Positions 1-64,000 of a DNA stretch of 64,000 nt are shown one piece after another. The notes below the pieces were generated by a model. The model saw only the letters and a program-made list of their open reading frames with translations, did no database searches and was not told the DNA's origin. Position 1 is the first letter of the stretch. The number at the start of each line of letters is the position of its first letter. Source of the stretch: Parelaphostrongylus tenuis (taxonomy: Eukaryota > Nematoda > Chromadorea > Rhabditida > Metastrongylidae); the NCBI GenBank assembly GCA_019055375.1, contig JAHQIW010007038.1:124001-188000 (forward strand), read 5' to 3'. The translations under genes were made by a program, and so were the position numbers.

Positions 1-1982
1 TCAATATAAATCAGAAACTATAAGAAGAGTGAAATCAGAATCGAGAGTGAACCAGATTCGTATCCATCAATTCGAAACCAGCAGAAGAATTAATGATAGC
101 CAACGTCGTCTCGGGAACAGTATAAAAAGGATAAGACCAGTGGAGATAACTTCATCGTCGCGTCGTTATGTCTGCAGACCAGGATGACGATGTTTTACGA
201 TCTCTTGTGCTATAGTTTACTGTTTCTACTTACGAATGATTTGCTTTCTATGTTTGTCGATCGTCTTCCTCATTAATTATTGTTTATATTGCATAATGTT
301 GTAATTTCGTTCTTATTCGTTATATTACTAATGTTGTTATTCAAATAAAGGTTTAATTACCCAGTTTGAGGTAATCACAAAGCCACTGTTGGCCGAACGT
401 CCACAACTAACTCAAAAAAGCATTCCACTAAACCGCCGCTGCAAGGCATATAGACAATCGACTTGAATCAATCCAACTAAGTAGAAGACGAGGAGGCCGA
501 GAAGCGTTATCCGAATAAAATTTCTCACCAGCCTCGTGTTACCTTATTAAACCAAGATTTTTACCGACAACTGCATTGATTCTGTTACCTGAAAAAACAG
601 AATTGCATGCATTCGCATGCACGCCATGATATGACCTCTATAGTAGTCATTCATAAACGAGCACAATGGTTGGGTTGATTCCATAGTAGTCATTACAGGA
701 TGTACCGAAGAAGTAGGCACTGTACCCTGCTTCAGTCTGAAAAAATCAGGCCGCTTCGCCATTGTGTACCTTCTATATTTACTTAAATATGTTGTTACAG
801 TTAGAGACGTTCAGGAAGTTATCCGGTGATTTTCATAATGGTAATGCATCATATTATTATTACTATTTTTATTTGATTTTTGATAAGGATATGACATGTT
901 TGAGCCGTTAGGTCTACTGCTATACATTAGTCTGTTTTGTTCTATTGGGACTCAGTAGCACCCTCCCTCGGTTCAGCCGATTCCCTGAGGTTAAATAATG
1001 CTTTACAAAAGAATCGACGACGAGTAAGAAATCACTCCAAATTAGATGATGATATTACCTGACACTGTTGTGACCGGTAGTCGAGCTTATGGCTTTGACA
1101 GTGAATAATACCTCTACTTTTTCATAGACCAGCCCAAAACGATGTAATCTGATAAGGATATGACATGTGCCATTAGCTTCTAGTGCTATATAAACGCGTT
1201 TCGTCCAATTGGGACTCATCATTACCACCCTCCCTCGGTCCAGCCACTATAATTTTACTATTATTATTATATAGTGTCACTACCTATTATTTGTATTATT
1301 ATATTGTTGAATCTAGTGTTATTTTTTATTGTTACATCATTTTATTCTATTATTTTTTGTCACGAAGATATGCTATATCAACTAAATTGTGTGTTTCGGA
1401 AACCGACTTTTCTTTAACCTTGACATTATTATCATTCCATTATAATTCCCTTGTCGATCAATACCACGAGGTTAAATAATGAAATTCATTCGACTAACGT
1501 CTCGACCTTTCCGTCTTCTTCAGAGCCGATGATTCGATTCAGTTGTCGACAGTCGTTCGTCCTCGTTGTGATCTTGGTCTTCGTTGTTGTTCGTATGGAA
1601 TCTTTCTCGGTGGAACACTGTTCGAAAGAAGAACCTCCTCGGTTGTGCCCTCATATGCAGTACGGTCAAGGGAAGTCAGTTTTAACGCTCTGTTCTAACC
1701 GATAATGATGCCGAATACTGCAGGATGGATTATTCGGTGAAAAACAAAGTATTATGAGCGATTAATTGGCATCATTAACAACCGTCCTATATACAAGGGC
1801 ATTGATAAGTGAGATTCCTCATTTATGTTGCTGCACCGAAGAACATTTGACTCGAATGACAACGAATATGAAGACCACAACGAGGGCAGCAGTACCCGAA
1901 ATACCTAGTATTTTTAATGCATTTTTTCGCAGTGTTATTATGTTTCATAGATACCTGAGAGAATTAAATGGTGAGCGAGAAT

Positions 1983-2060
1983 ATGGCCTCAGGCGGAAAT
2001 CGAACCAGCGTTTCATCCTATCCGGGGACGCGTGATCTACCGCTACACCACCAAGGCGCA
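1983..2060 (-). repeat. tRNA-derived short element (SINE-like)
   Basis: The reverse strand reads GCCTTGGTGGTGTAGCGGTA then GGTTCGATTTCC...CTGAGGC, i.e. a tRNA A box and B box with a pairable 7-base acceptor stem. The anticodon arm is too long for a working tRNA. A related partial copy lies in opposite orientation at 2226-2285. Confidence 0.55.
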
Positions 2061-2225
2061 TTTGCCCGACCACTCAATCTTTAACATCTCTATGCTGACT
2101 ATCAGCCCACCAAGCTTAAACAGGTTTGTTCGGGTATGCGATTTCGTTTTATAAATCCAGTTGAGCTGACAGCCATTCTAATAACTAATGCTCGAATTTT
2201 CTAGTATTTTTATTGCATTTGAAGA

Positions 2226-2285
2226 GCACGCGTCCCCGGATTGGATAAAACACGGGTTCGATCCCTTCCTGAGGCCGTGTTTTTG
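2226..2285 (+). repeat. tRNA-derived short element, partial
   Basis: Shares CACGCGTCCCCGGAT, GGTTCGAT and CTGAGGC blocks with the element at 1983-2060 but lies on the other strand. The 5' A-box part is missing. Confidence 0.5.
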
Positions 2286-3458
2286 CTCACCACTCAATTC
2301 TCTTAGAAGTACATGAAACAACAATACCGTGTGGAGGATCAAATCAATGTGGAATTGTTATTGAAGCTTTCATGGTGCGAGCGTCGTAAATCATAAAAAC
2401 TTTATAATTATCAATTGCTAAAACGACATCGCTCTTCTTAAATACTCAAAATACAAAAACTTCGCTTTAGAAATAGAACAGAAGATTTGTGTAGTGCTGC
2501 GACTATTTACAAAATTGCGAATTGTAGTGCTAAGATACATCACAACGTGGAAACTGACGTGGTTTGGAACCAGTATTACCTCTCTCAGGGTCTCAGTAAG
2601 TTTTCTACTATTCGATCTAAGTTCTCGCTCTGTGTTCTTCTCAGCCATGTTTTAATCTGTTAGATAACTGTCAGCAATCACATTTCAATGGGATTAAGCA
2701 CTGGTGCACAAACGTGACTGAGAGAATGGTTAAGCGAGGGCCACAGTGGTGCAGTTGAAAGCTTAGTGACGCCTGGAGAGTGTAACCGTGGATTTGAAGC
2801 AATCACATGTTACAAGTTTTGTTCGTATCTCACTGTTCTTACTGCTATAGCTCACGTCGTTCGCTGACCTGAAAATAAAGAAAAAGTTGGGCAGATGGTG
2901 CAAGTGATCTGAGTTTATGAAGCAGAATCAAAAATTCCAGTATAGTACTTTTTGTATGTCGTGCTGATAAGATGAAACTTTTAACAGATCTTTCAATAAG
3001 TTGAAAACGTAGGAGCAAAAAAATTGATTGTGGCTCATATTTGCAAAAAGTTCACAGGTAACTGCAAGCAATGATGACTTGGAGAAGGATATTATCGTTA
3101 TAGTGAAGCAAATGCGGAAGAGAATTTATATTTTCATCGTGTGGATGATGTTTTGGTTATGGAAAAATATACTGTAATAGATGAGGGTGGGTATAATTCC
3201 TGCAATATTGTGGCTAGTTGAACGGGTTCGGCATGATCCTGGCAATCGGTAGACCAATGGATCGGCTGATTCAAATGTGGTCGTATACACGATAATGATG
3301 ATGATGGTGGCGGTGAGTATCACCATGTGACTCGCTGTTTCAAATTTCAATGTTATATAAATCGTACGACCGTTGAAAATAGAAAAATTTTATCTACCAA
3401 ATCCCAAGACCGACTATCTATTTACCTCGGCATGCTTCAGTAATTCCTAATTTTCTTC

Positions 3459-3831
3459 GTTAAGCCAAGCACGAGGTGTTACATCAATCTTTATTCAACA
3501 GCTGACGTCTCGGCAGTTCGCCTTCTCAGAGCCTGGAAAGGTCAAGTTTTTTGTAATATAATCGGTCAAACACCTCCTCCATTACTCCTTTAGTTTAACA
3601 GACCTAAGCGCATCAAGCACAACATCAACTTCAAACATACTCACCGTTTTGTATTGTGCTTGATGCGACTGAAATCTAGGTCTGGTGATTTTTTCAAATG
3701 GAGTAATGGAGGAGGTGTTTGACTGATTGGATTGTAAGAAAACTTGACTTTTACAGGTTCTGAAGGAGGCGAACTGCCAAAACGTCAGTTGTTGAATGAA
3801 GGTTGATGTAACACTCCTGTTTGGCTTAAAA
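3459..3831. repeat. foldback (palindromic) element, arms about 165 bases
   Basis: The left arm (about 3461-3622) and right arm (about 3653-3829) are reverse complements with scattered mismatches; shared blocks include CAAACACCTCCTCCATTACT and GCATCAAGCACAA. The loop is about 30 bases. It has the structure of a foldback transposon or large MITE, with no transposase seen. Confidence 0.75.
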
Positions 3832-4477
3832 AATAAATCAGGAATAGAAAAATCATATTTTTTAAGCGTTCTCCGCGAAGAACTTCCCATCCCATGACAA
3901 CTTTGTACTCCACTCCCTCTCTGTCCTTTATCATCTCCCAAATTAGAATTAGTCGGTGATAATCTTAACTAGAAATTCTGTGTTTTCTACTGCCTGCTTA
4001 ACACATGAATAAGACAAGAAGACCAAAATATCCAAAAATTGACTAGTTTTACGTAATCTGATTATTCTAATCAGGCAATGAGATGCTGTACTTGTGCACG
4101 GAAACCTAATTCAAAGATAATTGATCCATCTATGAGAATTTTACATTTCACCACTTTTATAACAGATATTAGTGGTGTTATAATCATAAATCCGGTGACA
4201 CTGGAGATATGGAAAACATTGAGCAGAAAGTGAAGACGCATATCTGTGGGCGCATACTAGCATAGCACAACGGAAGCCGCTGCTGTACCACCACAGTGTT
4301 TTTATTTCGATTAAAAATCTTTGTGAAATAAAGCTATAGACTTAAGATTCACAGCTCTCAACTTTTTCACTTCTCTTACCGAATGAATTTTACTCATTTC
4401 ATGTGCAGTCCTATATCCGTTTGCTAACGTTAGAGGTCATGATAACCCTCAGCTGGGCGGGCTGTTCAGACGGTTAC
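3832..4477. other. no feature recognised
   Basis: AT-rich sequence without a plausible gene, splice-flanked coding block or clear repeat. Confidence 0.3.
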
Positions 4478-4675
4478 GAAGACTGGTGCGTCTTCCAATA
4501 GAAGTTCTGATTGATTAAGTTCACAGGGCAATGCTGTCATCAAAAAAAATGATAGAATATCACTGATGAGACTCCTTTACAAAGATTGGTGCGTGCTCCA
4601 ATAGAAATTCTAATTAATTGAGTTCACAAAGGAAAACTGTCACCAAAAAATGATAGAATATCACTGATGAGGCCC
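4478..4675 (+). repeat. tandem duplication, two copies of about 100 bases
   Basis: 4478-4570 and 4580-4675 share the order TTGGTGCGT-like block, TCCAATAGAA, GTTCACA, CTGTCA and the exact block AATGATAGAATATCACTGATGA split across the copies' ends. Divergence is moderate. Confidence 0.7.
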
Positions 4676-5328
4676 CATTCAATCCTGTAGACTTCTGAGT
4701 TCTTTTAGTTCCCCTAAACTTCGATAATATCGCACTGTAAATAAAGCAGAGCTTGGTAACGAAATGTTTCTTTTCACGCATGGACGGCGTGGAACAACCA
4801 ACCCCGTTGTACGCTGAAGATGCCGAATCTCTTGAAGAGCTTTAACTCCACAAGCTGTGATGGAAGGAAACAAAACCTCGACGTTAAAACAAACATTAAT
4901 GTGAGATACCGACAAATGACTCATAAGTATCGGGGCATTTTGGACGGTGCCGTTCTTAGATGACTGATACATAAAAACGATAGAGAGAATTGTAATCTAT
5001 AGGTATTTGGCAGCAATTTGCAAATCTCTAATTTGTGAAGCAAAGCGAAGACGAAGCTATGTTTTTGCTTTAAATCGAAATCAGTATCTCTCGATGAAAC
5101 GTGTGTGTGGTAAGAGCATAAAAAGGATAAAGTCCTCGGTTTTGATTGGTCTCTGAGGGATGCATTACACATTCGCTTCATCCAGCATCGTTTGCGGTGA
5201 GTGGATGTATATTAGCCTTCACACTGACTCCCAGTGATTCGCCGGTCTATTGGGTCAGTATTGCTAGTCTCCCAGCAATTTAGTACCAATTCACCGATTG
5301 TGGAGAGCTGGAATAAGTATTGTGTGGT

Positions 5329-5850
5329 TATCACCTGTCACCTGTATCACCTGTCGTCCCGATGATCGTCGAGTGACTCGAGCGGGTACCAGCAACAATT
5401 CCATTTTTCCCTATCGCGTGCAAGAATAGCCCAGTGTGTCCTCCTCGCTCTAGGGATTCGCTGAGCATCATATTTTTCTTCCATCGCTTTCGTGAAGAAA
5501 TCGGACCAACGAATCGGTAGTCTTCTTGTAGAGCGCTTGAGGTCCCGAGAAATCCAGTCGGTAACGGCTCTCGTCCATCGGTTGTCGTTGAAGCGCATCA
5601 CGTGTCCGGCCCACCATATTTTTGATATCCTGGCGTGTAGAACGGCGTCTCTGATTTTCGATCGTTGACATATTTCGGAACTTCGGACCTTTTTCTCATT
5701 TGCAAAATACGGGATACCCCTAGCATCAACCTTTAGATTGCGCGGTTCAATAACGCCAAGTGATCTTTGATCCTGCTTACGTAGCAACCAGGTATCTGCC
5801 GCATACATTAGGACAGGGATAACCGTCGAGTCGAAAAGGTGCGGCTATAA
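5329..5850 (-). mobile_element. RTE-type non-LTR retrotransposon, 3' fragment
   Basis: The reverse strand encodes a truncated stretch of the reverse-transcriptase C-terminal region: HLFDSTVIPVLMYAADTW, then [38 protein letters not shown] and RWSDFFTK...[16 protein letters not shown]. It has a 5' truncation and ends in short CAGGTGATA-like tandem units, as RTE elements do. No endonuclease domain is present. The same family occurs at 46250-47036. It is inactive. Confidence 0.85.
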
Positions 5851-5852
5851 GG

Positions 5853-6590
5853 GGACAAATCAAAAACCTGTCTCATTCCCTGGAGAGGAGCTTTTCATAA
5901 AAGCTTCAGTAACCATTCTAAAGCAAAGACTTCAGGCTTCAGACCCAGTTTAGGCGTTGCAACAGCAAGGGATCTCTTGGGTTTATTTCCCACCGGAAGA
6001 TGCATTATTAAGACTATTAGTAATCACTTGATAGTGTGATCAATTCTGATTTAACGGCCTGCTTATATCTTGAAAAGATCGTTTCTCTGAAAGCCAGCAG
6101 GTAAAATAAGCTGAATTCTCATCTGCAATCAAGGGGTCATTGACCAATGCATGTGCGTGAGGCACCCACGTGAACTGCTGACGCGATATATCTCTACGAG
6201 TTCATAAGCCGGGAAAATCGATGATTATAGCGTCATCGAGTGGCTGCCTCAGTCAGTCGCACATGAATTGGTCAAAAGTCCCCTGGTCGTAGATGGGAAT
6301 TCGGCTTATTCTATCTGCTGCGTTTCAGAGAAACGGTCTTTCAAGGATATAAGCACAGCATTAGGATAGCAAAAGATTACGCCTTTGAAGGGCCATTAAC
6401 AGTCCAAAGAAAGACTGTCCAGCGAAAAATGAACGTGAGTAATGTCGTTCTGCAGCAACATTAAGAAAAGCTTTTCGAAAGCCGGCGACGTGAGGCTTTT
6501 GCCTGATGTCTTAGCTTTCGAATGGCTACCAACACTCCTATGAAAAGATCCTCTCCTACGAATGAGTCGATTTTGTGTTTATCCCTTTAT
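5853..6590. repeat. foldback element, outer arms, with a second foldback nested inside
   Basis: The left end (about 5853-5950: ATTCCCTGGAGAGGAGCTTTTCATA...) is the reverse complement of the right end (about 6490-6590), with mismatches. The interior contains the separate palindrome at 6057-6362. The same arms recur at 16340-17735, 59583-60435 and, as a single arm, near 33830. Confidence 0.65.
6057..6362. repeat. foldback element, arms about 110 bases
   Basis: The left arm starts GCCTGCTTATATCTTGAAAA and the right arm ends with its reverse complement (GGATATAAGCACAGC). Blocks CGTTTCTCTGAAA and TTGACCAAT also match. A related copy is at 16583-16898. Confidence 0.72.
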
Positions 6591-7022
6591 AACTCAAAAG
6601 AACCATGGAAGGCATCGTGAGTCTTGAGCACAGGATCTAACCATCGATCACGTATGTCGCATAACATTCCTGTACATTGGGCCAAAGTGATCCTGACTGT
6701 GTCAGAACATTGCTATAAAGGCGGTGAAAACCAATAAAACTCGCGTAGATTTCAAGTTTTCAATGTCAGTTGATGAGAATTGAATATCATCGATGATAAG
6801 ATCGCATTAATTCACGAAACACCTACCAGCACGTTGCGCCAGTTTCAAAACCTTTGACTGAGTTTCACCGGTGGCGCGCAATCTTCTTTTTCGTATCCAA
6901 ACTCTTGCTAAGTGGTAATTCTTTGTGTTTCTTAGGCAGCTTCGAAGGTCTCAAATTTTTTGACAAATCATTCTGGAAATGTATAACATATTAGAAACAT
7001 TCACTATCGTTCAACAAGTTGC
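6591..7022. other. no feature recognised
   Basis: No gene or clear repeat seen. Confidence 0.3.
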
Positions 7023-7260
7023 GTTCCGCGGACCCAAACTGGAGGTGTCAGCTAGCGTGCGCACGATTCCATCTCCTCTGCTGCGACTACTCGCCGACTA
7101 CAGTACTACTTTTCAATGCCAGACCGCATGTGAATCGGTCCATAACTTCGCTACGGGTCATATAAAAAAAAGTAGTACTGTAACCGGCGACGTGATCGAG
7201 ACAGAGGAGGTGAAGTAGTTCACATGCCGGGGACACGCCCAGTTTGGTCCGCGGAAGTCA
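7023..7260. repeat. palindromic element, arms about 91 bases
   Basis: The arms 7023-7113 and about 7169-7259 pair: TTCCGCGGACC(C)AAACTGG, CACCTCCTCTG-like and CAGTACTACTTT blocks are inverted around a loop of about 55 bases. It is GC-richer than its surroundings. The open frame running through it is an artefact of the palindrome. Confidence 0.75.
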
Positions 7261-7859
7261 GCCTGTTAAATCACGACATAAGACGACTAATGCAGACAAG
7301 AAATCAAAACAAAGATTTCTATAGGGGACCTGACAGTAAGTGTGGCCTAAGACTCTTGAATGATTTGCAAAACTTGGGAAAGTCGAACGGGAGCTGACTC
7401 GCGCCACAGCCTTTCCAGAAACACATCTTTACTATCACTCTTCCTGCGATCCAAGAGGTATAGTGCAGTTTGCAATGTCTCTATTATTCAATCAGTGTCC
7501 AATCACTAATCGCATGTGACAACTTATTTCACAACACATAGCGAAAGATCAGAGGATGATCAAGGATAAAGCTCTCGACGTTGCTAACGTCCTGTGGGAC
7601 ATGTTATGCATCGGAATTCATTAAGTATCTATGAGGCGACTGCATGCATATTCGACCTTCAGAATGACTCACAGTGGACTTTCGATGTATCAACTCGGTG
7701 CTGATATTTTCTCAGACAAGCCCGGTACCGATTCCCCAGCATCCCAAGTGTTGAAAAGCTCAGTAAACCATGGGCGCGGGATCGGACCATCAACTCCGTG
7801 TATATGGCAGGGCACCTCGAACCGCTGTACCACATAGACCGCAGCAGAAAATTGCTGAA
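7261..7859. other. no gene; SINE-like fragment near 7615-7760
   Basis: 7615-7760 (TGCATGCATATTCGACCTTCAG ... GTATCAACTCGGTGCTG, quoted in pieces) resembles 37610-37690 and 5180-5310, a dispersed repeat. The rest shows nothing. Confidence 0.45.
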
Positions 7860-8268
7860 TGAAATGGAACATATGGTTTGTTAATGGGCTCATGTACAGA
7901 CCGATACACGTGTTTCGGCCTTGAGCAGCCTCGTCAGCCGGGCAGAGCTCTTCGACTTTAGCCAATCCTTTCGGGGTGCTTCAGTTTCCCACTAAGAAAA
8001 GACGACGATAAACGATTTTCACCATTGCCGTCAAGTCAAGCCAGAGCAAGCGAGTGTACAGCATGTCGATCCAGTGATTTTTCACTTGAAGGCAACTGTG
8101 TAAATCGTTCGTCGTCGCCTACTCTTCATGGGGGCTGGAGCACCCCGAGAGGAGTGGCTAAAAGACGAAGGGCCTGCCGACTGACGAGGCTGCTCATGGC
8201 CAAACATGTGCATCGCGCTGCAAAAGAGCCCATTAACACACCACATGACTTGATCCTTCAAATAATAA
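7860..8268. repeat. foldback element, arms about 165 bases
   Basis: The left arm (7860-8025) and right arm (about 8095-8268) pair along GTTAATGGGCTC, GAGCAGCCTCGTCAG, TTTAGCCA and CTCGGGGTGCT-like blocks. The family signature ACACGTGTTTCGGCCTT recurs at 11012-11396, 15905-16130, 30420-30870 and 57230-57380. Confidence 0.72.
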
Positions 8269-8594
8269 TTATGATATATATTGAAATTTGAGCGTGGTCT
8301 TAAGAAAACAGTCTAAACGAACGGTGAAACGGGACACAATCAATACTGTATCATATAATCATTACGTACCGTAATATCATTCGATACGAAATGCTCCGTA
8401 AAAATCTATGAAATGCAAAAACCTGAATGAGTTAGAATGTCGCAAGTTGTTCGAGAGGTGTAATGTCTAAAAAGGTCGTAATTTAAGCTTGCCATAACTG
8501 GTCGAAATCTGTCGAATTTCAGGTCTTAACAAGAAAACAAACGTTACCTATACGGGCGTGTTCAATACCTTGTTTTCAGTGGTTTCTCACGTAC
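8269..8594. other. no feature recognised
   Basis: AT-rich, with no supported gene. Confidence 0.3.
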
Positions 8595-8903
8595 TTACTC
8601 ACTTAGATACTTAGATGGTCCGTCTTCACTAATTGTGCGGACCCCGGCACACATGCCAAATGGTTTATTGCTGGTCATGCGTACAACATTCCTTGAATCC
8701 CTAACGTAACCTGTCAAGGGCTTTTTCACGTCTTCAGATGTCGTTTCCATGAAACGGATTTTGGCAGCAGCCTCGGCCTGGCTTGCCAATAGTTGATTCG
8801 GAGATGGTGTTAGGCCGAAATCAAAAGCAGAGTTTGAAAAGAAGATCAACCGGCAGCTCACGGATGATGTGGAAGTCAAAATCCCCTTTCTCACTGGCTT
8901 CAC
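8595..8903 (-). CDS. open frame of unknown identity, 102 codons
   Basis: The reverse-strand frame is more balanced in composition than its neighbours (PSPNQLLASQAEAAAKIRF, then METTSEDVKKPLTGYVRDS). I do not recognise a family. No convincing start context or splice partners were found. It may be a lone exon, a gene remnant or chance. Confidence 0.2.
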   Translation of the reverse strand: MKPVRKGILTSTSSVSCRLIFFSNSAFDFGLTPSPNQLLASQAEAAAKIRFMETTSEDVKKPLTGYVRDSRNVVRMTSNKPFGMCAGVRTISEDGPSKYLSE

Positions 8904-9011
8904 ACAATGCCTTTATGATTACCGGTGAATCCTAGAAAGCTCGTCTTCTCTCGCGTTCATTGGTATATAATTTATCTACATATTTCAAGACGGAGTTAAC
9001 AAGCGAGCAAA

Positions 9012-9170
9012 TTAGATTGTTGTGATGCATGTATGGCTGTTGGGTTTAAATGCAACGGTGGCAAGTGAACGCGTCAATGTGGCTCGGGACGAAGACACAG
9101 CTGGCAAAAGTACGGTGTACAAGTGGTTCAAAAAGTTTGACGAAGGAGAAGAAAGTTGAAGCAGAGTACT
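9012..9170 (+). mobile_element. mariner-like transposase N-terminal fragment
   Basis: A + strand frame reads ...WLLGLNATVASERVNVARDE then STVYKWFKKFDEGEES, matching the helix-turn-helix pattern of mariner transposases (A..I...(G) ... S(T)VYRWF.KF..G). Stops follow. A related start is on the - strand near 32720-32780. Confidence 0.6.
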
Positions 9171-11011
9171 TTGACTGTGAGTTTTCTCGTTGTTGAGGTC
9201 TAATTGGTGCATAATGAAATGTTCTGCAAGTATTTTCGCAGAACTCTTTTTCCAACCTATTTAAACTCTGATAAAGTTTTTGAACTCTGAGGACCTTGAC
9301 TGATGAAGGATCAGTCTGAAGGTTACCAAGAAAATTGAATCAATCTCACGGCTAACATAGTAGGGAAAAAGTAAAAATTCGGGCGAATTCCGCGATAATT
9401 CTGACGTTTTAAGCACCGATAGGACACTGCCAATAGATTGTGAATCGAACATTTTTCATGAATAACTTGAGCTGAAGTAGCGTTTAACGCTTCCCTAATT
9501 CCTGCCTTTCACAAAGGAGAAGCACATCCTTGCGGAAAGGAATGTTTTTTTAAAACGTTTTGAAAACTTTCTCTTATCTTCTTTTGTTTTTACAGTTAAT
9601 CGATAGCTTTAAGAATTCTCATTTTAGTAATATGCACGTTGTTTAAAAAGGCTTCTATAGTACGTTCTACCAATAAATAAAAGATAACATTTTGCAAAAC
9701 GCCGTCCATCTTTTCTAATTCATAGTGGATTTTTTGTGATTATATAGTTAGATTTCGATTCTCATAGATTTTTTGCTAGGGAAAAAATTTAATTCTCATT
9801 GAATGAACCTTTGCAAGCGTAATCCTAGAAAAGATAACGCCCAAATGTCTTAAAAATCCTTACTTCTGAAACCATTTTGTGCCGCATGTAATCGCATTCT
9901 AATGAATGCGCTCGTAAGTTCTTGGTCTATTTTCCAGAAAAGACCTTTGTCACTAGGCTATCAGCATTCTTGCAATCGCTCGAATGATAGAAATTTCAAA
10001 ACCAGTGGCTTTTGAAATGACTTTTCTGCTTGTGATACTAGCGTAGGAATGATGATATTTTATGCTCGCCGCAATCAACCCGTCCCTTCAGTTTACAGCG
10101 GATCTTTCGATGCGTATATAGTAGAACTTTATACTGAGGAAACCTCATTATTACGAAAATTTGGTGAACTTATATTAGAGCGACTGCTATAAACGTAATC
10201 TTAGTGAAAAGAACGCTCAGTTGCCTTGGAAATTCACTTTTTAGTATGAAAGCTACATTCTTGAGAAAATGCCTTTCCAACTCTTTTGAAAAATGCCTGT
10301 TTCTAAGCCATAATTTACATAAGGCTGATATTGCTTACAGTTTATCAATACATTCATCAACAAATAAGGACCTGTAAGAATACTATCAAAAAATACGATC
10401 ACAAATTGCGCAAATCTTTAGCAACTCATGAGCATCCCTCGGTACTTTTCTATTATCTCCGCCCTGGTTAGCCACTTGGTAAAAAACGATTTTTTGCTTT
10501 TTTTGAATTGTAAATAATCACTCGACTGCTAATATCAAGTGAATTTGAACGGTAGATTTTATTTTTCAAACGGCTCGTTGTTTGCGCTGTAACACTTGAA
10601 ATAAAATTGTGTTTCACATTTAAGGATTTCTAGCCGGATGCAGTTTTTTTCTGTAAAGGGTCAACAACCATTCGATAGGTAAATCTCAACGATTTCGGAC
10701 TCAAATGCAGGACCTGATGTGGGGATGGGCTACGACGAGGGGGCGAGACCTCCGAAACACGAGTATAACCTTGGCGTACCAACCTCGGGTAAGGTTTCAA
10801 GCATTCTTAAGAATGTATATTCAAAGTTCATTGCAAGATTCTAAGAACAGTCGATCTATTGATTTCAGGCTTAGTTGGTTTTTGGAGAGCACTCCTTAGA
10901 GTGCTGTAACAGACAAAAGGACGGGTTTCGTACTCCGAAAGATGAGATTTCGCGACATTGACCCCAAGTCACCGCACGTTTTGCAACATATCAATTAACT
11001 GCAAGACGTAG
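9171..11011. other. no gene; dispersed repeat fragment near 10710-10870
   Basis: 10735-10830 (GCGAGACCTCCGAAACAC, CGTACCAACCT) matches 23975-24060 and, inverted, 55740-55830 and 55995-56085. The rest is AT-rich with no recognised feature. Confidence 0.45.
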
Positions 11012-11396
11012 TATTATACCTTTATCTCGAGTGCTTTGTTTAGACCACGCTCAAATTTCACTATATCCTTTCATCATTATTTGAGCCAACATGTCATGTG
11101 GTCTGGTAAGGGCTCTTATACAGCCCGAGACACGTGTTTCGTCCTTACAGACTCATCAGCCAGGCAGAACCCGTCGTCTGTCGATCTTTTTATAGTCGTA
11201 ATAGTTTTATCTGTCGATCTTTTAATAGTCATAATAGTTCTGCCCGGCTGATGAGTCTGTAAAGGACAAAACACGTGTCTCGAGCTGTACAAGAGCCCTT
11301 ACCAGACCACATGACATGTTGGCTCAAATAATGATGAAAGGATATATAGAAATTTAAGCGTGGTCTGAACAAAGCACTCGAGATAAAGGTATAATT
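11012..11396. repeat. foldback element, near-perfect arms about 158 bases
   Basis: 11012-11170 and 11238-11396 are close reverse complements, from ATTATACCTTTATCTCGAGTGC-like ends to CAGCC(A/G)GGCAGAAC at the loop. The loop holds two units of about 34 bases (CTGTCGATCTTTT(T/A)ATAGTC...). A further arm fragment lies at 11555-11628. The high arm identity suggests a fairly recent insertion or arm conversion. Confidence 0.82.
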
Positions 11397-11639
11397 ATGA
11401 TAAAAGTACCAGCCAATGAGCAATCGAGTGCACAACACTCTGTGTTAGGTGAATGTTTCACTTGACATAGAATGTAAAGCGTATGTCGTCGATAACTCAC
11501 TATAAAGAGTGTAACGCTCCCGAGAGAACTGACTAAAAAAATCGACAGACGACGGGTTCTGCCTGGCTGATGAGTCTGTAAGGACGATACACCTGTCTCG
11601 GGCTGTACAAGAGCCTTTACCAGACGTAGTATTCTTTTG

Positions 11640-12883
11640 ACCGCTACAATACGATAAGGAGTCCTATTCTAAGAAAAAAATGTCTGTAGAAACGTCCAGA
11701 TGTAAGCTATCGAACAATTATCAAAAGTCTGACGGATTAGCTTTGTTTAGCGGCAAATGCTTGAGTGAGAAAGATATTTTTATTTTTACTGTTAGAGCGC
11801 ATGAAGTAAGCAATACTGAAAATAAAGCATACCTTCAAAATCTTCAAGATTTCAGCTATCAAATGATCGTTAGGACTCTTAAGAAATAAGAAAACTTTTT
11901 TTTCAGAAATCAACACAGGATGCGGATTTCGAAAGGGATCCAAATTTACGAAATTTGGTCTTCATTTTACTGTTACAGCGCTGCAAGAAATCATTTTTGA
12001 AAACCAAGTACACCGCTAAAATTGTTAGAATTGGTCCTATCTAATGATTATTGATTGCTCACAAAAACTTCATCCGGCGAGAAATGCTTGAATGTGGGAC
12101 GTAATCTCATTTCGGACTGTTAAGCGTAAAAAACGGACCATTTGGGAAATAGAACGCGTCGTTCAGTTCTATTTGATTTTAGCAACGAACAATTGCAGGA
12201 GCTTTCTTATTCGCATACCATAGCTATGAATGAAGAATTTGCACGAAACTACGCACTAATTTGAGAAATGAGAATCAGAAGTGCACTAACAGTCAGAAAA
12301 ATACTGGGAATTATTGATGAAGTGGACTCGCATGCAACAAACGGCACTTTCAGCCATTGCGATGAATTTTTAAATACTTTATGTCAAAAATTACGAGAGA
12401 AATGAAAGAAATAGAGAATTAGTTTGTTCGAATTATAGGTAAGTATAAATAAAATATCATAGAAATGTTCGATGAAAGTTTCAAAATATAGCATTCTCAT
12501 AAATTCTTGGCTCTTCCCTCTGAAATTGTGGATTATAAATGCAGCTATTGAGTTTCTTCCAAAAAAAAAATAACTTTATTAAACTCTGTTCTATATTTCT
12601 CCATTTACTGACACAGAAATCCTATTTATTGACGAAAAAACATGAATCTCATTGGAAAACAACCACACAAACGTCAGAGCGCGCGCCGCGGCAGCCTCTC
12701 TTCGTAGTCATCCGCACCCCCGCCAGCCGAAAATTGTGCCGTCCGCAAAGAACTATGTTGAGTACACTCGGCCCATAATTTTCATCAAGCCTGAGTTTAC
12801 TACCCAAACATTCGAAATAAAAGAACTCCATTTCAATATTGAGGAAAATACAGATTGGAAGAAAACACAATCAGATCCATGAC
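11640..12883. other. no supported gene
   Basis: AT-rich. A GC-richer pocket at 12670-12740 sits inside short overlapping frames on both strands, none of which I recognise. Confidence 0.3.
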
Positions 12884-13301
12884 TTAAAGCAGGATAGATG
12901 AGAACGGTAAACGAATCCTAAAACGACAGAACGGCCCTTCAGAGCGACCATCTATAGTCAGCAAATCTAACATTATGGATGACAATTTTATAGGGTTCGA
13001 AGGATCGGGTAAAATGCTTTGGAACTCGCACCATTCATGGAGACGAACTATGCAAGTGTCCAAGTTCCTGATTAATGTCGGAACACGATGCATAGATGGA
13101 GCTTTATCCATCAGTAGGGTCTTGCAAATCAAGAACGAGCTCAACATTTCTAATCCGAATACCAGTTTGGTCTACGTCTGTGCTGGGCTGATTTTCTCCA
13201 AGCCCACCTTTGGCTACATTCTCATCAAAAGCAGTATAATTGAAGGGATTCATACCAAAGTCGCGTTTTTGCCAGTTGCGAAACTCATTCAGATAGTCTA
13301 A
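12884..13301 (+). CDS. open frame of unknown identity, about 138 codons
   Basis: The frame is open from just after a TAA at 12882 to the stop at 13301, with a possible ATG at 12975 (MDDNFIGFEGSGKMLWN...). No acceptor or donor pair was found and no family was recognised. The opposite strand is also open over part of it. It could be a single exon or a transposon remnant. Confidence 0.2.
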
Positions 13302-14264
13302 CAGGACGACGGTGCGTAGTGATTGTTTAGTTCGCTAGCGATTGAGATGATTCATGTGATTACAGACTTTTCAGCTAATGTCACCACAAGTCCTGATTTA
13401 TGTGTGTGCGCGGTGTATGTGGCGAGAATTGCCGTCGTCAATGTTTGAATTTCTCGACTCATTTGGAATGAGTCACTATGGGCAGAGAACATAAATGATG
13501 GAAATGGAGAGCAGGACAGTGACTGAGCGCACGTATTGTACCCGCTATCTATTCAGAATAACGCTCGGCCAGATTATCACTTCTCCACTTGACAATGTGT
13601 TCATATTTGCTCCCTTATTGAAAAACGTCTGCAATAAGTACTAGGGCAAAATATGAGTTTATTTGATATGTTGTTAGCTATAAAGGATAGAAAAGAGGGT
13701 ACTAAGCATAGATTGATCTCATCACAATGCGCCATGCATTCTACTCCATTCGTAGCGTCATAAAAGTGGTTGTATGCATGTTTGCCCGTTCAATGACTTA
13801 TAAGAGCTTATCGATGAGTCTTTTCAGTGTTCAATACGAATCCAGTGCCATCCCAGTAATAGAGAGTTTGGTTTGCTATAAAAGTCGAATAGAACCGATG
13901 ACCGATCTTACGTTTTATGAAGCACCTTCGCTGCGCTATACATTCGTTGGTATCGATTTTATTAGGAATTTATGGAGATTACATCAGCACGAAAATCCAG
14001 ATATCCTCGTTTAATCTCTCAAATACACAGGTATGATAGAGGCCGAATCAAGCCTCCAATCAATTTGCTCTATCTAAAATGTTCCTTTTCAAACTCTGTT
14101 CTTCATTCGGCTAAAGAGTATGGTCAAAAATATTTCACAACGAAAGCAAGGAGAATATTGGGGAGTTTTGAGTGTGCCGTTGATGGATGGCGATACAAAA
14201 AAGGAAAGAAATTGACATCATCAATAGAAAACCGGTAGTGATAAATGATCACATGCTCACTATC

Positions 14265-14660
14265 TTACCGTCTTTGCTTCTTCTTTCGTTCATTCGTTAC
14301 CATTTTCCTCCATCTTCTTTCCTCTTTTTCCTATTTTTTCAATTCTTTATTCTGGTATTGTTCCTGTTTTTGCTCCCTCTCTTTCTCTCTTTGTGAGCTC
14401 TTGTTCCTCCTTCACTCGTTTTTATTTCATCTTGCTATTTTTCCTAGTCTTGCTCCTTACTTTCCTATTCTACCACTTCCTTTCCTTAACTTTTTCTTTC
14501 CTTTTTCTCCTTTCACGCTATTTTTCTGCTCTTCTCTTACTACTTTTTCCTTTGACTATCTTTCAGTCCTACTCTTGACTCTTATATACCCCTCTCTAAT
14601 ACGTTCCTCTTACTCTTGCTGTACTATCCGTTGCTCTTCCGTCTTCTCCTCATCTCAGAG
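14265..14660 (+). repeat. long polypyrimidine tract
   Basis: About 400 bases are almost wholly C and T on the + strand (CTTTTTC, TTCCTC units). It gives spurious Phe/Leu/Ser-rich frames in several phases. It has potential for triplex or H-DNA. No gene is supported. Confidence 0.8.
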
Positions 14661-15159
14661 ATAAGTGTTTGCGGATCATATCTTGAAAATCCGTTTTTAA
14701 TGAATTTATGTCAAGAATAACTCTTTAATCATAATGCGAATCGATAATGTTCTCACTGTAGAATGCTGGTCTGAGACGGCGATTCTTTATATAAACAAAC
14801 AATGTTCATAAACAGTTACACATCCACAGATTCAAGAATTTTTACGCGCAGAGATCAAGACATCTGGCGGATATTATTACTACAGATCACGAGCGAGTTT
14901 TCAAATTATCACAAGTTGATTATGTCGTGTTATGAAAAGAAGCTCAAAACACTTGAAAAAGAATGCTTATGGAAATCAAATTCACCTAAAGACGATGACT
15001 ACGATCATTTGCAATCGCTATGCTATACGGTAACTGAATGGTTGAAAAGTAATTTCATTTCTAATTACAGGTTGTGGAAAAAGTCTGCCTTATTGCCTGA
15101 GAAAATGATTTTTGCACATGTATTACGTGTGAAGTGCTAATCAGAAAATTCGCTTTCTC

Positions 15160-15510
15160 GCACGTCATATATACCATTCGTTGTACACAGCCTATCCCAA
15201 GAAAGGATTCCGCCTGCTGCTCCACTTTCACTACAAAATGGGAGTCAACTCTTCTGAGCGACATATCTGTATGACGTATGGTAGCGAAGTTTGCGATGTT
15301 CGTAGAGCTCAGTGTTAGTTAAAGATATTCCGTGAAGAAGAAGACCGATTGACCGACATGTCAAGAGAGAATGTTCACGAAAAGTCGATCATCAAGCAGC
15401 CGTCTATCGAATCGACGATGATCCAACGATGAGTTGCCGGATGTTGGCTGACGAGTCTGATTGTGATCCAATGACGATATGATACGTTCTCCATGGAGAC
15501 CGCAAAAGAA
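15160..15510 (+). mobile_element. mariner-like transposase 5' remnant
   Basis: Across shifted frames it reads FHYKMGVNSSERHICMTYGS, then CDVRRAQ and FREEEDRLTD, matching the mariner N-terminal pattern (KMG.S..E.HR...A YG.....R....WF.KF..GD). Stops and frameshifts are frequent, so it is inactive. Confidence 0.5.
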
Positions 15511-15904
15511 CTACTTCGACTATTAATTTGTTCTTTATTTGTGCTTAAATGGTGTACTCACAACTTTTTTTATGCATTTTTATATACGTTAGAACTTTTC
15601 TCACAACCTCTTATTATCATTTCTTCTTGACTACTTCCTCCTGCTATCTATTTCCCTTACTGTGAATCAGCTTTTAGGATTCAAAAAAATATGAATGTCT
15701 AGAGATTTAACACGGGAATTCGGCCACCTGCTGTCTGGGAATATGCCAAAGCATTTGCTACTTTCGGTTGTCATTATAGAAATATATAGAGGAAAAAAAC
15801 TGACAGCAGTTAACTTTCACGACCTATTTTTGATTGACGATATATCATTCGACGTTCGAACATAAACACCTATTAGGATTCACATCTGAGAGTGGTTTTT
15901 CTAA

Positions 15905-16130
15905 TCAAATCATTCCAAAAATGCCTGATAATCAATTTTTGAGCCATGCATATGGTCTTTTATAGGGCAGCTTACAGGGCCCGATACACGTGTTTCGGCC
16001 TTAACATCAGCCTTCGTCAGTCGGGCACTACCCTTTGTCTTTAGCCAATTCTCTCGGAGGATCTCAACCCTTATAGAGAGCTGGCAACGACAATCATTTT
16101 ACCCCTGCCATTAAGTGAAAATATCACTGA
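15905..16130. repeat. single arm of the ACACGTGTTTCGGCCTT foldback family
   Basis: ATACACGTGTTTCGGCCTTA, CGTCAGTCGGGCA and TTTAGCCAATTCTCTCGG blocks match the left arm at 7860-8025. A clear second arm is not evident. Confidence 0.6.
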
Positions 16131-16582
16131 ATGGCAGTGTTTTACACCCGATTGCTCTTGGCTGTTATCGTTAATTATATCATACCTTTCGTTTCGAGAG
16201 TATTGTTGAGATCACACTCAAATTCTAATATGCGTGACAATCATTTTTTCGAGCCATGCAATGAGAACGTGTTTGACGAAAGGGCTCGAAACGAAAGGTG
16301 TGTTATATTACAAAAAACATAATTGACTTCTCTCTGATTAGGAAGGAACAAATGAAAAACCGATCTCGTTCATTGAAGAGGAACTTTTTCTAGGAGTGCT
16401 AGTGACCATGCCAAAGTCGAGACTTGAGGCTACCTGCACGTCGCCGGTTTTCGAAAAAGACTGTTCTTTACGTTGCTACAGGAGGAGATTTCTTAGCTTC
16501 AGACACGCATAATTCTCGCAGGACAGAGCTCTTCCACTGGACTATTATAATAATTCCGATAGCATTATCAAATTAGATTTCC

Positions 16583-16898
16583 ACGCTGTGCTTATATCTT
16601 GAAAAGACCGTTTCTTTCAAATGCAGCAGATGAATTAAGCTGCAACGCTGCTTGTTACAAATCGAATTTCCCACGTGGTAGAACGGAATCGTGCGCGATT
16701 CACGTGGGCGTTTGGCTGCTCCAGCGACCAGTGATCGATCCTATGTACACGTAGAGAAGTATTGCGTCAGCACTCACGTGATCGCCACACCCACGGCGAC
16801 GTGCACTGGCTTTAGATCATCCATTCTCACACATCGAATCCAACTTATTTTACCTGAAACGTTGCAAAGAAAAGGTCTTTTCAGGATATAGTCACGGC
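16583..16898. repeat. foldback element related to 6057-6362
   Basis: The left arm CTGTGCTTATATCTTGAAAA pairs with the right end TTTTCAGGATATAGTCAC(GG), and CAGCAGATGAATTAAG with its inverse. The interior is unlike the 6 kb copy. Confidence 0.62.
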
Positions 16899-16996
16899 AT
16901 CGGCATCAAGAAGAACTACACTATCTTGTGAATGCAAGTAGTCAGAAGAAAGAGCTCTGCTCGGCGAGAAATATGCGTTAGTTATGGTACTTTTCG

Positions 16997-17640
16997 TTAT
17001 CTGACCGGCAATTTGACCCCTTTTAAAAAACGTGATTTCTTGGTCTTTTTCAATGCTCAAACAGCCGTTCGATAGTACAAATCGAAAGAATTTCAATGGT
17101 TGTTTCACTTGCAAAAAGGCCTTGTTACTGCGCTGAAAGAGCAAAAATAATAATTTGTTCCTCATTCGAAGATTTTTCGCTGAGCAGGTCCTCTCTCTTG
17201 TAGTTGAAGGAATCATATGACAGATCAAATTTCAAAGATTCCAATAATGTTTTTGATTTCTTGAACGGACTTCTTAGTGCTTCATAAGAACCAAAAGAAA
17301 ATTGGGTTTTGCGCTCGATGCCATTTTCCAGTTTTGTGAAACCCAGTCTTCTTTTGGCTGTTACGAGCGGGATACGAGGTCCATATTCAAAACAAATAGA
17401 TGATTGAAATCCTTAAAAATCGATTGATCATCGAAACTCCAAAGGAAAAGCTTTGGTCAGCAAGGAATCTTCGAATTAGAGATAAAATATTGTTTTTGCT
17501 TTTTCAGCGCAATAACAAGGCCTTTTTAAAAATGGATTATCTTCAAATTCTTTTGATTTGAGCTATCAAATGATTACTTGATTGTCATAAACAAGCGCAA
17601 AATAAGCTTTTTCTGAATGCTCGGAGCGGCGATCAGATAG
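16997..17640. repeat. foldback element, shorter copy of 42234-43222
   Basis: The ends TTATCTGACCGGCAATTTG and CGGAGCGGCGATCAGATA are inverted. Over its length it matches the intron 12 copy in the same orientation, including TCTTTGATTTC(T)... and AGGAAAAGCTTTGGTCAGC-like blocks. Confidence 0.7.
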
Positions 17641-17735
17641 CGGGAAGTACCTTAGTTTTGTGGGGAGATCACAGCGTTATTTTGAACAGCCGTCGACGTG
17701 AGGCTATAGACGGAAATCTCAGCTTTCGAGTTCTT

Positions 17736-20700
17736 CACATTTTGAATGCCCAAAACTTCCGTACATTTATCAAATACAATTAGAGTATCCTTTTCGTCAA
17801 GGAATCTAATAGATTCGGAATTTTTTTAACTGTAATTGAAATGAAAGTAATGAAAGGTAACGGCTTCTTCCGATATCAAACATTGAATACAGTGCCATGT
17901 TCGCAATCTGGCTAAAAGTACTTTTGAAGACATATTTAGGTATAAATAAATGAATAATTGGTGATTTATTCAAATATGAATTCAAAGACGCGAATATGCA
18001 TAAACAACGATATATCTATGATAGGAACGCTGAGCGCAGTAGTCAGAGGTGCCTCGCGACACACGCGTGCTCTATGGTTCGATCTCGCGTGCAGGGCTCA
18101 CCAGGCTTTCCATCCCTCTAGGCTCGGTGAATTAGTACCAGACTTCTCTACGAGAATCGCAACACTGATTTGATACGTCAATGACCTACTGTGAGCCATT
18201 ATAGAGGCCAGGTACGCACTCAATGACCTTAAACGACGCTGGATGAAGTCAAATGCGTGACCGGCTTCTGAGAATTGATGAACGTCGAGTGCTTTGAATT
18301 TACAATAAAATATATGTAAACTTGAATCTATTGAGCAAATTATTAAGGTTCACGTGATGGAAAATTTAACCGCTCAAACTTTGTAGGTGAATGCACATGA
18401 ATAAATATTTTAGCACTTTACTTGATCCGTCAACTCAGTGTTTTTCTTGTCTTTTTTCACTGTGCAGATCACAGTACTTCTAGCATTTGAATCGTTTTTC
18501 GTCTTCTTCTTGAACGTCTTGGAATACTGATTGAGCGAGTCTCCATGCAATCTCGAGGATAACCTTGTACTGACGTTCCATAGGACGTTGATGTTGACTG
18601 CCTGAGAGAACTAGGGGTAAAGCTCGGCTCCACGCGCGTCGTGACCAACATGACAAGCATTAGGCCATGGCGCGTCGGAAAAACTCTCCAGCAAAGATAA
18701 AAGTTTCTCAATAATGAAAAGTTACATGCATCAGTACATCTCTCATAAATTGGATTTCCTTCTGCTATCACGCAGATGATGTGTCCCAGTAGAGAAAGTG
18801 ATGTCCTGTAATTTGTCACTCAGAAAAATCTGCAGTTCTTAATAAATGAAATGTGATCTTGGTGCTCCAATAAGAGATTCTTTTAATTGTGTTTTTTAGT
18901 AGAAACTTTCGCCAACTACATGAACTACGCAGTGTCTTTCAAATTTTCATCATTCTCGTTTAGGCGGGAAAACAATAGCAAAGCAGTTAATTCTCTTTGC
19001 AAGCGACATAAAGCAGGCGTTCTAAATTCCTTTTTATACACATTAAAGCCAATAGTCCTGTTGGTACTCGTTCCCTTGTTCATACAACTAGAAAAAACCT
19101 ACGCTTTCGTGCGAAGTGGCCAGATCTTATACTGAATCGGTCACTGATGTTTGGATAAATTCACTTTTTCAGAGATGTGTTGTCAGGTGCAAGATTAAGA
19201 TTATCTCTTTCGTGGACCCACCAGCTTCTCCACTACGCCATCGAGACCCTCTCTCTGCCCTTCCCTCGGCCATGTTATAATCTAATCGTTGGCTGTCATT
19301 AACTATCTGTTAATGGGATTGTAAGAAGATAAGGATTGTCACGAATAGAGTAGAAGTTTGAGTAGGTTGGGATCCGTTTTCAAATATTATGTTAGCTCAA
19401 GGTAGTTACAAAACTTTTATTCGGCTTTTAGGCTGGCATTCTCATCAAAAGAATAGCAATTCATTGAGTAAGGTTTAAGTCAACTTAACTGCCTTAGTCT
19501 TTGAAGGAGAAGAAACCTCCAAAGCCTTTTACGCATCGTTCAATTGCCATTCATTTAAGAGTACAGAACTGATTATTAAATAATTCAGAGCATTTGATGT
19601 TGAAAAATTCTCTCGCACATTGGTAACGAGTGGCCTTCGTACAAAACGTACATTTTGTACATTTTTCCTTGTATTAGATTTAGCCCCTCGATGCATAAGC
19701 CAATTAATTGCCCTAAATGTCTCCTACAGTATTTTACCTCGTACAAAACCAGAAAACCGTACCGAAAAGCAGAGAGATCATCTTAAAGAACCAGTCTTTG
19801 GCTCTGAAATTGACTACTGATCACTTAATCCACATTGATTTCAATGCGCTGCTGTGACTAGACCGAGCGTCGCGGGTTAGAAATGCATTGTTTGACTCCG
19901 TTCGTTATATCATAGCGTTAGTATGTATTTTATGCATATAATGTTATCCAAAAGATTACCGATGTACTTGATCAGCGCTCTTAGTTTTCCCACATAAGTC
20001 TCAGGCATTAATTTGGCGACACCGGAGATTTGGAGAACTTGGCTATTCAGGATGATGGATCTGACCAAAAACCATCACTATATGCGAGGATCATCTCATC
20101 ACTGCATTACACACCTCTCTTTATGATTAATGTGTAAATTGACCTCGAAAACTCTATAAATATTTTATGATGTGTACGATAATGAACGTTCGATATGATG
20201 AAACGATAATTTTTTCACTGAGAGAGTTACTCTCCGCATTATCGCCGAACTTTGTGTTTTATCATGATGTCATGAGCGTCGTGAACTAGTTCGACGTCAA
20301 CCGACTTGTTTTCTCCTCGCGACCGCTCTCACTCAACACCAACGCCATTCGACGCAATAAAAAACCGTTTGTTATTGGTGATGAGAGGACAAAGCCCAAT
20401 GGTTGATTGCTGTCGGTGTAGTTGTTGGTGCACGAAAAACGTCGTCGACGTTGTTATCACATCACCTTGTCGATACTGGTACAATAAACTGATCACCAAC
20501 AACCATCGCATGAGCATGTAGTCCTTCATCCTGTACAACGACTGTGTCATAACTTAATACCTTTAAAGACGTGCTCCATTAGTGGTACAGTTTCAAATCA
20601 CTCGTTATATACTTATATTAATATGCCGCGTTTGCGCATGCTGAGCGGATTATTAAACTTGCTGTTTGCATACTTTTATCCATGAATCTCTTCGGATTTT

Positions 20701-22480
20701 TGCGCTACTTCGGTGAAACATGATTGGAGAAAGTATGACAGGAACATTTGATTGAAGGGAAAAACTGGTTCCTCGCAAACATAAATTACTATGACTTTTT
20801 TCTCATATTCTATAAATAGCGTAGTTCTCAGAACAGCTGAGCAAAAAATGCTTTGCCGTTGGTCAAGTTTCGTTACTAGGGCATAAAGTCATAACTAGGT
20901 ACTAGGTCATCAAATGGATACCGCAAGCAATCATAGTTCCATGTTGGTCGTGCGATTATTCCTCCTCTTATGATTGAGTTTCCTCTTAATAAATGCTGAT
21001 GGCTTAGGTCTCCTAAACCTCGGTGGTAGATCCTAAACCATTTCGACTAGATTCGACCGCTCGAGTACTAGAGTAGTGATTGTGGTAAAACTTATTTGAA
21101 TGATCCATCATCAGCAATCTTGTGTCCTTCCATGTGAAAAAAACCAACCAATTATGTGGTATTCTGTTCGGACGTGAGAACACATTATTCTCTTCGTTAG
21201 AGTCTTAGATAAAGCCTTTCCAGGCGACGTAGTGAGGTCATCACCATAAGTACGCGGCCTTATAAGGATCGGAGGCGTGCCTCCGTAAGGACCTATTTGA
21301 AGAAGCGGTGGTTTCTCCTAATTTATCCTTGGCTAATACTGAAAATAAAAACGATTTTTCCGGTTTGCATAATCTTAGTAAGGTAATTAACCACATGTTG
21401 TGCCGCAGTCAATGAAAAAGATTTTTTTTGCTTACATAATCTTTGTAAGGTAATGGACCATCGCATTTTGTACCGCATTTCGGCATACAAGAGCACTCTA
21501 TCTCCATATCGATGGAATTGCTGATTGAGGAAGACTACAATAACACCAATAGTGAATTTAATTTCCTCATCATGAGTTTGACTCCCTGGAATATCAAAAT
21601 CTGTAGTTCATATATCAATTTTCAATCTGCGCTCCATGTTGCGATGATATCTATCTATCTGTCTGTATGTTTTCATTTTACATCAATCGTCTTGTGTGTT
21701 TATACTGAAAGTCTGCCGTGAACTTGTACTCAACTGTACTATGAACTGATTTGTGGACTTTGTTGAGTTCGTTCTATAGGATGAAAAAGAATCTGTAAAA
21801 CTTGATAGGCGGTTTGACTGCAGTGGCGACGAAGTTGGCGACAGAGAGATGGGGTATTGATGATGACTGTGATGATTACAACGGTGCGAATCGTCTCGTT
21901 ATTTGGCACTGATTCATACACTGATTTTCGTGTTTTATGAACCTATGTCTGTTCATTCAATCAATTCGCTTATTCAAGTGATTCGAACGAATCGACTGCC
22001 GTCTTGGCCACTTTCTCAGTTGATAAGAACAAGAGTAAATCTCATTTTTTAAATGGTATTAGACGGCAAACCCTACCAAACACTCATTCAGTGTAGAGTT
22101 TTTCTACTCAAATCTTGATAACTTTTGGAAAAGCCGAATTTTTTCTTGACAAAGGTAATCTATATTTTAGTTAGACCATATTACCAAACAATACACTTGT
22201 TCCCGAATGATGTATTGTCCTTTAATCTAATAAGCACTCTCGTTCTAGTGAAATTTTCATGAAGGATAAAATAGCATCTAGCGAACTGGATTTTTCTTAG
22301 CCTAGATAACGCTCTGCTCAAATGCTCTACTGAACGATTTTCGCTTGAAAACACTTAACTTATTGTGTTCAGAAGTGCCTTAGAAGTTGCCCGTAGAAGC
22401 AATGCGCTAACCAGAAAAGGTAGTGAGTGATTTAGATTTTGGAATGTTATTTATCTCAGTTCTCATGACTCGCCAGCACA
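17736..22480. other. no gene recognised
   Basis: Short frames only. 18040-18170 (TGGTTCGATCTCG, CTCGGTGAATTAGTACCAGA) resembles 41905-42020 and 59050-59150, a tRNA-headed dispersed repeat. A reverse-strand frame at 18469-18819 has no recognisable product. Confidence 0.4.
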
Positions 22481-22489
22481 TTTTACTTA

Positions 22490-22760
22490 AAAATCGTAGC
22501 ACTTCCTGTATTCAATTCGTTTCTTCAAATTCATCTTCCACGAAAGTCTTTGAACATTCACGTGTCGCTGCTTGAGGACTTCGCCATTTTATGAAAGTCA
22601 AGGGCAATTCTTCTTGCACTCTTTAAGGTAACCGAGCGAAGACGGTCCTGAACGTTGAGTTGATTGATTTTAAAGGAGTGATGATGTAGCGAGTCGAACC
22701 AGTATCTTGCTTCCCCGATAGCCTACGTCACTAAGCACTCGATCACCCCTTTCCCCCTCA
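22490..22760 (-). repeat. dispersed repeat with tRNA-like head
   Basis: 22690-22755 on the reverse strand carries GTGATCGAGTGCTTAGTGAC (A-box-like) and GGTTCGACTCG (B box). The adjoining CTTTGAACATTCACGTG... block recurs at 27690-27850 and 35935-36080. Confidence 0.55.
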
Positions 22761-23249
22761 AATGTCGAGTTACAAATATTCATTTCGTTACTAATTTTAT
22801 GAATATAAATTGAAAACATCGTGGAGTACCTTGTGCTAAACTTGGAGGCTTCTATGTGATCAATTTCTGATTTTTATGAAGCCGCAACCAGTTCGTTAGT
22901 GTTGAAGCGGCGAGCGACATAATCTCCGAGATTATCTGTTATCTCCTTCTCTCTTCTCCTTTTCCACGGTCTCATTCTTATCGCTTCCATTTTCCTCTAT
23001 TTTCTTTCAAAATTGAGTTTAATTTTCTCATTTCTTCTAGAATCTCAGTCGTTGATCTGTGTAAATCGTCAACTTCCATGCTTCCGTTCTTTCAATGAAA
23101 TCGATTAAACTTTTGGGATATGTAAACTGATGCAGATTCTTTCAATCCCGTACGATAATATCACGATATTAAAGTGGCTCAATTTAATCCTCTGATTGCT
23201 ATATGGTCACGGCGGTAGCCCACCTCGCCACGGGCGGGGCGAGGAGCCT

Positions 23250-23327
23250 GTTGTGCCGAGTGTTTAGTGATGTTGACCATCGAGAAGAAGTTTACTAGTT
23301 CAATCCCCTCCCGTGATGCTTTACAGC
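23250..23327 (+). repeat. tRNA-derived short element
   Basis: GTGCCGAGTGTTTAGTGATG and AGTTCAATCCCCTC resemble A and B boxes. A partner in opposite orientation is at 23585-23655. Confidence 0.5.
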
Positions 23328-23584
23328 AGTTTTTTTTTTGCATAACAATACATTTCACATAACATATCTGCATATAACTTATTTAAATTCAAAGTTACAA
23401 CAATAGTACAATTCAAATAATGCACTACTACAAAAGTACACAGTAATTAGAATAAACACTTCTCACTTGATACCCCATGCTCTACAATTCGCATAAAAAG
23501 TAGAATTTTTCGCCATGGTAATTACGTATATAAAAGAGCCTTCAGGTCTAATCGACACCAAAGAAATCTGCTGTGAAGCGGCGT

Positions 23585-23655
23585 GATAAGGGATCGAACC
23601 AACAACTTTTTTTCCTGACGGCCGACATCACTAACCACTCAGCACAATAGACTGC
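23585..23655 (-). repeat. tRNA-derived short element
   Basis: The reverse strand reads TGCTGAGTGGTTAGTGATG then GGTTCGATCCCTTATC. The A and B boxes are well spaced, but the acceptor and anticodon arms do not fold as a tRNA. Confidence 0.55.
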
Positions 23656-24065
23656 TAGCCGCCACGCACGGCGGTGGGGTGGGATAGTGCCATGACCTTG
23701 TCGTGCCCACAGGGTTATTTATGCACAAGCAAGCGTCTACCTTGGACCAATCACTAATGGATAATCCGTGCATTAGATTCCATCCATAGCATTTTACAGG
23801 TGACTCAATACATAGTAAACCCATACATTGGCTTAAGGGGACCGACCAACATGAAACAATAATTGATCCATGGTCCATGATTGTTCTACCAGCCGAGATC
23901 CATTGTACACTTTGCTGTCACCACATACACCTCCCTCCTTGCTACAATTCAGGGCATGTGGGACGTGGTTCACTGACGAGGAGAGCGAGACCTCCGAAAC
24001 ACCAGTGTATGGCCCTGCCGTACCAACCTGGCTTAGGCTTTAAACATTCTTACAATGTTTTCATC
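23640..24065 (-). repeat. dispersed repeat, inverse of 55667-56100
   Basis: Blocks CCATTGTACACTTTGCTGTC-like, CACCACATAC, CTCCCTCCTTGCTACAAT and GCGAGACCTCCGAAACACC match the 55.7-56.1 kb repeats in reverse orientation. Confidence 0.6.
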
Positions 24066-24109
24066 TTTTGAAACAATTCCAAGGAATTAAATTTGCTGAC
24101 TCTTTGGAG

Positions 24110-24205
24110 GTGGAATGCTTAACCAGGCCGGGTGCGGAGGCATACCAACAACCATGTGCGCATTGTAAAGCGACGCTAACTACTGCGCTACATGCGCTCT
24201 CATGA
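24110..24205 (-). repeat. tRNA-like element
   Basis: The reverse strand has TGTAGCGCAGTAGTTAGCGT (A-box-like) and a degenerate B box (TTGGTATGCC). Weak. Confidence 0.35.
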
Positions 24206-24554
24206 GGCTTTATTTTCAAGCTATCAACCTAATTAAGTTGTAATTGATTTGAAGTGATTGCTTATTACTATGTGTAGAACCCTTCAAGCCACTTAAACCT
24301 AACTCTGTAATTTCTCTATCAGGACGACCATCACCACTGTCAATAACGCACAACTGTCCTAATTTGTGTTCATAGAATCTTCATTGTTATGGCAATTCTG
24401 ATGTAATGTTTTTATCATAAAAATGACAATTATCGATCATGTCGGCGATTATTGATCGCTCTTCCTTTTCACTGTAGTATCGTTCACATCAGCAAATTAT
24501 TACAGTTTTCGACGTACTTTTCGTCCGATTACCGTCATTGGGACTAACTTTTAC

Positions 24555-24573
24555 TCTTGTCTTTTTTTTCTAG
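24555..24573 (+). promoter_or_regulatory. candidate spliced-leader trans-splice acceptor
   Basis: A pyrimidine run ending in TTTCTAG, the strongest acceptor near the gene start, lies 92 bases upstream of the proposed ATG with no coding exon before it. In nematodes such an outron end accepts the SL leader. A second AG at 24663-24664, two bases before the ATG, is an alternative. This is inference from position and consensus only. Confidence 0.4.
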
Positions 24574-24665
24574 CATCGATTCACGTTAACGAATTTCTAA
24601 CGATCGACGAAGCTAGCAACCGTCGTTGGTCGTAACGGCGTGTCCTTCCGTCGTCTTCATTCAGA

Positions 24666-24675
24666 ATGACTCTGA
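24666..24675 (+). CDS. ATPase gene exon 1 (start codon, 10 coding bases)
   Basis: ATG ACT CTG A is followed directly by a consensus donor GTAAGT. It leaves phase 1, which fits the acceptor at 25051. The exon is very small and the start is supported only by phase agreement and the donor, so the true N-terminus could differ. Confidence 0.45.
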
Positions 24676-27600
24676 GTAAGTGTCATTCTACTTTTCCAAG
24701 AAAAACTTCTATCTTTCCCTGATCTTTCTAAAGACTTTTTTCAACCAAGAATGATATTTTGTGTGAAAAAGCGCGCGCTTTGACTAGCTGCTTTATCTAG
24801 AGTGTTGCAATTATTTTGCACGCTGTGCACTGTACTCAATGCATATTCAATGTCGTCTATTGATTATGCTCCTTGTAAGAAAACATGAAAGACAAGCTTC
24901 AGAAAGTTGGAATTCATCATTGTAGAACAAAGAAACCTACATCTTGGTGGCAAAGATCTGCATATTTTAACGCATAATATTTCATCTAGTACTAGCGTCG
25001 TCTGCACTGGCGCACCTCAATTTTTGCTGTGTTCAGTGTGACAGCTGCAGTTGTCACACCGTCCACTCCGGCAGTTTTTACGCAGTCCGCCCCCTTCTAT
25101 CGTGGTAACAATCTACGAACGGGTTTTTCTCTAAGTTTTAGAGAAAAAAATCTCTGCGCTTCTCTTATCCTATGTATTCTCCATTTTCTTCTCTATGCCA
25201 CCTCGTATGGTGCATACACAACTTTAGTGTATGGAGGAAAAGACATTCGTCCACTTTCCAATCATACCATTGCCAGCTTTTATTGAAGCTAAGTTATGCA
25301 AAGTATATTATGATGTTTATCTTGCGGTCTGAATATCCACTCATTCAAAATATCGAAAAGTCATCGTAGCGAGTGAGAATCGAAAAAAAACTTCGAAACG
25401 CTGTGAAAAATGATGTTGCACATTATATGGGATGACACAACATAGAAGCACAAACATTTATGTGCTTCACCACTTGCCACATTTTCTATGGCGCACACTT
25501 TTTTTCAGCAGCGATTAGCTTTCGCCGAAAATTAGAAATCAAGCGATAATTTACTATTGGGATATTCCTCTCTTGTGGACGGCGCCTATCCCAGCATTTG
25601 TGTTGGATAAGCTATCGATTAATTACAAGAAGCTTAGGGAAAAGCATCTTTCTATCAGAATAAACCACCAGAATGCATTTAGAATTTGCAGGAGCCATAC
25701 TAACCACGCTTGCAACACCACAGAAGAGTCATAGGTCAATAAATCGGCGTTTATAACCATGGCTGAACTCATGTGCTGCTAATTTTATTACGTTTGTAAC
25801 CTACGGGTTGTTGTAAATACATGTGCTCTCTATATTAATCGCACCTTTTTCGTCAAACAAGAACATCATGGTTCATGGTGAACTTTTTCGAGACTGGCCT
25901 CAGTATAAGTCCTTTCAAATTATAACGATGAAAATTGCGAAATAGAAAGATGATTGAGAAAATGAGATTTCATCCAGCTGAACACAAGTGATATTCTCCC
26001 ATATTATCGTTGATATTAGCAAAAACTGCTGTTTCGATGAAGAATTAGATCTGTTTGGATTATGAAGGTACTAAGCCGACAAGATTGCATCCAACTTGGT
26101 CCTTCAATAATCTGTCAGAGGTTAAAATTTTTCCTGAAACGTCAGCCGTGGTGAATAAAGGGTATAATAACAACTTCGTGAGCGTTTGATAGGAACGGTT
26201 AGTTACTGACCAGAGCTGAAAATAGTGTTAGAAGTTACTAAAATCTTGCTCTCATTATTTTTATGACTGGGTAAATTTTCAATTTCAATGGCACTTTCTT
26301 AAAAAATACTTATACCTCGTAAAGTGGGAGATCAAAGCCTCTACTGCACGTCTTCTAAGTCTTCAATTTCTTATTCACCCTAATAATTTAGAAGAATTCT
26401 TGCCATACATAGAAAAACCAGTTCGTATTGAATTTCTTAGATGAGAGCTGTGAATCATGGAAGACTATGAAGCGAAAAAAAAAAGATTATTTAGAATCGC
26501 ATGACTTGAATATTCAAGTTATTTGATTTATTTTCAGGTAAATTACACCTTAAAGATGATAGAAAAGAGAGATTATGGAAAATTTTGTTAATTCCTCAAA
26601 TTCTTAGAATAGTGAGATTGATTATTTCAGAAAAAGTATGTCAAGATGAATCTCAACTGAAGCACAACAAAGGTACGAATTTCGTCAGATATATACTGAG
26701 GATTAGCGACCGATTTATGGGACTTCTTTTATAGGTCTACCATTCGACCTGGAACTCGGTTTTTTGAGTCGATGGCGACGTAAAGACAAAGTTCGACCTA
26801 GCAGAACGGACATCACCGAGGCCAGAAACGTGCTTTGTTTTAGAATACAATGATATAGAGAAGTTCAACCCGATGATGATCAAAGTCACAAATCGAAGAC
26901 ATCAAATACTGCTTCCGTTCATTTATTGAAAACTAGGTTTTCAATGAATAAACAAGCAAAAATACGGGAAAAATACGGAAAATGTGCTCAGTACGTTTGT
27001 GAAGTCATCACCCAAGCCGAATTTATCCTTGAACAGTGTCCTTCAATGTGCATCGAGGTCTTTCTTTCTCAAATGCTATCTTCATGTGACTACAGTATCT
27101 GTTTGGTAACCAGTAATTAATAAAGGTGCGGAAAACTAGTTTCTTGACATCGTCGTTCAATTATTGGGTCGACTTTTTTGCTTTGTTCAGGATACGATAA
27201 TTTTAGATCAATGAAGCCTACCTCAACAGATGAAGTTCTATATGAATAAATTGGCTCGTGTATCAAAATCTGTACATGCAGTTCGGAACGTCCAAAATAC
27301 GCTTGATCTCTGTACAGCTCACTTGTCTTGAATATGTTCAGCCCATGAAATAGTGTACCAATTAGAAAATAGATTCATGTCTTATTAAGAGGAAAACGGG
27401 GCGCCGTGGCCGATTAGTTATGATGCTTGTCTTGACTCGCGTGGGAGCTGAGCTCCACCAACACTCTTCGGCAGTCAACAAGGAGACCTTATGGAACGCC
27501 ACAACTAGGCATCCTCAAGATTGCAAGGCGACATGCTCAATTAGTTTTTTAAGTCACTCAAGAAGAACGTGAAAAACGAATCGAATACTAGAAGTACTGG

Positions 27601-30600
27601 GATTCGCACAATAAAAATTGCAATGGTGGATCATGTGAATAAAATAAATAACAGTAGGGTGAAAACGGTATTGTTTTCTGCACGACCCGTCATCACAAGT
27701 CACTGTGCGGATTTCGACACTCTTGACAGACGATTCATTTCTCGCCTTTATTCTCCACAACTCTTCAGACATTTCACGTGTTGCTTCACCTGCTGCTTGA
27801 GGACTTTATTTTTTCATAAATTACTGGAAAGCCTGAGCTAAAGCTTCATCGATTGATTTGTAAGGGTGTGTGTGTGTCGAATAAGGGCCTTGCTTCCTGA
27901 AAGCCTGCATCACCAGCCATTCGGCCATAGTCCGTCCAAAGAATCATTATTTCAAGGAGTTAAGACACTGGCAAAATTGAAAAGTTTCGAAACTTCAATT
28001 GACAACATTTCATTTTTAGGCTGTTGGTACATCGTTCGTAGAACATCATTTAACAATCGAGCAGTTGAAGGATTTATATCAGGATTCCTATATTGATCAT
28101 GAATTTCCTGAACACAGTGACGGTTTATCTACAGAAGAAGCTAGGTGAGTAGTTGCAAAAACAGAGAAGTTTCAAGAGAATCACATCTCTTATCAGTAGA
28201 ATTGACCTCATAATCGACTCGTCTCACTTCCTGAGGCGGACTTATTTGAACATAATGGATGGTGGTCATCTATGAAGTCTCGAAATCACTTCATATTTCA
28301 TTTCGTTACTGAAGAACACTGCAGATGTTTTTTTCCTGTTCATTTTAGGAGACTACCATTTTCTCTTACAACAATTCTTCTTCGGACCTATTTTTGAAAT
28401 CTCGTTGTGAAAGTCATATTATTTTTAACTCCCGCAAAAGTAGTGTAATTATTGGAGTATAAACTGGGTAGAGTCGTATAAACTTGTAATGAGTAAGCAG
28501 ATGAATAGATACACTACATTAAGTTATCGAGGTCTTTATTTTCAAAAAAAAAATCTCTTTTCATATTTTCTGTGCAACCATTCTTGTATTTGGAATATAT
28601 AACAATTTCTTCATACGTACTCCAATCATTTTTGCATATTTTATAATAAGAATGATGACTTCAAAATAGCGGACTGGAACGAAACATTTTATATATGAGT
28701 ATTTTTGCCCTCATAAAATACTGCTATGGTTGATTCTTCCCGTAGATTTCATTTGTAGAGGTCTCGAAATCACTTCGTGGTATTCTATTTCGCAATCATA
28801 GAGATTCCACCAATATCGTTTTCCACTTTTTTTTTTCAGGAACTTCTATTTTCTCTAACAATCGTTCTTTTCCGGACGTATTTTTTGAATCTCATTCCGA
28901 AATTCCTACTATTTTTAGTTGCCAATTGTCATTGTCAACGAATTTATCTCAGTTTTTCTCCTTTCTTTCAATTCGAAGCATAAAACATTTGTAATATTTC
29001 AAATTATTGATTTTCTTCGTATCGTTCTTTTTCTGTTTCCGACAGTCCTCATGAATCTCTCAGTTCAGAAAATTATTATTCGCTTCATCTGCTGGCAATT
29101 TGCAAGCATCTGCCATCAATATAACCAAACCAATTCATGTTCACTCTTTGGTCCCAATAATCGGTTATTTCCAAAAGAAAGCATTGTTTTGACACTCTAG
29201 ATTGATACACAGATCCTTGTATATGGTTGGTATTTCCTTGTTGGACAGATCTAAGGTTGTTAATAAGATACGGTAGATACGAAGGAGTAATATCGAGTCA
29301 ATACACACTATCAATAACAACTTTGGATCTATTCAAATATGGAAACTTAGCTCTTTAGCTGGCACGAGGTTGGTAGACAACGTTGGTGTGCAGTTGTCTT
29401 TGGAACTTCTTGACAAAAATGGCACGAAATTAGTCAATGCTTGCTGAGGTAGAGAGATAGTCGGCCCTGGAAATTACAAAGTGCGAGGAAAGTTCTGATA
29501 TTTTTTTCGCATTTTTCATAGCTTAAACATTACTGCGTAATTAAATAAATTCATTTAACTGAAGGAATATTTACGTTTACCAGATCAGTAAATATGATGA
29601 TAAACAAAAAAGTTCATAACGAATTCTCAAAATTGTCTCCTTTGACTCCTTTGACCTCTTTATATCTGCAAAAATTGGAGGCGAATGCATGGCACATCCC
29701 TTAGGGATTGATCAACGCTGAGAGAACTATCTTTATCATTATCCTTTATATCTGCAGAGCCGCTTGAGAAAATTTCCGACGATGCTCGCACAAGTTTCCA
29801 CCATAGTTTAGTCCTAAGCGCGAGTCAATGCCGTTTTGAGGGCGTCTACGGTGGTGCAGCGAATAGCCCGAGACTTTTCTCTCCAGTATCGGTCACACGT
29901 AGTAATCAATGGGGTTGAGATCCGGTAAATTTGACGGCCAAATGTCCTTGCTCCAAATGATTCCGACGAATGAGCACTAGCTATCAAACAAATCATTCAA
30001 TGGGTCTTTAAAAGCCGTTTTCTTTTCATCTTTTTGTCCAAAAACTGAACGCAACCGATCTTCTAACTGCGCTTTTTCGGCTTATTTTTGACAATGTTTT
30101 GGGCACTCCACTCGCTGATCTCGGACTTTCCGAGCCATTTTGCGTATCGAACACTCCGAAATCCATTGAACTTGGAAACGGACTTTCTGAATGATTTTTT
30201 CGGAGTAGACGAGTGGTTGGACGACTCTTTCCAGGACGGTCTTTTCTCCCAGTCTCTTTGACGGCTGTTTCGCGGCTCACAGACACTTGCTGGTTTGAAA
30301 CCAGCTATTTCAACAATGTCTGCTGTTTTCATTCCCAACTTGCGCAGCTCAACTACTGCGATGCCTTCATTTTTATGATCAATAACTTAAGCATAACTGA
30401 AAATAGACATATCATTCGTTTCGAGTACTTTCTGAAGGCCACAGCTCAAATTTCAATATGCCACAAAATCATTTTTGAGCCCACATGATTGTGGTCATTT
30501 TTCTAACAGACCACACGACATACGTAGCTCAAAAGTGATTTAGTGGTATATTGAAATCTGAGCTGTAGTCTCAAGAAAACACTCGGAACAAAGATATGAT

Positions 30601-31107
30601 ATATTGAATATACTAGCCCCAAGCAATCGAGTCTACAACACTCTGTGTTCGGTGATAATTTCACTGGACATAGGGTGTAAAACGTTCGTTGTCGCTAACT
30701 ATTAGTGTGGGGAAGCGGTACCCACAGAGATTAGCAAAAGACGGAAAGGGTAATTGCCCGACTGACGAGAATGCAAAGTCGAAACACGTGTATCGCGCTT
30801 TATAAGTCAGCCCTTTTCTAACAGACTACACGACATTCGTGGCTCAAAAATGATTTTGTGGGATATTGAAGAATGACCAATAAGTAAGGCACATTTTGCA
30901 ACAAAATTAAACAAAGAACTCAATAAAATTATCAGAATCAAAAAAGAAAACACTTTGTTAATGCCAAAATTAATAAAAATACAAAATTATCAGGACTTTT
31001 CTCGCACACTGTATACTTGGCTGGTTGTGAAATGTTATATGGGCTTCGTTATGGTAACGCTCAGTGGATTGCTGGTTCAAGTTGATGATTGATGAAGTAT
31101 ATATATA

Positions 31108-31148
<41 letters not shown>

Positions 31149-34100
31149 TATGCATACTTATAGAAAATATATAAAGTATAGTATAGCGTGTATATATGCG
31201 TGTATGCATCTACATATATATATACATATATATATATCATATATATATACATATGTATATATCTATATCTGGGTCTCAGTAGAAGAAAGTAGATCCACTG
31301 CAGGTCACAGTTATATCAAGTACATTTTCAAGGTTCAAGGATGAAGGATTTCAGGAATTACTCGAGAGATAGTTCAAGTTTATTTGATTTTTTGAAGCAA
31401 GGCTCCTGATTCAGACTCAAGGTGACTACTAAGGTCGGAAAAGCGATCGCTTATGTGGTACTGAGGATATGATGAGCCAAAAAAGATCACGTATACGTAC
31501 TCTACCATACCGCTGACCAGTAGCAAATCACGTCCTCTAAACGCACTTCTTTATGCACCAAAATCACTATTTATCTAGTGACCACTATTGAGTATAGGCA
31601 CAGCGAACTGACTCCTTGAGATCATCACACTGAGGTTATTTTTTCTTTGTTTTAATGGTAGAAAAGAAATAAGTTGTAATTCGGGAAAAGGCAGGTTTGA
31701 GAGCAGAATTTTGAGCCAGGAAATTGGCGCACGCACCGAAATCAATGCACATGATGGTGAAAAGTTGAGATCCTCTGGTCTGGAGTCCTTCTAATCACAG
31801 ATAGTAATATTTGAGCTTCAAAGAAATGCAACGTCGGCGCGAATTAACCATAAAACTGGGAAAGATATCTGAGACATCTGCATGCCACATCATGTAAAAA
31901 CGTCTCATTTGGAAGAATTGCGCAGCTTACACCAAGCCTATTTTTGGATTTTTGTATCCACTCTTTCGGACAATAAAATTGATCTTATATAGTGATCAAA
32001 AATGAAATGTTAGCCAATTCCCATCAAATTACCGCTCATTTAACCCGTTCAAGAAAGGATCTTTATATTCTTGAGTGCAGAATAAAGTTTTAAGAATCGA
32101 GGTCCTCCACAGAGCAGCTATTTCTAATAAGCGATTATCTGATTAGAAAATGTGTTTGAAAACAGGTATATGCTCCAAAAGAAATCATCAAGAACAAACG
32201 GCCTCTATAGAGATCATATAACGGTTCAGTGGCTTCTAACAAAGAGCTTCTTTAAAGGTCATATTATCGCGCAACTAACATATTCCGGATCACTTAGACA
32301 TTATAGACTCATGCAGCGATCAATCGCCCTCTAAAAGGCCCTCTAATCGCTCTATTATTGTCCTCTTTTCTTATCCCGCAATTTTTTCTCTTCTTTTTCT
32401 TTTGGGAAAGGAACAATGGAACGATAATCTTACGAGGCTCAATGAACCCCGTTTTTCCAGTCCCACATTTAAAATACACTTACGTGAGCGCTCATGAAAG
32501 CTGTGCTGCGATATAGGTTGGAGAAAAAGTTCTGAGAAAGTGCTTGGAATACATTTATTTATGCACCTGTTACCGAACAAAGACAAATTCAATAGTCAAA
32601 GTACTCACCTTCAACTTCAAGCACTTCCTGCCACTTCTGCAAATGATCGATTCCACGAGCATAAAATTGACTGATTGATTGATGCGTCCACTTGCCACGC
32701 ATTTGAACCCAACAGCCATTCGTGCATCATAAACAACCTAATTTGCTCCCTTGTTAACTCCATCTTGAAATATGTTGATAAATTACGTACCAATCAACAC
32801 GGGAGAAGACGGGCTTTCAAATGAGCCCATAAACCCAAAAAATGGCCTATACCCAAAAAAGTTACGAGCATTTTCTCAAAACTTTTTCCCAACTCATTAA
32901 ATGCCTTCTTCAAATGGGGCGGAATGAGTTGACAATCGTTATTTGTGTATGACGCATAGTTGTTCATATGTATTAGATCATTTTTTTCTGTTCAAAGGCG
33001 AGATCATCTATTACCAGCTCTTCGTGAGCTTTGCATTACGGTTAAACTTCGCATTTCATTATGTCTACCACATTTTCTGGTAAAGCACTTTATTGAAGCA
33101 TTTAAAAAAACGTGAATGGATTGCAATACCAAGTGGGACGTAGGACTAATACAAATCCGTTACTTTTCCGTTTGGTAGCACTGGATCGAAAATCGATCCT
33201 ATTCGCTGGATAGAAACTTCCATAAGAGTGTTCCTGACCGTTCGAAGGCTTAAACCTCTGGCTAGAGTTGTATTTGGTCGTTTTTGGAAAAAGTTTCCTT
33301 GTAAGGCTCCAGCGAAAGGAAAACATTTGTTTGACACGCATATATTTCTGGCAAGACAGAGCTCATTTTTGGACTTTCTGTAACCATTTCGATACCGTAT
33401 AATTTACCGATTCCAACGCTGTACTAATTTCTGGAAAGATCATATCTTTGCGGTGTAGCATGGAAAATTAAATTGATTCACATAGGGAGCACGTGTATTC
33501 CAGCTAATCTATGGGGTGGCAGGCGGGGCGGATGTGGCGATACCAATACGGCAGTCAATCGATTGTCTCTTTGGCGATCACATGGAAGTGCGATTTTTGT
33601 TACTCAGTTAGGAATTATTTCCTCGCTTCGAATGAAATTCAGATGAACATTTGAATCCGAGACAGAGATTTTCTCTATACGATGGTCGTCTTTTCGAGCT
33701 TTAAACGAAGTAATAGTAGATTTGATCTGTCAATGTGAAGCATATTTTTATTTTGCATTTCATAGCGTTATAAATGAGTGTTTTCATATAACGGTCATTT
33801 ATGGCTTGAGTCCGAGATTTAAAGCTTTCGAATGACTGAAACACTCCTACAAAAAGTTCTTGTCTAGCGAAAGGGATCGGTTTCTGATCGCGTGCTGCCT
33901 AACGGAAAAGAACCCACATACGTTTTTGCTAAGGCTCATCACAACCATTCAGTTGCCTAAACCATTCTGCCATAAGCTTGCGCAGTCAAACCGAATTAGA
34001 ATATCTAAGGCATATCGCGTCTTTTCATTCAGGAGTTTCTTATCCTATTATTGAAAAAGCTATTGAAGTGGAAAGGAAATTCCCGAACTTTTCTGTTTTT

Positions 34101-37100
34101 GTGTAATTTTATCCGTCTTTTAACATGTAAAAAAAGTCTTAAACAAGGTATTTTCCTTCAACTTCAATCACTAACTTCCACTTCTCGAGCATTTCTAAAA
34201 TTCCGCAGCGACAAAACTCGGTGTCTCTCGAAATCAGAGAATTCTTCAAGTACTTTACTCACCTCATCATGTTTCGGAAGCATTTTCTTTCAAGAAGTAT
34301 TGCAACGATCGGGAGAGTTGAAAATCACTAGGGTCAAAGTTCGGAGAGTAAGGCGGGTGGTCGATATGATCTCAACTAAGTTCTTCAATCTTTGCGTCAG
34401 TCAATCTTTAACGATCAGGCTTGCATTGTTGTTCCATAGAAAACAATTTGAGCTCATCGCGGACGATTCAAACGTCGATTCGACTCATTACCATTGACAA
34501 CAATAGACTTCCAGATTGGCTGTCTGTCCTTAAATCCAGCAAACCCCAGTACTCAACGCCGCGGGCTGACCAGAAAACGCAACCATTGTTTTTTGTGACG
34601 AAAAAATCTTTGGTGTCGCACTTGTCTTCATCACCGAGTGTAACGTCATTCGTGGTGAAAGTCCGAATTCTTGAAGCTGATCCATTTTTCATCTCTGTAA
34701 TCAAACAATTGGATAAGAACAGAATCTTATTCTGACGACTTCAACAAAGTTTGTGCTGCATTCATCCCTTTTCGTTTCTGCGTTTCAGTCAACTCAGCAA
34801 CACTTGAGCCCAGACGATACTCGTGTGAGCATCAATAACCGTTACTGTTCTCGAGACAGTTCATCTTGAAACAAATGTTAAGTGTTATGTTTGAAATAAC
34901 CGCAAAAGGCTGCTCTAATTGATAGTGAAAGCAAAAACTCAATGCCTTGAAAAATAACCAACAAGAACGAAAAAGTCTGGAAAATTTCTTGTTCAACTGG
35001 ACAAGACTGGAAGTGTTTTTATAGTGGAGACTTGTTACAAATTTGAGTGATTTAGGAAACGTCTACAAGATGGCGGTTACAATGTGTTGCCTCCACCGAA
35101 GGAGGAAAGTATTTTTCGATCGTTCATAAAGCAGTTCCATTTCAAATTCTGGCTTTTATTAACGGGTTGGTTTCTCTTCAACAACGACTAAATTCATGCA
35201 TAGTTTTTTCTTTCTATTTCAAAACCAAACTTTCCGTTAACAATTTCATAAGCTACTCTGATGATTTGCTCTATCTGAGCACGACAAGCCTCTCATCCAT
35301 TCGGCATCGAGAATGCTAAGAGACTTGATTGGACCCACATCAAATTTCCACTTCGACGCGAAAGCTCTCGAGTCCGTAAATCTCAGACATAAAAAAAACG
35401 ATTCGACCGGCATTCATCGACATTCTAAACGAAGGCGAAGACTTCCCAACAGCAGCCGTACCCTAACAGGAGATGTCCGGAAACCTTGGTGGATGATGAA
35501 TGCACGGAATTGAATCGGATGCAGGACGTAGCGGAATTGAGGCAATAGCTTTGGCGACAAAAGATGTAGAATAAGAAGTCCTTTTGACATAGAGTTTAAC
35601 AATAACAAATAGAGTTAAAAAGAGAATCTGTGATGAAAATTTTGATAGGTATGGCGATAGCCATAAATCTATGTGCAGGTGTTATGTTTAGGTGCTGCCT
35701 TTTTATCGATAGCTGCCTACTTTGTACATTATGCGAATGGAGTCAATGAACCGTTGAATCTCTACTGTGCATTTATTCTCCTGTTGGTGGTGCTGTTCAT
35801 GTGTATGCTTTCTTTATGGCAGGAGAATAAGGCAAGAAAGGTAGAGTATTTATCTCGATACTCTTAATCGAGCCTTTTTTACACGGTTCGATATCACAAT
35901 TTACTGCTCAAATCCTAGCAATTCTGGCATTTAATTCGCATCCTCGCATTCATCCTCCACAAAGGTCTTTGAATATTTCACACATTCCTTTGACTGCTGC
36001 TAGAGTATTTCGTGTTCTTTATGAACATCATGGAATGCTTGTCGCGTTTTCTTGCAACCAGGGATGTAGCGCAGTTATTAGGCGTTTGCTGACTGACTGC
36101 AAGAGAGCATCGAGGAAGCTGTGGTTGAGTGGATAGTGACGCACGATATCAAGAAGAAAGGTGCTCGTATTGGTCAACACCCTCCACACATCTCTTGCGG
36201 TTTTTTGGCATCGTTCTAACTTGGCCATTTTCAAAAGTGTAGGGCGATTTGAGTGTATATAATGACAATCAAGATGACGACGAATTTCTCAAGCAGCAGT
36301 TGAGAGAACGCGGAAAAAATTTCTAAGAGAACTGAGTGATAAGAAGAAATTCAACCTCAGACAGCAGTTGAACCCGCTTTTCATCCATATCGGGGATGCA
36401 CCACCGAGGCCACCGCTTACCGCTCAATGTCTTTCTATCGTAGCTATCAGCCACTAACTATCAACAGGTTTGGTCGAATAAGCAATATCGCTCTATAAAC
36501 CCACTTAACTGACAGCACTGTATTTATATAATTCCGAGATTTCTTATGTTTTTACTGCTTTTTCGCAGTGTTATGGAAATGTTGGAAACGTTCGAAGATC
36601 TTCGGGAGTGTGAATACGAGGAAAGTAATCGAATGCCAAACGTAATGAAAAGCGCCTAATAATGTGATGACGAATACGGTCTTTACATGAATTCATCCAT
36701 CTTGATTACGGCACTTCCACGTATACGGCAGAATTAGATCCAGATTCGTTAGGATACGGTGATGCTGCCTTGTAATCTCCCAACATTTCTGGATCCGTTT
36801 GAAGTGTATATTGTATCCATCAACCTCTATGGTGGCAAGATAAAGTAGCACTAATTCGACAGAATATGTTTTAGGTGATAAAAAACTTCTCAAGGCTTCT
36901 GCCATCAAAGGCGATAGTTATTCGAGACTGTGAGGAAAAAGAAATCAACATCGAAGACATTGTCGTTGGAGATTTGGTTATCATTAGGTTTGTCGATTTG
37001 TTTGGTTTGTCGCATGATTTCTACATGAATTGATACGTATGAATGAAATAGTCGATGAAAATCATTCATGACACATTTTCTTCTTTGCATCACATAGCCC

Positions 37101-40100
37101 ACTGCTTTTCCACATTGCAGTTGTTTTTTCTGTTTTCTGACCTGATAAAGAAATGATCGCTATTTGAAACCTTCATAAAATTTTTGAAGTAACGTTTAAT
37201 TTTCTTGTGCCACCACACTTGGCCATATGTTGCTATACAAAGTTGCAAGAACCAAGCAACTAAGACCGCGAACTTTGCCTTGGTCTCATGGAGCCTTTTC
37301 TACTCAGCTATCTCGTATCCGAAGCAACTCGGCAACTCTCTGGAAATCTCTGCAATAAACCAGATACTGGCGATTATTGTGAAGAAAACTTCACATTCAG
37401 GGCCACAGAACAGGCCATCTATCTATGCAATTTTTATCTCGTTAACATGAAAATTGGGATCCTAATCCTATTTGTTTTCATCAACAAAATTGCCTCGGAG
37501 TTGAATACCTTAAGTCGTTGTTCAACGATGGCAAAGAGGGCCCTTGACGTCAATTCTTCCCTGAGGGTGCGCTCCATCCAACTTCATCATAAATAGCTAG
37601 AGGTGATTGAATGCATATCTGGCCTTTATACTAGCTCACAATGGCCTACTGATGTATCAAGTCAATTCTACTAGCCTCCCACACAACTGTGGCACTGGTT
37701 CATCGACGCCGGAAGGATTGAGGCTTTGGTGAGCCCTGAGCGCTGGTTCGAAACATCGACCACGTGTGCGTCGCGCCTTCGACCACTGCTCCATCCGTGC
37801 CACGCACTAACATTGTTGTCAGTTCACCAAGCTTACTGATGTGGTATAAGTTGAATGTTGCTGGACAGCAATTTTTCTTAAATCAGATTCAAGTTTATTA
37901 AAATTTTAGTCTATCTCTGTGAATTATATGAGACAAAGGAAGCTTTTTGATCTAAGCATCCTATAATGTCGATCGCCTCTATGCAGACTGTCGAATCTTT
38001 ATTGACAATGTTTTTAGAAAAAAAAATTCCCCTTCCTACTCAATTCTTATAGATTCGGGATTCAAAAAAAGCTTTGTTTCGAAAGGTAACGAATGACATA
38101 TGCAAGTAGGAATAGTCTTAAAATCTCTAAGCATGTTACATTGTGCAAGGAAAATACAGCGAACTTTGGTTATTTTGAATTTCTTCATCAAGAAACGCTC
38201 CATTCGATCCACAGAGATTTCAATTGTAGATCGGGTTATCGAATACCAGCTGATATTCGAATTCTACAGACGAACTGTCTCACGATCGCTGCGTCCGAAG
38301 TGACAGGTGACTTGCTGACTTTTTTGCCTGTTACCTTATAATTCAAGCGTAAGACATAATGTTACTCGGGGTGCTATACGATGATCTTTTATACATTTAT
38401 GTAATATGTTTTAACAGGTGTCTGAGTAGCTCACTAGTAGAGATGTTAATCGATACATTCGACTCCTCTCCATTTCAATCGAACCTCGCATTTCCCATCC
38501 GGCCTCTCCACGGTGTTGAGAAATTGGCCCTATGTTTTATCAAGAAACGTTCATCTGATCCACAGAGGTTGGTGACAGCCTGAAGAGAAGACCTGGAATT
38601 CCTCTAGTAAGGCTATTCTGAGGAAATTTTTCTCGATCAGGATTCAGTGGCAATCGTAAATAAGGCGAAGTCCTAGAGTGGTGAAGCATACACATTCAAT
38701 TCTGAAGAGCGCCGCGGATATTGGATGGGCAGAAACGGAGTTGTTTTGAATAAGCAGAAGAGGAAACACATGTAAATTAAAGCAAATTGAAAGTAAAGCT
38801 AAGGTAAAAAATGAAAACAGTTTATAAATAAATCAATCATGTTCGAATACATATTTTTACCTATAAATATAAATAAGTGATGCATGTTTATTATAATATA
38901 TATATAAAATATAATATATAATATATATGTATGATAATTACATATAAAAATAAAATGAATGTTATCTACAACATGATTTGACAGCAGCTTTTACTGTATT
39001 AGTCATTATTCATTACCCTCCAAAAAAGTCTGGAATCACTTTTCAGAGCATTTAGAAGCTGAATTTTTGTCGAACCCGAAGTACAGAATGAAGCGCCCCA
39101 GTGAATAGTTGCGTGACACTTCTAATCTCTGCGCTACATGCATTTTTTAAATTTTTTCAGTTATTCAATTGGGTTTTGCCACTGAAGTTTTCAATAAATA
39201 TCCGTAATACAAAGGCGAGTTTACAAATTAAGCGCTGTCTTGAGCAATAGCTAAACTACCACGTATATTGATCAACGCTTTCACGCTTAACTTCAATAGT
39301 GCAAATCCTCCTCATATAACTAAATCATATCCTTCTGACAGAAAAGAAAATTAAGAATAACGGTCTGATATCAGGACAGATGGCTCCGGTTGAATGTACA
39401 GCAGAAGCAGCCGCCTCGTATGTGTCGGTATTCGACTCCAGGAATGTAGCCTTCAAGGGCTCATACTGTACAGAAGGCGACGGCCTAGGTATTGTGATCC
39501 GTACGGGAAAATTCACGGTAAGCAATCTTTTCCTGAAGTTTTTCTAATGTTACATCTGTTCACTATCAAAGTAGCGCTCTTTGCCGGCTAAATACTATAC
39601 AGAACATCCGATTAAATACAGTGAAAGTAAAGTATGCTAAATATTGTTATTTGATAAGATTCGTTTGCTTTTTTGTGGCCTATGCTTTAGACTTAGTGAT
39701 ATAATATTACTAAAATTTTGGTGACTGCCCCGGTAAAGCTTTCACCTTAGGTCTCTTGCGCCAATGTCTTTCACCTGAGCAGTCATCGATGAATTTAGTC
39801 TGTAGGTACTTGGTGGAATTGCAAATCTGCACACACATTTGCCGCCGGTGAAAACAAAACTGCAGAGAGAGCTTCGTATTATTTCAAAATTCATATCGAT
39901 ATTGGCAATCTGTATGGCAACAGCAATGTTCTTCATCGGATGTATTGTCGCCAAGTAAGTGAATTCTTATAGCTGTATGAAAGGCTGTAGCAGATGAGGA
40001 TGATTGGAAAAGATGAGATTATAAGAACAATATTCCTAAATGGTTTGCCCTCTCATTATGGCTGGGAAGTGTTCCTGGATGTCGGACAGTACAGCTGGGG

Positions 40101-43100
40101 ATTCAGCACCCTAGCAGAGGCCACCCAAGCGGAGAAGTAGTCCAACTTTTCCACCCAGAAAGCCCACCTAAGTAAACCGTAACAGGAATGACCGCCGTTC
40201 GATAGCTAGTAGTCGCAAAGCGGCAATGTCCCGCTGATTCATATGAGCTGGCGACGCTGTCAATGTGCATGACCTGAGGAACCCCCGGCTAGGCTTACCT
40301 CAGAACTTCAAGGAACAAAGCAGTTAAACCACTAGCACAGTTTCGCTGTGCTAGCGCTTCGCACTGTCAGTTAAGCGAGCTCATCCAATATCCAAGTAAG
40401 TGTAGGAACAATGGTGAGAAACATTCATGTATCATGGTCCTTTAGCTTAAAACGTGTCACTTGCATCTAACGCTAAAGATAGAAAATGAGTACGAATAAA
40501 GCCTTCTCATTTATAGACTGGACAGTAAACTCAAGAGCAATGTTCTCCAATTATCATAATGCGAAATTGGCTCATAGTTAACCGGTTGCAGATTTGAGAA
40601 TGTACTGGATCATTTCGTTATCGGATTTTTGATTGTTATTGTTGCTAATGTTCCACAAGGACTACCAGCTACGGTTATGTCACAACTACGAATCATTGCC
40701 AGAAGATTGTCTCAGAAAAATATCTACATCAAAAAAGTTGATCTAATCGGTTAGTGAGCAATGAGCACTTTCTTCATTTGAGTCTGAAGTATTGAATTTA
40801 AATCGAACAAACAATAAGGAGTTATACGTGTGCCAAAGAAGGATAAACGATCATGTGATCTATTTGCAACTTGGTTTTGCCCGATGTTCTAGAAGGCTTT
40901 ATTTGCATTGTTTTGTTGACTTAATTTCACTAATCAAAAATATGTTGCCAACAAAGTAGTGACAGTTGAGTGGTTACTTTGGTAGACCTGATTCTGTACT
41001 GCCTTGTATCTCTTTCACCTCATATGAGGATTTTTGGTACTGTTTTATTATGGCGGCGCCACTTGAGGCCTTTGTCAAAAACGTAATTTTTGCTATTGCA
41101 AACCGTTTCTGTAATTTATCGATAACTCAGATCAAGTGAATTTCAATGGCATGTTTGATTTCTCAAATAGCTCATTTTTGGAGCTGTACCAGTCATAATG
41201 AGATTTCGCTCCTCATTCGAGGATTTTTCACTGAATAAAAAATTTGTTGCAATGAATTCTTAATTGTTAAATAGAAAAAATTTTTCCGATTATAATGGTG
41301 TATTTGGCTTTTGGTAAAAAACTTCAAGCTTTGCAACGACCGAAAGAATATGGGGTTTTCACACTCAGACCTTTCAAACTCACTCTTCTTGTGCGAACTG
41401 CAGAGCTCTTAGAAGTTCTTTTCAAAGAGCAGACACAATTTCTTTTTCAGGAAGATGTGTTCTATCTAACAGTTAGAATTTTGTTATAAAATAACTTTTA
41501 TCAGGCAAGAAATCTCCAAATGTGTAACAAAATCTTATTATGACTGGTACGGCGTTAAAAACAAGCAATATGAGCAAAAATTGCATTTTGAAAATTCACT
41601 TGATTTGAGCTACCAGATAATCATACATTCGTCAAATAACAGCAAAGAATACGCTTTTACCGGAGGCCTCAATTGGCACCGCCATAATAGAACAATACCG
41701 GATTTTGTTCAGATGAACTTGGTGCGGCAACCTTAATCTGTGCTGATAAATCGGGAACATTGACTATGAATCAAATGGTCGTTACTGATTTATGGTACAA
41801 TCGTCGAATGGTGGTTACCGGTTAGTAATATAGTCTTATTTCAATTTTTATTTCATTAATGTTGACCAAAGACGAATGCAACGCAGTACTTCGTGGTGCC
41901 CAGAAATACCCAGGGAACTGGTCTTTGGTTCGACCCGCGTCTACGTCTTGGCAAGCTCTCCATCCCTTTGGAATCAGTAAATTGGTGCTTGAATTGTCTA
42001 CGAGTATTACACCTACACGAAACTGATACATCAGGTAAGCCGCCACGTCGTGGCATTGGCCAGGTGTACTTCCCTTCGTCTCTGCAATGAGACGAATAGA
42101 GTCGAATGACTGGCGGATCTTTAAGGAAGTGATTGACGAAGAACGCTCTTTGTTTTTCTCATTATCGCTAATATTTGCTTTACGTTTTCGTTATGCTATT
42201 TGTACGTCCGTATTACAATTGGGTGCTTCTCTGTTATCTGATCGCCGTTTCGACCCTTTGCAAAAGACGTATTTTTTGGTCTTTTTCAATGTTCAGATAG
42301 TCGTTCGACATCACAAATCAAAAGAATTTGATGGCACATCTCATTTTCGAAAAAGCTTACTCATTGCGTTGAAAGAGCAGGAATAAAACTTAGCTTCTCA
42401 TTGAAAGATTTCTTGCTAACCAAAGCTTTACCTTCGAAGTTTCAGCAACCGATCTATGGATCAAATCAGAATAATTTCCAATGATTTGCATGGTGTTTGT
42501 GAAGAACCTGGTATTACGCTGTAACAGCCAAAAAAAAAGATTGAGGTTTGCAAAAAAATGGATCACTTCAACTATCTTCTCCTCACTTCGATCCATTGAG
42601 GAAAACGTATTTTTCGATCGATTCTTATGATTAACTAATCAATAGCCTGGATTAAAAGAATTTGAACGGTGCACTTCACTTTCGAAAAGGCCTTGTCATT
42701 GCGCTAAAGGAGCAAAAATACTAACTTGTTCCTCATTAGGAGATTTGTCGCTGGCCAGGGCTTCCCTCTTATAGTTTCAAGAACCAAACGATAGATCAGA
42801 TCTCAAGAATTCCAATAATGTCTTTGATTTCTAGAATGAACTTCTTAGTGCCTCATAAGAACCGAAAGAAAATTGGGTTTCGCAGTCAATGCTTTTTTTC
42901 CAGTTTTGCAAAGCTCAATCTTCTCTTGGCTATTACAGCGTGATACGCGGTCGATATTCAAAACCAAATGAATTACCAAAGCCCTTAAGTTCGATCTAAC
43001 GATTGGTTAATATAACTCTAAAAGGAAAGCTTTGATCAGCGGGAGATTTTTGAATGAGGAACAAAATATTATTTTTGCTCTTTCAGCGCAATAAGAAGGC

Positions 43101-46100
43101 CTTTTTAGAGATTGAATATACATACCGTTCAAATTCCTTTGACTTAAGCTATCGAGTGATCATTTGATCGTCAAATACAAACACTAAGCTTTTTTGGAGG
43201 CTCGAAACGGCGATCAGATAATGGAAAAGTCCATGCAATTATTTTGTTCAAATGTATTTTGTCGTTTAAATTTCTATCATGTAGTATACATATATAATTA
43301 CAATTAGTACTCATAAACTGAACAGAGCTTTTTCCTAGACTATGAGTAATCTCTTCAATGGCGCAAATCTCGACGGTTCCAACATTGTGTTTGTTTCTGA
43401 AAATCCCGCTTCATTGCGCTGTAGCAGGGAAAATAAAATTTATTCATACTCGGAGCGCATTTTTTCTCTGGCTAATGTGTGTGAGTGGCTGTGTATCGAT
43501 CGCGCAACGCGATTCACTTGTAGTACGCAATTTTTTAATCAGATTTTTGGGGTTTTTTTTCGCCTCTGAAGAAAACATTAAGATAAAACATCTGACTCTG
43601 ATACTTCAAGATTCTTCTACACGCTCATACTGCTTTTCGTGCATGGGCCTAGCGGCTGGTAGGCTTAGACTTATTAACGGCTTTTTTTTGGAAATATAGA
43701 AGATATGGAAAGCCTGAGTCTCCTGAGCGATAGAACAGGGTTGTTTCTACAATTATATTGCAAAAAACCAAGGAATCTGTACAAAACAGCGAAGAAATCT
43801 TCAAATTAATAACGAGAATACGCAATGAGCGCACCGTGTGCGAAACACACTTTTAATTCCACTGCTACAGCACTATGAAGAAAGCCTTGTAAAAAAAGTG
43901 CACTTTCGAATTTGTCAAGATATATGCTTACAAAAGGTTTCTTAGAATTTAGTGAAATACTCTTGTTTATCAAAAAAAGGCCTATCCAAAAAATGCATTC
44001 CGATTTTTGAAGATAGCTAATTCAGTGCCTACGCCCTATATTTTCAAGCAATCTTTGCATTTGCAAGCACTTATCAATTGCACACTTAGGTTTACCGTTT
44101 TCACAAGTAATTTGAGTGTTACAAATCACTCTCAAAATTCAAATTTGTTGACTAGGGAGGTTTCTTTCCATAGAGCTCCGCCGCGATGAAGCAATTACAG
44201 TACACATAAATTACCATCTATTACTAGATTCTCGGAAGCAATAACAAATTTAATCTCATAGCTGGCCGTTGAGACAGAAGTTTAATATAATGGCCTGCGT
44301 TTTCGCTATGATTGTCGTTGATTGAATATCGCGTTGATTATTCCATGAGTAGGACCGATGCCATTATTTAGACCACGACTGGGATTTCCGCCAACCAAAT
44401 ATCTTATTAAAGTACAAACATCGAAAAATGATTTGGCGGCGGCTAATCTGGGCTGGATGAGTGTTGAACCAGGACCCTACATATATTGCTTAGCATGTAT
44501 ATCTACCGCGCCTGATAGTTAAGAGTGACAATCCTTGCAGAACGATTAACATAAAACGATTCACTGTGATACAGTCAGTTTTGTTTCACATGTAATAATA
44601 ATTTTCTAGCGATGATATATGAAAATATCATCTAAAAAATTTAAGGAGCTGGTATCGATCATAAACATCCGCATATGCGTGCTATGCGTTCGGCTGTCAA
44701 AACTGGTGAACGATTAGAGGAACCTCTTCCTGACATTCTTACTGGTACTTCATTTTTTTTTCTTTGTTTGCCTAAAAATTATTGTGTTTAGAAAGATTCA
44801 GACTGATGGGAAGGTTTTAACTTATGACTAAGGTAACAAAAATGTTGTTCTCCCAACGCATTACTATAGGATCGAATATCTGATGATTCAAATATGTGAT
44901 CAGTATAACAACATTTTGAAGTAGATAAGTAGCTATTGCCGTATTTATATTCACTCAATTCTAATGGTTTTCTTAACATTTGGAGATCGACATAAATGAA
45001 TATCTCTTCTAAATGGGAGAAGAAGGGGGAGAGCTAGTCAAGCATATGAGTCAAATGTTCACTCGCTTCCATTGCGACTGCTAATTTAGCCGTAAAGCGT
45101 CTTTTTTTTTTGTTCACCTGTTTGTATTCAATCGAATGCTTATCTAGTACAGATCATTTCAAGACATTAGGCACCAGTTATGAGCATATTCCTTCATTTC
45201 ACTTCTTTATTATAGTTTTAATCATGAGTCATATTTTGTTTATTTCTATAGCTGAGGAGCGATTTTCTATCACTGTGATGAAGTTCAAGCAGTAGTCATT
45301 TACGAATTATCAATGCTAAAAACATTTTGTTGAGTTCATCAAGTTTTCACGATATCGGGCGACGATGCCACTGATGATCTCTTGGTGGTCGTGGTTACGT
45401 GTTACGTTTTCAAATCCAGCGGTTTCAGTGATGTCAGTGTGTAATCGTGCACAATTCGAGAACGTACGACGTTCATCTTGTCGCGTATCGACGATACGTG
45501 CCCTCCAGAAGTCCGCTTCCGAAGCGATGCTCAGCGGACCAGTCACAAAGAACTTCACCATTGTGTGAGCCTAACTTTTCTACTCCTTTTTCTCCTACTT
45601 CGACTGGTTTTATTCAAGCTTTTAAATCTGCTTGATCCATTAAAGAATCATTATCCCATCATTATTACTAAATTATTAATGTTATCATTATCATTATGAC
45701 TGCTCATATTAATACGATTATCATCATAATAGTATCGCCAGTAGAGCAGATTAGTGGTGCTGTTTAATGTTGTATGTACAGTATCCTGGGTCGACACCGT
45801 CACGTGACTCACCAAATCTTCCTTCCTTTTGATGCGGAAATTGATATCACACTCGTCTGAAATCAATTTTTTTTCTAGTCCACAAAAGCTAATGATGTGT
45901 GATGAAGATCCGAGAACGCGTTAACATAGTGGCCGTAGGCTATTAATATTCAATCAAGTAGCATTTAACAACGACTAGAGGACCGAAAATCCCCAGGCAG
46001 TACCTTAATTCAGCGTTTCACTGATAGCGAGACTCATGCCACAATACACCACCAAAGCTCTTGTTCTGATAACACTGTTCCTGATACATAACGCATTGAA

Positions 46101-46187
46101 GCTGCCAATAACCAACCAACCGTTAATGGCTTCTGTCTGGTAAGCTCATATTTGCATCAAACAGTGATAAACTGACTGCCATTAGAC

Positions 46188-46239
<52 letters not shown>

Positions 46240-49200
46240 GAAAGAAAAAGAAAGATCGGAAAGAAAAAAAGAAAAAAATCTGTGGAAAGATCGGTCTTCA
46301 ACTGAATCTAACGAAAACAATGTTCATGAGGAACGGATGGGTTTCTAATGCCCCATTCACGCTCAACGGAACGACAATTTCCGAATGCTCCAGTTACATC
46401 TATCTAGGTTGTGAAATCAACATGATGAACGACCTAGCCCCAGAGTTGAGCAGAAGGAAACGAGCGGCTTGGGGAACGTTTAAGAGCATCGAAGATGTAG
46501 TGAAGAGGACAAAGAACATCCGACTCCGTGCCCACCTTTTCGACTCGACAATTATCCCTGCCCTAACGTACAGCAGAAACCTGGTCGCTACGTAAGCAGG
46601 ATGAAAGATCACTTGCCGTTATCGAACGCGCAGTCGAAAGGTCGATGCTAGGAGTATCCCGTATTTCGCAAATGAAACAAAGGATCCGAACTTCCGACCT
46701 ACGTCAACGATCGAAAATCAGAGACGCCGTTCTACACGCCAGGATATCGAAAATAAGGTGGGCCGGACACGTGATGCGCTTCAACGACAACCGATGGACG
46801 AGAGCCGTTACCGACTGGATTCCTCAGGACGTCAAGCGCTCTAAAAGAAGACCACTGACCCGTTGGTCCGATTTCTTCACGAAAGCGATGGAAGATAGAT
46901 ATGATGCTCAGCGAATTCCTAGAACAAGGAGGACCCACTGGGCTACTCTTGCACGCGATAGGGAAAAATGGAAGAGTTGCTGGTACCCGCTCGAGTCACT
47001 CGACGATCAACGGGACGACAGGTGATACAGGTGATATATATATATATATATATACATGTATATACATGTATGTAATTTATATTTACATATGCATAAATTA
47101 TATATGTAAACATGTATACAATACACACGTTATATAAATATATCCATGTTTTTTCGTTCCTTGGACACATTTCATGCCCTTTCAAAGCAAGGCTTTCTCA
47201 GACGATTTACATGTGACGTGAAATTTGGTCACTAAACTAAATTTTTTTCTCCGCCTTGAGAAAAACTCTAGATAAAACATATGATTCTGGTACTCCAAGA
47301 TTTCCTCTCACATACAAATGCTTTTTGCACATAGGCTTAGACTACTTATGTTTAGGCTTATTAGCAGGTCTACTTAGCAATAAAAAATGAAGATAAAAGG
47401 TCTCAGCCCAGAAAACGCAAGTATTAAGTTTTATCTACAATTGGAATGCAACAAAATTTGGGAGCTCTACAAAACGAGCAAGGGCCCCGATGGTGAAGTG
47501 ATAGCATATGTGCCGACATGGGTGAAATTCGGGTTCACCTCCTGCCTCGTACTATGAGTTTTGTATAACACTCAGCATTCTCAGATGTGCAATCATAACC
47601 TCACAACACTACTTAAAAAGCAATGAAGTAAGAATTCTTGCCTAAAACTCCTGAAACCTTCCGAAATTCACGCCCAAAATTTAAACTTATGCGAAACATG
47701 GAATTTAGAAATTGAAAGAATTGCAGGAAATGTCGTGGTTCGTAAAAGTACATGAGATGCTGGGTGGTGTGAAAGTAAAAGAAAACAGAATGGCACTCTC
47801 ATAGCTGTTAGCTTGTTGCAAATGAATAAATAAAGTCAATCAAACAGATTGTTGTTCATTATGGCAGCCTCGTAATAATTAGCTTTTTCGCAAAAAAAGA
47901 AGCATACTAAGATAGATTTTCTGCCGCTTGTTGTATCATGAATAATTAATTATTTCCTATAGGATTCAGCAGTAAAAATCGTTTTTATAGTGACACGCGA
48001 ACCGGTCAAATATCGGAAAGGATCCGGCCTACTCCGTCGAGGTCCGATCGTCTCTCAGCTCTCGAACAAGGCGTATCCGAGTCTACCACAGATCAACGTC
48101 AGTGTCTTACTATTTCAAATGACAGCATCATTTTTGACGTTATTTCAATAGTTTTCGATTGCTTAGATTTCCTCTAGAACTTCACCATGTGAGATCTTAT
48201 TTGGAATAGTATAAACAAATATGATAGATCTTAAGATTTTACATTATCATTTTTTTGATTTTGTCCTCAATTGTGTGCCTCAAATGTCAGGATGTACACT
48301 CGTACGTTCTATCCTATCATAGCGGTTAGTCCTAAATCTCTTAGAATTAAAGTGAAATATTAACTCTGCAATTTGGATCTAGCAATCTAGTAAAATTCGC
48401 TTGAAATCTGTATTATAACTGAAGAAAACCCTACAAATCAACCTCCTGTCGTAAGATTACCGATTATCTTGGAGATCTTAGAAGCGTGTGCATTTTCCGC
48501 ATGCAGAAAAAATGGGGCTTATGAAAAAGTGGTTCAAAAATTGGTTTTTTTTCTAAGCTCATCATGAGCAATACTTTTAGTCATTAAGCTAATGCGAAGT
48601 CATAAAAAAGGTTTTTCCGCTCAATACTTCCCATTTTCGTTCAATCAGTTTTTTGTTAAACTCAGTGTTAGCTTGATGTTCATTAGAATCTCGATGGAAA
48701 AATGCTTTGGAAAATTATAATAAACGATTTGTTTTCCATCTTTATCATTATTCTTATTTTTTCGTTATTTTTGAAAATTTCAGCGAAAAATCAGAAAAAA
48801 TCTCGTAAGAATGACATCTACGGCATCCCTAGCGATGTTGCACTTGTGAAGTACGTCGAACTACACGCAAGTGTTGAGGGAATTCGTCAACGATATCATG
48901 TAGGTGACACGATTTATTTTTGCTCTCCTAGTGTTTCTATTTCCCTTCTCATATTAAATTTATTCGAAACTTTGATATACAAGGTTTACCTATCTTCTCG
49001 CTTCCGTGCGTGCTGTTCATAGGAAAGGAAGGGAATAAATGATAGGTGATGGAATAAAAAAAATTACTGCGAGCTAGCAGCGTAGACCAGCTCATGTTCA
49101 ACATTTTCTTCAGCTCAGTCTATGCTTATGGTGTTTTGAAATCTAAGATAGTAAAAAAATGTTTCCGTTTCTGATTTTTCTGCTTATGCTGCTAGAAATC

Positions 49201-52200
49201 GACTTGAGTTGACTTCCTTGCTGTGCAAGGTCCAATGAATACTGCCACAATTTGTATTGTTTATTTGGTGGCGGAATAATTAAGAGTGACGATTATCCCT
49301 GAAAACTCTTACCAATAAGAGTTATTTGTTCTGTTTTTGCAGTTAGTACATGAGATTCCGTTCAATTCGATTCGACGCTGGCAACTGGTCGTGGCACGTT
49401 GTTTGGTCGACGTGGTACCGGTGAAGAATATACCTCAACCGTCAAAAGTAATTTTTTAATCTCTTTTCTTCCGATAACTTCATTGAAGTGGATTGCTGGT
49501 CTTAGCTTGCTCCACGCGACATGACTTGTCATTTAGGATGAAGCTCGATATGTGGTGATGATAAAGGGTGCACCTGAAGTAATACTAGGCAGTTGTAAGC
49601 TGGCACGTGCCAACAGTGAAGTCGTCGACATAGACGATAAATTCCGACAGGAATGTCAGGTGTGATAGCGATAGTACTGAAGTCATGAGTTGTTTGCATT
49701 TATTAGGTGTCCAGCTAAGTTTTCGAACTTGATCCAGAAAATAAAAATAATCTCACAAAACAAATTTTTTCTTTTACCTATTTCATGCAGAATTTTCTTG
49801 CGCATCGTTTGGTATATTCTTGCACATACTTGTCTAACAATGGATCCGTCACAGGAAGTCATTCGCAACTTACTGGCTTACGGACTTTCAATTGACGCAC
49901 AATTTTCAAACTGTATTTGACAACATCAATCGTGAGATAGGCCGCCAAGTTGTGGGTAGAACTACAGCGTATGAATGGCTTAAAACGTTTCACAATGAGA
50001 ATACTGATTAGGCTATCAACAAGATCCGAAATACCGCGTGAATTGATTGTGAAGCAATCATTGAAGCGATTGAAAGAGATTTGACTTTGTCAACCGTTGA
50101 CTTGGCCGATGATTTCCAATGTTCAGACGAGTCGATCCGGAAGAAATGGCAGAATTGCATTTAGACAGACGGGTAATACTTCAATCAATGTTATTTGAAA
50201 CATTCGACTACTTGAAAAAATAAATTTTTGGATTTTCGGATCAAGTTCAGAAACTTAGTTGGATACGTGATACCTAAATTGGACACTCTGAGCAATAATA
50301 TCTGAACAAAATAAAAACAAACTCTACAGGTTCAGGATTTTCTACACGTGGCATTTTATAGGCAATTTGCTAGACATTAAAACTTTCAGAAATTTTGAGC
50401 AATAAATCTTTGTGTTTCAGAAGGCCTGGGAATCACTTGGTAATGCTGGACGAAGAGTGATCGCGTTCGCCCAGGCGCACTTCAACGCACCGACTGACAT
50501 GAAATTCGTCCACGGTGAATATAAATGGCCAGATAATCTGATTTTTCTTGGCATGGCAGCTATCATGGATCCACCAAGGTATGAATCTTTTCAAACGTCC
50601 TTCTGGCTAGTGGAAATGTGTGGTATTCCGTAGAAACGGTGTTATTATTGATTCAACCTGTAAGACAGCCCCAATAGAATATTTTTGGTTTTATTTTTCT
50701 CGTGACTATCCTTGGAATATTCACTTGCTAGCGGTCGATTTCTGATACATCAGATGGCTTTTCACATTCATCATTATCATTACCATTATCACCGCGATCA
50801 TAATCATCATTATGAATACCGTGCTTAGGTTGTGTTGAAGTCCACTAGTCGAGCGATTTATAACGTGAGTGTCGTGGCATATTTCTATGAAACTTAGCAA
50901 CATAACAGACATGAAGATTGCTTTCATATTTAATCCGCTTTTGACGGACATTAATGCGAATTTGAACTTGTTCCGTAGCCTTTTTTTAAACCTTTCACAA
51001 GCTTACCGTTGATTTCGACTAGCACGCTGCAATACATTTGGGACCGTACGTCTGAATTACAGTACTCACGCTTTTTAGTGACCTATCTCGCCGTAGACAG
51101 CTTTTTTGGCAACACTTTCGTAATGAATCGATAGGTTTTCGAACAGATTTTCAGCTGCGGCCGAACTACGGATAGATGTTCTCAATGATTGTTACTTGCA
51201 AACTCTTTGTTTTTATGAAATTGGATTGGCGGATATGAGTAACAAGAAAGAAGCACAGATATGTGCTTCAAACGCCGTACAAAACCCATACAGAGAACTA
51301 GGTGTTTTCCGTTAGTCGACACAGAATTGTCAAGGACTTCTTTTGCTGGGCAAGGTCTTTTCATCAGAGTGTTAGTATGCCGACTGAAAGTTAAATCACA
51401 AAGGATACGTGCTTTTTTGTGCAAAGACCTTTCTACGGCGCTGTAGCATTCAGAACAAAATTATGTCTCACTTATTTCAATTATTATTAATCTTATATTT
51501 CGCTGAGCAAAGCTTTTTTTACTAGGCTATGGTCAACTTTCAAGTAGCGTAGTTCTTTGCTGTGACTGTTTCAGAAATCTCTGACAGCCCTGTATAAAAT
51601 GAAACAATATTTTCCACGCGCCGCCCGCTTTTATCATCATCACGCTTAAGTTCTCTGGACAAAGCTTTTCCCTTATCCTATTATTAATTATTAACTATCT
51701 CAGGAAATTCAAAAATATACTTGGTTTTCAAAAAAGCTTCTTGACAACCTTCTAGCGGCGAAATTGAAGTTGCGTTTTTCCCACGCGTTGCGCGCTTATC
51801 GTGCGAATTTTCGTAATTTAATCGCAAAATCTTTCTTCGCGTCGTAGAGATTTCCAGGTTGTTTACATTGGAATTATAGAAGGAGCGTTTTTTCATCGTT
51901 TCGTGCTTAGGCTTTTTCTTCTTTTCATCTTGCCAAATAAATCCGCTATTGAGCCTAAGCCTAGCATGAGAGATATGATATGTAGAGGAATCTCCAAGTA
52001 TCAGAGTCATACTCTTTATTTGGATTTTCTGTCAGAGCGGAGAACAATCCCGAAATTTAATAAAAAAGTCGCATTACACATGTATATCGCGCCTGCTCGA
52101 ACGATTGATCGCGTTTCAATCCATGGTCCTCATATACTCTAGCCGACAAGCAAAGTGATGCATGTTTGAAGCTCATATCTTATTTTTCCGCTACGCTGGA

Positions 52201-55200
52201 GTGGAACGGTTCTTCCAGAGAATAGGCACATTTGAATCTTTGAAACTTACGCTATCGAATGATTACTCGTAATTGCCTGCGAGAATTAGCCGCATGTTAA
52301 ACACAGATCTTTTCTTTCTGCTACAGCGCTGGAACAGGGCCCTTTTCAAAAAATAGCCACGTACAGCAGTTCCCCGAGATTTAGGCTTTCGAATGATAAT
52401 TGAAAGTGCAATGGAAAGTTCTCATCCAATGCAAAATTTTCCTTCACTATTCCGTGTCGTTCAACGGAAATGAACCAGAAAACATAACACGTGGCTAAGT
52501 AATGGGCGGGTTTTTCCACGCACATCAGTTAGACTACATACACGTGTTGTCCAATAGGTGGTAATATTTACAGAAGAACATATGAAAACACATACCATCA
52601 GGGAGAAACGAAAATGTGGGCGGGAGCCGAGGAATAAAGCGCTAATCCCAAAAAAACTAATGCACCGATCTACTGCCATTCAAAGGGCTCATGATCTTGA
52701 TTTCAGTGCGCATTTCTATGCCCCAGCGGTCCTATGGGCTTGGCCCGTAAAAGTGGCCGCGTTTCTGACAGAATTAAAACTGCGCTGAAAATATGTTCCA
52801 CAAAAATAATATCATCAGTGTTACTGTAATTTGTTTCAGACCCGAGACTGCTGCCGCTATTAATCAATGCAAAGGTGCTGGCATTAAGGTAGCTTTGAGT
52901 TCTACTAAACAAAAACTATTCAAATTGCCATGAATACGAGTACAGATTTACTCAAAAATAAAAGTGGTTAAAATATTGCTGTGAAAGGAGTAAGGCAAAG
53001 GTCGGTAAGTGTAGTGAATAGTACGTGTGCCCGTGGAAAGAGTAATTAAGTTTTGACGCCCAACTGAGATTTCGAGTTTTGCTCACATCTCCTCATCCTA
53101 ATGGTTATAAGAAAAGTGGGCAAAAAGGCCTTCAGTAGATATTTTCAGGCAGTAGCATTACTTCTTCTCAAAACTTTTTATCTATTGGACTAATAAAAAG
53201 CTTGAGAATTAGATCGCTAGAAAGTTTAGGTATTCATGATCACTGGCGATCATCCAACTACGGCAAAAGCAGTAGCCACTCAGATTGGACTTATCGAAGA
53301 TATTAATGATAAGGTAAGAGCTCAATTTCGGATATTTATGACAACTTAAACATAATCGCTTTTGATGTTCGTTTCTGAGAATTTCCTTTGGATATTTGAT
53401 ACTACTATTTCTTCTAATTCCTTGTATCTATTGAATCTTGTTTTTCATTCAACACATACTTCAACTATTTGTGTTGACTTTGGAAGTTTGGCCGTGCCAC
53501 ATAAGACATAAACTAATTGCGCGTGGCATTCTATTTGTTAGTAAAATTATTTATAGACACTCACTGCTATCAAAAACTGTTCATTTTCTTACAAAAGGGC
53601 GGTTTTCGTAACATTTATCAATTTTGTACGAGTCCTGTGTCATAGCGCAGTGTCTTCACACATTTTAACAGTGCTTATGTAGATTGAATTTTCTTAATCT
53701 TCTGAACGTTCAACTACCTGAATTTTACGCATCTGGACCAGAGCGATTTCATTCCAGCAGAAACCTCGCAAACAAAGGGAAATATTTCGAAAAAATCTTA
53801 CTTGGTATTTTCCAAACTTCCTTCAGAGTAGATCCTGGAGAATATATACTCGTACAAATAAAACTTAGCAAGAAATCGTATCATTAACATATAGCAGGGT
53901 AGGCTAAAATCGAAGTCATCAATGACAAAGTGAGCCACTTGTGGTCGATGGCCAATTACAGCACGATCTTTCTTCGAGTCGCATGTGTTGCAGCCAATGG
54001 CTGCGCGTTGTGTCAGACTGTCGACCAATCCTAGCTCGCTTCATTTATCTTGATCTACAGATCAGATCACTTGCCACGGTCGTTGATTAGCTGAGACACT
54101 TTCATCCTTATACGCTAATTGTGTGGAAGGAGTTGTATTACAAAGACTTCGATGAACATGCGAAGAATTATGTTGGCATGGACACTCGCTTTAGGCTTGT
54201 TTAGCGTTTTGTGCTGCAGCCAAAAGACCCCTGTTGATTTTCGTAAAAGTTCAAAAAGTGTTCTATCGATAGTTATCATCCTTGTCATTTGTTTTCCTGA
54301 ACAAGCAACAAACTGCTCATTACAACGACGCATTTTGTCACTAATGTTGCTCCAACGGCCGCGAAAGTCGTCGCCTGTCTTATACATATCTCAAGGGTAG
54401 GTAGCAGGACTTCCCCCAAGCTTAGGTACTACTGAAATTTTCGCTGTACGTATCAGATACAAATATCGTCAGTCAGGTTTATTAATGCAAAACCACCAAT
54501 ATGGAAATAGATGCGCTATCAGGTCATTCTATAACTTTTGGCACTATAGAGCAAGAAACACCAAATTTCTTAACCAGAGCTAATTATAATTGCATTATTT
54601 TAAAATTGTTCATTCGCGCATTTTCCTGTGAACATTTTGCTATGCAATTTTCCTATACTTGCTTCTAGATGGAGCTGTCATGAGAACAAATTCGCTTAAC
54701 ACTCATGCACGAATGGTGCTTAGGAGAGAGCTAGTGAAGCGGCGTGCAAGATTAATGGAGCCTCCTGTGAACAGCCCGAGCATGACTCTTCCTTCAAACT
54801 GTTCTCTCCAGCTCTAAACTTCTCGAACTGCTTCCTAGCCGTCCTTTCCGCAACCATATCAACGCTCCAATCTCCCTAAATCTTGCGCGCCTCTTCACTA
54901 GCGTTTCCCTTAAGCGCCATTCGTGCATGAGTAGCAAGCGAATTTGTTCCCAAGACAGCTCCATTTTAACGCAAGCACAGGCAAGTTGTACACCAAAATA
55001 TTCACAAGAAAATGTGCAATTGGACGTTGCCAAATGTAGCAAAGGTTTGTAATCGATGCACTAGATTATAGTGCAGGTTCAGTGGTGTTTTTACTGTGCG
55101 GAGAAGGTTTAGTGCATTTAATATTTGATCCCTGGATTCTTTTGGTATGATTGGATCGATGGCTAAAGATGGTTGGACTGCCATTAGTGCTGCACTGACC

Positions 55201-55494
55201 TTTGGGCTGTCGTGCGTTAGACTTCCGGATTGCTGCGCCCTTTCTCTTTGAAGTGGTGTGTTGCATTGCCAGGTTCTGTGGATTGAACTTTGGACAATCT
55301 GATCGATATCTGTTGCCAACTTGTGTCTTGTAACGGACAAGAGCACAAAACCAACGTTTTCATACGGATTATACCAAACAATGGCGTTGTACCAAACTAC
55401 TTGGTAGCACCAAACAATAGGGTGGAACCAAACAATGGTGTTGTTCCAAAAACATGTAATATACATATATCACAATAACAATAATAATATAGTA

Positions 55495-55550
<56 letters not shown>

Positions 55551-58500
55551 TAATAGCAATATAATAGCAATATGTACATGATCGAGGCATATCGTTTCTC
55601 GAAAACTTGCCTCGGTCAATGTGCATGACTTGATCAGATGTATCGTCGTCTAACGATACTATGAGTTGATCCATGTTATCGACTGTTTTCAGAACCTCGC
55701 AATAAACATGCAAAATGATTTTAAAGAAGAATGTTTAGGGCAAGCGAGGTTGGTACGCCAGGGCTATACACTCGCGTTTCGGAGGTCTTGCCCCCCACCC
55801 GTCAGTAGCCCACGTCCCAGATTAAGCCCTGCCATTGTAGCAAGGAGGGAAGTATGTGGTGACGGCACAGTGTACAATGACACTGGTCCATCTCCTCTTC
55901 TTGGTCGATGGATCGCGGCTGGTAAAACAAAATTGATCCATGGTATCGACTGTTTTTGGATCCTGGCAATAAACATTAAATATGATTTCAAAAAGAATGT
56001 TTAGAGCCTAAGCGAGGTTAGTACGCCAGAGCCATACACCGGTGTTCCGGAGGTCTCGCCCCCTCGTCAGCAGCTCACGCCCCACATTACGCTATGCTGA
56101 ACACTTTACTTCACTATGAATGAATATATGAGGATATTATGAATGTTGTAATTAACGAAGCATGACTAGGCAGCGGAGCCCGTTTGGGTTGCTATATTCG
56201 CTCCGCATTACAAACATCGACGGTGGGATCAAGTGGGTAAATAAATTCTGTGATAACCGTGGGGTCAGGATTGATTATATATAAGCTGAATCCCTTAACC
56301 GCGGTGGTAGGCCAAGCATAGCTTAAGTGAGTTCGCTCCGCCACGGAAGTAATAAGTTCCGTTTACAATTCCATTGAGTTCATCTGACAGTTGTATGAAC
56401 GCAACCTTATGAAAGCAATTAATTACAAGATAACGAGACTGTGTGAAGAGCGCAATAATGGATCGATAACGAATTGAGTTCAAACGACCGTTCGAGTGAG
56501 TTCAAACGACCGTTCGGATGTTATCCGGCAATCGAACGACTGTTGAGGTTGGCGACAGCTGAGTGTCGCCCTCGCCACTTTGCTGTGACGATATATTACC
56601 GCTGGACCATTTTCTGTCTAAGGTCCTAGAGCCATCTGCAATGCTATTTGCTCTTTAAGGTGATAGACCATCTGCGCTGCCCAAATTATTATGTATCTCT
56701 AGAAAGAGAGCATAGCTCCCATGGACGTTTGCTATACCAAAATTATGCAATTTTAATTACTTCTGGTTAATAAATCCCATGTTTACTGCTTTAGTGCCAA
56801 GACGCACGAAACAACCTAAAATGTTGTAGTGTGTCAAGTCTACGAAAGATAACGGAAGCGAAGCAAACTGTAAAAACGTGTTTCTGAATGGAGCTATTGT
56901 ACTGGACAAAGGTTTTTTATTGGGTTTTTGAAGATTAATCGATAGCGTATATATATAGGCGATTCCAAAGGTGAACTTTTTTAGGAATACCCTCTTATAA
57001 CACTGGAAAAGTAAATTTGTGTTCCGCTAAGGCGTTTTACGCAGGGCAGAGCTTTTCCCTCGAACGAATAGCAGTTATTCGATAGCCGATTCCAACACTG
57101 TGCTTGCCTTCTGAAAAGACCCTTTCAATGCACTGCAAGAGGAAAATTTAGATTGAGTTCAACATACTCCGTGGATCGCTTGCCAGCGAGTGTGTGAGTG
57201 GCTGTGGACCGACATGCGATTAATCGGCGCATTTTGAGCCTTCCAAAAGGTGTGTTATGGCGCTTATAAAGTGCTAAACACGTGTTTCGGCCATTCAACT
57301 TCATTAATAGCACAGTGCCTTTCGTATGAGCCAATCCCTTGTAGGGGAGTAAGTCCATTGCATATATAGGAATCGACAACGAACAACTTAAACTGCACGT
57401 GTGTAGAGTGATAAATCACCCGACACTGCAATGATTGACAGTCGATTGCTTATGGCCGAAAAATTTGATAATACCTTAATATTCGACTATTTTCTAAGAC
57501 CCCTTTCAAAATTAACAGCGAAACCAGTATTGCTTCTTCGCTTTGAAGAAGACCGTAGTAGCGGGTATATTTGGCAATGTGGAATGTGAAATGAAAGTGG
57601 TAAGCTAAGCCCACAGAACGATAGAACTAAGTTCCTTCTACAATCGCAATATAAAAAACATTAGTCTGTAGTTTAGCATCTTCTCAAGTAATCGACCATT
57701 TTTGTTCGGAGTTCCTCAGTATCTAAAAACATCTTTAATCTCTATGAAACGATGAACTATTGTTGTGTTGAGGTTTTCTTTCTCTCTAGCCAATCTACGA
57801 TCATTTTGTGAGGTTCTCTCATGTTTTTTTGGAACCTTACCATCCATATCCCTTGGCTTATCATACAGTCACAAAGTCACATTGAAATCAGCATTAAATA
57901 GTAAGTAATCAGTAAAGAGTCGGCAAACTAGTTCCTTCTAAATCACTGTTCTATTGCTCAGATCAGAAAATGGGAAGAGCGTCTAAAAGAGCTTAATGGG
58001 CTTGAAAATAGTGCGCACAACAGTGCACATGCGGCGTATAAGGGATATAATTGTTTTGACACAGTCTACTCCTATGCATTGCTGTATGTACGGTGCCAAT
58101 CTTGCAGTTTGTTGTTCTTCTAAAATATCTAAAAACTTCAGAAAAATACAATGAATATGTGTCTTGTCATGCTCTTTATCATAACTGATATTTCTTACCA
58201 GGAAAGAGAGAATGAAAAATCAGGGAGCAGTTGACGATAAATACGAAACCATAAAACAATGCGGTTTTTTTTGCCTTCACTTTCAATCCACTCCATATAA
58301 GTGCAGATATTTCATTGTGGAGTAATCGCTTACCAATTTGCTTCTTTTTCACACTTCAACTTTTATTATCTTTATCTGAGCTTTTGGTTTTGTTATTCCT
58401 AAAACTTTTATCACTCAGCTAATTAGAGAAAAATGAGCAATGAAAACATGGAATTTCTTTCAATATAACCTTTGAAGACCAACGTTGATAGACAGGCGGC

Positions 58501-61500
58501 GTCGCGCCGTCGCTCGCACGGCAGTCAGGCAGGCGGCATCTGCATGTCTGTGCGTGCTTGTTTGGTTGCCTACCTGCTTCCTCACGAGGCGCAGCCTTGC
58601 TTATATAGTACCTAAGTGAGATTTGACGTCGTGCGGCTTGCCATGAAACGTATCATATGGTCCTTAAAGGATAAGAGATGCCGATTTTCACCCTGTCGTA
58701 GTATTCTTTCCGTTTTGTGAAACATGTATACAAAGATAAGATCGTTTTTATGGTCACAGTGACTTAGCGGAGAAATCAGTCGATTGCGGAGAATTGGATT
58801 ACGTCAAATCAAATTTGTACAATGAGGTAGCACAAATATTCTACCATATTTGCAGATCGGTATGAAAACAGAAGGCCGTGATTGGTGTGTCGTGACTGGC
58901 GAACAATTGCAAGATTATAATCAAGCAGAATGGGATGCTTTACTGCGACATCAATATATTGTTTTTGCGAGGTAAATCATTTATTCATGCACGACTTTTT
59001 TATGGGACAAAAGTAGTATACTGGTTAACGGTGCCCTACAATACACACGTGGTGTCCGGTTCGATCTCCTACCCAGAAAAACCAAGTTCTTTCTTATGAG
59101 TAAGGTGGGCAAATTAGTACCGCACTTTTCCAAGATAATGATACACTGACTTGGTACATGGTAAGCTATCGTAAATTAGTCCATAGGCCACATATCCACT
59201 TAACTTTCCCTGTCACACACGAAAGGAGTCGAAAGCGTAGCATATCTTTCAGAATTGATCGAGATCGAACTCTTAATTAATTTGGACTTACTTCATTTCT
59301 TCGGCTCACTGCATGAAATTAGAATGATCTAAATGCACATAGTCGTATAAGATCGATCAACTATGGGACTGGAAATTTTTCTAATTTCCGTTGTAGTGTT
59401 TATATTCCCGGTAAAAAAGTGTTTATTGGACTGGCTCACACAACATTGGCTGCAGTTTCATGCTTAATCATCTGACAGGAAAGGCGGGCCATCTAAGTAT
59501 TCAAGTGTTCACCTAGCGCTGAAAAAGAAGTAGTATCCGTTTTCGAATACTAATTAAGTTGTAGGGTTGCTTCTGATTAGGTGGGAGCAAATGAAAAACC
59601 GATCTCGTTTCCTGGAGAGGAATTATCCTAGGAGTGGTAGTAACCATTCGAAAGCTGAGACTTGAAATACAGCTCCACGTCACCGTTTTTTCAAAACATC
59701 CCTCTATAACGCTGTAGCATCCAGATCAAAAATTACAATTCACACTCGCTTTTCGCCTTCATTCTTATCACGCGTATAAATCACTGGAAGCCGAAAAGCA
59801 TTTCAATCTGTAGAGAAATTCCCGTAGTATCTTAGTCGATCGTTTTATCTGAAGTTTCTTTCAGAGCGGAAGAAAAATTCCCATCTGAATAACAGTATAT
59901 CAATCGTCCCGGCTCCCCCCCCCCCCTACCCTGCCGCTGTCTTCGTTTTGTCGAATAACTGGTAAATAATGTTGCAAAAAATGTAAAACTCGATCTCACT
60001 TTCCCTGCTAAGCTGTAGTCTCAGAAAATAAGCACATAGCTAGAATCAGGAAACATTACGCTATCAGATGATTATTGCTAGTCTAAAAAAAAGAGCTCTG
60101 TCCGGCAAGGTTCAAAGCACAAATCAAAAGACCAGAGGAGATCAAAAGACTCAAATAAGGTTTTTGAAAAGCAAACAAATTATTGAGTTCTCTGAAATTT
60201 GTGCTATGATTTGAGTACTAGTAGTCTTAGGCAAGAATTTTGTCCGAAAGAGAAAAAAACATGTGGTTTATGAAGCATGATTTTATTTTGAATGCTACAG
60301 CGTTTCAAAGGGGTTTCGTAAAAAAAAATTGGTGACATGGGGCTATGGCCCAAACTCCCAGCTTTCGAACCTTTACCAATTTTCCTATGAAAAGTTCCTC
60401 TCCAGCGAATGAGATCGGTTTTCCCTCCCAATGAGAAAAAAAAATGCAGCTTACTGCTTCATGGAGAAATGTTGACGGATGGCTAGGAGTTTTCAGGACA
60501 AATCTTGAGCAGAAGTTGCGTATTGTTCAAGAAGTTCAACATCGTGGCGAGACTGTAGCGGTGACAGGCGGAGGCGTGAACGATGCCCCAGCCCTTGCTC
60601 GTGCCAACGTTGGTATTGCAATGGGACGTTGTGGTGAGTAAACTTATAGCGAAGAGGCCTTGATTCATATCTATCTTGGGTCGTGATCTGTAACTATCAC
60701 AATCAGTTCTATTTATACAACATTTCTCTATTTTTGTGACATAACACGAAATAAACGAAATTTTCGTTAGATCTCTTATCTGTTATATTGAGTGGTCTCT
60801 GCCTCGATTGATGTTTCTGTTTGAGACCTTCCGTGAAAACGAATTTTTTGCTTCTGTAAAGCGTTCTAGTAGCCGTTAGATAGCTCAGATCAAGTGAATT
60901 TCAATGGTATGTTTGATTCCTCAAATAGCTTATTTTTGACGCCGTACCAATCAAAATAATATTTGGTTCCTTATTTGAAAATTCTCACTGGATAAAAGTG
61001 TTATTGTAATGAATTTTTATTCGTTAGATAGAGAAAATCCTTCCGATTATACTGGTGTATTTGGCTTTTGAAAAGGACCTCTTCGAGCTTTGTAACGACC
61101 GATAGAATATTGGGTTTCACACTTAGTGAGAACTTCTAGACGGCTAGGGTGTGTGTACAACTGTAATACCAAAGAGCAAACACAATCTGTTAATCAGAAA
61201 ATTTGCTCTATCTAATGGTTGGAATTTTGTTATAAAGAAACTTTTAATAGGCGAGAAATCTCCAAATGTGAAACGAAATCTCATTTTGACTGGTACGGCG
61301 TTAAACACAAGCAATATGAGGAATAAAATATACCTTTAAATTCACTTGATTTGAGCTATCGATAAACTGCAGAAACGCTTTTAAAAGTAGAAAATACGTT
61401 TTTACCAAATGCCTCAAGTGGCGCCGCCATGATAAACAGTACTTCTCGGGTATCTTCAAAATATCAAATGTGAAACAAAATCTCATTTTGACTGGTACGG

Positions 61501-63862
61501 CGCCAGAGATAAAGTATTTAAGAAATTACGCATGCCATTAAAATTCGCTTGATTTAAGCTACTAGATAACATACATTCGTCAGATAACAGCAAAGAATAC
61601 GCTTTTACCGAAGGTCTCAAAAGGCGCCCCATAAGAAAACAGTACCTAAGTTTGCTACCAACTGTTTGGTGTATAAATATCTAAATCATAGATGACCTTA
61701 CTAAAAGAAATTTTGCATCCGAAGGAAATGGCAATTTTACGGAGCAATTAATAACTACGGCAGAAGTGTTCATTCAATAAAGTACCTATTTATTAAAGTT
61801 TTGATTGAATGACCTATGCTACTGTGGCGCTTGATATAAAATTTTGCCGTCATTCAGACATTTTTTTTATGATTTCTCAATGTAAATGAGGAGGTTAGCG
61901 CAGTATTTTTATTCCTGCTGTATTTCTAAGCTATCATAATGAATATCTCATTTTCCAACCTTGAAACTTTTATTTCTTCTTTACATGTACAACTTTAATG
62001 TGCTGTTGCAAAGTGAAAAATAATGCTAAGAGTTCAGTTTTATTCTAAATTATCACGATATTATTCTCAGTCACTGTTCAGGAAGTGATATTGCAAGACA
62101 AACAGCTGATATTGTACTTTTGGACGACAATTTTGCATCAATTGTGAAGGGAATCGAGGAAGGCCGTCTTTTGTTTGACAACCTAAGGTCTCGTCTTTAC
62201 GCAAAAAATACCCAATACTGGCCGCCTTACAATGTGACACTGTTTCCAGGCTCTCGTTAGCATACACCTTTGCACATCTTTGGCCGGAACTTTTTCCTAT
62301 AATGCTCACGTTTGTACTCGGTTTACCGCAGGGACTGTCACCAGTACAGGTATTATTTTTGGTTTCTCTAGGGACTTCTCCCCTATGCGCACCCACAGCC
62401 AAAAAGCGTATTTTCTGTTCATTCTAGACATTTTTGTCGTACTCGATAGCTTGGATTTTGAGAATCCGAACAGTGTATCTATTTTCTAAGAGGCCTTTAT
62501 ATTACGCTATATCAATGACAATAAAGTTTTATTTCACGCTCGAGCATTTTACGCTTAACAAAGCTTTGGTTTTTTGCACACCACTCTGCATCATGGGTTT
62601 ATTGTACCATCATAACACCGTAATAGGCGGTCAAATAAAATGATTTATGATTGGTTATTGAAGCCCAATAACTGTAAACATACGTGGATTCAATGTCGAT
62701 AAGTAACTGCCTACGCCAGACTGTAGATGGTTGGCTGTTGACAGATAACGCGTTATAGCGCAAAAAGCGAGGTGTGCAAAACGAGCGTCGGTAGTGCAAT
62801 GGTTCAGCACGCCCTCCCGGAAAGAGTGACATCTGCGTTCAAGTCCTAGCTGATGCAAGGGTTTTTGCACACCACTCTACATCATTGGGTTTATTCTAAC
62901 TGAAGATTGCGTTTCACATGCGGTGCGCATACCTTGCACCGGCATGTGGACAGATTTCGCAACATTGTCATCAAGCTGTTGCCTTCCATTAACTAGTCGA
63001 TAGCTCAAACCCAATGATTTCAATAGTATACTTGCTTTCGGAAAGGAGAGTTCTCTTAGCGTGCTATAGCAGTAAGAATAAAATCTTATATTACACTCTA
63101 TCGTCTGTCGTTAGAAAGTGCTCTTCATTCGGGCTTTCAATGACCATTCAATAGCACAATTTTCAACTATTTCAATTAATACGTGGTTTTCAACAAAGAC
63201 TTCTTAGTGCGTCTTTACAGCTAAGAGAATATTGGGTTTCGCACTCGTCGCGCATTACGCGCCATTTATGAATTGCGTTGCGCGATCGACGCGGCGACGA
63301 GTGCGAAACTCAATATTTTTTTAGCTGTAACTACGCAGAAAATGTCCATGTCTTCCTTGGAGACCGACCGTATCAATAAAATCGTTTGAGATTTGTGCTG
63401 TCGAATAGTCACTGGAATTGTGAATCAAAAGCTTTGTACAGCGAAAGATGCTTGAGTGTGAAAAAAGTTTAATTTTTATTATTACGGCATAATATAAATA
63501 CCATTTACAAATTGAACTACACTGTTGGAATTTTCGAGATTCAAGCTATCAAATGGTCACTAAAACATCAAAAAGAATCAAACCTGCGCTTTTTTTTTTA
63601 AAAGAGTGAATAGGGGAAAAGTATATTTTCCCGTAATGTCAGCACAATTTCTTACCATCTAGATACTATCCATTGATCTGGCGTCTGAATTACCTCCAGC
63701 AGTATCGTTAGCGTACGAGCAACCAGAGGAGGATATTATGTTAACTCCTCCGCGGAGTCGCAAAACTCGTCTTCTTTCCAAAGGTTTACTTGCCTATGCC
63801 TACTTCTTCGCGGGTACCGGTATCACAATCGGTTGTATGGCGGCCTACTTGAGTGTTTACTG
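24666..63862 (+). CDS. P-type ATPase alpha-subunit-like gene (class IIC, Na+,K+-ATPase/CATP family), 26 exons, 3' end outside window
   Basis: Exons in order: 24666-24675, 25051-25104, 26735-26829, 28020-28144, 35056-35165, 35692-35840, 36875-36987, 38230-38306, 39375-39517, 39806-39954, 40592-40749, 41713-41820, 44646-44744, 45429-45564, 47991-48097, 48784-48899, 49343-49447, 49537-49659, 50421-50578, 52840-52888, 53230-53313, 58856-58971, 60497-60633, 62082-62187, 62250-62349, 63663-63862. All junctions are GT-AG and the phases match throughout, giving 975 whole codons (usual family length about 1,000-1,050). Seen in order: M1-M2, actuator domain, M3-M4, phosphorylation and nucleotide domains, hinge, M5-M6 and M7. 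The family couples ATP hydrolysis to Na+/K+ or H+/K+ exchange at the plasma membrane with a beta subunit. Here TGES, PEGL, DKTGT and TGDGVND read TGQM (residues 244-247), PQGL (363-366), DKSGT (406-410) and TGGGVND (818-824). Nucleotide-site motifs FNS, KGAPE (628-632), TGDHP (733-737) and the QKL lysine (801) are kept. I infer a non-pumping or altered paralogue, not a decayed gene, because the frame is intact over 39 kb. Exact orthology is not determined. Confidence 0.9.
25051..25104 (+). CDS. ATPase gene exon 2 (N-terminal cytoplasmic tail)
   Basis: Opens after GCTGCAG and ends at GTAACA. It encodes about 18 residues rich in Val, Thr, Pro and Ser ([11 protein letters not shown]...). It enters in phase 1 and leaves in phase 1, matching exon 3. 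The N-tail of this family is poorly conserved, so support comes from splice sites, phase and the higher GC content. An acceptor at 25036 is the alternative. Confidence 0.5.
25105..26734 (+). other. intron 2 of the ATPase gene
   Basis: About 1.6 kb, AT-rich. No repeat family or other gene recognised. Confidence 0.4.
26735..26829 (+). CDS. ATPase gene exon 3 (basic N-terminal segment)
   Basis: Starts after TTTTATAG and ends at GTGCTT. It encodes a basic stretch ([21 protein letters not shown]) that runs in frame into exon 4. A Lys/Arg-rich N-terminal segment before the conserved helix is usual in Na+,K+-ATPase alpha subunits. The donor is weak, so the 3' limit is less sure. Confidence 0.62.
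26830..28019 (+). other. intron 3 of the ATPase gene, with tRNA-like repeats
   Basis: 27398-27475 (GGCGCCGTGGCCGATTAGTT) looks like a tRNA-derived head, and 27690-27850 matches the CTTTGAACATTCACGTG-type dispersed repeat. The lysine-rich frame at 26926-27120 shows no family match. Confidence 0.45.
28020..28144 (+). CDS. ATPase gene exon 4 (N-terminal cation-ATPase domain)
   Basis: Encodes [17 protein letters not shown]... GLSTEEAR, matching the family pattern DHKLSLDEL...GLT..RA at the start of the N-terminal cation-transporting ATPase domain. The acceptor is TTTTTAG and the donor GTGAGT, leaving phase 2. Confidence 0.9.
29780..30345 (-). mobile_element. mariner/Tc1-like transposase remnant, internally deleted
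   Basis: On the reverse strand an N-terminal part ([19 protein letters not shown]) is followed by basic sequence and then a C-terminal catalytic block, [20 protein letters not shown], typical of mariner (WPPNSPDLNPLDYFVW). The middle is missing and frames are shifted, so it is inactive. Confidence 0.75.
30420..30870. repeat. foldback-family fragment
   Basis: A short inverted pair (about 30447-30485 and 30530-30566: TTTCAATATGCCAC / GTGGTATATTGAAAT) plus AAACACGTGTATCGCG and an extra copy of the arm near 30815-30870. Confidence 0.55.
31098..31265. repeat. TA/TATG-rich microsatellite
   Basis: Runs of (TA)n interrupted by TATGCA, TATACATA and similar units. It gives spurious Tyr/Ile frames on both strands. 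Confidence 0.9.
32585..32790 (-). mobile_element. mariner-like remnant (both ends joined)
   Basis: The reverse strand reads [15 protein letters not shown] (N-terminal part) running into [20 protein letters not shown] then EGEYFDY, the C-terminal signature of mariner transposases. The catalytic core is gone. Confidence 0.68.
34130..34860 (-). mobile_element. mariner-like transposase C-terminal half, decayed
   Basis: Reverse-strand fragments include LSYSPNFDP-like then [19 protein letters not shown], and an end like [14 protein letters not shown], matching YSPDLSPSDFHLF..L...L and W...V...G.Y. Several stops interrupt it. Confidence 0.6.
35056..35165 (+). CDS. ATPase gene exon 5 (end of N-domain, start of M1)
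   Basis: Encodes [18 protein letters not shown] followed by [14 protein letters not shown]. This corresponds to LERDGPNALTPP...VKFCKQLFGGFSLLLW of Na+,K+-ATPase. Usual DGPN reads GGYN. It follows a 6.9 kb intron. The phase joins (AG|G and G|GT) are exact on both sides. Confidence 0.9.
35166..35691 (+). other. intron 5 of the ATPase gene
   Basis: 526 bases. A frame at 35313-35513 ([12 protein letters not shown]...) has no family match. Nothing else seen. Confidence 0.4.
35692..35840 (+). CDS. ATPase gene exon 6 (M1 end, M1-M2 loop, M2)
   Basis: Encodes [17 protein letters not shown] (M1 and the extracellular loop), then a hydrophobic M2 and LWQENKARK, the counterpart of YYQEAKSSK. The acceptor ATGTTTAG at 35690-35691 fits the upstream phase. 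The nearby GTGCAG at 35676-35678 would break the frame with exon 5. Confidence 0.93.
35841..36874 (+). other. intron 6 of the ATPase gene, with repeats
   Basis: 35935-36080 matches the CTTTGAACATTCACGTG-type dispersed repeat. 36360-36445 (reverse strand) has a tRNA-like head (CCTCGGTGGTGCATCCCCG...GGTTCAACTGC) like 1983-2060. Confidence 0.5.
36875..36987 (+). CDS. ATPase gene exon 7 (actuator domain, first part)
   Basis: Encodes [18 protein letters not shown]... [15 protein letters not shown], matching IMESFKNMVPQQALVIR...EEVVVGDLVEVK. The VVGDLV core is intact. Confidence 0.95.
36988..38229 (+). other. intron 7 of the ATPase gene, with a SINE-like repeat
   Basis: 37610-37835 carries TGCATATCTGGCCTTTATAC, GATGTATCAAGTC and GCGCTGGTTCGAAACATC (B-box-like). 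It is related to 7615-7760 and 5180-5310. The rest is unremarkable. Confidence 0.5.
38230..38306 (+). CDS. ATPase gene exon 8 (actuator domain, RIPAD)
   Basis: Encodes [15 protein letters not shown]...SEVTG, corresponding to [28 protein letters not shown]. RIPAD is intact. The last codon is shared with exon 9, where the TGES motif should follow. Confidence 0.95.
38307..39374 (+). other. intron 8 of the ATPase gene
   Basis: About 1.07 kb, with a short AT microsatellite at 38894-38945. Nothing else recognised. Confidence 0.4.
39375..39517 (+). CDS. ATPase gene exon 9 (actuator domain, TGQM in place of TGES)
   Basis: Begins with the end of TGQMAPVE and continues through [24 protein letters not shown] (family: [23 protein letters not shown]). 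The glutamate that drives dephosphorylation (E214 in Na+,K+-ATPase) is Gln here and the next Ser is Met. The 3' donor is consensus GTAAGC. Confidence 0.95.
39806..39954 (+). CDS. ATPase gene exon 10 (end of actuator domain, M3)
   Basis: Encodes VLGGIANL...[15 protein letters not shown] then a hydrophobic M3 ([20 protein letters not shown]). The family equivalent is VMGRIATL...TPIAAEIEHFIHIITG. The donor is consensus GTAAGT. Confidence 0.95.
39955..40591 (+). other. intron 10 of the ATPase gene, with a perfect hairpin
   Basis: Near 40340-40362 lies CTAGCACAG, a 5-base loop and CTGTGCTAG, a 9-base perfect stem in a locally GC-richer stretch (40190-40380). No gene seen. Confidence 0.5.
40592..40749 (+). 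CDS. ATPase gene exon 11 (M4 with PQGL in place of PEGL)
   Basis: Encodes [20 protein letters not shown] and then [21 protein letters not shown]4 is well kept, but the cation-coordinating glutamate of PEGL (E327) is Gln (residue 364), a side chain that cannot supply the same negative charge. It is followed by IKKVDLI, as in VKNLEAV. Confidence 0.96.
41035..41693. repeat. foldback element in intron 11, next to exon 12
   Basis: The left end TTGGTACTGTTTTATTATGG...CGGCGCCACTTGAGGCCT pairs with the right end AGGCCTCAATTGGCACCGCC...AACAATACC. Inner blocks (AAATTCACTTGATTTGAGCT / its inverse) also pair. A related element is in intron 23. The right end is 20 bases from exon 12. Confidence 0.75.
41713..41820 (+). 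CDS. ATPase gene exon 12 (phosphorylation site, CADKSGTLT)
   Basis: Encodes [20 protein letters not shown]...MVVTDLWY. The phosphorylated Asp (residue 406, D369 in Na+,K+-ATPase) is present, but the invariant Thr of DKTGT is Ser and the usual CSDK reads CADK. The acceptor lies only about 20 bases after the end of a foldback repeat. Confidence 0.96.
42234..43222. repeat. long foldback element in intron 12
   Basis: The ends TTATCTGATCGCCGTTTCGA and TCGAAACGGCGATCAGATAA are perfect inverses. Arms of several hundred bases follow with TTTTGGTCTTTTTCAATG and inverted counterparts. A 644-base relative is at 16997-17640; this copy has about 340 extra bases, probably a partial duplication. Confidence 0.78.
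43565..43800 (+). repeat. dispersed repeat, direct copy at 47255-47485
   Basis: Both copies share ATAAAACAT(C/A)TGA(C/T)TCTG, CTCCAAGATT/CTTCAAGATT, AGGCTTAGACT, TTTCTACAATT and CTGTACAAAAC/CTCTACAAAAC in order. An inverse fragment is near 51910-52020. Confidence 0.6.
44455..44525 (-). repeat. tRNA-like element
   Basis: The reverse strand has CAGGCGCGGTAGATATACAT and CTGGTTCAACACTC, spaced like A and B boxes. It lies in intron 12. Confidence 0.45.
44646..44744 (+). CDS. ATPase gene exon 13 (after phosphorylation site)
   Basis: Encodes [20 protein letters not shown]...LPDILT. The acceptor is unusual (AATTTAAG). An in-frame TAA lies directly before it, so the exon cannot start earlier; AG at 44647-44648 also keeps frame (one residue shorter). 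It aligns with the variable region between the phosphorylation site and the CNRA motif. Confidence 0.8.
45429..45564 (+). CDS. ATPase gene exon 14 (CNRA motif, start of N-domain insert)
   Basis: Encodes [12 protein letters not shown] (family: ...AGLCNRAVF) and then a basic, Ser-rich stretch. The end at GTGAGC leaves phase 2, the only choice that joins exon 15 in an open frame. A donor at 45464 would give phase 0 and fail with exon 15. Confidence 0.83.
46010..46065 (-). repeat. tRNA-like fragment
   Basis: The reverse strand GCTTTGGTGGTGTATTGTGG resembles the head of the 1983-2060 element. It lies in intron 14. Confidence 0.35.
46188..46240. repeat. (TA)n microsatellite
   Basis: About 25 uninterrupted TA units directly before the RTE fragment. 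Confidence 0.95.
46250..47036 (+). mobile_element. RTE-type retrotransposon 3' fragment in intron 14
   Basis: Encodes [16 protein letters not shown] ... [15 protein letters not shown] ... [18 protein letters not shown], then after a frameshift (two bases lost near 46577) [13 protein letters not shown] ... [20 protein letters not shown] ... [10 protein letters not shown] ... [16 protein letters not shown]. This is the end of a reverse-transcriptase domain plus its C-terminal extension. It is 5' truncated, ends in CAGGTGATA units and runs into a TA microsatellite. Same strand as the host gene. Sister copy at 5329-5850. Confidence 0.88.
47034..47150. repeat. TA/TATG microsatellite after RTE fragment
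   Basis: (TA)n passing into TATACATGTA-type units. It probably grew from the element's short tandem tail. Confidence 0.85.
47255..47485 (+). repeat. dispersed repeat, second copy of 43565-43800
   Basis: See the 43565-43800 entry for shared blocks. It is followed directly by the tRNA-like element at 47485-47550. Confidence 0.6.
47485..47550 (+). repeat. tRNA-derived short element
   Basis: CCCCGATGGTGAAGTGATAG resembles an A box and TCGGGTTCACCTCC a B box. It does not fold as a full tRNA. It lies in intron 14. Confidence 0.45.
47991..48097 (+). CDS. ATPase gene exon 15 (Ser/Arg-rich insert)
   Basis: Encodes [20 protein letters not shown] then [15 protein letters not shown] after an acceptor TTTTTATAG. 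Phase 2 in and phase 1 out agree with both neighbours. It has no counterpart in ordinary Na+,K+-ATPases. It is polar, probably disordered, with several Ser/Thr next to Arg. RNA support would settle whether it is constitutive. Confidence 0.72.
48784..48899 (+). CDS. ATPase gene exon 16 (basic run, nucleotide-domain helix)
   Basis: Starts with a Lys/Arg cluster ([10 protein letters not shown]), then [20 protein letters not shown] and GIRQRYH. The family equivalent is GDASESALLKCIEL...MRERY. The acceptor is ATTTCAG and the donor GTAGGT. Confidence 0.95.
49343..49447 (+). CDS. ATPase gene exon 17 (nucleotide domain, EIPFNS)
   Basis: Encodes [16 protein letters not shown] and a linker ending IPQPSK. 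The FNS motif, whose Phe stacks on the ATP adenine, is intact. It is separated from exon 18 by an 89-base intron. Confidence 0.95.
49537..49659 (+). CDS. ATPase gene exon 18 (KGAPE nucleotide-binding motif)
   Basis: Encodes [19 protein letters not shown] and then [17 protein letters not shown] (residues 628-632) holds the nucleotide-site Lys labelled by FITC in Na+,K+-ATPase and is intact. The acceptor is CATTTAG. Confidence 0.96.
49707..50266 (+). mobile_element. mariner element with terminal inverted repeats in intron 18
   Basis: The ends GTGTCCAGCTAAG(TTTTCGAACTTGATCC) and the inverse of (GGATCAAGTTCAGAA)ACTTAGTTGGATAC pair over about 35 bases. Inside, decayed frames read [41 protein letters not shown], and [20 protein letters not shown] then [14 protein letters not shown], the DNA-binding half of a mariner transposase. 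The catalytic half is missing. Confidence 0.8.
50421..50578 (+). CDS. ATPase gene exon 19 (N-domain end, MDPPR hinge)
   Basis: Encodes [20 protein letters not shown] ... [20 protein letters not shown]. The Arg of GERVLGF-like sequence is kept (GRRVIAF), and DPPR closes the nucleotide domain. The Ile-Met order before DPPR is reversed relative to MIDPPR. Confidence 0.96.
50579..52839 (+). other. intron 19 of the ATPase gene
   Basis: About 2.3 kb. 51910-52020 holds an inverse fragment of the 43565/47255 repeat, and several GCTGTAGCA/TGAGCAAAGCTTTT-type blocks resemble the foldback families. No gene seen. Confidence 0.45.
52840..52888 (+). CDS. ATPase gene exon 20 (phosphorylation domain, CKGAGIK)
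   Basis: A 49-base exon encoding [16 protein letters not shown], equal to AAVPDAVGKCRSAGIK. The acceptor is TTGTTTCAG. Confidence 0.95.
53230..53313 (+). CDS. ATPase gene exon 21 (TGDHP motif)
   Basis: Encodes [20 protein letters not shown] then [13 protein letters not shown] is intact. The family usually has a longer stretch between here and the VVHGSDL region; in this gene the join to exon 22 is short. It is followed by a 5.5 kb intron. Confidence 0.95.
54668..54965 (-). mobile_element. mariner 5' end with inverted duplicate
   Basis: The reverse strand from 54964 reads [18 protein letters not shown], then across a shift [20 protein letters not shown] and [15 protein letters not shown], a mariner N-terminal domain. 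54668-54763 repeats its first 90 or so bases in the opposite orientation, making a palindrome with about a 110-base spacer. Confidence 0.68.
55493..55551. repeat. (TAA)n microsatellite
   Basis: About 19 uninterrupted TAA/AAT units. It produces poly-Ile/Leu frames that are not genes. Confidence 0.95.
55667..56100 (+). repeat. direct duplication, two units about 270 bases apart
   Basis: 55667-55835 and 55938-56085 share TGATCCATG(T/G)TATCGACTGT, GCAATAAACAT, AAGAATGTTTAG, GCGAGGTT(G/A)GTACGCCAG and CGGAGGTCT(T/C)GCCCCC. The inverse family member is at 23640-24065. Confidence 0.75.
57230..57380. repeat. arm of the ACACGTGTTTCGGCC foldback family
   Basis: Contains TTATAAAGTGCTAAACACGT, GTTTCGGCCATTCAACTTC and GAGCCAATCCCTTG, like 7860-8025. 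Confidence 0.55.
58856..58971 (+). CDS. ATPase gene exon 22 (VVTGEQL...IVFAR)
   Basis: Encodes [20 protein letters not shown] then [11 protein letters not shown], equal to KACVVHGSDLKDM...LKYHTEIVFAR. The acceptor is TTTGCAG and the exon leaves phase 2. Confidence 0.95.
59010..59190 (+). repeat. tRNA-headed dispersed repeat in intron 22
   Basis: GTCCGGTTCGATCTCCTACC (B-box-like) followed by GGGCAAATTAGTACCGCAC. It is related to 18040-18170 and 41905-42020. Confidence 0.5.
59583..60435. repeat. foldback element in intron 22
   Basis: The left arm AAAACCGATCTCGTTTCCTG...GAGAGGAA pairs with the right end TTCCTCTCCAGCGAATGAG...ATCGGTTTT, and CATTCGAAAGCTGAGA pairs with its inverse. It contains a run of about 13-14 C at 59917-59930. 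It ends about 60 bases before exon 23. Confidence 0.7.
60497..60633 (+). CDS. ATPase gene exon 23 (TGGGVND in place of TGDGVND)
   Basis: Encodes [18 protein letters not shown], then [19 protein letters not shown] and IAMGRCG. The QKL lysine near the active site is present (residue 801). The first Asp of TGDGVND (D710, needed for Mg2+ and phosphorylation) is Gly (codon GGA); the second Asp remains. TSPQQKL reads TNLEQKL. Confidence 0.96.
60784..61668. repeat. foldback element in intron 23, related to 41035-41693
   Basis: Shares AGATAGCTCAGATCAAGTG, GTATTTGGCTTTTG, TCATTTTGACTGGTACGGCG (twice) and the right end CGCTTTTACCGAAGG...AACAGTACC with the intron 11 copy. A second right-arm copy (61441-61668) suggests internal duplication. 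Confidence 0.68.
62082..62187 (+). CDS. ATPase gene exon 24 (DDNFASIV, leading to M5)
   Basis: Encodes [20 protein letters not shown] then [15 protein letters not shown], an almost unchanged family block ([32 protein letters not shown]). It is separated from exon 25 by a 62-base intron. Confidence 0.96.
62250..62349 (+). CDS. ATPase gene exon 25 (M5 and M5-M6 loop)
   Basis: Encodes [19 protein letters not shown] and then [14 protein letters not shown]5 keeps the Glu of the WPE turn (E779), but the cation ligands Ser775 and Asn776 of Na+,K+-ATPase align with His and Leu. The acceptor is TTTCCAG and the exon leaves phase 0. Confidence 0.94.
62350..63662 (+). other. intron 25 of the ATPase gene, with a tRNA-like element and a palindrome
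   Basis: 62784-62860 (GTCGGTAGTGCAATGGTTCA, GTTCAAGTCCT) is a tRNA-like element. 63220-63342 is a strong palindrome. The short block TTTTGCACACCACTCTGCATCA occurs on both sides of the tRNA-like element (near 62572 and 62863), i.e. a direct repeat flanking it. Confidence 0.55.
63220..63342. repeat. strong hairpin-forming palindrome
   Basis: GTTTCGCACTCGTCGC at 63235-63250 is exactly inverted at 63295-63310 (GCGACGAGTGCGAAAC is the inverse), with flanking TTACAGCTAA / TTAGCTGTAA also paired. It is the centre of a wider foldback-like region in intron 25. Confidence 0.75.
63663..63862 (+). CDS. ATPase gene exon 26 (M6, loop, M7); gene continues past window
   Basis: Encodes [20 protein letters not shown], then [18 protein letters not shown] and a hydrophobic M7. 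In M6 the first cation Asp (D804) is kept and the second (D808) is Glu. It ends at a GTTCGT donor in phase 2. M8-M10 and the stop codon are not in the window. Confidence 0.93.
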
Positions 63863-64000
63863 GTTCGTATATAGTTTAAAATTACATTAGAATTGTTAAT
63901 CTCAAAATACGTTTCGTGATTCCCAAAAATTCTATATTTCTTGATGAGCGGACACGAGGTTTTCGAATAAGGTCTATTGAGTACATTATGCTACGATAAA

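Follow-up and report, generated by a model that had tools for sequence, protein, structure and literature searches.

The 64,000-nucleotide stretch of DNA analysed here, called the window, lies at bases 124001-188000 on a contig of 204,423 bases from the genome assembly (481.5 Mb, 5,105 contigs) of Parelaphostrongylus tenuis, the deer meningeal worm, which is placed in Metastrongylidae. Template-guided splicing against an orthologous protein, P0001, resolved 26 exons of a P-type ATPase gene within the window, all on the forward strand, from an ATG at 24666 to a splice donor at 63862. The template has 1,118 residues and is encoded on an independent 3,960-base contig, evidently a spliced transcript, whose source code 'lgn' was taken as Logan. 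Junctions were resolved by script against P0001, with exons 1 and 2 placed by eye and one donor, that of exon 3, set by hand. This donor, at 26829, was picked over a slightly better-scoring GC donor at 26820 because it is a GT donor and agrees with the Haemonchus protein P0002. The spliced frame contains 971 codons and no stops, and all 25 of its introns are bounded by GT and AG. The initial annotation had described an open, phase-consistent frame containing TGQM, PQGL, DKSGT, and TGGGVND, which the splicing confirmed, together with the number of exons and the two ends; the 975 codons given there are revised to 971.

Exon 1 (24666..24675) carries the start codon and encodes MTL, and is followed by exons 2 (26631..26672), 3 (26735..26829), and 4 (28020..28144). 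By homology, the first transmembrane segment (TM1) begins in exon 5 (35056..35165) and exon 6 (35692..35840) covers TM1-TM2. Exons 7 (36875..36987) and 8 (38230..38306) encode A-domain sequence, and the TGQM motif spans 38303-39382, interrupted by intron 8. Specifically, exon 8 supplies the Thr and the first base of the Gly codon, and exon 9 (39375..39517) supplies the remainder, up to 39382. TM3 is assigned by homology to exon 10 (39806..39954). Exon 11 (40592..40749) encodes TM4 with PQGL at 40653-40664, and exon 12 (41713..41820) enters the P domain with DKSGT at 41745-41759. Exons 13 (44646..44744) and 14 (45429..45564) lead to the N-domain insert in exon 15 (47991..48097), a region of low confidence in the predicted model of P0001. 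Exon 16 (48784..48899) precedes exon 17 (49343..49447), where the N-domain sequence PFNSIRRW has an Arg replacing an otherwise conserved Lys. KGAPE lies at 49564-49578 in exon 18 (49537..49659), and DPPR starts at 50568 in exon 19 (50421..50578) and receives its final base from exon 20 (52840..52888). TGDHP is found at 53242-53256 in exon 21 (53230..53313), and TGGGVND at 60564-60584 in exon 23 (60497..60633), with exon 22 (58856..58971) between them. After exon 24 (62082..62187), exon 25 (62250..62349) encodes TM5 with HLWPE at 62275-62289. Exon 26 (63663..63862), the last in the window, encodes TM6-TM7 by homology and contains IDLASE at 63672-63689.

Over 971 columns the spliced window protein and P0001 share 92% identity. 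Its residues 243-971 are 100% identical, over 729 residues, to the GenBank model P0010, 'ATPase Na K transporting alpha [Parelaphostrongylus tenuis]', which derives from the same 204,423-base contig. These two matches place the gene model far above chance. P0010 is itself truncated. It begins at the Met of TGQM (residue 243) and therefore lacks the N-terminal 242 residues.

The window protein shares 64% identity over 946 columns with Caenorhabditis elegans CATP-1 (P0015); the C. elegans protein P0063, of the CATP-2/CATP-3 group, is 44% identical over 945 columns. The assignment of P0015 as CATP-1 is based on residues D409 (the Asp of DKSGT), R668, R669, and Q905, which match the numbering in the available text of PMC11631496. 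The 1,045-residue length of P0015 fits isoform b.

Homologues were collected as the best 120 of 1,610 and the best 120 of 4,271 protein matches, giving 198 different proteins. The alignment took 171 of 199 rows (850-1250 amino acids), and trees were built from 57 and 56 of these. In the 57-row tree, calculated after removal of the TGQM, PQGL, DKSGT, and TGGGVND columns, the window protein grouped with CATP-1 and another 32 nematode rows in a 34-row clade with SH-aLRT support of 100. A mixture-model tree of 56 rows, from which the long Gnathostoma row was omitted, recovered the same group with one change and support of 100, and FastTree analysis of all 199 rows gave a 69-row CATP-1 group with support of 1.0. 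Among the matches listed, the members of the 34-row clade come from clades III, IV, and V of the nematodes, as assigned from the species names. Its placement in these trees makes the P. tenuis gene, which encodes an alpha subunit of Na,K-ATPase type, the orthologue of C. elegans CATP-1. Alignment to homologues bore out the intact frame and the altered motifs, but the gene groups with CATP-1 and is not the separate paralogue that had been supposed.

The two orthologues share PQGL, DKSGT, and TGGG, as well as AHLWPE in TM5 and DLASE in TM6. They differ in that C. elegans CATP-1 has TGHR where the P. tenuis protein has TGQM and TGGGVDD where it has TGGGVND. P0063 resembles the P. tenuis protein in being of P2C type, in having PQGL, and in the Q and H of the TM8 segment; unlike the P. 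tenuis protein, it retains TGE, DKTGT, the N-domain Lys, and TGDGVND. The likeness to the Na+,K+-ATPase alpha subunit of the EAT-6 type is in domain order and fold.

An AlphaFold2 model of P0001, made from 51 aligned rows, had a mean pLDDT of 81.9 and a pTM of 0.76, with low confidence at the N terminus and in the N-domain insert. The best 50 of 638 structure matches to this model were Na,K- and H,K-ATPases, the top match being 8jbk_A with a TM-score of 0.83 by target length. The top TM-scores were to E1-state entries and were not used as evidence of state. As judged from the predicted model, the Na,K-ATPase fold is kept. The Pfam families PF00690, PF00122, PF13246, PF00702, and PF00689 all scored above cut-off in P0001. 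The P2C X,K-ATPase alpha model TIGR01106 gave the top score with all four proteins scanned; its NCBI cut-off of 946.1 bits was not reached by P0001 (675.2), P0015 (594.3, isoform b), or P0063 (760.0), and the bee Na,K alpha subunit P0194 scored 1310.3. SYGQ, the beta-assembly motif of alpha subunits, is present before TM8 in all four animal alpha subunits compared (P0185, P0192, P0194, and P0190). Within the same comparison of 12 rows it is absent from the CATP-1 rows P0001, P0002, P0003, and P0016 and also from P0063, P0043, oomycete P0081, and P0174. Because SYGQ is absent, pairing of CATP-1 with a beta subunit is unsupported.

The motifs were surveyed across all 199 rows, 69 in the CATP-1 clade and 130 outside it, counting only the rows that cover each position. 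The window protein and P0010, which represent one gene, are both included in the clade counts, and some rows are faulty gene models, such as P0002, which lacks the TGDG region. Equivalences to residues of the pig enzyme were taken from the alignments. Among the matches listed, the first Asp of TGDG is present in 0 of 54 CATP-1 rows and in 128 of 128 rows outside the clade. It is replaced by Gly in 43 rows, Gln in six, Ser in three, and Asn in two, and the neighboring Asn is retained in 33 of the 54. The Glu of TGE is found in 18 of 66 CATP-1 rows versus 127 of 128 outside; 14 of the 48 CATP-1 rows without it have Asp. Similarly, the N-domain Lys is kept in only 2 of 67 CATP-1 rows, 63 having Arg, versus 128 of 129 outside, and the Thr of DKTGT in 38 of 66 versus 130 of 130. 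In the 30 rows of clade V among the matches listed, the TGDG position is Gly wherever it is covered (17/17), the Asp of the DKTG-type motif, which is phosphorylated in P-type pumps and is called the phosphorylated Asp below, is always retained (29/29), and the TGE Glu is absent from 28 of 29 rows, being found in P0069 only.

Other parts of the catalytic machinery are nearly invariant. Among the matches listed, the phosphorylated Asp is retained in 63 of 66 CATP-1 rows, the Asp of DPPR in 66 of 66, the Lys of KGAPE in 68 of 68, the last Asp of TGDGVND in 54 of 55, and the TM5 Glu and the first TM6 Asp in 53 of 53 each. The P. tenuis protein follows this pattern. It keeps the phosphorylated Asp within DKSGT, and KGAPE, TGDHP, DPPR, the Lys of FARTNLEQKL, and the last Asp of VND are unaltered. 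At its cation site the TM5 Glu and the first TM6 Asp are retained, the TM4 Glu is replaced by Gln, and the second TM6 Asp is replaced by Glu; both replacements are common in relatives with intact motifs. Indeed, among the matches listed the second TM6 Asp is present in 0 of 53 CATP-1 rows but also in just 19 of 129 outside rows, and the Glu of PEGL in 0 of 67 CATP-1 rows but only 28 of 130 outside, where 82 of 130 have Gln.

The change from PEGL to PQGL was therefore rejected as a loss of function: Gln is common at this position outside the clade, where the TGDG Asp is present in every row that covers it. DKSGT is weak evidence of impairment because the phosphorylated Asp is retained. We regard the absence of the first Asp of TGDG as the strong change suggested by the alignments. 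The statement that nearly all catalytic motifs are altered, made in the initial annotation, was accordingly too broad, although the loss of the TGE Glu and the TGDG Asp on which it partly rested is real.

A few rows depart further from the pump consensus. Three divergent clade IV paralogues of CATP-1 from Aphelenchoides and Bursaphelenchus, P0068, P0113, and P0087, belong to the same clade as the P. tenuis protein but have additionally lost the phosphorylated Asp, with VAKSG, SYKAG, and TGRAG, respectively, at this position. A very divergent protein of Gnathostoma spinigerum (P0160), weakly placed beside the CATP-1 clade, has the sequence CEKTGIFT, in which Glu replaces the phosphorylated Asp, and retains TGD.

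Outside the clade, with P0160 left out, 93 positions carry one residue in at least 97% of rows among the matches listed, and 72 of these 93 have the same residue in at least 90% of rows inside the clade. The P. tenuis protein retains 81 of the 89 near-invariant positions that it covers. It departs at eight of them: half are the TGE Glu, the DKTGT Thr, the N-domain Lys, and the TGDG Asp, and half are I739V, P794L, V840I, and K873L. K873L replaces a Lys before TM5, and Leu is found there in 54 of 54 CATP-1 rows among the matches listed. This distribution argues, indirectly, that the alterations of P. tenuis CATP-1 do not reflect general decay and that the rest of the protein is strongly conserved.

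The P. tenuis assembly itself contains at least two separate sodium-pump-type alpha genes beside CATP-1. One, on contig C4863 (L041, L042), has LTGESEP, VPEG, SDKTGT, and VTGDGVND. The second, on C183 (L059, L060), is seen as four exon-sized stretches with LTGESEP; the end of the contig cuts it off at a point corresponding to about residue 260 of P0194. On C655 and C2202 the matches belong to the PMR1 and SERCA types. A search with P0063 (20 matches, with weak matches on C477, C2195, and C725 left out) revealed no gene of CATP-2/CATP-3 type in this assembly. A sequencing artefact as the source of the motif changes in the window was rejected, as the same or similar residues occur in the orthologues and the C4863 gene has intact motifs.

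The residues lost from CATP-1 have defined roles in P-type ATPases. In the available text of PMC11172918, TGES is said to act in dephosphorylation and the TGDG motif in binding Mg2+, and TGD and TGDGXND coordinate Mg2+ according to that of PMC4368207. The phosphatase motif of the A domain is described as having a Glu in all pumps (PMC10654040, available text), and the P. tenuis protein departs from this with TGQM. The best reading of the residues present and absent, which we consider somewhat more probable than not, is that the CATP-1 orthologue of P. tenuis still binds ATP, no longer completes the cycle of phosphorylation and dephosphorylation at pump rates, and serves in the membrane as a regulator instead of a transporter. 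In the simplest order of events, the TGDG Asp would have been lost once at the base of the CATP-1 clade and the TGE Glu later, in several separate losses. Without the TGDG Asp the catalytic Mg2+ would be held poorly, and phosphoryl transfer would therefore be slow or absent. In clade V, without the TGE Glu, any phosphoenzyme that did form would be expected to stay unhydrolysed. The retained fold, ATP-site residues, phosphorylated Asp, and TM5 and TM6 carboxylates could then support ligand-gated changes of shape that are sensed by partner proteins, probably in the epidermis, where C. elegans CATP-1 is reported to act.

A broader proposal, which we put forward tentatively and as slightly less probable than its opposite, is that CATP-1 constitutes a natural pseudo-pump family across clades III, IV, and V. 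The Mg-binding Asp would have been lost once before these clades split, the phosphatase Glu later in several lineages, and the phosphorylated Asp in a few. Having stayed under strong constraint, the protein may now serve as an ATP-gated membrane switch in moulting and developmental timing.

The near-invariance of the phosphorylated Asp and of the TM5 and TM6 carboxylates is the main difficulty for a non-pump function, as a pure scaffold would have no obvious need of them. Retention of the phosphorylated Asp in 63 of 66 CATP-1 rows among the matches listed argues against a purely passive scaffold. Of the earlier proposal of an ATP-binding scaffold or regulator in place of a transporter, the catalytic impairment is a fair reading.

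Because the phosphorylated Asp and two cation-site carboxylates are retained, the main rival explanation is that CATP-1 still pumps cations but with altered chemistry, its cycle being slow or its ions different. The P-domain Mg2+ would be held in such a pump by the phosphorylated Asp, main-chain oxygens, and perhaps another acid. The conserved DPPR Asp, last Asp of TGDGVND, and KGAPE Lys fit this explanation as well, and a candidate compensating site is suggested by the alignment: Glu-392 of the window protein, in the sequence IDELGA before DKSGT, corresponds to an acid in 66 of 66 CATP-1 rows among the matches listed, as against 0 of 130 rows outside, a comparison in which P0160 was left out of the outside group. 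In the available text of PMC11631496 and PMC10904576, CATP-1 is treated as a pump. Nevertheless, the TGDG Asp is kept by all of the outside rows that cover it, and its varied replacements (Gly, Gln, Ser, and Asn) and the partial retention of the adjacent Asn are as in a relaxed site. The lack of the TGE Glu in most CATP-1 rows and the three clade IV rows entirely without the phosphorylated Asp also speak against a pump. We consider an altered pump unlikely, though it is the alternative with the greatest claim to attention.

A second alternative is a one-way phosphorylation switch, in which the retained Asp acquires its phosphate slowly and a long-lived phosphoenzyme, in clade V proteins without the TGE Glu, stores a signal with no cycling. 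The clade V combination of a universal phosphorylated Asp with a nearly universal lack of the TGE Glu would suit such a device. So would genetic data given in the available text of PMC11631496, where the D409E allele suppresses nekl defects most strongly, with strong suppression of nekl-2; nekl-3 lethality, whereas neither kr17 nor the putative null ok2585 has this effect; this is the pattern expected if the state of the phosphorylated Asp matters. By the same source, D409E is the weakest among the tested suppressors of DMPP toxicity. Against the switch, the phosphorylation step would itself be expected to slow down when the TGDG Asp is absent, and phosphorylation of CATP-1 is not mentioned in the available text of the CATP-1 literature examined. 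On these grounds the switch appears improbable.

A third alternative, that the P. tenuis gene is a young pseudogene, turns on its 3' portion. The gene extends beyond the window, with further exons at 65580, 66239, and 71361-71549 (coordinates past the window are L009 positions plus 63500). In the exon at 65580, which lies before TM8 (L009:2080-2250, approximately 65580-65750), the reading frame appears to slip by one base near 65708 when compared with P0001 and P0002. Beyond this slip P0010 finishes out of frame and so also lacks TM8-TM10. The slip is either an assembly error or a real break, and the functionality of the gene in P. tenuis hangs on which of the two it is. An assembly error would equally yield a single-base slip. 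All 26 exons in the window are open, as is the last exon, 71361-71549, which ends in a stop after TM10, and the window part of the protein has the close match to its orthologue described above. Furthermore, real CATP-1 relics in the P. tenuis genome look quite different. One lies close to the beginning of C4749, the contig that carries the window itself (L045:4324-5597 and 9325-9367), and corresponds to exons 16-19 and 21; the other, on the minus strand of C131 (L043:7842-8916), corresponds to exons 19-21. In both, several pieces contain stops, and DNA identity with the gene is 73-83%. We therefore view a young pseudogene as very improbable.

The suggestion in the initial annotation of a second alpha subunit of signalling type, separate from CATP-1, correctly described the altered motifs but can be set aside almost entirely, as the gene is the CATP-1 orthologue itself with full support, C. 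elegans CATP-1 carries the same or similar alterations, and the P. tenuis assembly yielded no other close copy besides the decayed fragments.

CATP-1 has been studied in C. elegans in moulting, in nicotinic-agonist arrest, and in touch glia, and is labeled a Na+/K+ pump in the available text of recent papers. According to PMC11631496 in the text available, catp-2 is strongly upregulated in catp-1(kr17), and Ruaud and Bessereau (2007) suggested a pump-independent function of CATP-1; the initial annotation had cited this function as reported, and we find it at second hand and as a suggestion. The available text of PMC10904576 describes a requirement for catp-1 in glia beside eat-6. The changes in TGE and TGDG are not mentioned in the available text of PMC11631496, PMC11849984, PMC10904576, PMC9648848, PMC12811337, PMC10159168, or PMC12919929, although D-K-S/T-G-T is; the supplements and the 2007 Development paper lie outside this coverage and may hold prior notice. 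The word 'motif' does not occur in the main text of PMC11631496. A literature search found nothing on pseudoenzymes among P-type ATPases, on TGDGVND in C. elegans, or on TGDGVND mutation with Mg2+ or phosphorylation. What would interest a specialist is the lack of the TGDG Asp across the whole family. If the CATP-1 family does naturally lack a residue that all compared outside relatives keep, the pump label becomes doubtful and the conflicting D409E results turn into a direct, testable question. CATP-1 would then be a natural, long-conserved pseudoenzyme among the P-type ATPases, in which the fold, ATP site, and cation site could be studied separately from turnover.

Elsewhere in the window, an Rfam scan gave no match, and a Pfam scan of four transposon-like open reading frames, including that at 46567-47022, gave none. 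The open reading frames at 46567-47022 (forward strand) and 5350-5844 (reverse strand) have clearly similar translations, which by eye resemble the tail of a non-LTR retrotransposon. The former sits inside intron 14 of the CATP-1 gene.
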